In this document: positions 1 through 31,949 of the stretch, one piece after another
How the letters are laid out: the number at the start of each line of letters is the position of its first letter
Numbering within the stretch: position 1 is the first letter of the stretch
Source: a virus
DNA: 31,949 nt
Strand: one strand, 5' to 3'
IMG/VR virus record: IMGVR_UViG_3300043783_000061
Location: 1 to 31,949 of that record
Notes under the pieces: model-generated
What the model saw: the letters and a program-made list of their open reading frames with translations, nothing else
Databases searched by the model: none
What the model was told of the DNA's origin: nothing
Program-made: the position numbers and the translations under genes

Positions 1-1006
1 CCGTGCCCGTGCAGACCGATTGAAAAACACCCTGACTCCCGTTCGTGTTCCCACTCTCGCGATAGCACACGCGGTAGGCGAGAGGATAGCCATCGGCAGT
101 ATCGGGTTCAAGGTCCAACAACCATCCGGCAGTATTGGCTGCGGTGCCGAGATTGACGTTTCCCTTATTCGCTAAGGTGATGCTCTGCCCGCCTAAACGA
201 TCCACCTTGAGATTGTTGATGTGGACATAGATGTCGTGCGGCGTGCTCCACTCGTAATCGCCGAGAGTTCCATTGGGGCCAAAGATGGCAGCGTTGTAGG
301 GGAGGGAGACGGAGTAATTATTCTTCTGATAGAGATCGAATCCCGGCTCCTGCGTTGTAATTCCCGTCCCCGTGGATTGGAAGACGTTCATAAACTGCGC
401 GTTGGTGGTGAAGGTGTAGGTGTTGGAGCCAGAAGGAAGCGTACTCGGCGCGTTGAGGTAGTAGGCGCTTCCGGGGCCATTTCCTGAAACGTTATTCGTG
501 CCCGGACTCCCCGAAGCCCAGATGCACGCGAACTCTCCCGCCGTGGCCGTATGCGTTCCGCTCCAGCTAGTCCCCTGGTAATAGGTCTGCGTCTTGACTC
601 CGGGCAGCATCGTGACGGTCCAGCTATCGACGATGGTGAAGTTGGGAGCCGTGCCGGAAGCGATGCAGAAAGTCAGGGATTGCGAGAGGGTGACCGAGCC
701 TGCGCCGAGGTGCTGAATCTGGATCGCAGTGATCGGGCCAGCCGCGAGAGCGTTGCTGGTGTTGACGACGACGTAGGCTCCGCCGCCGTCAGAGGTTACA
801 CTCGTCGCTCCAGTAGCGAGCATATTTCCGGAGGTGAAGGTGTTTCCGCAGCCGGAGTCCGCGAAGGAGGTTTTGGACGATCCATTGAACCGCACCCACG
901 GGCAGGGATTGCGGAGGCTCATCGTCTGCGCGTAGGTCGGCTGAGGGTTGGGATTCTGCCCCAACAGCGGCATCCAACACAGCAGGAAAAGCAGGAGTCG
1001 CTTCAT
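1..1006 (-). CDS. Secreted/tail-fibre-like protein with signal peptide (C-terminus cut by window edge)
   Basis: An uninterrupted frame runs from the ATG at 1006 to the left edge, giving 335 codons without a stop. The ATG follows the TAA of the upstream fibre gene with no gap. The N-terminus (MKRLLLFLLCWMPLLG) is a typical signal peptide with probable cleavage before QNPNPQ. The rest is rich in Thr, Ser, Gly and Asn and looks like beta structure, with paired cysteines, as in phage appendage proteins. I recognise no enzyme motif. By context it is a distal tail or receptor-binding component, or a secreted accessory protein. A signal peptide is odd for a virion protein that is assembled in the cytoplasm. 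The fold and exact role are unknown. Confidence 0.75.
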   Translation of the reverse strand, partial: MKRLLLFLLCWMPLLGQNPNPQPTYAQTMSLRNPCPWVRFNGSSKTSFADSGCGNTFTSGNMLATGATSVTSDGGGAYVVVNTSNALAAGPITAIQIQHLGAGSVTLSQSLTFCIASGTAPNFTIVDSWTVTMLPGVKTQTYYQGTSWSGTHTATAGEFACIWASGSPGTNNVSGNGPGSAYYLNAPSTLPSGSNTYTFTTNAQFMNVFQSTGTGITTQEPGFDLYQKNNYSVSLPYNAAIFGPNGTLGDYEWSTPHDIYVHINNLKVDRLGGQSITLANKGNVNLGTAANTAGWLLDLEPDTADGYPLAYRVCYRESGNTNGSQGVFQSVCTGT

Positions 1007-4000
1007 TTACTGGCTCCGGTGAGTGGCAAGGATCGCGCCCACAACTTGAATGTTTCCCGTCGCGGTGTCGGACGCTGATCTAAAGATGCGATAAACCATC
1101 TGCGCGGGGGAAGATGAAGCTGAAGGGCAGGAGTTGACTCCCGCCGTAGCGATGCCGGTGATGGCTGCCGTGCCCTGCACTCCTGCCGTACCGGGAACCG
1201 TGACGGTAACCGTGGTTGCGGTGCCAAAGGTCGGCGAGCCGGGAGTCGAACCACTGGAGGCCGGGCAGGCCGTCTGCGCTTCGAGGATGAACGTGCCCGA
1301 CGTGGCCGTCGCAGCGGTGTAGAGAACGGTGATGTCGGTTGAAGTCCAGTACGCCGGAAGGACGGTCGTCGCCTCTGCATACTGCGCAGACGATGGAGCA
1401 GCTTGGAAGGCGAGGTAAGCTGCCGTGGAGCTGGCGGGGTTGTAACACCCAAGCTGCGGAGCGTTGTTGTCATAGACGCTGAATCCGGTCGCGAACGCCA
1501 CGCCGCCATTGCATTGCGCAGCGTCGAGGAAGGTCGTGCCCGTCACAGCAGTGGAGGCAAGGGCGAACTGGACATTGCTTCCCGAGGGGTTGGTGACAGT
1601 CACCGCGCCCGCCCCCGACGAGTTCTGGAGGTTTACGGGGGAAGAAAGCGCCGAGCCGCCGTTGACGGTAATGCTCGCTCCGCCCGTGCAAAGCGCGTTG
1701 GCTACAGTGCAAGGCCGTGAGGCCGCCGCGCCGTTCTCGCTGATGGCCGCGTTGCCTGAAGAGTCGGTTGTGTAGATTGCGCTTCCCGAGACCGGCGTAA
1801 TCGTGGAGGACGAGGCGGGGAAAGTGATGCCGTGCCCACTGCCCGTACCGTGATAGACGAGCTGGCTTCCGGTGTCTTGCAACGCCGAAGATGTGGTAGA
1901 TGCCGTGGCCGAAGTCGCAAGCGGAAGGTATCCTGTGGTTTGCCCAGAAAGACCTCCGCCCGAACCGCATGACCCCCATGAAGGCGTCACACCAGCGCCA
2001 CCGGAAATCGGGCATTGTCCACTGGTGCCCGCGCTTCCATTGAACTCCAGCGGGGACGCGCTGCCTGCAAGATTCACCGCGCCCGTGTTGCTGAGGACGC
2101 CTGTGTTGTTGAAGGCATCCGCCACGCTGCCCGTGCCAATGAAGGTGAAGTTGTTAGCGTGCGTCGTGACTGAAGTGGTTCCGCTGGAGTTGGCGAGAGC
2201 GGAGTAGAAGTCCAGATCGTCCGCTACCCACAGTGGAATCGACATCCCTGTGGTGTGCTGGAACTCGAACATCGCAGACACCGGAGCAGAGTTGAAATAA
2301 TTCAGCGAGCCCATCGGGCCGTTCCATCCCCAGACTTTTTTGAGTATGTTTCGTCCGCTGTTGATGGTATAGAAAGAGGTCGGGTTGGCGTTATTGAAGT
2401 TAGAGATGAATCCGCCCAGGAATCCGCCGCACTCAAACGACCCTGAACCGCAGCCCCAGTTGATAGGTGTGTCCTGTGAGTAGGGATTGAAGTTCTGAAG
2501 GTTCATCAGCAGACGCCCCGAGACGGTCTGGGTCGTGCCGTTCGGGACTTCGAGGGCATCCGAGGCTGTGAAGGTTGCCGTGGTCTCCGCAAGGGTCACA
2601 TTGCCATCAAAACAGGCCTGACCTGCGCAGGAAGAACTGAGCGCCGGATCACGAGCATCCACGATCCTTGCACCCTGATAAATTGTGTCTGTTCCAGATC
2701 CGCTGATGAACCCGGAGTCCATCCCGTTCGGAACCTCCCGCGCTACGGCAAGTGTGGTGGAGTTGATCGCCCCCAACACGGTAAAGAGATGGCGGATGCC
2801 ACTGGATGTTGTCGTGTCGGCGTTCTGCTCCAGCAACCGCCCTGTCGGGCCTTCGCACATGAAGAAAGCCCCATTCTCGTGGGAGGACCGGAGATAAGCC
2901 GTCGCCGTCATTACGCCACTGGTGTAGGAAGTGACGTTGACGATCTTGGCGCTCTCAGTGTTCACGCCGCCGATGGTGAACTGGTCGCCGTTGGAGCAAG
3001 AAGAACTGATGGTCACGGTGAAGGTGGCGAGGATCGGTGTGTTGTTATTGTTCGGCAGCGTTGGGCCGTTGACCGCCGCGCTTAGAGAGCCCTGCTTGGA
3101 TGCGGTGAAGGTTTGCCCAGTCTCAGTGACCGCCGCATAGACATTCGTTCCACTGCCCTGTTGAGTAGCTCCAGTAGCCGTCATCGTCAGTACACCGGTC
3201 GTCTTGTCAATCAGCCATCGCCCCACACCATACACCCCAGAGTTGAAACTGGAGACCGTCATGGTGACGCCGGGAAAGCCTGAGGGGGTGCCGGTACTTG
3301 CCACGTTCGCCGTATAGACATTCGAGGGCGAGATGACCATCTGGTCGGCGTAGCCCGTGTATCCCTGTGCCGAACCGTCAATGCTGGCGGCGGAGTAACT
3401 TCCATTGAATACCAGCGGGTTGCAATCCCCGTTGCCCATGCAGTAAATCCCCGTGCCTCCGAGGATTGAGTGGTTCCCCTGCCCATAGGCTTCGAGGTTC
3501 ATGTTGTACATATCGGTGACAAGCGAACCGACGGAGGTTCCCGTGCCGGGAGAGCCGAAGTTGTAGCCGGGCGAAGTGAGGTATTGGTTCGAGGTGAGCG
3601 TGTTCTGTGCTCCGACTGTGATAGCTCCCGTGGTGGAGTTGTAGGTAAAGCCTCCCGTTCCCGCGTTACCGAAGGCGCTGGAGTTGTTGATCTGCACATC
3701 ACCATTCACGCCGCCGGGAGCCCCACCCGAAGCGATGCAGGTACTCGAGGCCGGCGAGTACGAATATCCCGTCGTCCCGCAGTTTGTCAGCCCCGACAGA
3801 AACGACGCCAGGTCCGCCGTCGTGGCCGCAACGCCCTGGTTGCCGGCGCTCGTGCCCTTCAGGAAAACCGTGGTCGCGGCGATCGTCGCTCCGCCGGCCG
3901 GATTCTGCGCAACGTACACGCCGCCGACGCCTTTGTATGTCACCGCAGGACCCTGCGTGTAATCGATAAGAATCAATCCTGCACAAACGCCGGTCTGGGC

Positions 4001-4273
4001 GCCGATGGTGTCTGAGGGATTGGCGCCGGGAAGCAGAATTACGGTCGAGCTCGAAGCGCCGTGAGCGCAGGCCGCCACCGTCGTCGCGGCGATGGTCTGG
4101 TAGCTCCCCGTGCCCATCTTCACGTAAAAATTAGTATTCAGCTGCGGAGCATAGGACGGCGCAATGGTCTGCTGGCCGTACAGTTTCATGGCCGCAAACG
4201 CCACCAGGGCGAACAGCGCGATCGCCATCCACTCCAGGAAACGCACTTTGTTTTGGCTCAGTTTCAGCATCAT
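1007..4273 (-). CDS. Large tail-fibre-like protein with N-terminal membrane anchor
   Basis: This 1088-residue protein has the low-complexity Gly/Ser/Thr/Asn composition of phage tail fibres. Residues about 13-31 (EWMAIALFALVAFAAMKL) form one strongly hydrophobic helix. Fibre-type modules follow, such as GGVNGDVQINNSSAFG near residue 185 and GYLPLATSATASTTSSAL in the last third. The C-terminal ~150 residues (from about AYWTSTDITVLYTAAT) resemble a beta-sandwich tip domain. It begins 4 bp after the preceding stop, at either of two adjacent ATGs (4273 or 4270), behind GAGGCG. It probably forms a long receptor-binding fibre. The first ~190 codons look more GC-rich in third positions than the rest, which suggests the distal part was exchanged. 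A membrane anchor on a fibre is unusual. Confidence 0.75.
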   Translation of the reverse strand: MMLKLSQNKVRFLEWMAIALFALVAFAAMKLYGQQTIAPSYAPQLNTNFYVKMGTGSYQTIAATTVAACAHGASSSTVILLPGANPSDTIGAQTGVCAGLILIDYTQGPAVTYKGVGGVYVAQNPAGGATIAATTVFLKGTSAGNQGVAATTADLASFLSGLTNCGTTGYSYSPASSTCIASGGAPGGVNGDVQINNSSAFGNAGTGGFTYNSTTGAITVGAQNTLTSNQYLTSPGYNFGSPGTGTSVGSLVTDMYNMNLEAYGQGNHSILGGTGIYCMGNGDCNPLVFNGSYSAASIDGSAQGYTGYADQMVISPSNVYTANVASTGTPSGFPGVTMTVSSFNSGVYGVGRWLIDKTTGVLTMTATGATQQGSGTNVYAAVTETGQTFTASKQGSLSAAVNGPTLPNNNNTPILATFTVTISSSCSNGDQFTIGGVNTESAKIVNVTSYTSGVMTATAYLRSSHENGAFFMCEGPTGRLLEQNADTTTSSGIRHLFTVLGAINSTTLAVAREVPNGMDSGFISGSGTDTIYQGARIVDARDPALSSSCAGQACFDGNVTLAETTATFTASDALEVPNGTTQTVSGRLLMNLQNFNPYSQDTPINWGCGSGSFECGGFLGGFISNFNNANPTSFYTINSGRNILKKVWGWNGPMGSLNYFNSAPVSAMFEFQHTTGMSIPLWVADDLDFYSALANSSGTTSVTTHANNFTFIGTGSVADAFNNTGVLSNTGAVNLAGSASPLEFNGSAGTSGQCPISGGAGVTPSWGSCGSGGGLSGQTTGYLPLATSATASTTSSALQDTGSQLVYHGTGSGHGITFPASSSTITPVSGSAIYTTDSSGNAAISENGAAASRPCTVANALCTGGASITVNGGSALSSPVNLQNSSGAGAVTVTNPSGSNVQFALASTAVTGTTFLDAAQCNGGVAFATGFSVYDNNAPQLGCYNPASSTAAYLAFQAAPSSAQYAEATTVLPAYWTSTDITVLYTAATATSGTFILEAQTACPASSGSTPGSPTFGTATTVTVTVPGTAGVQGTAAITGIATAGVNSCPSASSSPAQMVYRIFRSASDTATGNIQVVGAILATHRSQ

Positions 4274-4277
4274 CGCC

Positions 4278-4691
4278 TCAATTCGTCACGGCTCCCATGT
4301 TGTACACGTTCCCATCTTCGTCCTGCACAATCATAAATTTCGTGGTCGACAGCGGCCCCGGCGAAACCGCCGGCATCCCAAACCAGTTCGAGGGATAGCT
4401 CAGCACATGCCCGCCCACGCTGTCCTGGTGCACCGTGATCACGTACGGCAGCCCTTCCAGCATGTTGAGAATATAAGCCGAGCTGATCGAGGTATTCGCC
4501 TGCATCACGAAACTCTGCGCCCTTCCCAGCCGGAAATCCAGCGGCGCGGCGAAATCGAACACCGAAACCACGTTGATCCATCCGCCCTCGATCGGACCGT
4601 CCGAGGTGAAGTTGCCCAGAGTGTCCAGCGGGCCGTCGACGGCTTGAGGATTGAACTGCGGCGGATTCTTCATCAGCGGCGTCAGGCTCAT
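4278..4691 (-). CDS. Small fibre protein, paralogue of the C-terminal domain of the upstream gene
   Basis: A 137-residue protein starting MSLTPLMKNPPQF. The ATG at 4691 overlaps the upstream TGA as ATGA, so I prefer it to the longer in-frame start at 4706. From about residue 60 it aligns by eye with the C-terminal ~90 residues of the upstream protein: SYPSNWFGMPAV against TWPTNWKSMPAV, and FMIVQDEDGNVYNMGAV against FAVMLDETGAFYPVSSAV. This is a tandem duplication of one domain, probably a fibre or receptor-binding module. No family name can be given from the sequence. The next gene starts 4 bp downstream. Confidence 0.7.
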   Translation of the reverse strand: MSLTPLMKNPPQFNPQAVDGPLDTLGNFTSDGPIEGGWINVVSVFDFAAPLDFRLGRAQSFVMQANTSISSAYILNMLEGLPYVITVHQDSVGGHVLSYPSNWFGMPAVSPGPLSTTKFMIVQDEDGNVYNMGAVTN

Positions 4692-5461
4692 GTGTGCACG
4701 CTCCACACCGCCGAGCTCACCGGATAGAAGGCGCCCGTTTCATCCAGCATCACGGCAAAGCTGGTCACGCCGTTCGGGGCAAGGTTCACTGCCGGCATGC
4801 TCTTCCAATTCGTCGGCCAGGTCATCGTGTATCCGCCCGTCGCGTTCTGCTTGAGGATCACTGGAATCAGCACGCCGTTTGGAAAGTTGATCGCCGTCGA
4901 GCTCGTGACGTTCTGGCTCAGCGTCAGGCTCATGCCCTGGCCCTGGCTGCCGTCAAAGACCGGGGTTCCCGAGTTGATCGGCACCACGTAAAGGGTCGGC
5001 GCTCCATTCACCGTGCCTGTCACCACCACATTGCCCTGCACCGTCAGCGGCCCGTCGACCGTCTGCAGCGCCTGGCCGGGCGGAAACAGCAGCACCGCGT
5101 CGCCCACTGGCGGAATGTACGGCGGTCCCGGGCTGTACGGTCCCAGGTTGCTCAGGTCGTAGGTGCCGGGATTCATGAACTGGTACAGGCCGGACTGCAC
5201 CACGTTCTGCTTCTCGTCCAGCAGCGCGATGTCGTAATACGTTCCGGTCGGATTGATCTGGTAGTTGCCCCACAGCGGGATGCTGAGGATTCCCTCGGCC
5301 AGCGCCAGCCGCTGTTTGATCTTCACCAGCATCGACGTGCCGATAACTCTCGGCAGCGCCGCCCCGTAGTTGCAGAGGGTGATGCGTATCCAGGCGCCGA
5401 AGTCGTCGTCGCCGCTGGTGTCCTGGAGCGTGGCTGTCAGCGTGACGCCTGGGCTGGCCAT
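4688..5461 (-). CDS. Tail-fibre/receptor-binding-like protein with duplicated C-terminal domain
   Basis: A 257-residue beta-rich protein. Residues 1-110 (MASPGVTLTATLQDTSG...) look like a compact beta domain, such as might dock to the tail. A Pro/Gly linker (YSPGPPYIPPVGD) follows, then a stretch shared with the next gene product: VDGPLTVQGN here, VDGPLDTLGN there. The final ~90 residues carry the WPTNWKSMPAV domain that recurs in the next gene. Location just upstream of two large appendage genes supports a tail role. The ATG has only a weak upstream purine stretch. The specific function is inferred from context. Confidence 0.65.
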   Translation of the reverse strand: MASPGVTLTATLQDTSGDDDFGAWIRITLCNYGAALPRVIGTSMLVKIKQRLALAEGILSIPLWGNYQINPTGTYYDIALLDEKQNVVQSGLYQFMNPGTYDLSNLGPYSPGPPYIPPVGDAVLLFPPGQALQTVDGPLTVQGNVVVTGTVNGAPTLYVVPINSGTPVFDGSQGQGMSLTLSQNVTSSTAINFPNGVLIPVILKQNATGGYTMTWPTNWKSMPAVNLAPNGVTSFAVMLDETGAFYPVSSAVWSVHT

Positions 5462-5509
5462 GCCGCCATCTTAGGCTAAGGTTGCCTTTACGGCGAAAGA
5501 AAATCTTTC

Positions 5510-5680
5510 CTAACGGCTCTCTTCGTGGTAGGAGCAGGCGCGCTGCAGACGCTGCAGTTCCCGGCGCTCGCGGTCCTTGCGCAGAGTTCGATGATAACGG
5601 TGGGAGTCCAGGAGTCCCATCACCAGCGCGGCCAGAATCGCCAGCGCCACACAAGCAACCGCTCGCAATGCCTCGTTCAT
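5510..5680 (-). CDS. Small membrane protein with basic coiled-coil tail (holin or inner-spanin candidate)
   Basis: Read directly from the sequence: 56 codons from the ATG at 5680 to the TAG ending at 5510. Translation begins MNEALRAVACVALAILAALV. Residues ~5-24 form one hydrophobic helix, and residues 30-50 are rich in Arg, Glu and Leu (RKDRERRELQRLQRAC), as in a short coiled coil. It starts 7 bp after the end of a possible cell-wall hydrolase gene, with GAGGCCGAA upstream. One membrane helix plus a charged helical tail next to a lysin-like gene suggests an inner spanin or small holin. It is shorter than typical Rz proteins, so the assignment is tentative. Confidence 0.6.
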   Translation of the reverse strand: MNEALRAVACVALAILAALVMGLLDSHRYHRTLRKDRERRELQRLQRACSYHEESR

Positions 5681-5687
5681 TTCGGCC

Positions 5688-6125
5688 TCACTCGTAAAAC
5701 ATCATCAGGCCCATCTGCGCGTGCGACGGATGATTCTCGCGATCGTTCTGGATGTTGTCAACAAACCACACCCGCACCGGCCGGTTCAGGAACTGCCAGA
5801 ACTTCTGCTCGCCGATCCCCGCTTCCAGCGTCCCGTTGCTGTGCTCGCTCTTGATCGGGTCGCCATAATAGATGTCATCGATCTCGCGCGTTAGCCGCTG
5901 AAACGCCCGGCTCGCGGGATCGATCGGCGAACCTTCCGGATCGTGAGCCGCATGTTCGCCGGCTGATTCGATCACTGAGAACAGATCGCCTTCGTTCCAA
6001 CCCGCACGGGCCCGGTTGCGCAGGCAATAGCAGATCGCCTTCATCTCTTCGAGAGATCCCTTCGGCCCCACCTCGCGCGCCGCATACAGCACTAGCGCCG
6101 CCTTCGCCACATCGTTCGGAGTCAC
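5688..6125 (-). CDS. Possible SleB-like cell-wall hydrolase (endolysin candidate)
   Basis: I start this 145-residue protein at the GTG at 6125. It is preceded by an excellent AGGGAGGAG site and overlaps the upstream TGA as GTGA. The pattern resembles SleB-type hydrolases: an N-terminal helix with Ala/Glu (LVLYAAREVG), then MKAICYCLRNRARAGW corresponding to the family's AVAxVIxNRV segment. The end (HAQMGLMMFYE) resembles the family's terminal G-x-H-x-F-Y. Similarity is by eye and remote. If correct, it degrades peptidoglycan and pairs with the small membrane protein just downstream. Otherwise it is an uncharacterised tail-region protein. There is no signal peptide. Confidence 0.5.
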   Translation of the reverse strand: MTPNDVAKAALVLYAAREVGPKGSLEEMKAICYCLRNRARAGWNEGDLFSVIESAGEHAAHDPEGSPIDPASRAFQRLTREIDDIYYGDPIKSEHSNGTLEAGIGEQKFWQFLNRPVRVWFVDNIQNDRENHPSHAQMGLMMFYE

Positions 6126-6373
6126 GATCTCCTCCCTAGACACTCATCCATCGCGCGAGCAGCCATGTAGTGTAGAACCTCGGTCTGACTCACGCCATAG
6201 TAATGCGCCTGGATATTCGCCACTCCACCCTTCACCCCGCGGATGATCATGATCGCGTCGGTCACCTCGCCAAAGTTCCCGTTTTCGATCGCACGCACCA
6301 ATCGCCGAACGCGCCCGGTCACGTCATAAGGGGTGTTGCGGTTCACCGCGCGAATCTTCGGGATTTTCTTCAC
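6122..6373 (-). CDS. Hypothetical protein, 83 aa
   Basis: The frame extends further upstream, but the likely start is the GTG at 6373, which overlaps the previous TGA as GTGA. The region above it has the skewed His/Gly/Arg composition of a shadow frame. The product begins VKKIPKIRAVNRNTPYDVTG (first residue read as Met) and looks like a compact helical protein ending HYMAARAMDECLGRRS. It sits inside a chain of coupled genes from 7613 to 5688, so it is probably expressed with them. I recognise no family. Confidence 0.55.
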   Translation of the reverse strand: MKKIPKIRAVNRNTPYDVTGRVRRLVRAIENGNFGEVTDAIMIIRGVKGGVANIQAHYYGVSQTEVLHYMAARAMDECLGRRS

Positions 6374-7419
6374 ATCACCCTCGCCACATTCCTGCGCGTG
6401 TACAGCTGTTCCATGTACCAGTCGCCCGCCGCGCCGCTGCCCACCGGAAACGCCCGATGCGCCTCTTCCTCGGTGATCACCCGGCAGCGCACCATGCTCA
6501 GCAGCGCCGTGCGCCAGCCCAGGTGCTTCGCCGTCGTCGGCACACCGTATTCGTCGAAGTTCATGATCATCCACTCGGTGCCCAGCGGAAACTGCAGCGT
6601 ACCGCAGCGCAGGAACTCCGGATTGTTTACCTGCTCGGTGTAATGCTCCATTAGCATCTTCGTGGCCGTCTCGGCCATATCAGCCGCCAGCTGAAACGAC
6701 TGATCGGCCTTGGTGTTCATGCCCAGCCGCCGCCACAGTTTCGCTTTCTTCAGTTCCTTCTCGCCGGCCTCGCGCAGCTCGCGCGCCTTCACCTGAGGAT
6801 AGTCCTTCATCGGACTCTCACCCTTCCATAGCGGGTTGCGGATGTACAAACCGACGCGTCCCGCCTTCGCGTCGGGATGCGTCTTCACCACGTTCGTGCT
6901 CAGCAGCAGCACGTCCTTCAGCCGCGGAATCTTCAAAAGCAGTTCGTCGTAAAAATCCCATGGCGTCAGCAGGCGGCCGTGGCGCATCCTCTCATTCTCC
7001 GCGCCCTGCCACCGCTCCTGCCCATCCCACTTGTTGCCCGCGGCCATGCCGGCGTTCATCTCCCGCATAGCCCACAGCGCCTCCAGTTCCTGCTCCGGAG
7101 TCTTCGCGTCTTCGTGCTCCTGCTTCATCCGCTCCAAGGCCTCGATCACGCGCGGATGCCGCCCCAGCTCATTGAGCTCGCGCGTCTGGCGAAAGTCCTC
7201 GAGCGTCGGCTTGCGCCCCAGCGCCACGCCATCCGTCCCCGCTCCCAGCGCCAGGCCGAGATTGTCGAGAACACGATCGCGCTCCGTGTCGTCGACCCAC
7301 CGGCCTTCATGGATCTCTTCGGCCGCCTGGCGGATCGCCTTGTCTGCCTCATGCTCCTTCGGCGCACTCTGGTGCTTGCGGGCGATGATGATGGCGGGCG
7401 ATTGTGGTTTGTTGCTCAT
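6370..7419 (-). CDS. Hypothetical virion-region protein, 349 aa
   Basis: Starts with an ATGA overlap on the previous gene and ends with a GTGA overlap into the next. The N-terminal ~150 residues are charged and helical (repeated Glu/Arg/Lys). The middle contains hydrophobic strands (LLKIPRLKDVLLLSTNVV), and the last third includes MIMNFDEYGVPTTAKHLGW. No catalytic signature is recognisable. Position between internal virion proteins and fibre genes suggests a tail-associated or assembly role, but nothing in the sequence proves it. Confidence 0.7.
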   Translation of the reverse strand: MSNKPQSPAIIIARKHQSAPKEHEADKAIRQAAEEIHEGRWVDDTERDRVLDNLGLALGAGTDGVALGRKPTLEDFRQTRELNELGRHPRVIEALERMKQEHEDAKTPEQELEALWAMREMNAGMAAGNKWDGQERWQGAENERMRHGRLLTPWDFYDELLLKIPRLKDVLLLSTNVVKTHPDAKAGRVGLYIRNPLWKGESPMKDYPQVKARELREAGEKELKKAKLWRRLGMNTKADQSFQLAADMAETATKMLMEHYTEQVNNPEFLRCGTLQFPLGTEWMIMNFDEYGVPTTAKHLGWRTALLSMVRCRVITEEEAHRAFPVGSGAAGDWYMEQLYTRRNVARVM

Positions 7420-7613
7420 TTTTCATCCTCGCCGTCTTCGCCTTCGCCTTCGCCATCGTCCTCGTCGGTAATTTCCTCGACATCGCACTCTTCGGAGAGA
7501 AGACTTGGATCATCCATGGCCATCTGAATCGCCTTCTCCGCGGCGTCGTCTTCATCTTCGGCGGAGACGTCAAACGTCCCACTCAGCGTGACCGTAGCAA
7601 AAAAGTTCTTCAT
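7416..7613 (-). CDS. Small acidic protein, 65 aa
   Basis: The start is taken at the ATG at 7613, which overlaps the upstream TGA (ATGA). The longer frame to 7703 lies inside the upstream gene. The product begins MKNFFATVTLSGTFDVSAED, a short beta-type segment, and ends in an almost uninterrupted Asp/Glu/Gly tail (DEDDGEGEGEDGEDEK). Acidic miniproteins are frequent in phages, sometimes as DNA mimics or assembly factors, but no function can be assigned here. Confidence 0.6.
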   Translation of the reverse strand: MKNFFATVTLSGTFDVSAEDEDDAAEKAIQMAMDDPSLLSEECDVEEITDEDDGEGEGEDGEDEK

Positions 7614-7990
7614 TTCTTCGGCTCCGTTTTCGGCGGCGTCGTGATCTTCGAGATCGCACCGGAACGCGGATCGATCTGCCAGCCGGGATGCGCGGCCTGC
7701 CACTCGCCGAGGATCTGCAGCTTCAGCTTCTCCTCGCTGTCGTATTCCTTCTGAAGATCGATCTGATGCTGCATGATGTCCGACAGCGATTTCTTATCCG
7801 CCGTCGAGAGTTGCGGTGCCTGCTCCGGCGGCCTCGGCGCAGACGGGTGGGATTCATTCTGCGCCACTGCTGCCGGAGCATTCGGGCGGTTTGCGGTTTG
7901 CTGGTTCTGGGCAGGGCAGGGAGAGCTCACCAGAACCCAAAGCGTCAGAAGCGCGACGATTGCGACGATCCAATCCAAAAACTTTCTCAT
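7610..7990 (-). CDS. Secreted or membrane-anchored protein, first gene after the 8.0-kb promoter
   Basis: A 126-residue protein with an N-terminal hydrophobic segment at residues ~6-22 (DWIVAIVALLTLWVLV), followed by SSPCPAQ, where a signal peptidase could cut. A Pro/Ala/Asn-rich linker follows, then a charged helix (TADKKSLSDIMQHQIDLQKE) and a Pro/Lys tail. This architecture fits a periplasmic or inner-membrane protein such as a spanin-like lysis factor, but no motif settles it. It is the first gene downstream of a TTGACT promoter with an embedded dyad operator. The predicted transcript start lies only a few bases before the ATG. Confidence 0.6.
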   Translation of the reverse strand: MRKFLDWIVAIVALLTLWVLVSSPCPAQNQQTANRPNAPAAVAQNESHPSAPRPPEQAPQLSTADKKSLSDIMQHQIDLQKEYDSEEKLKLQILGEWQAAHPGWQIDPRSGAISKITTPPKTEPKK

Positions 7991-7992
7991 GC

Positions 7993-8028
7993 ATCACCTT
8001 ATTAGTCCCATACTGGCACCAAAGTCAA
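7993..8028 (-). promoter_or_regulatory. Candidate promoter with dyad operator
   Basis: On the minus strand, TTGACT (8028-8023) is followed after 17 bp by CTAATA (8005-8000), or after 18 bp by TAATAA. The spacer carries the dyad GGTGCCA-GTA-TGGGACT (8020-8004), nearly the same as dyads at 18860-18876 and 31108-31124. The predicted start is about 7993, three bases from the ATG at 7990. A repressor bound to the dyad would block polymerase. It lies just after the stop of the largest C-terminal internal-protein gene, so it would serve the left-hand gene block. Confidence 0.5.
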
Positions 8029-8031
8029 GCC

Positions 8032-9876
8032 CTACTGTTCGGGCGCCGCCGCTTCCGGTTGCTGGCTCTTCGTGATCAGGCCGCCGATCAGCGGCGCATA
8101 GTTCTCGGGCCGTGCTCCGCTCTGGATGGCGAAGGTGAGTTGCTGCCCGATCTTTGGATCCGCCCGCACCGCGTTCAGCACCCTCTGCACGGCAACTTCG
8201 CTCACTCTCCCCGCCATCGCGCCACCAGCCGCACCCAGAGCTCCGCCCACATGGCCCCCCGTCGACGCACCCACCGAATAACCCACCGCCGCACCCAGAT
8301 ACTCCGCCACATGATGCACCGCCTGGTTGAACCGCTGCCGCGCCGCATTCGTCTTCGTCGCGTTGGCAATCTCCTGCAGGTTCTCAAGGCCGCCCGGCCC
8401 CAGCGCCGCGCGCACGTTGGCCAGCCCGTTGCGCCGTACCACCTGCTTCAGCTTCGCGTCCAGCGCGCTGCCGTTGATGCCGCGGTAGGTCTGGCTCACG
8501 CCGGTGTCGCCGGGCAGTCCGCTGAGGCTCTGATCGAGCGACCTCCCGATGTCGGCCAGCGTGTAGCTCTGCCGCCAGCTTTGCTTCACCGCGTTCAGGA
8601 TCTCCGGATTCACTCCACCTGCCGAATCGAACACACTCTGCATCTTCGCCAGTGCGTTCTGATATGCCCGCTGCGCATCCTCTCCGCCGCCGCGCGCCGC
8701 TTCCTGGGCCGCTTTCACCTCATCATTCACCGCGCGGAACTTTCCACCGGTTACCTGATCGAGCCATGCATACGCGTTGCCGTTGGCTTCCTGCATCGCG
8801 TTCGCCACGCCCGTGAAGTCGTGCGTGCGGTTCAGCAGCGCAGCGACATCATGCGCGGGCATCACCGGCGCCTGGGTGGGTTCGGTGAAGTTCCCCGCCT
8901 CATCGATCCCCCACCCGATGCGCGGCGCTCCGCCCGCCGCGTTCATCGCCTCCAGCGCCGGTCTGCCTGCATTCTGCGCCGTCGTGGCGTACTTCGCCGC
9001 GCCTTGCTCTGCAGCCACCTCGCCTGCCGGCCTGCTGGTCAGCTTCGATGCGATCGGCGCCGCTGCGCCCGCCAATCCTTCAACCGCCGGCGATGCCACA
9101 CCGGCGAGCTCGCCCGCATTCGCCGCCGCACCCGCATCTCCGCCCGTATGCACGTACGTCTGCGCCGCCGTCAGTCCGGCATTCTGCGCCGCGTGCAACA
9201 CGGTGCGCGCGCCGATCGCCACTAGCTTCGCAATGCGCGGATTCCCTTCCAGCATCTTCGCCGTCTTCAGCTGCTGGGCCATGCGGTCCGCGTAGCTCAA
9301 TCCCTTGGCTGCTTCACCCGGCGCTTCCTCAAGGCCCAGCGGGCTGAACAACTCGCCCACCAGTTCACCTACGCCACCGAGATTCTGAAAGACGCCATGT
9401 TCTTCGCCGTTCTTCATCAGGTAATCGGCTGCGTCCTTCAGGTGCTGATTGCCCGCCGTCGATCGCTGCCCGCGGTATCCCTGCTCCACGGCCTGCGTCG
9501 CCTCGGCATCTCCGGCCTGCGGATGCTGTGTCTTGTAATCCAGCACATCGCTGGGGCTGCCGTCATTGCCCACATGGTCCGTGACGATCTTCAGCAGTCC
9601 GCCAACGCCGCCGATCGCGTTCTTGATCGCGCCGATGGTGAACTGCGGATACGCATCCGATGCCTGATCGAGCGCCTTCAGCACCGGATGGTTTGCCAGC
9701 ATCTCGTCATCCGGCGTCGCGCCGTTGTTCCAGTAGTTCTTCAGCCGCTCCAGCAGGCCCGGCGGCTTGGGCGGCGCAGTACTTGGCGGCGGATTCGCAG
9801 GCTTCAAACCAGCGGACAGATCTACGCTGCCACTCTGCTGAAGTCCGGCTGATAGGTCTATGGCTTGAGTGCCCAT
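8032..9876 (-). CDS. Internal virion (ejection) protein candidate, 614 aa
   Basis: The third of three consecutive Ala/Gly/Gln-rich proteins. The ATG at 9876 abuts the preceding TAA. Residues 1-40 contain a repeated SVDLSAGL/AIDLSAGL element and a Pro-rich linker. The centre is largely helical. Around residues 535-575 lies a Gly/Ala hydrophobic stretch (LGAAVGYSVGASTGGHVGG), typical of segments that could insert into a membrane. Podoviruses such as P22 and T7 carry three internal proteins that are ejected to form a conduit for DNA, and gene order and composition fit that role here. Family membership itself is not visible. Confidence 0.65.
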   Translation of the reverse strand: MGTQAIDLSAGLQQSGSVDLSAGLKPANPPPSTAPPKPPGLLERLKNYWNNGATPDDEMLANHPVLKALDQASDAYPQFTIGAIKNAIGGVGGLLKIVTDHVGNDGSPSDVLDYKTQHPQAGDAEATQAVEQGYRGQRSTAGNQHLKDAADYLMKNGEEHGVFQNLGGVGELVGELFSPLGLEEAPGEAAKGLSYADRMAQQLKTAKMLEGNPRIAKLVAIGARTVLHAAQNAGLTAAQTYVHTGGDAGAAANAGELAGVASPAVEGLAGAAAPIASKLTSRPAGEVAAEQGAAKYATTAQNAGRPALEAMNAAGGAPRIGWGIDEAGNFTEPTQAPVMPAHDVAALLNRTHDFTGVANAMQEANGNAYAWLDQVTGGKFRAVNDEVKAAQEAARGGGEDAQRAYQNALAKMQSVFDSAGGVNPEILNAVKQSWRQSYTLADIGRSLDQSLSGLPGDTGVSQTYRGINGSALDAKLKQVVRRNGLANVRAALGPGGLENLQEIANATKTNAARQRFNQAVHHVAEYLGAAVGYSVGASTGGHVGGALGAAGGAMAGRVSEVAVQRVLNAVRADPKIGQQLTFAIQSGARPENYAPLIGGLITKSQQPEAAAPEQ

Positions 9877-11772
9877 TTATTGCATCACCGGAATTCCGCG
9901 CCGCTTAGCCTCCGCGATCGCTGCGTTCACATCTTTGCCTGGATTCGCCGCAGCCCACGCGCTCGGACTGAACACCTGCTGCGGCTGCTGCTGCGTCGTA
10001 GGCTGATGCCACTGCTGCAGGTAGCGATTCGTTCCGATAACTTCGCTCTTGCGGTTGGCCAGCAAAGGCCGCAGCGTGTCCGTGGCTACGCTCTTGATCT
10101 GCTGCGCAGTGAAATTTTTATTCAGAATCTCCGCCGCCTGACGCAGTTTTGCATCACTCGTTCCACCGCCTCCGGCGCCGCCGCCCTGCAATACCTTGGC
10201 GATCTGATCATCGACTTCAACGAGCGCCGCACGGTACGCCGCCACTTGCGGGTTGCCTGCGCTCAACTTCGCCCACTGATCGACAGCGTTCAATGGTGGG
10301 AACTCAGTCCGAGGAAGTTTATCGCTCATCTGCACTAGAAGGCCCAGATTGCCGCTGTTGTTATCTCGCCCAGTCAACGAATTCAGATAGTTCAGTAGGG
10401 TGTACGTCGACGGATTTGTCGCAAACTTGTAGTCACCCATGGCCTTCGCGATGTCGAATGGGTGCCCGTACTTCGTCATGCTGTACTGATTCGCCGCCGC
10501 CAGCGTTGCGTCGTAGGTCTTTGAGCGCTTCGACAGGTTCGACGGATCTAAAGTTCCTTCGACCAACTGTTGCGCATTTTGATTCACTTCATCCTGTGAT
10601 TGTGCCTGATTGAGTTGCTTCGTCTCGGCATTCTCATGGGCCGCGGCGGCGTAATCGTGAGTCACTTCCGCCCGGTTCTTCGCGATGGTGCTAGGCACTT
10701 CAGCGGTTTCGGCGTTCGCCTTGTTCGTCTCCGCCTGCTTCTGCGCGATCTCCGCGGCCTTCGTGTCGTACTGCAACTTCTGCGTGTACGCCACGTTGTT
10801 GTAATCCATCTGCTCGCCCGCCGTCAGCGGCTCGGTCGAGTTGTGCTTCACAAATTTTCCCGTCGTCGCATCGAAGGTCAAAAACTCCGCACCGGGAGGC
10901 AGCACGCTGGTGCGGAAACTGTCCGGCATCTTCACCACTGCAAATCCCGCCTGCTTTCCATTTTGCACCTGCGGCACCAGCTCGATCTGGTGCTTCTGAA
11001 TCATGTCGGCCATTACGTCCGGATTGACTTTGAGGATATTGCGCAGATCTGCCGGCGTCTGCATCGTGCCCAGCACCGTGCCGCCGAAATCCTTCACCAG
11101 GTGCTCCACCTGGGCTTGCGCGAATTTTGTGTCTTCCTCATTCGCCTGCACCTGGAGGCGCGCGGCGTTGAAACTGTGCTCGGCCAGGTTCATCAGCAGC
11201 ATCTGGTGGTTCGCGTTGTCGAGATTCTGCTGCCGCGCCTCTGCCGTCATCTGCTGCTGCTGTTGCTGGCGCTGCTGGGTCTGCTGCTCGCCTACCTTCA
11301 GTCCGGCTGCTGCGGCAGCACCCGCATTGCGTCCGCGTCCCGCCGCAAATCCGGCGGCCGCGCCCTGCGCCAGGCTCGCTCCGATGCGGGCCCACTGCTC
11401 GCCGCGCCCCAGCACGCGCTGCTTCACGTACTCGTTGCCGTACTGATCCCTGCCCATCTCCGGAGTGGTGCGCCCCGTCAGCGCATCGGCCACGCTGTCG
11501 ATCACGCCCAGGATGCCCGGCCGCTTGTTCGACGTCACGACTGGAGGTTCAGCCGGCGGATTCGTCGCCGGAAAACTCACGTTGCTCGGCGCTGCCGGGA
11601 GCGCGCTTGAGGGCTGCTGCGCCGCCGGACTCGGGGATGGCGGCGTGCTCGGCGGAGTCGAAGCCGGTGCGCTCGCTGCGGGTGTCGCATCAGGTTGCGC
11701 CGCTGCATCCCATCCGTTCGCAGCCGCCGTCACTGTCTGCGCGGCCTGTGCTGGTGTCGTCGTTCCGCCCAT
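9877..11772 (-). CDS. Internal virion (ejection) protein candidate, 631 aa
   Basis: The N-terminal ~85 residues are Ala/Pro/Ser-rich and probably disordered. A Gly/Ala-rich hydrophobic segment follows near residues 130-160 (ASLAQGAAAGFAAGRGRNAG), then a poly-Gln tract (QQTQQRQQQQQQ) and a long helical, Gln/Asn/Ala-rich body. No lytic transglycosylase motif is visible. The ATG at 11772 has a good GAGGTGAG site. Together with its two neighbours it matches the large internal-protein cluster that podoviruses encode after their tail genes. It probably travels in the capsid and is ejected with the DNA. Confidence 0.65.
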   Translation of the reverse strand: MGGTTTPAQAAQTVTAAANGWDAAAQPDATPAASAPASTPPSTPPSPSPAAQQPSSALPAAPSNVSFPATNPPAEPPVVTSNKRPGILGVIDSVADALTGRTTPEMGRDQYGNEYVKQRVLGRGEQWARIGASLAQGAAAGFAAGRGRNAGAAAAAGLKVGEQQTQQRQQQQQQMTAEARQQNLDNANHQMLLMNLAEHSFNAARLQVQANEEDTKFAQAQVEHLVKDFGGTVLGTMQTPADLRNILKVNPDVMADMIQKHQIELVPQVQNGKQAGFAVVKMPDSFRTSVLPPGAEFLTFDATTGKFVKHNSTEPLTAGEQMDYNNVAYTQKLQYDTKAAEIAQKQAETNKANAETAEVPSTIAKNRAEVTHDYAAAAHENAETKQLNQAQSQDEVNQNAQQLVEGTLDPSNLSKRSKTYDATLAAANQYSMTKYGHPFDIAKAMGDYKFATNPSTYTLLNYLNSLTGRDNNSGNLGLLVQMSDKLPRTEFPPLNAVDQWAKLSAGNPQVAAYRAALVEVDDQIAKVLQGGGAGGGGTSDAKLRQAAEILNKNFTAQQIKSVATDTLRPLLANRKSEVIGTNRYLQQWHQPTTQQQPQQVFSPSAWAAANPGKDVNAAIAEAKRRGIPVMQ

Positions 11773-11783
11773 CTCTCACCTCT

Positions 11784-12398
11784 CTACGGTGTCTTGAATC
11801 CGCCGCTCGCCCATCCGCCGGCCGCAGTGCCTACCGCACCGATCGCCGCGTTGATCCAGCTGTCCTCTTCGCTCGCGATCTGGCTGGCTGTCGTTGACGC
11901 TGCGCTACCCGAACTGGTCTCGGCATTCTCAAAGCCCAGCGGATTCTCTCCGGCGGCGATGGTCTCCAGTCCGCCCGCCGCCTGTTGCCACTCGTTCAGG
12001 CCCTGCGTGTAGTCCGCCTGCTTGATCTGCGACTCTTCCTTGCTCTCTTCCTGGGCCGCCGACTGCGCCGTCTGCGATTGCACCTCGGCCTGCTGGCCGC
12101 TGGTCAGCGTCGTGCTTCCTCCGCCCTCGGTGGCCAGCTTCTCGCCGGTGGCGCGCGCCGCGGCTGAATAGTTCTCCGCCGTGCCTTCCACCGCCTGCGC
12201 GTTCAGATCATTCTCTTCAGCGGTAGTGAAGCCTTCCTGATTCGGTCCTTTGGCCAGGATCGCCTGAAACTGCTGCGCCATCGGACCATAGATCGCCTGC
12301 TGATCCGCATACTGTTCCTGCGTCATCTGCTGCGCGCTCTGGTAGGCGTCGATCTCTTCCTGCTGCAGCTGCAGTTGCTGGCTCGTAGGTCCACTCAT
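11784..12398 (-). CDS. Internal virion protein candidate, 204 aa
   Basis: A Gln/Glu/Ala-rich helical protein (SQQLQLQQEEIDAYQSAQQM...). It ends in a Gly/Ala amphipathic segment (WINAAIGAVGTAAGGWASGG). Size, composition and position upstream of two larger proteins of the same style resemble the smallest of the three ejection proteins in T7-like and P22-like phages. The ATG at 12398 follows AGGGAATCCT. Direct homology cannot be shown from the sequence. Confidence 0.6.
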   Translation of the reverse strand: MSGPTSQQLQLQQEEIDAYQSAQQMTQEQYADQQAIYGPMAQQFQAILAKGPNQEGFTTAEENDLNAQAVEGTAENYSAAARATGEKLATEGGGSTTLTSGQQAEVQSQTAQSAAQEESKEESQIKQADYTQGLNEWQQAAGGLETIAAGENPLGFENAETSSGSAASTTASQIASEEDSWINAAIGAVGTAAGGWASGGFKTP

Positions 12399-12406
12399 AG
12401 GATTCC

Positions 12407-12943
12407 CTAAGTATCCTTTCTAGCCATTCCCAGACGATCGACGGGCACCAGCGTGCGTTTCATCTGTTCCCCTTCGCGCCTGAACCCCAGACGCAGCGTG
12501 GCAAAGCGCAGCGTCCGGGCGTTCTTGCTGGCGAAGTATACGGTATCAAATCCGTTTCCCGGCAACGTTTTTTCGAGCCAGCGCATCCCGCGCTCCAGCG
12601 CCAGGCGGATGCGGGCATCGTGCGTGCGCTCTCTCCACGGCGGAATCTGCAGGCTGATCTCGATGCATTTTTCAGTGCTCCCCGGCAGGATGTAGTGCTT
12701 GCGGAAGGCAAACAGCCGCACAAAAAAGATTGGCCCATCGGCGTCTTCGAGCACGTAGCAGTTCACATTCAGGATCTGCTTTATCCAGAAATCCTTCTGC
12801 TTCGCCTCCCAGCGATGCTCCGGATCCGCGCCACACCAGCGGTCCGCCTTCTCGCGATCGGCCTGCATCGCCGGCCGCAGCATATACCCATCGAATTTGT
12901 GGGTGGGCAGCGCCAGCGTTTCGACCTGGATGGACTCACCCAT
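12407..12943 (-). CDS. GNAT-like acetyltransferase
   Basis: A 178-residue protein with the outline of the GNAT fold: an N-terminal strand and helix (YMLRPAMQADREKADRW), central strands (CYVLEDADGPIFFVRLFAF, CIEISLQIPP), a helix (IRLALERGMRWLEKTL) and the late strand-helix pair FDTVYFASKNARTLRFATLR followed by LGFRREGE. The last element matches the common GNAT ending N-x-x-A-x-x-x-x-x-x-x-L-G-F. The acetyl-CoA P-loop (R/Q-x-x-G-x-G/A) is not clear, so activity is uncertain. The ATG overlaps the end of the two-helix membrane gene by 8 bp. Phages often carry such genes between tail and internal-protein genes. Confidence 0.6.
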   Translation of the reverse strand: MGESIQVETLALPTHKFDGYMLRPAMQADREKADRWCGADPEHRWEAKQKDFWIKQILNVNCYVLEDADGPIFFVRLFAFRKHYILPGSTEKCIEISLQIPPWRERTHDARIRLALERGMRWLEKTLPGNGFDTVYFASKNARTLRFATLRLGFRREGEQMKRTLVPVDRLGMARKDT

Positions 12944-13142
12944 TTTTGTTCAACTTGAGTAATGCCGTAGCCGCAAGCAGAAAGATCATTACCCCTAGAC
13001 CAACCTGCATCCCGCACATGACCGTGCTGCCCCAACTTCGCCAAGCTGAATAGTCAGTGCCCCAATTGACGCCCACGATATAGGTCACGACTACGAACTC
13101 TACGACTACATAGACGAATAAGAATCCCATGAGCGATTTCAT
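12936..13142 (-). CDS. Two-helix small membrane protein (holin candidate)
   Basis: A 68-residue protein with two hydrophobic helices, about residues 4-25 (LMGFLFVYVVVEFVVVTYIV) and 45-63 (MQVGLGVMIFLLAATALL), joined by a short polar loop and ending in a basic tail (KLNKNG). This size and topology match class II holins, which make the inner-membrane lesion at lysis. Its ATG overlaps the upstream TGA as ATGA. There is no adjacent lysin, and the possible hydrolase lies 6.8 kb away, so the holin call rests on topology alone. Confidence 0.55.
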   Translation of the reverse strand: MKSLMGFLFVYVVVEFVVVTYIVGVNWGTDYSAWRSWGSTVMCGMQVGLGVMIFLLAATALLKLNKNG

Positions 13143-13315
13143 GCCGAGTGCTCCTTCTCAAACACAACCCAATCAATCGCCGTCTTCACTCCTTCTATCG
13201 TGATGACATCGGAGTTGGGCGGCACGAACAGATCCGAGGGGATTTCCAGATCCGCAGTGAAGAGCACAGCCTTGGTGGCCGGGTCGGTGACTTCGATGTG
13301 GAGATTGCGATTCAT
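13139..13315 (-). CDS. Small beta-type protein, 58 aa, hypothetical
   Basis: Read directly from the sequence: ATG at 13315, TGA ending at 13139. The start overlaps the previous gene's TGA as ATGA, the end overlaps the next gene's ATG the same way, and GAAGGAAGG lies upstream. Translation begins MNRNLHIEVTDPATKAVLFT and continues with short strands and IPSDLFVPPNS, then a C-terminal Glu/Lys helix. The tight coupling on both sides is the main reason to accept it. No family is recognised. Confidence 0.6.
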   Translation of the reverse strand: MNRNLHIEVTDPATKAVLFTADLEIPSDLFVPPNSDVITIEGVKTAIDWVVFEKEHSA

Positions 13316-13566
13316 CTTGACCTTCCTTCGTACTGCCGATTCATCTCACTCACCGCCCCCTCTTGGGGTGAAGATGGGGGAAAATAGATAGCAGTCTTAG
13401 CCCATCTCGCAAAGCCATCGGGCTTCATCCACCCCTGCCAGATGTCATCGTTTCGTTCGTAGTAGTAGACCACCCTATCGGGTAGCACTGAAACGACTCG
13501 ACGGTCTGATTGCCTCGGGTTCATGCCACGATAAACACCACCAACAACTATTTCGCTGAGTTTCAC
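13312..13566 (-). CDS. Hypothetical protein, 84 aa
   Basis: A GTG start at 13566 overlaps an upstream TGA. The product begins VKLSEIVVGGVYRGMNPRQS (first residue read as Met) and continues with alternating short strands (RRVVSVLPDRVVYYYERND) and an aromatic motif (WQGWMKPDGF). This looks like a small SH3-like beta barrel. It lies in the accessory cassette, whose base composition is visibly less GC-rich than the flanking structural genes. The function is unknown. Confidence 0.55.
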   Translation of the reverse strand: MKLSEIVVGGVYRGMNPRQSDRRVVSVLPDRVVYYYERNDDIWQGWMKPDGFARWAKTAIYFPPSSPQEGAVSEMNRQYEGRSR

Positions 13567-13634
13567 TTTCCACCCTCACCTTTCTGTCCAGCTTTGTGTT
13601 CAGCCTTGGTGTTCAGAAGTTGCGGCCTAATCAA
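13563..13634 (-). CDS. Possible 23-residue coupled mini-ORF
   Basis: Between two accepted genes, a frame opens at a TTG (13634) that overlaps the upstream TAG region and closes at a TGA overlapping the next GTG. It would encode LIRPQLLNTKAEHKAGQKGE plus three residues. Its Lys/Gly-rich end resembles the end of the 194-residue protein nearby. It could be a real coupled peptide or the displaced C-terminus of the preceding zinc-finger gene after a frameshift. Evidence is only positional. Confidence 0.2.
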   Translation of the reverse strand: MIRPQLLNTKAEHKAGQKGEGGK

Positions 13635-13824
13635 CGGGCCAGCCCAGAGAAATTCTCTTCTCCCTAATACGCTCGCCCCAAGCCTCTAGGGTTATGCCAG
13701 CACGCCTCGCGGAGCACGGTGAACAGAGTTCGGAGCCAAGGATGCGACAACACTTGTTTTCGCAGTCGGGTGTAGCGCAGTTCGGCCATGCATCCAATTC
13801 GCGCTGGCTTGGTTTATTTGCCAT
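13627..13824 (-). CDS. Small cysteine-rich zinc-finger protein, 65 aa
   Basis: The start is placed at the ATG at 13824, which lies inside the end of the upstream gene behind GGGAGAGGGAA. The product carries cysteines at 16, 21, 25, 26, 34 and 37 (CATPDCENKCCRILGSELC then SPC), a layout consistent with a treble-clef-like zinc finger. A basic, helical C-terminus (RIREKRISLGW) could contact nucleic acid. A regulatory role is possible but not shown. It belongs to the accessory cassette of tiny genes. Confidence 0.6.
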   Translation of the reverse strand: MANKPSQRELDAWPNCATPDCENKCCRILGSELCSPCSARRAGITLEAWGERIREKRISLGWPVD

Positions 13825-14398
13825 TTCCCTCTCCCTTCCCACTATCAGAATCCTTAGACTCCCCTAAAGAGCGCAGACGAAATGCATTTTGTACGGCAAC
13901 CACAAACTGCGCGTCTTCTGGCGTTGCCCAATCGGCGTCGAACAGGATGTGTACGCAGTCTTTCTGGCCGCCGACTTTCGCCGGGTCAATGTCCGTGTAA
14001 ATGTAGGGCGTGCAATCATCTTCGGAGCCTTCGTAATCGCATTTCCAGACGCCTTTACTGGTCTCCGCGAAGAGCTTGTCCAGTTCCTCTCCTAACCCCG
14101 ATTTGGTCGGCAGCGCAGCGAGTAGCCTCTGCAATCTCAGGATCGCTTCTGGCCGAGTCTCTACGCGGTATTGGCGGAGATTCCAATCGTCAGAAGGTCT
14201 ACTGAGGCGACTGTCTTCCTCAAGCACGGCGGCAAGTCTAAAGAGCTCCTCAAACCCCTCAGCTTTGAGTTCAGGCTGGGCGAGACGGGCTTCGGCTGCA
14301 TCTCTCTGTGCGATGGCCTCATCGAATAGCCGCTGTTTCTCGCTGTTTTCTCGTGCCCAGTGTGCCGCTCTCTCGTTCGCTGACTGATTACAATCCAA
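13814..14398 (-). CDS. Hypothetical helical protein, 194 aa, with uncertain start
   Basis: The body is convincing protein: an N-terminal helix (NERAAHWARENSEKQRLF, AEARLAQPELKAEGFEEL), a leucine-rich middle, then a mixed segment with YIYTDIDPAKVGGQKDC and HILFDADWATPEDAQF. The frame can start only at a TTG (14398), which lacks a well-spaced ribosome site. A better start, ATG at 14406 behind AAAGGAG, opens a different frame and soon loses protein-like composition. Either a TTG start is used or an indel separates the real start from the body. The function is unknown. Confidence 0.55.
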   Translation of the reverse strand: MDCNQSANERAAHWARENSEKQRLFDEAIAQRDAAEARLAQPELKAEGFEELFRLAAVLEEDSRLSRPSDDWNLRQYRVETRPEAILRLQRLLAALPTKSGLGEELDKLFAETSKGVWKCDYEGSEDDCTPYIYTDIDPAKVGGQKDCVHILFDADWATPEDAQFVVAVQNAFRLRSLGESKDSDSGKGEGNGK

Positions 14399-14488
14399 GC
14401 GTTCATTTCTTACTCCTTTGGTGTCTCAGCCTCGGGCTTGGGTTCAGGGACGAATCCTGTCGGTGAGCCTATATTTATGGATCCAGCG

Positions 14489-14752
14489 TCATTCTCGGCA
14501 TCCGCGCCAGTTCTCGCCGTTGATTTCCACTTCGCCCACTTCGCTCTTCACCTTGCCGCCGCACACGCAGCAGCGGCCGATCGGCGATTGCTCTCCGGGC
14601 GGAAAGAAGTACAGGCTGCTCGTTCCATCCAGCAGCGCCGCCAGCGTCTCCGCCGTGCCCATTCCGGCCCCCGGATTCAGACGCAGAATCTTGGCGTGCT
14701 TCTGTGGATGATCCTGGCAGCGCACCGTGATCTGAATCATCCTGCTCATCAT
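14489..14752 (-). CDS. Small zinc-ribbon-like protein, possibly frameshifted at its 3' end
   Basis: Starts at the ATG at 14752 behind AAAGGGCTGGAA. The 87-residue product has C12/H15/H19 (CQDHPQKH) and a C61-C-x-C64 group (GRCCVCGGKV), suggesting one zinc site, with the segment LLDGTSSLYFFPPGEQSPIG between them. Its frame ends at 14489 with GENWRGCRE. However, the -1 frame beyond carries a protein-like tail ending FVPEPKPEAETPKE at a TAA at 14410, with no start codon of its own. A -1 frameshift near 14505 would join the two. Phages carry similar small zinc-ribbon proteins of unknown role. Confidence 0.55.
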   Translation of the reverse strand: MMSRMIQITVRCQDHPQKHAKILRLNPGAGMGTAETLAALLDGTSSLYFFPPGEQSPIGRCCVCGGKVKSEVGEVEINGENWRGCRE

Positions 14753-14886
14753 TTCCAGCCCTTTTGGATCGTCCAAAGCGCGAGACAGCGAAAATTGCAA
14801 AACTTCATGACGACTTTATCTTTAGTCCTCTTGCAGCAACAGGTGCTTATCGGGGACGGTACTCAGACATCCGCTGCAGAGCATGC

Positions 14887-15039
14887 TCACCGCCGCACCT
14901 CGCGAATCTCGAGGCGGCTCCAGCGTCCGTAGAAAACCATTGCCAGGAACGTGTGCAGCTTGGGACGGCGGCATGCCATACACGGCCGGTCGCAGATCGA
15001 GCATATTAGTTTGCAGTCGAACTTAGCGGCGCTCGCCAT
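14887..15039 (-). CDS. Cysteine-rich mini-protein, 50 aa
   Basis: Read directly from the sequence: ATG at 15039, inside the last codons of the upstream gene, TGA ending at 14887. The product begins MASAAKFDCKLICSICDRPC and has cysteines at 9, 13, 16, 20 and 23, then a basic tail (RRPKLHTFLAMVFYGRW). The spacing suggests a zinc knuckle or ribbon. Just beyond the stop, another frame reads MLCSGCLSTVPDKHLLLQED, supplying a further C-x-x-C. The two may once have been one protein. Coding status rests on composition and overlap, so confidence is moderate. Confidence 0.45.
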   Translation of the reverse strand: MASAAKFDCKLICSICDRPCMACRRPKLHTFLAMVFYGRWSRLEIREVRR

Positions 15040-15427
15040 AAAACGTCACGCCTCCTTCGTCGAAGACCGCATACGCTTCAAACTCCAGCCACCATGTCGG
15101 CTCGTTGCGCTTGCCTTTGCGTTGCCGCCGCCGCTCCAGGTTGCGCCGATGTTCCTCGCGCAGCGATCCCATCGGCAGATGCTCGCCCTTCGGCTCCGGT
15201 CCGACGTCGGTGTTGTCGATCACCTCGACCACACCCAGGATGGCGATGTGCTGCACCCGGATCTGCGTCGAGATCGTGCCGTTATCCACCGCCGCCAGAA
15301 ACGGAAAATCGGAACGGCAGTTGTAGTACAGCCTCCAGCGCTTAAGTTCAGCCTTCAGCGGATCACGCAGCAGACCGCCGTCGCTCTCGATAAGAAGAGT
15401 TGGATTCGGATACTCGGCATCGGACAT
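15023..15427 (-). CDS. Hypothetical protein, 134 aa
   Basis: ATG at 15427 follows GAAGGAAGGTG, 17 bp after the nozzle-like gene. The product begins MSDAEYPNPTLLIESDGGLL, has a beta-rich core (TQIRVQHIAILGVVEVID), a strongly basic stretch (REEHRRNLERRRQRKGKR) and an aromatic C-terminus (WWLEFEAYAVFDEGG). The basic patch could bind nucleic acid. No family is recognised. It begins the accessory cassette downstream of the tail genes. Confidence 0.6.
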   Translation of the reverse strand: MSDAEYPNPTLLIESDGGLLRDPLKAELKRWRLYYNCRSDFPFLAAVDNGTISTQIRVQHIAILGVVEVIDNTDVGPEPKGEHLPMGSLREEHRRNLERRRQRKGKRNEPTWWLEFEAYAVFDEGGVTFYGERR

Positions 15428-15444
15428 TTCACACCTTCCTTCTC

Positions 15445-18372
15445 CTACTTCGCGGGCGCGGCCTCTTCGCTGCGCTCGTCGTGCACGCTTGCGTAAATTC
15501 CCCAGTCCAGCAACGCATCGCCCACCGTCTGCTCGCCGTAATCGAACTTCACCAGAATGCAGTCGCTGGTGTACGCCTCATTGTTCTGCGCCAGAGCATA
15601 GCGGTGGCTGAAGACGCTCAGGCTCTCAGGCGTATCGGGCGGATCGTTCGACGTCACATCCAGCGCGTTCCACGGCCGCTCGGGCGGCATCGGCACGATC
15701 TCGCCCATCAGCGTGCTTACAACCGGAGGATTGCCCACAGCCAGGCTCTTCGCCGCGATGTGCGCGAGCTCCGCCCACTGCCCTGAAGAGCACAGCAGCG
15801 TCACGCCTTTTGCATCCCAGCTCGGATATGCCTGGTACTCCTCGCTGTAGCCCACCGGGTCGTTGTAGCTCTCCCCCGTGGGATCTCTCATCCAGATGAT
15901 TCCGTTGTTCGAGTTGCCCAGCAGCAGGCGATGCATGCCCGGCGCGATCTCGATCGACTGCACCGCGCTGGTGCCGTTGGCAATCACGCGCCGCGGGCTC
16001 CACAGCAACCCGCTTTCCGGCGGCTGAATCATCGACATCCGGAACCAGCCCACGGCCCCATCGGCAACATACAAACCCGTATCCATCGAATTCGCCATGC
16101 ACCAGCTCACGAACGCCGTCGCCGGGTTGTAGAGCGCGCCCAGTGCCCCGTAACCGTTCCCTGTCGTCACCTTCACAAACTGGTCGCCGATCGGGAATCC
16201 CACCTCGGAGTACCCCGTCTGCGGATTGAACGGATATTGCACAGCCACCTGGCTCACCTTGCCGTTCGACTCCATCAGGTATGCCGCATTGTTGTACATC
16301 GAAACCGCGTTATATCCGGTGATGTGCACGCTGCCGAAGTAGCGCCACGCCTGAAAGGGATTGCCGCTCGTCCCATCGCCCAGGATGATCCACATTCCAT
16401 CGCCGTTGGTGAAGACGAGGATCCCGCCGTTCTCCACCGTCACCGGTTCCAGGCGAATCGGCTGCGCGACGAACGGGATGAAATTCAGCGGTGGAAACGC
16501 CGTAGTGCCATTGCCCGTAATCGTGTCAGGGCCTCCGCTCCACACCACCGTGTTGTTCAGGATGGCAAAGACGCGCTGCAGATGAAACACTGGCGCAGTC
16601 GTACTCGGCAGCGGTGGATCGTTCGAATCCGCCACCGGTGCCGGAATCAGCGCATTCAGCGCGCCTCCGCCGGCGATCGAAGTGTCCGGCACGCCCACAT
16701 CGAAATAAACGAAGTCTCCCATCGTCGCGAGATCCGCGGGGAACTGATCTTCGAGAATCAGCGTGGACTCATTCTGGGCTGTGCGCCATATCCAGATCTG
16801 ATCGATCTGCTTGTCTGTCGGATCGAACGACCCCAGCATCTCCACGTAACCCGTGATCAGCGCATTGCTGAGCGGGTTGGCCGCGCCGATGATGCCGCCG
16901 AAGATCGTGAACAGCGCCGAGGCCGTCGAAACGCTGCCATCGACCGCATGCGTCGAGTACGCATAGCTCACGGTGCCCGTGGTGTACACACTGCCCGGCC
17001 CCAGGCACGTCCAGGTCACGCTGCCATCGATTGTCGTCGTGCCCACGGTGCTCGCCCAGGACGGCGCCGTCCCGCCCGCCGCGCCTCCGGTGGTGCATCC
17101 CTGCAGGTTCCCGTTCGAATCGAGAATCACAGCCTGATACGCCACATAGGTCGCGCCCGCCGCCCACACTGCAATCTGCCCGAAGTTATTCCAGACCACG
17201 GTTCCGTCATTCGTCTGGCCGACTGGCGGAACACCCGGCGACGTGGCAAAGGTGGGGTAGATGCGCCCCGTCGTCCCGGCCGTCACCACCGCTTCAATGT
17301 TCCCCGCCAGATCGATGATGCTGTACCACGCCGTCAGCGCGGTCTGCGGCATCCACCAGCGCGAGCGCGCGGGATGCCCGCCGGTGCCGGGCGGCGGAAA
17401 AACATTTGGAGCGCCCACCGGCGTCGCCAGCCCAAGGTTTTCCACCGCCGACCCATAACATTTCCACTGCTGCCCCGCATCCGCCGTGATGCCGAACTGG
17501 GTTGTGGAAAACGTGGGCGCTGTCGCTCCCGTCGTTCCATTGCCCGTCGTACCCGTGCCGCCGTTCTCCGCCGTATAGGGGTAAGCCGTATGCGAGACAT
17601 TCACTTCGAGAATGCCCAGCGTCGTCGAAATGATCGCCGCGACCGGATGCGACGTCGCGTTGAGATAGCTCGCCGCGCCCAACCCCGCGAACGTCATCGT
17701 GACGCCCACCAGGTTCGTGAAGTTCAGCGGGATCTGCTGCGGATCGACGTAGAGGAACGTCGCCGATCCGTTCGATTGCGACGCGATGATGGGCACCGTG
17801 ATCCCGCCCAGCGCCATCTGCAGCACGCCCGGCTCCGCGCCCACGCTGATCAGCGTTCCCGGCGCCACGGCGGTGCTCGCCGTCCACGGCCCTGGCGTCA
17901 GCCATTTGCGCGGCTTGTTGCCGTCGTACACCTGCAACCGCGTGGTGAGGCCCAGGAAGCGTGCCGGCGCTGTGTCTGACGCCTTGCTCATCAGCACGCT
18001 GCTCTGGCCCGCCGTGGCGTCATAGATGTTGCCGTCGTTCCCATCCAGCAGCACGCGGATCGTCTGCTGGCTGTTCAGGATTTGCTTGTAGCTGTAGAAG
18101 CTGAGCGCGGGCGGAAAGGGTATCGAGTTGTACGGGATATGCCCTGGCGATCGCACGTCGGTGAGCGATTGGCTGATCTCGCGGTTCACACCATCGAGGA
18201 TCGAATCGAAGCGGCTGCCGCCATAGAACTTCGCCACCAGGAAGGGCACGGCCGCATCGCGGTACGGGCTGCGCTGCGTCCAGAGTCCCGTGAAATCGCG
18301 GGCGTTCTGTGTCAGCGTCGCGTAGCGCGATGGGTTCTTGACGGCACCCGCGGCTTCGATCACTCCTGGCAT
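15445..18372 (-). CDS. Tail nozzle/stabilisation-like protein, 975 aa
   Basis: A very large beta-rich protein following two adaptor-like genes, the place where podoviruses encode the tail nozzle (T7 gp12, P22 gp10). Residues 25-75 carry an orderly motif (FTGLWTQRSPYRDAAVPFLV, then FYGGSRFDSILDGVNREISQ). Repeated strand-rich blocks consistent with a propeller-like body follow. Residues ~448-458 (DGSVTWTCLGPG) match a module also present in the adaptor gene at 19641, and a weaker copy lies near residue 300 (DAGQQWKCYG). The ATG abuts the preceding TAA and follows GAGGCGGAA. The nozzle role is inferred from size, position and style. Confidence 0.65.
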   Translation of the reverse strand: MPGVIEAAGAVKNPSRYATLTQNARDFTGLWTQRSPYRDAAVPFLVAKFYGGSRFDSILDGVNREISQSLTDVRSPGHIPYNSIPFPPALSFYSYKQILNSQQTIRVLLDGNDGNIYDATAGQSSVLMSKASDTAPARFLGLTTRLQVYDGNKPRKWLTPGPWTASTAVAPGTLISVGAEPGVLQMALGGITVPIIASQSNGSATFLYVDPQQIPLNFTNLVGVTMTFAGLGAASYLNATSHPVAAIISTTLGILEVNVSHTAYPYTAENGGTGTTGNGTTGATAPTFSTTQFGITADAGQQWKCYGSAVENLGLATPVGAPNVFPPPGTGGHPARSRWWMPQTALTAWYSIIDLAGNIEAVVTAGTTGRIYPTFATSPGVPPVGQTNDGTVVWNNFGQIAVWAAGATYVAYQAVILDSNGNLQGCTTGGAAGGTAPSWASTVGTTTIDGSVTWTCLGPGSVYTTGTVSYAYSTHAVDGSVSTASALFTIFGGIIGAANPLSNALITGYVEMLGSFDPTDKQIDQIWIWRTAQNESTLILEDQFPADLATMGDFVYFDVGVPDTSIAGGGALNALIPAPVADSNDPPLPSTTAPVFHLQRVFAILNNTVVWSGGPDTITGNGTTAFPPLNFIPFVAQPIRLEPVTVENGGILVFTNGDGMWIILGDGTSGNPFQAWRYFGSVHITGYNAVSMYNNAAYLMESNGKVSQVAVQYPFNPQTGYSEVGFPIGDQFVKVTTGNGYGALGALYNPATAFVSWCMANSMDTGLYVADGAVGWFRMSMIQPPESGLLWSPRRVIANGTSAVQSIEIAPGMHRLLLGNSNNGIIWMRDPTGESYNDPVGYSEEYQAYPSWDAKGVTLLCSSGQWAELAHIAAKSLAVGNPPVVSTLMGEIVPMPPERPWNALDVTSNDPPDTPESLSVFSHRYALAQNNEAYTSDCILVKFDYGEQTVGDALLDWGIYASVHDERSEEAAPAK
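17005..17029 (-). repeat. Duplicated WTC module, copy in nozzle-like gene
   Basis: This 25-bp stretch matches 20013-20037 at 22 of 25 positions by my count. Both encode DGSVTWTC in the same frame, in two different tail genes. This points to duplication or gene conversion of a small surface module. Confidence 0.6.
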
Positions 18373-18519
18373 TTACTTCCGCCTCGCCTTTTTCTTATTG
18401 CTCTTGCCCGCTTTGCTGAGGGCGATGGCGACGGCCTGCTTCTGCGGTTTGCCCGCATTTATTTCCGTGCGGATGTTTTTGCTGACGGTTTTGCGGCTGC
18501 TGCCCTTCTGTAACGGCAT
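18373..18519 (-). CDS. Small basic phage protein, 48 aa
   Basis: Read directly from the sequence: ATG at 18519 behind GAGGTGAG, TAA abutting the nozzle-like gene's ATG. Translation begins [20 protein letters not shown] and continues [20 protein letters not shown], ending in a poly-Lys/Arg tail. This is a familiar pattern of short basic proteins common in phages and bacteria (MPLxKGxS....N...E...[11 protein letters not shown]), of unknown function, which I recognise by motif. The strong charge suggests nucleic-acid binding. Confidence 0.75.
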
Positions 18520-18529
18520 TCGGCTCACC

Positions 18530-18859
18530 TCAATAGTTGGGATTTCTCTCCGCTTCCAATTTCTTGATCAGTCGCAACGCACGGTTGAGATCGCCGAAGT
18601 ATATCTGCTCTCGTGCTTCCCGGAGAATTTTGTCGATCCGATCGCTCTCGCGCTTTGAGCGAATTCGCAAGCCGCGCTCATAACGGCTTATCACAGTTCG
18701 GGCCGCCCTTACCTTCGGTGGCTCACTCTCGCTAATCGGGCGTCCGATCGTCCAGCGTCTCGGGAGACGGTCAAGCAGATATTTCTGCTGAGGATTCAAC
18801 TTTGATCGTGGCGTCTCGATCAGTGGCTTCTTCGCGGCACTGACTGACTTTGGGTTCAT
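18530..18859 (-). CDS. Hypothetical basic protein, 109 aa, possibly from a leaderless transcript
   Basis: I start at the ATG at 18859 ([20 protein letters not shown]). The longer frame to 18964 overlaps the adaptor gene and looks unlike protein. The product is rich in Arg, Lys and Glu and largely helical ([36 protein letters not shown]). There is no ribosome site because the ATG coincides with the start predicted for the promoter at 18866-18894. It may be a phage-encoded regulator or a nucleic-acid-binding protein. No family is recognised. Confidence 0.6.
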
Positions 18860-18894
18860 GGTCCCACTATGGCACCACTTGATCTGAGTGTCAA
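18859..18894 (-). promoter_or_regulatory. Candidate promoter overlapping dyad operator
   Basis: On the minus strand a consensus TTGACA (18894-18889) is followed after exactly 17 bp by CATAGT (18871-18866), a 4/6 match to the -10 element. Transcription would start near 18859, the A of the next ATG. The dyad GGTGCCA-TAG-TGGGACC (18876-18860) covers the -10 and reaches the start codon. It therefore looks like an operator that shuts the promoter when bound. Confidence 0.55.
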
Positions 18895-18896
18895 GC

Positions 18897-19610
18897 CTAA
18901 ACCGCTCGCCCCTGCCCTCCGGTCTGTCCAGCCATCTGGCTGCGGGTGGCCGTCCGACCAACATTCAGGAATCCCTCGAGGAACATATTCCTGGCCTGCT
19001 CATCCAGGCCATCCTGTGTTGCCAGCAGGCCATAGGCAAAGTCGCGCTGCCACAGTGGAAAGCGGCTGTCGTTCACCAGTAGCCCAGCCTCGGCCAGAAA
19101 GCCTTTCAGAAAAAGGTAAGCGAACTCATCCGGCACCGGTCCGAACGTCTGTCCGTAGCTCGAGATCAGCGGCGCCTTCTGCTGGTAGTCGAAGTTCGCC
19201 GTGTAGTCCTGGTCCGGAATGGAGTTGAACCGGAACACCAGGTCCCCGAGATTATCGTCGTACACCGGCGCCACGTGTGTCGGCCGGCGAATACTGCTCA
19301 CCACCGCCAGCGCCTGCGCCCCGTTCAGTTCGTAGATATTCGCCGCCTCGGTCGCATCCACCAGCCACTGCTTCTCGATCCGGCCCAGCAGCGGCAGCGT
19401 CTGCGTGTAGTCCGTTCCTCCGCCTTCGGTGATGGCGATCGAGAAGGTCGCCCGGTTGAACCTCCAGATGAACGGCGAGCCCAGCATGCGCTGCAGCACA
19501 ATGTTACCCATACCCAGGCCGGGCTGCAGATTGTTCACGTCCAGGCGCTGATTCTTGATCAGCGTGGAGCAGAAGGTAACCGCATCCTGAACTGTGAGAC
19601 TCGATGCCAA
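18897..19610 (-). CDS. Head-tail adaptor-like protein 2, 237 aa
   Basis: The TTG start at 19610 is supported by AGGAG six bases upstream; the product starts MASSLTVQDAVTF when TTG is read as Met. It shares an outline with the preceding 326-residue protein: an N-terminal helix, a WRFNRAT segment (WKWNRAT in the other), then a beta region and a late PVPDEFAYLFLKGFLAEAGL (PIPDSFSRHFYRGLASECL in the other). This makes the pair paralogues. In podoviruses such pairs sit between portal/coat and nozzle and form the neck. The specific equivalence to known adaptors is inferred. Confidence 0.6.
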   Translation of the reverse strand: MASSLTVQDAVTFCSTLIKNQRLDVNNLQPGLGMGNIVLQRMLGSPFIWRFNRATFSIAITEGGGTDYTQTLPLLGRIEKQWLVDATEAANIYELNGAQALAVVSSIRRPTHVAPVYDDNLGDLVFRFNSIPDQDYTANFDYQQKAPLISSYGQTFGPVPDEFAYLFLKGFLAEAGLLVNDSRFPLWQRDFAYGLLATQDGLDEQARNMFLEGFLNVGRTATRSQMAGQTGGQGRAV

Positions 19611-19640
19611 AACATTCTCCTAAGAATCAAATCTAGTGAA

Positions 19641-20621
19641 TCAATACGGTTGGTCCGCAGCGTATGGTCCAATCTCATCCCAGCGCCGCTCCACAACCTG
19701 CGTCAGCGGAATCAGGCCGTAGATGTTGAGCTCGCGGTCGCCCTGCTTCATGGCCAGTTGCAGCGCGTTCAGCCAGTCGGCCTTGGCCTCCTGCCCGCGC
19801 TTCAGGTCGCCGGGGTTCATGCTGGCGATCAGGCACTCGCTCGCCAGACCGCGATAGAAGTGCCGGCTGAAGCTGTCCGGAATCGGCGCCAGCGTCTGCT
19901 GCAGATTCGTGAAGCGTGGCGGATCGAGTTGATAGGGCAGCACCACCTTGTACGTCGGCCCGGTCGCATTCGGAAGATTATCCAGCCGGAAGCCCTGCGA
20001 CGTCGGACTCACGCACGTCCAGGTGACGCTTCCGTCGGTCACCGTCTGCCCCTCTGCCGAATTGATCGGCAGCTGCGGCGCCGTGCTCCCTGTGGTGCCG
20101 AACCCCGTCACGATCAGGATGTTCCCATTGACATCCGTCATGCTCATGATCGGATTCTGTTCCTGCGCGCCCTGCGTCAGCAGCGGGTAGAACGTTACGC
20201 CCGCGCCCGGCCAGGTTCCCAGTTGCAGCGACGCGTTGTACATCCAGCACACGTTGGCGATGCGCCAGGCGCTCGTGCTGGTAGGGCTGAGGCCGCGCCT
20301 CCAGCTGATCCCCCAGATCGGCTTGGGCAAGGCACTGTTGTTGATGTCGATCAGCGTGCCGTCTTCGCCCCAGCCGATCGGCCCGCCGGGTTGCGCCGGC
20401 TGCGGATAATCCTGCTGCCAACTGTTCGTTAGAAAGGGCACCGCGGTGGCGCGGTTCCACTTCCAGTTGTAGCGTTCAGTGATCAGGTCCGCCATCACCT
20501 GATTCGCCAGCTCGAGCGCCGTCAGATCTCCAAACCCGGATGGGCCGCCGCGCGGGTCGGGAATGCCCTTCGCCGCAATCTGGTCGTATACCGCGCTCAG
20601 CTTGATCGTGCTGTTGCCCAC
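19641..20621 (-). CDS. Head-tail adaptor-like protein 1, 326 aa
   Basis: A GTG start at 20621, preceded by CAGGAG, follows a terminator and so opens the tail module. The N-terminus (MGNSTIKLSAVYDQIAAKGI) and LTALELANQVMADLITERYN suggest helices as in podovirus adaptors. WKWNRATAVPFL follows. An inserted beta module around residues 195-203 (DGSVTWTC) recurs in the nozzle-like protein. The C-terminal PIPDSFSRHFYRGLASECL mirrors the next gene. It likely forms a neck ring between portal and nozzle. Confidence 0.6.
   Translation of the reverse strand: MGNSTIKLSAVYDQIAAKGIPDPRGGPSGFGDLTALELANQVMADLITERYNWKWNRATAVPFLTNSWQQDYPQPAQPGGPIGWGEDGTLIDINNSALPKPIWGISWRRGLSPTSTSAWRIANVCWMYNASLQLGTWPGAGVTFYPLLTQGAQEQNPIMSMTDVNGNILIVTGFGTTGSTAPQLPINSAEGQTVTDGSVTWTCVSPTSQGFRLDNLPNATGPTYKVVLPYQLDPPRFTNLQQTLAPIPDSFSRHFYRGLASECLIASMNPGDLKRGQEAKADWLNALQLAMKQGDRELNIYGLIPLTQVVERRWDEIGPYAADQPY
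20013..20037 (-). repeat. Duplicated WTC module, copy in adaptor-like gene
   Basis: Partner of 17005-17029, with 22 of 25 bases shared and the same reading frame. It lies inside a loop-like insertion that the paralogous adaptor lacks, consistent with later gain of the module. Confidence 0.6.
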
Positions 20622-20635
20622 TTCGCTGCTCCTGA

Positions 20636-20654
20636 GAAAAAGCGGCGCACCGCT
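20636..20654 (-). terminator. Intrinsic terminator at end of head module
   Basis: Read on the minus strand: AGCGG, loop TGCG, CCGCT, then TTTT. The stem is 5 bp, GC-rich, and immediately followed by the T-run. It lies between the Ig-like gene (ends 20700) and the adaptor gene (starts 20621), so it would end or attenuate head-gene transcription before the tail genes. Confidence 0.55.
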
Positions 20655-20699
20655 GGTTGACGATGCACCGCCTTTTGTTGCGCGTCCTCGGTAGGGAGT

Positions 20700-21305
20700 T
20701 TAGGCCGTTTGCGTGACTGTCACAGTGAACTGCTGCGGAACCGGCGTAAGCGGTACCGTTACGGATCCGCTGTACGTGTTGCCGTCCGGTCCGACTGTGC
20801 TGGCCGTAACGGTGACGCTTGTGCCGGGATCCCCGGCAGGGATGTTGACGACTGCCGAAGTCGTGTCGGAACTGGGAACGATCGAGACAGTCGAATCGCT
20901 TGCCGTCCAGGCAAAGGTTGAGCCGGAAGGCAGCGCGATGGGAGTGCCGTTGTCATTGAGCACGGCCGCGAAGGTGCCGGATGTGCCTGCGGTAATATTG
21001 CCAATTGCCATGGTCGTCTCCTGTGTAACCGTAACTGTATAACGCGGACATTCGAGTTGGTGCAGCAGCCGGCGGAACAGCCGCAACATAGATTCAGGTG
21101 GCCTGATGCCGTGCAGTTCGAGCAGCAGCAGCACATCCGCCAGCTCAACGATTTCCTCAGCGGTTCGAAGGCCGTGCCGATCCATCAGCGCGAGCAGCCC
21201 GGCAACCGAAGAGATGCCCCCGCCGTCCCCGTGGATGCCATGATGCTTCAGAAGAGCCTGGACCGCCAACAGCTCTTCAATCGTCAAGTAGCGCTTCTCA
21301 GACAT
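20700..21305 (-). CDS. Helical-repeat plus Ig-like protein with a second internal start (decoration protein candidate)
   Basis: The frame from ATG 21305 gives 201 residues. Residues 1-98 are helical, with three spaced copies of a short pattern (LLKHHGI, LMDRHGL, LLELHGI). After PRYTVTVTQETT comes MAIGNITAGTSGTFAAVLND, the start of a 103-residue Ig-like (Big-type) beta domain that ends TVTVTQTA. The ATG at 21011 has its own strong CAGGAGACGACC site, closely similar to the one before the coat gene. The short product alone may be made in quantity, for example as a capsid decoration, with the long form as a minor fusion. Whether both are produced cannot be told from sequence. Confidence 0.6.
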   Translation of the reverse strand: MSEKRYLTIEELLAVQALLKHHGIHGDGGGISSVAGLLALMDRHGLRTAEEIVELADVLLLLELHGIRPPESMLRLFRRLLHQLECPRYTVTVTQETTMAIGNITAGTSGTFAAVLNDNGTPIALPSGSTFAWTASDSTVSIVPSSDTTSAVVNIPAGDPGTSVTVTASTVGPDGNTYSGSVTVPLTPVPQQFTVTVTQTA

Positions 21306-21324
21306 TACGGCCCTTTCCCTTCTC

Positions 21325-21903
21325 TTACATCTGCAGTGCGTAGCCATCGCACGGCCGCGTCGGCAGCACGGGATTGCCAGTCTGCGAGTCGGTGAGCGTG
21401 ATGGTGTTGCCGCAGTCCATCGGTTGCGCGGACTCCGGCGTCAGGGCCTCGTCCGCTGCCTGCTGCCAGAGCTCGTCGAACCGTTTCTTGTCTGCTTCGA
21501 ATTTTGCAACACGGGCATCCCGCTGCTCTTCGCTCTCGCCTTTGCGCCGCGCCTGGGCCATGTTCTTCGGGTGCGGACTGAAGAGCCGCAGACGGCAGCC
21601 GGCATTGCACATGATCAGCCGCGTGAATCCATCGGGCATATACGCGCGCGTCAACGCTGTCGCTCCCTTGCCGCCGAACGGATTCGCCGGCGTCCCGCCC
21701 TGGCGATGACGGCAGCGTCTCGCGGTGCCGATGCGTACGGCGTTCTCGGCCTTCAACTGCGCCTGGCGCTTGGCATTGTCAGCGGCCCGCTGTTTCTTGG
21801 CGGCCTCATGCTGTCGCACTTGTTCGGTTGTCAGCTCCAGCCGCATCTCTGCTTCCTGCAGCTGCACCTCGGCAAGCCGTTCCTGCATTGTCCTGTCGGC
21901 CAT
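21325..21903 (-). CDS. Coiled-coil/cysteine-containing protein, 192 aa
   Basis: The start is taken at the ATG at 21903 behind GAAGGAAG; the longer frame runs into a strong hairpin and the coat gene. Residues ~5-60 form a charged coiled coil (MQERLAEVQLQEAEMRLELT). A central region follows with CRHRQGG, FGGKGATAL and MPDGFTRLIMCNAGC, suggesting a zinc site (C-x-H plus C-x3-C). A second charged helix precedes the C-terminus. It lies just after the coat gene, which hints at a head role, but no function is established. Confidence 0.6.
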   Translation of the reverse strand: MADRTMQERLAEVQLQEAEMRLELTTEQVRQHEAAKKQRAADNAKRQAQLKAENAVRIGTARRCRHRQGGTPANPFGGKGATALTRAYMPDGFTRLIMCNAGCRLRLFSPHPKNMAQARRKGESEEQRDARVAKFEADKKRFDELWQQAADEALTPESAQPMDCGNTITLTDSQTGNPVLPTRPCDGYALQM

Positions 21904-21922
21904 GACTTCCTTCTTTCGCGTC

Positions 21923-21954
21923 TGCGCCGGGCCGAAGGTCGGCAGCCCGGCGCA
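21923..21954. other. Strong hairpin between coat and next gene
   Basis: A dyad with outer arms TGCGCCGGG/CCCGGCGCA and an inner CCGA/TCGG pairing, separated by a small bulge, gives about 13 GC-rich pairs. No T-run follows on the minus strand. It is more likely an RNA-processing, stability or partial-termination element after the coat gene than a classical terminator. Confidence 0.5.
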
Positions 21955-21982
21955 AACTTTGTTTAGCCTCGCGGCGCAGCGC

Positions 21983-23260
21983 CTAAGTCGTCTGCGGGAT
22001 GGCGTTGGCGATACGTGCGCGGCTGGTCGCGTCGGGCGGAAGGCCGACACCCAGCACGCAGTTGTATCCGGTGCCGGCCATGATCAGGCCGTTCGGATCG
22101 TAAGCGGTGCGTTCCTTGTACTCGCCCGCCCACAGGTTCATGTTCTGCCAGCGTCCGTCGATCTTCGTGTGCCGCTTGTTCGGGAAGTTCACGAAGACGA
22201 TAGCGTCGGCGCCCGCCAGGTAGGTGCTGAGCGCGGTGTCGCCCGTGCTCTGCCAGTTGGCGTATTGCGTCTGGTTCGTGGACTGCCGCCAGTGAGCACC
22301 GAACAACTCGAGGATCTTCGTGGGGGCTTCGCCGTCCGCATTCGGATCGGTCAGCTCTTCCAGCTTGATCTGGCCGGCGTCGGTACGCTTCCAGATGTCC
22401 ACGATCGAGTTGTTGGTGCTGTCCAGCGTCAGATCGCCCACGAAGAACGGATGAATCGAGCCGTTGTAGAAACCGCTCGCCATCGGCCGCACGTTCGCGC
22501 CCGAAAGAGAAGCAGGCATCTGCTCGATCTGGCTCTTCGTAAAGGCATAGGCCGGGGTTGTGGTCGACGGCGCGTCCTGGTTCGACGTGCGCGAATCCCA
22601 CGTGCGCAGGTAATCGAACATGTACATCACGAGATCGTCGATCGTCTGCCCCAGCTGGTAGGCCATCACGCGGCGATTCTCTTCGAGGTCATTCGAGATC
22701 GAGGTCATGAACGCGAGATCTGAGATGTTGTTGTAGTTCGCGTACTGTCCGACCACGATGTCCTTGAAGTTAACGTTGATCTGCTCGGGCGGCCCGATCG
22801 TGCCTTCCGTCTGCTGCTGCACATCGGCTCCCAGCGGAATCGACATGAAGTTGCGGAAGGTCTGGCCGCTCTTCTCGGGCAGGTCCATGTGCGTGCACAG
22901 CATCAGCTTGTTCAGATTCATGTACAGCCACTTCATGAAGACGCGGTTGTAGTGAATCGTGAGGCGGGCCTGCGGCATGTTCGCCGAGGTCTGCGCCGCC
23001 GGCGAAGGTCCATCGCTCAGCGTTGGCACCTGCGCAGCCACGCGTGCTGCGCTCAGTGCCGCCTGCCCGGTTACAAAGAGAGCTGAGGCGATCGCCGCTA
23101 GCAGGCATAGCAGCGGATAAAAGACGAACTTCATCAGAAACGCGGCGAGCCTGTCGCCCCACGTCGGCTGATAGACGTACGGAATCGAGCGCACAGATTG
23201 GCTCCCATGCACCCAGTGCTTCTTTCGCTTCCACATGCGGAACTTCTGTGTGACGGTCAT
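21983..23260 (-). CDS. Major capsid (coat) protein, N4-gp56/P22-like, with N-terminal membrane-like helix
   Basis: 425 residues from ATG 23260, which has an ideal CAGGAGACGACG site. From about residue 95 (MPQARLTIHYNRVFMKWLYM) it follows the pattern of N4-gp56/P22-type coat proteins: a GQTFRNFMSIPLGADV region, a TEGTIGPPEQINVNFKDI segment, then VGQYANYNNISDLAFMTSIS and long helices (NRRVMAYQLGQTIDDLVMYM). The position after the portal and putative scaffold supports this. Unusually, residues ~39-65 (FLMKFVFYPLLCLLAAIASA) are a full-length hydrophobic helix, preceded by a basic stretch (WKRKKHWVHG). This could be a cleaved assembly extension or a membrane-targeting element. Confidence 0.7.
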   Translation of the reverse strand: MTVTQKFRMWKRKKHWVHGSQSVRSIPYVYQPTWGDRLAAFLMKFVFYPLLCLLAAIASALFVTGQAALSAARVAAQVPTLSDGPSPAAQTSANMPQARLTIHYNRVFMKWLYMNLNKLMLCTHMDLPEKSGQTFRNFMSIPLGADVQQQTEGTIGPPEQINVNFKDIVVGQYANYNNISDLAFMTSISNDLEENRRVMAYQLGQTIDDLVMYMFDYLRTWDSRTSNQDAPSTTTPAYAFTKSQIEQMPASLSGANVRPMASGFYNGSIHPFFVGDLTLDSTNNSIVDIWKRTDAGQIKLEELTDPNADGEAPTKILELFGAHWRQSTNQTQYANWQSTGDTALSTYLAGADAIVFVNFPNKRHTKIDGRWQNMNLWAGEYKERTAYDPNGLIMAGTGYNCVLGVGLPPDATSRARIANAIPQTT

Positions 23261-23276
23261 CGTCGTCTCCTGCGCT

Positions 23277-24104
23277 CTAGGCGCTGGCTTCCCGATAGTA
23301 GTAGTCGCACGCTGCCGCATAGTCCGGATCGTTGTCTTCGATCAACTGCTGCGATTTCGCCATCGGCATGGTGCGGATCTGCTCTTCGGTATATTTCAGG
23401 GTTCGCGTCTGCGGTGTCTGCGGCGCACGGAAACGGCGGCTGCTCGCTCCGGTCGAAAACACCTCGCCTCTCGGCCTCTCCACACGCGCTGCACCTGGCT
23501 CTCGCCCGGAAACGGTTGATGGTTCGGGTTGTGGGGTTATGGGTTGCGCGGGCGCTGCAAACAGCATTCCGCGGTCCTGCATCTCGTGAAAACACTCGGT
23601 CAGCAATTCTTTGGTGATCAGCCCCACCTTTCGGCCCACCTTGCGGCCCGCAAGATCGCCCACCAGCGTGCGGTTGCCGGGGTGCGGATAGAACTCCGGC
23701 GTCTCCTGCTCCCACTCTTCCGCCAGGCGCTTGAAGTTATCCAGCGCCACTTGGTTCAGATCGAGGCCCAGGGCATCGCCGGCCAGCCGCGCGATCGCAG
23801 ATCCCGCCTTGGCCGGATTGCCGAGGTCCGCCGTTGCCTGCGCCACCTCGTCCGAGGTCATCGGCTTCGGCACAGCAACCGGCCCAGGGGAGGGTGAGCC
23901 GGGCTGTGCGGGCTGGCGGCGCCGCTCGCTCAGCGTCCGCTGCGCATTCAGATTGTTCCGTGCCACTTTATCCAGCACTTCCTGCTGGTTGGCGCCGTAG
24001 GTGAAGATTGGATTGGTGCCGTCCTCGGGATCCTGCACGTAGCAGACTGTGCCCGGCTCTACCGGTTGCCCGTTCGGTCGAATCTGTGTCCAGTACGTAT
24101 TCAT
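23277..24104 (-). CDS. Putative scaffold/head-assembly protein, 275 aa
   Basis: The start is taken at the ATG at 24104, which overlaps the previous TGA as ATGA; upstream codons of the same frame look like shadow. The protein is hydrophilic. It has a short ordered N-terminus (MNTYWTQIRPNGQPVEPGTV), Pro/Gln-rich linkers, a helical centre (QATADLGNPAKAGSAIARLA) and a C-terminal helix (YTEEQIRTMPMAKSQQLIED). Such composition between portal and coat genes is where podoviruses place the scaffold. The assignment rests mainly on position. Confidence 0.5.
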   Translation of the reverse strand: MNTYWTQIRPNGQPVEPGTVCYVQDPEDGTNPIFTYGANQQEVLDKVARNNLNAQRTLSERRRQPAQPGSPSPGPVAVPKPMTSDEVAQATADLGNPAKAGSAIARLAGDALGLDLNQVALDNFKRLAEEWEQETPEFYPHPGNRTLVGDLAGRKVGRKVGLITKELLTECFHEMQDRGMLFAAPAQPITPQPEPSTVSGREPGAARVERPRGEVFSTGASSRRFRAPQTPQTRTLKYTEEQIRTMPMAKSQQLIEDNDPDYAAACDYYYREASA

Positions 24105-24511
24105 TGCTGCTTCACCGGCTCCAGTTGCTCGATCTCCTGCTTCACCAGCGTCTCCATCTCGATCCGCGCCCGGTTGAACATCGTGCAATACGCCCACTCT
24201 TCGGCGATCGCGTCGCGGTGTCGTAACGGATCCTGCTGACTCAAAGCAATAGCACGATTCTTGTGGTTTTGGAAGGCTTTTTCTAGCACGCGGTTCAAAA
24301 CTGGCCAGCCGACGCTGTTGCGGAGCTCTTTCAGGTCCTCGCGCTCGCCCGTGTTCAACTCCCGCAGCGGATTCTGGGCGCCGTCGAGAAAGAAGGGCAG
24401 CGACGGCATCACACCCGGAGACTTCAGCATGCTCTCGGCCATCTGGTCTCGTAAGGATGCCAGCTCGTCGTTCAGCGGCTTACCCTGCAGGTAATCCTCG
24501 TGTGCGCTCAT
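24101..24511 (-). CDS. Hypothetical helical protein, 136 aa
   Basis: Bounded by ATGA overlaps on both sides. The product is mostly helical and acidic (LNDELASLRDQMAESMLKSP, DLKELRNSVGWPVLNRVLEK, IEMETLVKQEIEQLEPVKQQ). No motif is recognised. It may be a head-assembly accessory expressed with the portal, or a packaging co-factor. Confidence 0.6.
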   Translation of the reverse strand: MSAHEDYLQGKPLNDELASLRDQMAESMLKSPGVMPSLPFFLDGAQNPLRELNTGEREDLKELRNSVGWPVLNRVLEKAFQNHKNRAIALSQQDPLRHRDAIAEEWAYCTMFNRARIEMETLVKQEIEQLEPVKQQ

Positions 24512-24864
24512 GCTGCCATCTCCACTTCAAAAAATCCCAACTGACCACGACACGGTCTAAACGGAATCCGCTCAGCGTCTTTCAATAGAAATCCATACTC
24601 GCCGAAAAACCATTTGCTTTCGGATGCCGTGACGCATCCATGGATCGTCACCGCTCCCACGATCCCTCCGGTTTCGAAATTATCAGGCAGAGAGATTTCT
24701 GGGTGGGCGCGCCGGATGTACTCGATCGCTTGCTCGTCGATTTTTTTACCTGCATGGACGAGCACGTGGCCGCGGAATCGCGTCGGCCAATCGCGATTTT
24801 CAATGTCCTTGTGCCCATTGACTATCAGCCATGCCCATGGCTGCTGGATACTCAGCGCTTTCAC
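24508..24864 (-). CDS. ASCH-domain protein
   Basis: 118 residues with the hallmarks of the ASCH fold: MKALSIQQPWAWLIVNGHKD at the N-terminus, then IENRDWPTRFRGHVLVHAGK, a helix, the strand GGIVGAVTIHGCV and the closing WFFGEYGFLLKDAERIPF and GQLGFFEV. ASCH domains are beta-barrel, RNA-associated domains. Some bacterial relatives (YqfB) hydrolyse N4-acetylcytidine. Lys-19 and Glu-22 are conserved-looking polar residues near the pocket, but activity cannot be inferred. It is embedded by ATGA overlaps between portal and head-assembly genes, so it is expressed late with virion proteins. Confidence 0.75.
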   Translation of the reverse strand: MKALSIQQPWAWLIVNGHKDIENRDWPTRFRGHVLVHAGKKIDEQAIEYIRRAHPEISLPDNFETGGIVGAVTIHGCVTASESKWFFGEYGFLLKDAERIPFRPCRGQLGFFEVEMAA

Positions 24865-27086
24865 TGCAGCCCTCCCGTCAGCAGCTGGGTATCGGTGTTC
24901 CGCGTCAGCCGTGCTTCAGCCAGCTCCAGCGGCGTCGGACCCTCCGCGCGGTTCTGAGCCGGGCCGCTTTCGCCCCCGCCCTCCGTCGCGGCCTTCGCTG
25001 CCGCGCGCACCACTTCCGTCTGCGCGGCCTGGTGGCCCTGCTCCTGAATCTCCTGAATCTTGTTCTGGCCTTTCAGTTTTTCGATCACCGCCGCCTGCTG
25101 CGTCTTGGCCATCGTCGGATTCATCTGCTGCACCAGCTGCAACTGCTGCGGCGTCAGCGGCACGATGATGTCCTGGCGTCCCTGCAGTTCGCTCATCTGC
25201 ATAAACAGATCCTCGATCGCCGCGAAGTTGATCGTCTGCCCCTTCTGGTGCATGTACTCGAGCAGTTGCGGCTGCTGCACCAGCTGCAGCAGGAACGGGA
25301 TCAGTTGCAGGATGTTCGCCTTCGCCTGCAGCTTCTGACCGGCCAGCACCTTGATCTCGAATTCCATATCGAGAAACGCTTCCGCGTCGATCGTCTCGAA
25401 GATCGCATCGCCGAACTTGCGGCTGAGAATTTCGCGAATCTCGCGGATCGGCATCTTCTCGCAAATCATCTCCCACTTGAACCGATTCCACCGGATGATC
25501 ACGTTCTCCAGGTGCTCGATCGGGTCGCTGATATTCTCGTCGGCTTTGCCGCCCACGCGATTCACGCCCGCCGCGGTGCGCATTGCGCTCGAGCCCGGTC
25601 CGCCCAGGTTGCCCTGCATCGTGGTCGAGTTCGCTCCGACGAGGTCCTCGCCGCCGTCCTTGCCCAGCTGGTAAATCTTCCACGCCTCGGGCGGCACTTC
25701 CGGCATTTTCATAAAGCCGAACGCCTTATTTACATCGCCGTCTTTGGTGTTCACCCCCCAGAAGGTCCCCATGCCCAGGATCACGTTCTGCGTGGGCTGG
25801 TTCCCCATTGACGAGTCATACAGAATCGGCGCATTCATCGGAAACGCGATCATCTTCAGCACTTCGTTCAGCACGCCCTGGTCCATGCGCTGATCGCCGG
25901 CGTTCAGGCGTCCGATGCCCATCCCGTAGCCCGAGTTATCGATGTTCCACCAGTTCGCCGCATATCCCAGCGCGTGGTCGCCGATCTTGTGCTCTTCGTT
26001 GCGAATGCACTTTTTGCGCCCGTTATAGCTGAGGAACTCAATGACGCGATCCCCCGTCCAGTACGCCACCTTCATCAGCGGCTTCTCGAATGGATTCTCG
26101 CTGATGTTCTTCTGCTCTCCGCCGGCGTGCAGCACCACGCTCGACTGCGTGTTCATCGCCTGCGCCACCTGGCTCGCCGGTTCCGCATCGCCGAACGGAT
26201 TCGCGAGGAAGAACTTTTTCAGTTCCTCATCGTCGGGAATGTCCTTGTAGCAGGTCAGGCCGCGCATCTGCTGCAGGTCCTGGAAGTTCACATAATCGAC
26301 GTCGACGCGAAACGTCGCGCTCATATCTGGCCGGTTTGGCGTGTTCCACTTCTCATCCCAGAAGGTTGTGCCCAGGCGGCGATATTCGAAGTACGGCCAG
26401 CTTTCTGTGACCGTGTCTTCGATCGTCTTCCACTCGTCGCTCTCCCACGTATCGACCTTTACCGGCTCGCCCGCGGGCATCGGGATCTCAGGCGGCGGTT
26501 TCTTCGGTACGCGCCGCCGCTTGATGACCTTCCGCTCTTCCCACCCTGGAATCGCGATGCCTGTGCCCTGCAGCGTCTGGCACTCGATCAGCAGCGTCAT
26601 GTTGTATTCGAAGTCCGCGCGATCGTCCAGCACGCTCAGCAGCTCGGTGGCCGCGTCGATGTACGTCTGCGCATTCTGCTGCGATGCCAGTTTGCCGCGC
26701 GGCTCCAGCACAAATGGAACTTCCTGCGCGAAGATGCCTCGGCGCACCTGGTTCGACATCGTCTGCGCATTCTTCGCCACGTTGAACCGCGAGATCCGCG
26801 CCGGCCGATTGGTCTGCATCCTCCAGTCGCGATCGTAATTCGGGCTCTGCTTCAGGTAGTCGATGTACTGCCACTCGGCCAGCCAGCTGTTCGTCTCGAG
26901 CCACGCCTGGGCCTGGCGAAAATCCATCCAAGCCACAGTGACCGCAGCATTGTCATCCAGCGCTGGCTCGCTTGTCCCGCCCGGCGCGATCGTCACCTGC
27001 TCCGCCTGAATCAGCGGCGTGAGCTCATTGCCGATGGGCATCCCATCGCCCGCCGGCTTCGCTGCGATCTCGAGTGTGTCAGCCAT
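24861..27086 (-). CDS. Portal protein, P22-size, 741 aa
   Basis: Located 15 bp after the terminase gene. The length is close to the ~725 residues of the P22 portal. An early helical region (AWLETNSWLAEWQYIDYLKQ, then MQTNRPARISRFNVAKNAQT) leads into a mixed core (YFEYRRLGTTFWDEKWNTPN, GYAANWWNIDNSGYGMGIGR, MIAFPMNAPILYDSS). From about residue 600 it becomes a Gln-rich helical tail (PFLLQLVQQPQLLEYMHQKG), reminiscent of the portal barrel that projects into the capsid. The ring would thread DNA during packaging by the terminase encoded upstream. No catalytic motif is expected. Confidence 0.75.
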   Translation of the reverse strand: MADTLEIAAKPAGDGMPIGNELTPLIQAEQVTIAPGGTSEPALDDNAAVTVAWMDFRQAQAWLETNSWLAEWQYIDYLKQSPNYDRDWRMQTNRPARISRFNVAKNAQTMSNQVRRGIFAQEVPFVLEPRGKLASQQNAQTYIDAATELLSVLDDRADFEYNMTLLIECQTLQGTGIAIPGWEERKVIKRRRVPKKPPPEIPMPAGEPVKVDTWESDEWKTIEDTVTESWPYFEYRRLGTTFWDEKWNTPNRPDMSATFRVDVDYVNFQDLQQMRGLTCYKDIPDDEELKKFFLANPFGDAEPASQVAQAMNTQSSVVLHAGGEQKNISENPFEKPLMKVAYWTGDRVIEFLSYNGRKKCIRNEEHKIGDHALGYAANWWNIDNSGYGMGIGRLNAGDQRMDQGVLNEVLKMIAFPMNAPILYDSSMGNQPTQNVILGMGTFWGVNTKDGDVNKAFGFMKMPEVPPEAWKIYQLGKDGGEDLVGANSTTMQGNLGGPGSSAMRTAAGVNRVGGKADENISDPIEHLENVIIRWNRFKWEMICEKMPIREIREILSRKFGDAIFETIDAEAFLDMEFEIKVLAGQKLQAKANILQLIPFLLQLVQQPQLLEYMHQKGQTINFAAIEDLFMQMSELQGRQDIIVPLTPQQLQLVQQMNPTMAKTQQAAVIEKLKGQNKIQEIQEQGHQAAQTEVVRAAAKAATEGGGESGPAQNRAEGPTPLELAEARLTRNTDTQLLTGGLQ

Positions 27087-27101
27087 GTTCCACCGAATCT
27101 A

Positions 27102-28802
27102 TCACCCGTCGAGTCCCCCCGGAAGCGGAGGCATCGAAAAACTCGTCGTCCGCTCCATCGCCGCCAGGTGCGCCTGCACCTTCTGTTTCGCCTGCTCGTC
27201 CACCTCGGGCATCCCCTGCTGCGCCATGAAGGCTGAGAGTTGCGCATCCTCGCGCCGGCGCCGCTGCCACTCCAGCTCGTCTTCTTCCATGCTCGCGCGC
27301 ATCTGGCTCAGCGGCACCATGTCGGCCAGCTTTGACACGCATTCGATGATTCCGTTCTCCGGCACCAGCCCGAAATGCACGAACTGCTCCTTGCATTTCA
27401 TCTGGTTCGTCATCGCCGTCGAGAACAGCAGCCGCCCCACCTTCATCAGCGGCTCCATCTGTTCGATCGCCGCCGTGCGCCGATGATCGTCTTCCTCCCA
27501 GTCCACCCAGGTCAGCTTGACGCTCGCGTTGCGCCGCGCCGCTTCGTTGCGCACCAGCGTGGCCATGTACTCGCTGCCCGGCGTGTAGAGAATCATCATT
27601 GCGTCGGCGTCGGTCTGCTTGTGGCAATGCACCATCCGCTCCGCTAGGCCGCTCGGCGTGGCCGTCGACACCCAGCAATCCGTCACGTACACCTTGCCGT
27701 CGCGCACCAGCGCCGCCGCGCCCTCCGCGTTCTTCATGTTGTCCTTGCCACCATAGGGCAACCGCCAGCACGTGTACACCTCAGCCCCGCGGCCGTAGCG
27801 TGGAATACGTTCCGGCGTCACCAGGCAACTCGCCCACAGCTTGTCATCGAACTTCGGCACATGGCCGCCCTGCGGGTCGTTTTGCTGCTGGCACATGAAA
27901 CTCTCATAGTTCGCGTAAAACTTCGCGCGCATCGCCCGGTAGTCATTCCCTGGCAGCTCCGCGAAGTTCATGATTACGTCTTCCTCGTCCGGAAACTCGC
28001 CGGGCAGCAACCGCGCCCCGCTCTTCACCGTCAGCGACGTGCGAATCAGGATCTTCCACATCTCCGAATCCATGTTGTCCAGCAGGTGCCCATACAGATC
28101 GAACGGGTGATACCGCGTGCCCCGTACGTTGATGTAGCCGCCCGCGCGCAGCAGGTTTTCGTTCTGGTCGTAGACGTCGATCACCTTGCGCCGCACCGCA
28201 TCCGTCGCGCTGATGCCCGAGTTCTTCGTCTCCGCCATGTCATCCGGATTCATGATCCACGGATGCCATCCGGACTGCACGCTCTCCACCGACGTGTACG
28301 CCAGCGTCTTCTGAATGTCGCTCGGATCAAACCGCCGCGTGGGCGAGTTCCACGTATCCAGCGTCGCAAACGGTTCTTTCGCGCACTGCAGCTCTGGAAA
28401 CAACCGCTGCAGGATCGTGCGCGGTCCGCCGTGTCCTATCCAGAAATAATCCGCGATGCCTTTCGAGAGCTCGCGCGCCAGCGGCTGCGTGGCCGTCTCA
28501 TTCAGGATGGTCACATAATCCGGAAAGGCGAGAATCCACTGCATGCTGTCGACGCGCCCCAGCGTGGACTTGAAGGTTCCGCGCGGGTCGAGATGCATGC
28601 GCTTTTTGATCGGGTGCTGATCGACGATCGAGATCGCGGGATTCTTCGGAAAGTAGAGGTCGACTGCTTCGCGATGCACCGAAGGACGGAACTCTTTGAA
28701 GCCCATCACCTCAGCCAGAAAAAAGTGATCTGTGATGCAGCGATGCCGCAGATCGTTGCGATATTGCTCATCGTGCTCGATCTTGTCGGTATCGAAGATC
28801 AT
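27102..28802 (-). CDS. Terminase large subunit
   Basis: A 566-residue packaging motor. Residues 73-80 (PRGTFKST) form a Walker A variant, followed by the helix LGRVDSMQWILAF. Residues 182-188 (WIMNPDD) fit a Walker B with its acidic pair, and NETATQPLARELSKGI near 101 fits the adenine-binding region. The C-terminal half (VYVTDCWVSTATPSGLAERM, MMILYTPGSEYMATLVRN, WVDWEEDDHRR) fits the RNase H-like nuclease with scattered acids. The ATG overlaps an upstream TGA (ATGA). A recognisable small subunit is missing; candidates are the preceding small genes. It cleaves and packages concatemeric DNA through the portal. Confidence 0.85.
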   Translation of the reverse strand: MIFDTDKIEHDEQYRNDLRHRCITDHFFLAEVMGFKEFRPSVHREAVDLYFPKNPAISIVDQHPIKKRMHLDPRGTFKSTLGRVDSMQWILAFPDYVTILNETATQPLARELSKGIADYFWIGHGGPRTILQRLFPELQCAKEPFATLDTWNSPTRRFDPSDIQKTLAYTSVESVQSGWHPWIMNPDDMAETKNSGISATDAVRRKVIDVYDQNENLLRAGGYINVRGTRYHPFDLYGHLLDNMDSEMWKILIRTSLTVKSGARLLPGEFPDEEDVIMNFAELPGNDYRAMRAKFYANYESFMCQQQNDPQGGHVPKFDDKLWASCLVTPERIPRYGRGAEVYTCWRLPYGGKDNMKNAEGAAALVRDGKVYVTDCWVSTATPSGLAERMVHCHKQTDADAMMILYTPGSEYMATLVRNEAARRNASVKLTWVDWEEDDHRRTAAIEQMEPLMKVGRLLFSTAMTNQMKCKEQFVHFGLVPENGIIECVSKLADMVPLSQMRASMEEDELEWQRRRREDAQLSAFMAQQGMPEVDEQAKQKVQAHLAAMERTTSFSMPPLPGGLDG

Positions 28803-29047
28803 GAATGGGGGCCTTTCGGAATTCCGATTACTCGCCAGATGTCGATCTTTACGCCTTTTCGCGGACTCTCCAATCGACTTGGAATCCTCGGCACACCGTT
28901 CTGACTTTCATCTCCTAATCGGCCCCCGGTGCTGCCGTCGTTTGTGGTATCTCGCTCTGCCGCCGAAGGCTGAACGGGTGATGATGTGGGGTTCTTCGAC
29001 CCTTTGCTCCCCGGCGGCAAACTTCTAGACGTTCGGCGCGGCCTCAT
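28799..29047 (-). CDS. Possible small basic protein, 82 aa
   Basis: The frame overlaps the previous gene by 23 bp and ends with a TGA that overlaps the terminase ATG (ATGA), the coupling seen elsewhere in the window. The product is basic and Pro/Ser-rich (RPRRTSRSLPPGSKGSKNPT). It ends with a more ordered segment (VKIDIWRVIGIPKG). A second short frame (MKVRTVCRGFQVDWRVREKA, behind TTAGGAG) competes for the same bases. Coding is uncertain. Confidence 0.35.
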   Translation of the reverse strand: MRPRRTSRSLPPGSKGSKNPTSSPVQPSAAERDTTNDGSTGGRLGDESQNGVPRIPSRLESPRKGVKIDIWRVIGIPKGPHS

Positions 29048-29357
29048 CGCCGCCTACAGCACCACCAGGCTGCTGGCCGGGCTGCGACGCCACTTCCTGC
29101 GCACCCTGATCCGGCTCCTGTTCGTTCATGCCGAACTGCTCTTCGACGTGCTGCCCGGCCTCGCCCGCATCCTGGCTGGTGGCTACGTTCTCGCGCTCCG
29201 GCTCGGTGTGATGGTCCTCACGCTTCGCCTTGTACGTATGGTGATGCACCACCGTTCCATCCTCGGCCTGCACGCTGCGAATCTGGTGAAGGTGCTTCTT
29301 GGGCGCCTTCTTTTCCTCGCCCTTCCCGCCTTCGTGCTTGCGCTCTTCCTTGGCCAT
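29025..29357 (-). CDS. Small charged His/Glu/Gln-rich protein, 110 aa
   Basis: ATG at 29357 follows GAGGGTGTAGGCG. Composition is highly polar: a Lys/Glu start (MAKEERKHEGGKGEEKKAPK), a His-rich centre (HLHQIRSVQAEDGTVVHHHT), then an acidic/Gln region and a Gly-rich end. It is likely disordered. It sits just upstream of the terminase and could be a packaging accessory; there is no DNA-binding helix-turn-helix to support a small-terminase call. The 116 bp between this gene and the preceding one hold only weak hairpins. Confidence 0.55.
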   Translation of the reverse strand: MAKEERKHEGGKGEEKKAPKKHLHQIRSVQAEDGTVVHHHTYKAKREDHHTEPERENVATSQDAGEAGQHVEEQFGMNEQEPDQGAQEVASQPGQQPGGAVGGDEAAPNV

Positions 29358-29473
29358 CGCCTACACCCTCGCACAAACTCTGAGAACCATATCTAAACTT
29401 TATGGCCATCCGGCCTGCCCGCTCACCCCTTACAGGCGTTTATTGCGAGCAGGGCGCGGCGGCCATCCCTGTT

Positions 29474-30091
29474 CTAACCGCAGCTGAACTTCTGCACGTT
29501 CACCGTCGTCGGCGTTCCGCTGGCCGCCCCGCTCGAGGTTGCGCTGAGCGTGAAGCTGGGCAGCTTGGCCACCGTGGGCGGGTTGGCGCTGGGGTTGCCG
29601 GCGTTGAGGAACCCGGTAAGGAAGTTCGACAGCGTTACAGCCGCAACCAGCGTCTTGTTCACATAGAACTCGATCTTGCCGGCCAGCACGCCGCTCACCG
29701 AATCGAAGATCCCCTCCATGTGAATCCAGAACGCTGCCGTCGCCGAAGCCTGCGCGATCGCGCCGCTCGATCCCATGAGGTTGCCCGAGACCACAGAATC
29801 CGACGTCCCCTCGTACAGCTTCAGCGTGATGTTGCCGCTGGCGGTCGTCTTCACGTAACCGCTCGCCCACACGTCGAAAGGCGTCTGCTCGATCGCTGTG
29901 TCTGGCGCCAGTTGGATCGAAAGCGGAATCGTGGAGACTTCGGTCGACGGGATGATCGTCTCATTCGTTCCCGTCAGGACAAGGGTTGCCGGCAACGGCC
30001 CGGGAGATCCGGCCTGGGTATTCATTGGGATCTGATTCGGTACATTGGCCGATCCGCTGACTACGGAATTCGGGCGATCACTCAGAGCCAT
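29474..30091 (-). CDS. Beta-rich virion protein candidate, 205 aa
   Basis: ATG 30091 has CAGGAGAAGACG, almost the same initiation block as the coat and Ig-like genes, suggesting high translation. The protein is Ser/Thr/Ala-rich with alternating strands (FDVWASGYVKTTASGNITLK, AAFWIHMEGIFDSVSG, GKIEFYVNKTLVAAVTLSNF), as in capsid decoration or fibre domains. It overlaps the zinc-finger gene by 14 bp. Position before terminase is unusual for a decoration protein. No family is recognised. Confidence 0.6.
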   Translation of the reverse strand: MALSDRPNSVVSGSANVPNQIPMNTQAGSPGPLPATLVLTGTNETIIPSTEVSTIPLSIQLAPDTAIEQTPFDVWASGYVKTTASGNITLKLYEGTSDSVVSGNLMGSSGAIAQASATAAFWIHMEGIFDSVSGVLAGKIEFYVNKTLVAAVTLSNFLTGFLNAGNPSANPPTVAKLPSFTLSATSSGAASGTPTTVNVQKFSCG

Positions 30092-30620
30092 CGTCTTCTC
30101 CTGGGGTGCTCACAGCACTCGCCGCAAGTTTACCCCTTTCGGCGTTACCGTCAACAAGATTTTGAATTTCCCCATCATGCCGGTTGTTCGCGATGTTCTT
30201 CAGCGCGAGAATTTGACCCGCAAACGTCGAATCAAATGGCACTCCAGCACCGCACGTCAGAGTTTCTGAAAGGTCGATCGCCTCGCGCAGCGCTTCCTCG
30301 AGCTCCTGCACGCGCCGCTTCGGCTTGCGCCCTGGAGGGTTCACGCCCACATCGCCGCGGTGCCGCCTCCAGGCTTTGAACTCTTCGCGCTGTTCAGGCG
30401 TGCACGGATGTTGGCAGGTAGGGCATTTGAAGGCCGCACGCCGCTCCTTCTGAAACGCCTTCAGGACCGCCCGACACTCCTTCGAACACGTCCATGCCGC
30501 CCGCGACGTCGCCCGTGCCTTTGGCAATTCTGCGGTGCACACCACGCACTTCGGTTCCCAATGCGAAGCCGTTGGAATCGTTGCGCCGATTTCTTGCGCC
30601 ATCGTCTGCACGTCGCTCAT
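30078..30620 (-). CDS. Zinc-finger protein, 180 aa
   Basis: Two cysteine clusters are visible: C25-x2-C28 with C45-x3-C49 (KCVVCTA ... WTCSKEC), and C66-x2-C69-x3-C73 (KCPTCQHPC). The first is a probable zinc finger. A basic segment (PPGRKPKRRVQELEEAL) leads into a helix, and the C-terminus is polar. The ATG overlaps the nuclease gene's TGA (ATGA). It may bind DNA as a late regulator or act as the missing small terminase subunit. Neither is demonstrated. Confidence 0.6.
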   Translation of the reverse strand: MSDVQTMAQEIGATIPTASHWEPKCVVCTAELPKARATSRAAWTCSKECRAVLKAFQKERRAAFKCPTCQHPCTPEQREEFKAWRRHRGDVGVNPPGRKPKRRVQELEEALREAIDLSETLTCGAGVPFDSTFAGQILALKNIANNRHDGEIQNLVDGNAERGKLAASAVSTPGEDDGSE

Positions 30621-31093
30621 GGGCGGAACTCCTCAAACTTCCAGCCCTCGCTGCGATTCCATGTCACCGCGAGAAATTTAAACTCTGGAAACATCGTCGC
30701 GGCCACCTTGATCTTCACGCGCGCGTCGTCCTCCCAGTGGCCCTTCACCTCGTGCAGCTCGATCAGTCCGGTGTTCAAAACGACCTCAAAATCGATGTTG
30801 AAAAACGTGCTCGGTGCCAGCTTCAGCCGGAACGGCTCGAACTTCCACGCCGCGATGTCGCCGGATAAGCGAAATCCCTCGAGAAACGCCGCGTAGAGCG
30901 CCTCGCGTTTATTCATACGCCCTGATGCGTGCTGCTGCCGTCCGCCACGCGGTCGAATAGGTTCTCGCGAAGGAAGGGGTGCATCTAGGAAGGTATTTCC
31001 CAAACCTACTGCCGACGGACGGGTGCGCCGAAACATCTCAGGCACCTGTGCGGCTCCCACGTCTCTCCAATTTGTGCTTGGCGGTTCGTTCAC
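30617..31093 (-). CDS. PD-(D/E)XK nuclease, DUF1064-like
   Basis: The core starts near residue 60 (MNKREALYAAFLEGFRLSGD), then WKFEPFRLKLAPSTFFNIDF with Asp-101 and IELHEVKGHWEDDARVKIKV with Glu-115 and Lys-117. This is the D...ExK signature with the EVKG-x-W-EDDARVKIK pattern of DUF1064-type phage nucleases, which are related to Holliday-junction resolvases. It probably resolves branched DNA before packaging. The GTG start at 31093 gives 158 residues. An internal ATG at 30916 (residue 60) is an alternative that would leave a 200-bp control region. If GTG is used, the start lies within bases of the divergent promoter region. Confidence 0.75.
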   Translation of the reverse strand: MNEPPSTNWRDVGAAQVPEMFRRTRPSAVGLGNTFLDAPLPSREPIRPRGGRQQHASGRMNKREALYAAFLEGFRLSGDIAAWKFEPFRLKLAPSTFFNIDFEVVLNTGLIELHEVKGHWEDDARVKIKVAATMFPEFKFLAVTWNRSEGWKFEEFRP

Positions 31094-31094
31094 G

Positions 31095-31124
31095 ATAGTG
31101 CTAGTATAGTCCCACTATGGCATC
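31095..31124. promoter_or_regulatory. Divergent promoter/operator between nuclease and ribbon-helix-helix genes
   Basis: The dyad AGTCCCA-CTA-TGGCATC (31108-31124) overlaps the plus-strand ATG at 31117. TATAGT (31105-31110) faces right and TATACT (31108-31103) faces left. Starts predicted from these are near 31117 and 31096, at or close to the two start codons. A second inverted pair, ATAGTG/CACTAT (31095-31100, 31113-31118), overlaps it. No good -35 boxes are visible, so an activator or an extended -10 (TGCTAGTAT) may be used. Confidence 0.5.
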
Positions 31125-31302
31125 ACACGCCACAAAAAAATCATCGCAGCGAGCGGAAAAAGTTGGCCTCAAGCTGCGGTTTCAGGACGCCGAGCATCAG
31201 GAGCTCGTGAAGGAAGCCTGGCAGAAATCGAAACTGCCTTCGCTCAACGCGTGGCTGGTGCAGGCAACACTACACCAGGCCCGCCTCCAGCTCGGCCGCT
31301 AG
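31117..31302 (+). CDS. Small ribbon-helix-helix-like regulator, 61 aa
   Basis: After a basic N-terminus (ASHATKKSSQRAEK), the product reads VGLKLRFQDAEHQELVKEAW, a strand plus helix, then PSLNAWLVQATLHQARLQLG, a second helix. This strand-helix-helix order and size fit Arc/CopG-type DNA-binding dimers. Its ATG lies inside the dyad operator, so self-regulation is a natural idea, and the same dyad recurs at other promoters. It converges on the winged-helix gene, and both stop within one CTAG. No ribosome site is present. The family call is by pattern only. Confidence 0.55.
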   Translation: MASHATKKSSQRAEKVGLKLRFQDAEHQELVKEAWQKSKLPSLNAWLVQATLHQARLQLGR

Positions 31303-31685
31303 ATCGGCTGATTGCGCTCCGCCAGGTCAATCAGCACGTAATCGTTTGGCATTTGCCTTCGTCTTCCCCTGAGAGTTTTATATCGCTCCCGCACGATGAT
31401 CGCTCGTTTGCGCGTCAGTTCCTTCAGTCCGCGCCGGATTGAGTTTTCTGAAGTTCCGACGATTTCAGCCAATTGCCTGATTCCTACGCCCGTGCAGTCG
31501 CTGCTGGCAGCCGCGTAGTAGGCCAATGCCAGGTAGGTCAGGATTGCGTTGGACGAAGGTTTTGTGGTGGCAAGTAGGGTCCGGTGGATCCACAGGAACG
31601 GCAGTGTGCGGATGTCCCGCACTTGAATTCTCTCGTCGCGCAAAGGGGTTGGATCCTCTCGGTTCAGAGAGCCATACGAAATCAT
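31299..31685 (-). CDS. Winged helix-turn-helix protein (replication or regulatory)
   Basis: I start at the ATG at 31685 behind GGACGG, giving 128 residues (MISYGSLNREDPTPLRDERI). The frame is open to 31784, but that part covers DnaA-like boxes and does not look like protein. The core is a clear winged helix: SSNAILTYLALAYYAA, then GIRQLAEIVGTSENSIRRGL with a recognition helix, KELTRKRAIIVRERYK, and a wing (RRRQMPNDYVLIDL). Such domains occur in phage replication-organiser proteins and regulators. Lying next to an origin-like region favours replication, but the protein has no additional domain. Confidence 0.65.
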   Translation of the reverse strand: MISYGSLNREDPTPLRDERIQVRDIRTLPFLWIHRTLLATTKPSSNAILTYLALAYYAAASSDCTGVGIRQLAEIVGTSENSIRRGLKELTRKRAIIVRERYKTLRGRRRQMPNDYVLIDLAERNQPI

Positions 31686-31724
31686 TTGCCGTCCGTGCGC
31701 AAGTTGCCAATTAGGCACCGCACT

Positions 31725-31783
31725 TGTGGATAAGCTGTGTAAATGTGCACAATTCTGTGGGTAAGTCTGGGCGGTTGTGCACA
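31725..31783. other. Candidate replication origin: cluster of DnaA-box-like sites
   Basis: Four 9-mers fit the DnaA box. The minus strand has TTATCCACA (31733-31725, perfect consensus), TTGTGCACA (31752-31744) and TTACCCACA (31764-31756). The plus strand has TTGTGCACA (31775-31783). The second and fourth also form a 10-bp inverted pair (ATGTGCACAA/TTGTGCACAT). The adjacent 31785-31907 stretch is AT-richer and pyrimidine-biased, with a CAACGGT/ACCGTTG inverted pair (31831-31837, 31880-31886) and no gene. Confidence 0.5.
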
Positions 31784-31907
31784 TCGGGTGGAAAGCACGC
31801 CTAGGAGCGGCTCGTAAGTGTGTTTCTTTGCAACGGTCTTCTCTTTCCTTTCCCTTTACGAGTTTATATGTGTATCTAAACCGTTGAATCTTCTAAACAT
31901 CCCAGAC

Positions 31908-31949
31908 GGGTGGGTGCCATATTGGCAGGGGGGGTGGGTGCTATATGGC
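31908..31949 (+). repeat. Iteron-like direct repeats at right edge
   Basis: GGGTGGGTGCCATATTGGC (31908-31926) is followed 24 bp later by GGGTGGGTGCTATATGGC (31932-31949), which runs to the window edge, so the array may continue. The first copy contains the dyad GGTGCCA-TAT-TGGCAGG, related to the promoter dyads. The G-runs could also form a quadruplex. Confidence 0.55.

Follow-up and report, generated by a model that had tools for sequence, protein, structure and literature searches.

In a group of related phages, the sequence at the start of a small ribbon-helix-helix (RHH)-like gene and its second copy at the promoter of an accessory gene vary in concert between genomes, while both places are kept. 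The window, as the whole analysed stretch is called here, is a soil-phage virus record of 31,949 b classed as 'linear', of which, judged against longer relatives, ~5-12 kb are missing at the left side, and non-coding DNA accounts for 6.1% of its positions 1007-31949 by our own gene calls. It was compared with 53 related IMG/VR phage contigs (a first 25 and a further 28), giving 54 sequences including the window; the arrangement is kept across these contigs, whereas the window's own site sequence is not. The reading we consider probable is that an autoregulatory Arc-like RHH repressor acts through operators dispersed at accessory-gene promoters. The nearest annotated phage is Tunturi_3, described in PMC11924767 as a phage of Tunturiibacter (Acidobacteriota), whose portal is 26.8% identical over 80% and whose terminase 22.9% over 73%, so that naming an acidobacterial host would be guesswork. 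One scan of genome_contigs for terminase relatives returned 17 pattern stretches with none confirmed, and inspection by eye of the left arms of three relatives, made without a family scan, recognised no integrase.

Three promoter sites in the window fit T[AG]GTCCCA-NNN-TGGCA[CT]CA, each a putative operator with no strand assigned. Site 1 (TAGTCCCATACTGGCACCA, 8003-8021) lies in the spacer of a promoter-like TTGACT-N18-TAATAA on the minus strand, ahead of the gene at 7610-7990; site 2 (TGGTCCCACTATGGCACCA, 18859-18877) lies over a promoter-like TTGACA-N17-CATAGT, followed after 6 nt by ATG, on the minus strand for the gene at 18530-18859; and site 3 (TAGTCCCACTATGGCATCA, 31107-31125) overlaps both the -10 region and the start codon of the plus-strand RHH gene, while the GTG of gene 30617-31093, which runs leftward, follows ~14 b downstream of the site. 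An earlier sequence-only reading had noted these sites (as 8020-8004, 18876-18860 and 31124-31108) and had them overlap promoter elements or start codons. They are present letter for letter in one common orientation, on the minus strand, and each falls either in non-coding DNA or at the start of a gene. In the whole record, exact TGCCANNNTGGGAC occurs three times in reverse and never forward, its backward control not at all, with no copies beyond sites 1-3. The loose motif TGCCANNNTGGSAY (<=2 mismatches) is found at chance level across the whole window, 30 times against 33.6 expected.

The upstream regions, merged to 36 (2,177 b in all), were searched for two-armed words with a 3-b gap that three regions have in common. 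Solely sites 1-3 were returned, and any triple arose in 1, 2 and 0 of 200 shuffles under three settings; a stricter fourth setting (arms of 7, 1 mismatch) gave no triple in the data or in the shuffles. A chance resemblance within the window, with which the abundance of the two-mismatch motif would agree, is contradicted by these upstream-region shuffles, by the independent pattern in the relatives and by the permutation test described below, and retains only the slightest probability. Of the five places described as near-palindromes, sites 1-3 have imperfect dyads: the arms of 8 match at 6, 7 and 5 positions at sites 1, 2 and 3, respectively, and the best dyad at the window's RHH start is equalled by 60 of 300 shuffles. 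Recurrence of the three sites is stronger evidence than palindromy. A further weak related dyad, GGTGCCT-AAT-TGGCAAC, absent from the earlier reading and a doubtful member of the operator set, is located on the minus strand at 31703-31719. It precedes by ~20 b the ATG (31685) at which a gene for a winged-helix protein probably starts.

A sequence shared by promoters could itself be a promoter element, recognised by an alternative sigma factor or a phage polymerase, rather than an operator. Each of the three copies in the window has a promoter-like setting, most RHH starts have a common -10-like hexamer 6 b before the ATG, and many RHH starts are without a clear palindrome, all of which would suit such an element. 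However, ordinary -35 and -10 hexamers already stand beside the sites, the shared sequence is genome-specific, and its position varies from the spacer (site 1) to the -10 (site 2) and to the stretch from -10 to start (site 3). Since the sites differ in register to -35 and -10, and site 3 in the window is oriented opposite to the direction of transcription, copying of a promoter or sigma element does not account for the site, and we judge this explanation distinctly unlikely.

The coupled change was followed at the site-2 place, defined as the region of ~95 b matching the window at 18.86 kb. An RHH-like gene was found in 21 of the 54 sequences (20 of them distinct), every one with its own start sequence; 14 genomes have both an RHH start and a site-2 region, ten of them with promoter space. 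In nine of these ten, the best non-self match of the genome's own RHH-start sequence takes in the site-2 region (uniquely in seven), and the reciprocal search from site 2 takes in the RHH start in eight (uniquely in four). Control queries, under the same tie rule, reached site 2 in 0 of 80 cases when taken from gene starts and in 1 of 200 when taken at random. Permutation of own versus other sequences in the 14 genomes gave p values of 2e-5, 1e-5, 0 and 0 of 100,000 at word lengths of 13, 15, 17 and 19, and in the ten genomes with promoter space 1e-5 and thereafter 0 of 100,000. A second copy is found at accessory-gene promoters in nine of ten genomes, one at chance level. G049 matches weakly at site 2 (13/17): several other places score equally, shuffles do as well, and the match is not reciprocal. 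In G012 a full site is lacking at place 2, where 12/17 is the best match. For G037, two other places equal the top forward match, and in the reverse search G037, G050, G031 and G028 each share their best score with places other than the RHH start. Among all 20 genomes, the top non-self match beats all 30 shuffles in four only. A counterpart of site 1 was not found at the corresponding place in relatives. G041 (3762) and G043 (6868) have matches where the homologue of 19641 begins, but 6/30 and 4/30 shuffles were as good.

The exact window motif, TGCCANNNTGGSA, was tried as a test in relatives and set aside: it is present in 9 of the 53 records (6/25 and 3/28), always away from the RHH start and the site-2 promoter region, and is unfit for this use, each genome having a sequence of its own. 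The earlier reading had named beforehand, as speaking against a shared operator, a loss of the dyads in related genomes with conserved promoters. The window's sequence is indeed lost, and at the same places a different shared sequence is found instead. The joint change of RHH start and site 2 across relatives, with both places kept, supports the earlier proposal of dispersed sites for one factor on firmer evidence than that reading had, with the 61-aa RHH-like protein as the best candidate binder, as had been suggested. Phages do borrow host regulators, and a host factor binding the sites is conceivable; the concerted change in each genome, however, involves the start of a phage gene whose product itself looks DNA-binding, and a host factor seems to us very improbable.

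The candidate binder and autoregulator is the 61-aa putative Arc-like RHH protein encoded at 31117-31302 on the plus strand, with its start codon within site 3. Its AF2 model has a mean pLDDT of 80.3 with helices at residues 25-38 and 43-59; in this single-chain model no strand is assigned and residues 1-20 are of low confidence (55-64), strand pairing requiring a dimer. Foldseek gave a best E of 5.8, and a VIA comparison with four chains gave Z of 4.2-4.5, all of these being RHH chains; with four chains compared, the lack of other folds among the VIA matches says little. A profile of 19 RHH members had Arc on top at E 0.0023, with the non-RHH protein TLE1 at 0.008 and 13 sequences with E up to 1. 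Members of the family weakly match the Pfam entries TacA1, NikA, HicB and ParD (best E 0.0008-0.009), these weak matches going to RHH families, with none of the HTH families in Pfam matched. The window's own 61-aa protein has no Pfam match, and its sequence search gave ten pattern stretches in viral_contigs with no relatives, and no matches in annotated phages.

A clear palindrome, beating 95% of 300 shuffles, is present at five of the 20 RHH starts (G020, G049, G037, G028 and G026), and that of G031 narrowly misses, 17 of 300 shuffles being as good. Unguided counts of dyad pairs, made with one shuffle per genome and of low specificity, gave an excess in most genomes. Residues at the expected DNA-facing positions of the strand correlate with the similarity of start sequences (Mantel r 0.34, p 0.0016, partial p 0.035), with p 0.029 and partial p 0.065 after removal of two near-duplicates. 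The correlation of strand residues is confounded by relatedness: the helices correlate with start-sequence similarity as well (r 0.40).

The sequence-only reading had also counted 31913-31929 and 31937-31949 among the operators. The sequences are present there, but as part of a different element. At 31905-31949 on the plus strand, where the end of the contig truncates them, two GGGTGGGTGC(C/T)ATAT(T)GGC copies form iteron-like repeats of a putative origin, apart from the operator set. A DnaA-box-like word, TGTGGATAA, is located at 31725-31733 on the plus strand, between the winged-helix gene and these repeats, and similar words occur at the corresponding place in several relatives. The winged-helix protein (31299-31685, minus strand) has weak matches to HTH_36, a DnaD-like loader and O-like initiators, and is probably a replication protein; its profile search found five loci, one of them on a contig outside the first terminase list. 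As seen by eye, repeats, DnaA-box-like words, an AT-rich stretch and the replication gene follow in the same order in several relatives, with differing repeat sequences.

Plasmid Rep proteins bind iterons as well as an inverted repeat in their own promoter, and in the same way this winged-helix protein could bind the origin repeats and, in partial form, the promoters. The window's origin repeat, GGTGCCATATTGGCA, resembles the operators with a best match of 12/15, the weak related dyad is directly upstream of the winged-helix gene, and in G012 the winged-helix gene is preceded by TGCCA-ACAC-TGGCA. Against this, the proposed link between the right-edge repeats and the promoter sites did not hold up, as origin repeats and RHH starts are uncoupled, the repeat being no closer to its own genome's RHH start than to those of other genomes, in 11 genomes (p 0.45, 0.17 and 0.38). 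Iterons as operators were likewise rejected by scanning 15 relatives each with its own repeat, in which copies were found at the right end, and elsewhere single weak matches only (G013, G014 and G010). We regard binding by the winged-helix protein as unlikely, and the RHH protein as the likely binder of the sites.

The genes beneath the sites are accessory in character at site 2, where a 109-aa protein of unassigned family (18530-18859, minus strand) is encoded by the first gene of a cassette inserted between the tail genes 18897-19610 and 15445-18372. The second cassette gene (18373-18528, minus strand) encodes a 51-aa basic protein that, over 42 residues, shares 74% identity with a stretch in G022. 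Downstream of site 1, the gene at 7610-7990 (minus strand) encodes a 126-aa protein with a hydrophobic N-terminus. Neither the 109-aa nor the 126-aa protein has a homologue in the first 25 relatives. The site-2 place takes up accessory genes, of which one, in G037, encodes a homologue of the Acb2/Tad1 anti-CBASS sponge; the other site-2 genes that were scanned matched nothing convincing. In the window, the RHH gene is ~12 kb from the site-2 gene and not in one operon with it.

In the preferred reading, the 61-aa RHH protein would bind site 3 over the -10 region and start codon, repressing its own near-leaderless promoter, and would also bind sites 2 and 1 over the promoters of the two inserted accessory genes. 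That binding represses is likely from the position of the sites over -10, spacer and start. Phage DNA would enter the cell without RHH protein, and the host sigma-70 RNA polymerase could then fire the three promoters together, until accumulating RHH protein shuts them; a brief early pulse of accessory proteins is plausible by analogy.

In a broader and more tentative interpretation, which we hold to be possible though somewhat doubtful, this is a plug-in control of counter-defence: an incoming accessory gene would persist only on gaining the RHH operator private to the resident phage, so that each lineage has a regulon in its own code. The RHH start might then serve as a genome-specific bait with which to find new anti-defence genes of soil phages that have not been cultivated, and the natural protein-operator pairs as a specificity code for Arc-like proteins. 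If this is true, genes under joint control in a phage, though scattered, could be read from a single raw genome, and counter-defence candidates without homologues could be found by the RHH-start sequence. With ~20 natural regulators that differ in their start sequences, and a second site place for comparison in ten, an Arc-like recognition code could be tested by a cross-binding matrix.

Several known systems resemble parts of this arrangement. In cluster A mycobacteriophages, one phage protein acts at stoperators spread over the genome (PMC9283540 and PMC6550527). These are numerous and asymmetric and also stop elongation, whereas the present sites are few and at promoters. The likeness to the stoperators of phage L5 that had been drawn earlier is weak, as three sites over promoters or starts were seen in 31.9 kb rather than numerous ones across the genome. 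Stoperator sites and repressors do diverge together within a phage family. Aca repressors are autorepressors of mobile elements which, according to parts of PMC9410906, control a counter-defence gene from a site within the core promoter. In the same account they are HTH proteins, typically in the acr operon, with an inverted repeat in the core promoter, whereas our candidate is RHH-like, ~12 kb from the controlled gene, with a clear palindrome at a minority of RHH starts and a weak one in the window. In archaeal viruses, a common upstream sequence marks anti-defence genes (extracts of PMC11065993). That marker is described as a strong promoter consensus, whereas the sequence found here is a genome-specific putative operator.

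Arc and Mnt of phage P22 are phage regulators of RHH fold with a symmetric operator, and resemble the candidate as phage regulators of that fold; their operators are not known to be spread to accessory-gene promoters. Among titles and abstract openings, a search largely outside subscription journals found no phage RHH protein with dispersed operators at accessory-gene promoters. The plasmid p576 provides a further parallel, in that its Reg protein is a small RHH repressor whose operators stand at the promoter of its own gene and at three more, which drive establishment genes, and a short pulse after entry is modelled for it. Its operators are given there as dual heptamers in direct order (TTATCCCnnTTATCCC) by strong promoters or the -35, whereas the window sites have inverted arms over -10, spacer and start. 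Reg belongs to a plasmid and the present system to a phage; as in p576, the sequence at the putative regulator's own start is found again at a second promoter within the genome, in nine of ten cases.

Three promoter sites in the window, all on the - strand, proved real as the sequence-only reading had described them, and the exact TGCCANNNTGGGAC occurs nowhere else in the whole record. Site 1 (8003-8021) lies in the spacer of TTGACT-N18-TAATAA ahead of the gene at 7610-7990, site 2 (18859-18877) lies over the -10 of TTGACA-N17-CATAGT, 6 b ahead of the ATG of the gene at 18530-18859, and site 3 (31107-31125) lies across the -10 region and start codon (ATG) of the gene at 31117-31302, which encodes a ribbon-helix-helix-like (RHH) protein; these promoter hexamers were picked by eye with the sigma-70 consensus as the reference. 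The extended consensus of the sites is T[AG]GTCCCA-NNN-TGGCA[CT]CA. Among 36 merged upstream regions they form the sole shared triple, any triple being found in 1, 2 and 0 of 200 sets of shuffled regions, and a fourth, stricter setting returned no triple in the data or in the shuffles. The same reading had treated five near-palindromes as one operator set. Of this, the recurrence stood and the palindromic form did not: loose matching of the motif remained at chance level across the window, and the best dyad at the RHH start was equalled by 60 of 300 shuffles. Hence, for the window alone, recurrence of the sites is good evidence and their palindromic form is not.

The window is a 31,949-b virus record of class linear with nearly all genes oriented leftward, including those for a terminase, a major head protein and a portal-like protein (PHROGs matches, with strength falling in that order). 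Relatives were collected via the terminase (25 loci) and by profile (28 further close ones, L074-L101), giving 53 records, several of them 40-43 kb long; from homologue positions, the right end of the window corresponds approximately to that of the relatives, and about 5-12 kb are absent to its left. The closest annotated phage, the acidobacterium phage Tunturi_3, is distant.

A search profile built from the window RHH protein and six relatives identified an RHH gene in 21 of the 54 sequences (the 53 loci and the window), 20 of them distinct as L096 and L097 are identical there, with the match in locus L074 being weak (E 0.0097). The gene runs rightward in 20 of the 21, and the winged-helix gene is also present in 17. 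The sequence at the RHH start is particular to each genome, and palindromes beyond 95% of shuffles are found at 5 of 20 starts: ATACGGTAT-g-ATACCGTAT in L074, CCGGTAT-c-ATACCGG in L085, GTGCTAT-a-ATAGCAC in L076, GCCATAGTG-N9-CACTATGGC in L096 and CATAGT-acc-ACTATG in L023. Fourteen starts lack a significant palindrome by this shuffle test, and L079 (TAGTGGTAT-t-ATACCGCTA) narrowly misses. By eye, 16 of 20 RHH genes have a -10-like hexamer whose end lies exactly 6 b 5' of the ATG, the exceptions being L074 (7 b), L085 (9), L100 (10) and L021 (14); given such short spacing, most RHH transcripts may be leaderless or almost so. Other small proteins occupy comparable positions in some contigs. G011 (17795-18010) and the right end of G015, which have no RHH gene, encode a different small rightward basic protein (MAKKHLDK... 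in G011) with a promoter-like sequence near its start, perhaps a different regulator, and in G034 (38626-38886) and G047 (38288-38539), without a clear RHH gene, a further protein of weak RHH likeness is encoded close to the right end and has a different promoter-like sequence.

When each genome was scanned with its own RHH start, a second copy was found, which in several genomes lies immediately to the left of the gene homologous to 18897-19610 of the window, the place occupied there by site 2. A pairing test was made without hand-chosen operators on 14 genomes that have an RHH start and are also covered by sequence at this place, and own start against own place beat permuted pairings (p 2e-5, 1e-5, 0 and 0 of 100,000 for word lengths 13, 15, 17 and 19). 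The result held in the 10 genomes with promoter space (p 1e-5, then 0 of 100,000), after exclusion of G052 and G025, in which another gene begins immediately, and of G041 and G043, in which only a short gene-less stretch is present. When whole genomes were searched for the best non-self 17-b match to the RHH start, the ~95-b site-2 place held or shared the top rank in 9 of the 10: alone in the window, G014, G045, G050, G031, G028 and G026, jointly with two other places in G037 and jointly with several, at chance level, in G049; the best match in G012 lies elsewhere. Only in the window, G014, G037 and G031 does the top non-self match exceed all 30 shuffles. The reverse search, with the site-2 place as query, returned the RHH start in 8 of 10 (unique in the window, G014, G045 and G026; tied in G037, G050, G028 and G031, where the tie is that genome's own third copy) and failed to return it in G049 and G012. 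Under the same tie rule, control gene-start queries reached the site-2 place in 0 of 80 cases and random 36-mers in 1 of 200. The simplest reading of these sequence comparisons is a single factor that, within each genome, recognises the two places and whose specificity has shifted between genomes. At about chance level, the start of the homologue of the window gene at 19641 in G041 (3762) and G043 (6868) resembles the own RHH start (TATTCT-ACCACC-ATG).

With the shared sequence located at the start of its own gene, the RHH protein is the obvious candidate binder. It probably belongs to the Arc-like RHH superfamily: its profile against PDB sequences ranks Arc first (E 0.0023) and TLE1 second (0.008), with NikA and other Arc entries lower; the weak Pfam matches of members and the four matches by fold all fall on RHH proteins, no single one being significant; and NCBIfam gave weak YlcI/YnfO, MobA and RicR matches, all below cut-off. 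A structure model built on 19 members contains two helices (mean pLDDT 80), preceded by a low-confidence stretch in the expected strand region, a strand that needs the dimer. The strand residues expected to face DNA, in a register taken from Arc, vary with the similarity of the start sequences (Mantel r 0.34, p 0.0016). The helices do likewise (r 0.40, p 0.0008), and in the partial test the signal is weak (p 0.035, or 0.065 once two near-duplicates are removed). R-E-R strands (G006, G031, G033, G013) accompany GGTA...TACC; R-D-R strands are inconsistent, G037 having this sequence and G050 lacking it.

Genes flanking the site-2 place were compared in 43 of the 53 relatives and counted by hand; the counts leave aside 8 contigs that lack the tail gene, together with G002, G020, G044 and G053, in which a needed end is missing. 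The flanking tail genes are 0-17 b apart in 15 of 16 contigs with both ends covered and no clear RHH gene (exception G011; G034 and G047 are counted here despite a protein of weak RHH likeness, E 0.041 and 0.0042), whereas in 13 of 16 RHH-bearing contigs including the window they are separated by over 100 b, in most cases containing genes; these counts are no test, since the groups also differ by descent. The inserted genes vary between genomes. In G037 (from 26240, L130) the leftward first gene of the tail-region cassette encodes an Acb2/Tad1 hairpin protein (PF24729, 39.3 bits, cut-off 27), of a family of anti-CBASS sponges, with a nearly identical copy in G053; the other inserted proteins scanned, including the 109-aa protein of the window, gave no convincing match. 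Further copies of the start sequence occur in the spacer of a promoter-like sequence at G031 1968, in a promoter-like spacer ahead of a gene that is RecF/SbcC-like by eye at G037 3783, and beside TTGACA ahead of a virion-like gene at G012 29411 (GGTGCTA-gaa-TAGCACC, with 7 of 30 shuffles as good), so the regulon may be wider than the accessory genes. A RecF/SbcC-like ATPase gene, judged by eye, is present in the left arm of three relatives (G037 3783, G014 2066-3400, G012 2311-3633), and a rightward gene near the left contig end of G014 (449-1234) is ArdC-type antirestriction-like by eye.

Inclusion of the right-edge repeats (31905-31949) in the operator set was not borne out, as in 11 genomes including the window the repeat is no closer to its own RHH start than to those of others (p 0.45, 0.17 and 0.38 for three word lengths). 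Fifteen relatives carry 2-5 repeat copies close to the same end, differing in sequence among genome groups, for example GGGGTGGGTGCTGTGAGCACCC in G014 and ACCGCTGAAACGGT followed by C-runs in G023. Scanning each of the 15 with its own repeat returned the copies at the end, and elsewhere single weak matches in G014, G013 and G010 only. Several relatives show DnaA-box-like words, then repeats, then an AT-rich stretch, and the winged-helix gene, weakly similar to replication initiators, adjoins the repeats. From this arrangement we read the repeats as putative origin iterons; the 12/15 likeness of the window repeat to the operators is probably coincidence. The putative origin, at 31720-31949 in the window and at the right ends of G001, G003, G004, G006-G010, G012-G014, G020, G021, G023 and G025, combines DnaA-box-like words with 2-5 genome-specific repeats beside G- or C-runs, a layout that is constant while the repeat sequence varies between groups; several have an AT-rich stretch with TAGTAGTAG-like trinucleotides, reminiscent of DnaA-trios. 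A TGCCA...TGGCA-like dyad is found upstream of the winged-helix gene in the window (31703-31719) and G012 (~41073-41090), whose RHH starts differ.

As the sites lie over the -10, spacer or start, the RHH regulator would repress by shutting out RNA polymerase. An early pulse of accessory proteins, switched off as the regulator accumulates, could follow by analogy with Aca proteins (PMC9410906) and with Reg, an RHH protein encoded by plasmid p576 that represses its own promoter and three others and thereby limits the expression of establishment genes to a brief period after entry (PMC8708921). A lysogenic role is not supported, because inspection by eye of the left arms of G012, G014 and G031 showed no integrase and the scan of genome_contigs yielded no confirmed terminase relative.

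Membership in several known classes was rejected: Aca differs in fold and operon arrangement, Reg operators of p576 are direct repeats, and stoperators differ in the number of sites, which also leaves the suggested likeness to those of phage L5 weak. The proposed circuit resembles an Aca or Reg autorepressor, but with more than one target. In Cluster A mycobacteriophages, dispersed sites and repressors reportedly diverge together. Since the circuit would work like Aca or Reg and such co-divergence has this precedent, it is a new variation on known autorepressor types rather than a new kind.

Follow-up and report, generated by a model that had tools for sequence, protein, structure and literature searches.

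A conserved transmembrane-like N-terminal extension on the predicted HK97-fold coat protein of one soil-phage lineage

The major capsid protein encoded in the window (the whole stretch of DNA analysed here, 31,949 bases long, which is the complete virus record itself) begins with an N-terminal extension that, as far as sequence can show, is translated. The extension is constrained, keeps a fixed geometry and is specific to one lineage. The stretch singled out by the first-pass annotation (22979–23260, minus strand) corresponds exactly to codons 1–94 of the capsid gene (21983–23260, minus strand, 425 aa). Tailed-phage coat proteins are soluble, and the cytoplasm is where they assemble, together with a scaffold. 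When such a protein carries a conserved transmembrane-like helix throughout a lineage, this would represent either a new built-in assembly domain or a membrane-linked route of head assembly. A keyword search of the open-access literature found no such helix on an HK97-fold coat protein, which is weak evidence.

The protein matches the major head protein family phrog_1357 (E 4.5e-07) and, at 29.8 bits (E 3.5e-07), the N4-gp56 model TIGR04387, whose curated cut-off of 60 bits it does not reach. By sequence, it is thus a distant relative of Escherichia phage N4 gp56 that falls below the cut-off and is not filed as a member of that family (TIGR04387, PF25209), with which it shares the predicted HK97 fold. 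TIGR04387 matches 32 of 33 aligned members of the lineage at E values up to 0.1 (best 7.3e-13). When its match to the window protein is extrapolated, the family begins near residue 91, which leaves the extension beyond the limits of the domain. The capsid core, from the NMPQ motif onwards (residues 94–425; 21986–22981, minus strand), is common to relatives that lack the extension. An AlphaFold2 model built from 43 sequences has a mean pLDDT of 58.5, i.e. low confidence, and an earlier model was poorer (53.9). VIA-align nevertheless superimposes about 230–245 residues of this low-confidence model on the capsid proteins of HK97 (PDB id 1ohg, Z 11.2), N4 (9e99, Z 12.4) and Moo19 (Z 12.5). These matches run from about residue 105 on, and the list is filled by capsids and encapsulins. 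The gene product is modelled, on this basis, as an HK97-fold major capsid protein; a sequence search of the PDB returned a weak match only, to the phage B2 capsid (E 0.31).

Residues 1–93, which precede the family domain, comprise a basic patch, a hydrophobic segment and an Ala-rich stretch, as the first-pass annotation had described for the patch and the segment. The basic-aromatic patch RMWKRKKHW (residues 8–16; 23213–23239, minus strand) belongs to only one of the two forms of the extension seen in the alignment: a short form of about 60–70 residues, and a long form, lengthened at the N terminus by about 30 residues that hold the patch. The hydrophobic, transmembrane-like segment (residues 45–65; 23066–23128, minus strand) is kept in relatives of at least about 49% identity. 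Its peak, residues 45–63, has a Kyte–Doolittle mean of 2.44 over 19 residues, compared to a peak of 1.09 in the capsid core, and none of 500 shuffles of the extension attained this value. Among the 32 ORFs of the window treated as genes, only three other products have a comparable segment: a two-helix 68-aa protein, a 126-aa protein and a 1088-aa spike-like protein.

The segment is embedded in a predicted single long helix (residues 34–81; 23018–23161, minus strand), which is where the AlphaFold2 model (mcdfb5e388156) is most confident, with block mean pLDDTs of 83–91 across residues 31–70. Column statistics show Pro49, Gln52, a basic residue at 44 (Lys or Arg) and Trp or Phe at 48 to be common. 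They also outline a possible small-residue zipper at positions 56, 60, 64, 68, 72 and 76 (23033–23095, minus strand), where 91% of cells hold small residues, compared to 28–52% in the three other registers. This i+4 helix-packing pattern extends beyond the hydrophobic core to residue 76. The period-4 pattern is suggestive only, its permutation p being 0.03 for period 4 and 0.25, not significant, over all periods. A flexible linker follows (residues 82–93; 22982–23017, minus strand), in which [DE]G.SP is conserved, and the pLDDT is below 50 at residues 81–109. From N to C terminus the order is thus hydrophobic segment, Ala zipper, flexible linker and core.

The start codon at 23260 lies 6 nt downstream of a Shine–Dalgarno sequence, AGGAG (23267–23271, minus strand). 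A scan found no Shine–Dalgarno match at the internal ATG at 22978 (Met95), in keeping with the earlier remark that this codon lacks a good ribosome site. Relatives were collected by IMG/VR searches and their reading frames traced back to the start; those with the extension comprise 45 distinct sequences in the tree and 12 more loci, some near-identical. At about 49% identity or more, relatives without exception carry the extension in frame, 59–94 residues long where measured and with its hydrophobic segment, and GGAG or better precedes most of the starts. In most sequences, down to 49% identity, about 30 residues separate the end of the hydrophobic 19-mer from the N[MT]PQ motif. In close pairs dN/dS is about 0.1–0.3 in the extension and about 0.01–0.1 in the core, and the extension codons are under purifying selection. 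In more distant pairs the extension reaches values of 0.4–0.7 and thus evolves far more rapidly than the core.

If translation actually began at Met95, the extension would never be made. Met95 does sit where extension and core meet, and the proteins of relatives that lack the extension begin about 11 residues ahead of the same motif, but the missing Shine–Dalgarno match, the purifying selection on upstream codons and the fixed geometry all speak against such a start. Furthermore, 10 of the 12 loci of a sister clade have Thr where the window has this Met. The replacement, together with the selection and the conserved frame, makes initiation at residue 95 very unlikely in the window and rules it out in the sister-clade members that carry Thr; overall we give this explanation hardly any chance. 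The first-pass annotation, which considered the extension probably translated, is borne out by the Shine–Dalgarno start, the selection, the conservation and the Thr replacements. It had also proposed aligning relatives for conservation and taken relatives lacking the segment as counter-evidence; the extension is present in all relatives down to about 49% identity, and the segment is missing only at about 35% identity and beyond.

The carriers of the extension form one soil-phage lineage. The capsid proteins of Tunturi_3-type phages (about 35% identity; contigs of about 91–99 kb where long), of N4 (gp56) and of Page start near the core and have no counterpart of the 59–94 residue hydrophobic extension. 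The phage collection searched yielded no isolate with this capsid type, Tunturi_3 being the nearest cultured phage in it. In a tree of 58 cores a single change explains the extension (support 98/93), though the outgroups sit on very long branches and the rooting is therefore tentative. The extension is clearly present in two sister clades. In the window protein a long form precedes a core whose nearest relatives are of the short form, and this combination hints at mosaic exchange or repeated loss. Compared to one such relative (L001), the window protein is 89% identical in the core and only 38% in the extension. This contrast, and the modular character of an extension that has no counterpart in distant relatives, could also be read as the fusion of a separate small membrane gene to the capsid gene, an origin that the first-pass annotation had listed. 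That origin appears improbable. A profile of the extension, run against all ORFs with 40 codons or more in the loci then available, found no free-standing homologue: all 67 matches were strong and at the level of the capsid gene, with no weak extra matches. A search of bacterial and archaeal genomes for a prophage or host found none. One of the IMG/VR records (IMGVR_UViG_3300010376_000035, 68,976 bases; L046/L047) carries the same capsid region inverted at both ends, which is probably an assembly artefact.

The capsid gene lies in a head module with much the gene order of N4, i.e. terminase, portal, small gene, scaffold-position gene and capsid. The terminase large subunit (27102–28802, minus strand) matches phrog_38 (E 4.1e-17), and the portal-like gene (24861–27086, minus strand) has a weak match to phrog_332 (E 0.021) and falls in the terminase–capsid interval, as in N4. 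Directly upstream of the capsid gene is a scaffold-like gene (23277–24104, minus strand, 275 aa), its putative role assigned from its position, which equals that of N4 gp57; it has a weak match to Tunturi_3 ORF4. The window adds to this order an ASCH-domain gene (24508–24864, minus strand; PF04266 E 6e-07, phrog_3193 E 8e-50) between the portal and scaffold positions. The protein directly downstream of the capsid protein (21325–21903, minus strand, 192 aa) is of low hydrophobicity and rich in charged residues. It has a homologue in 51 of 51 extension-bearing loci and no family match better than E 0.016.

We tentatively interpret the extension as a self-associating assembly helix, akin to a built-in scaffold domain. 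This is the reading we prefer, even though we put it at slightly less than an even chance. An HK97-fold major capsid protein would have gained the helix once, in one phage lineage. The helix would pack on its own copies and/or on the scaffold at the inner face of the forming procapsid, via the small-residue zipper, and this packing could raise the local concentration of the coat or set its curvature, much like the delta domains of HK97 and T5. It would work alongside the separate scaffold-like protein. Where the long form is present, its basic tail may contact DNA, a membrane surface or the scaffold. The helix may be retained in the virion or cut off, the latter in line with the cleaved assembly domain among the options of the first-pass annotation. 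We favour this reading because a helix followed by a low-confidence linker repeats, from N to C terminus, the arrangement of a delta domain. The i+4 pattern, the fixed geometry, the purifying selection, the single change on the tree, the Shine–Dalgarno start and the uninterrupted frame in relatives argue for it as well.

Like the delta domains of HK97 and T5, the extension of the window lineage would be an N-terminal helical domain joined by a flexible linker to an HK97-fold core. HK97 and T5, however, have no separate scaffold gene (PMC3185693), whereas the window lineage always has a scaffold-like gene (51 of 51 extension-bearing loci; role presumed from position), and its helix is hydrophobic. 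Because of this gene a second scaffold is not obviously needed, which counts against an assembly helix, and the window protein, strictly speaking, does not count as a delta-domain protein. No prohead protease family was recognised by Pfam or PHROGs among the window proteins, most of which match nothing. In a partial Mantel analysis the extension distances track those of the scaffold-like protein (partial 0.61, p 0.001), but control neighbours (terminase, portal and others) gave similar linear values, and the rank partials with the extension are 0.24 for the scaffold-like gene and 0.31 for the 192-aa downstream gene. A specific covariation of extension and scaffold was dropped, since the other neighbours behave alike, and its lack of specificity also weighs against the assembly-helix reading.

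In the main rival reading, the helix might instead anchor or dock the coat at the inner membrane as the site of prohead building and be released or cut later, which we consider rather unlikely; membrane-associated assembly was also among the options of the first-pass annotation. Its hydrophobicity is above expectation for an ordinary soluble assembly helix and favours this rival: the Kyte–Doolittle mean over 19 residues is 1.57–2.49 in all members, and the sum on a biological scale, a crude figure computed with no position weighting, is −0.87 for the window protein. Lys or Arg at 44 and Trp or Phe at 48, at the start of the segment, as well as Pro49, Gln52 and a GxxxG-like zipper, are usual in membrane helices, and spike-like proteins of the same phages bear Sec-type signal peptides. 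However, the biological-scale sum is near or above 0 in most relatives, so insertion would be marginal. Moreover, the net charge is positive before the segment in nearly all members and near neutral after it, so the positive-inside rule predicts an N-in/C-out orientation, by which the capsid domain would end up in the periplasm, whereas DNA is packaged in the cytoplasm. The transmembrane-like helix of the first-pass annotation holds as a description of the sequence, while its membrane insertion is only putative, with a sum that is marginal in many relatives and a charge pattern that would put the capsid domain outside the cytoplasm were the segment to insert by the usual rule.

Possible membrane association of the forming head would be a point in common with T4, the precedent for membrane-associated proheads, where the link is made by a separate membrane scaffold/portal chaperone and not by the coat protein (PMC3185693). 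According to the same 2011 review, prohead membrane association was at that time unproven beyond T4 (PMC3185693). Filamentous phages, too, have a hydrophobic membrane helix on their coat protein pVIII, which resides in the membrane as an integral protein until it is extruded (PMC3185693), but its fold and virion are unrelated. No membrane-associated partner of the window coat protein was identified. That the coat protein itself carries a membrane-inserting, self-associating helix and nucleates proheads on the host inner membrane, in place of the separate chaperone that T4 uses, seems to us unlikely.

The basic N-region, the hydrophobic region and the Ala-rich end also look like a leader, and the extension could serve as a Sec signal peptide for export of the coat. 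Position 76 is invariantly small (Ala in 31 and Ser in 3 of 34), so that position −1 is always Ala or Ser, but position −3 relative to it is most often Met, Gln or Leu, which is poor for signal peptidase I. The long-form motif [YF]RMWK.KK.W (23213–23239 in the window, minus strand) is similar to KxYKxGKxW, a signal motif known from surface proteins of Gram-positive bacteria, although below the curated cut-off. Weak matches occur in the long form: TIGR03715 matches five members (best E 0.002), and PF19258 matches one (L030, E 0.00025) with a best score of 21.4 bits, short of its cut-off of 23.6. No KxYKxGKxW match reaches the curated Pfam cut-off, and neither model matches the window extension. 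Export would also part the coat from DNA packaging, and we hold out little prospect for this explanation.

Signal peptides occur elsewhere in these genomes, on spike-like proteins in many phages of the group. A large spike- or fibre-like protein of the window (1007–4273, minus strand) starts with one of the Sec type, as do spike- or fibre-like proteins of a related locus (L107:9976–12435) and of the G001, G007, G008, G013, G014, G016 and G017 contigs; an example is MKKAILVLCFIVFAAAIAQQ. The one encoded at L107 is a tail spike that resembles pectate lyase (PF12708 E 5e-13, phrog_2234 E 7e-09). Export is not expected for virion spikes. A tie between these peptides and the capsid extension was rejected, as a contig without the extension (G022) has such peptides too. 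Finally, small signal-peptide proteins are encoded just downstream of the capsid gene, in the head module, in L003, L008, L011, L014, L015, L023 and L118.
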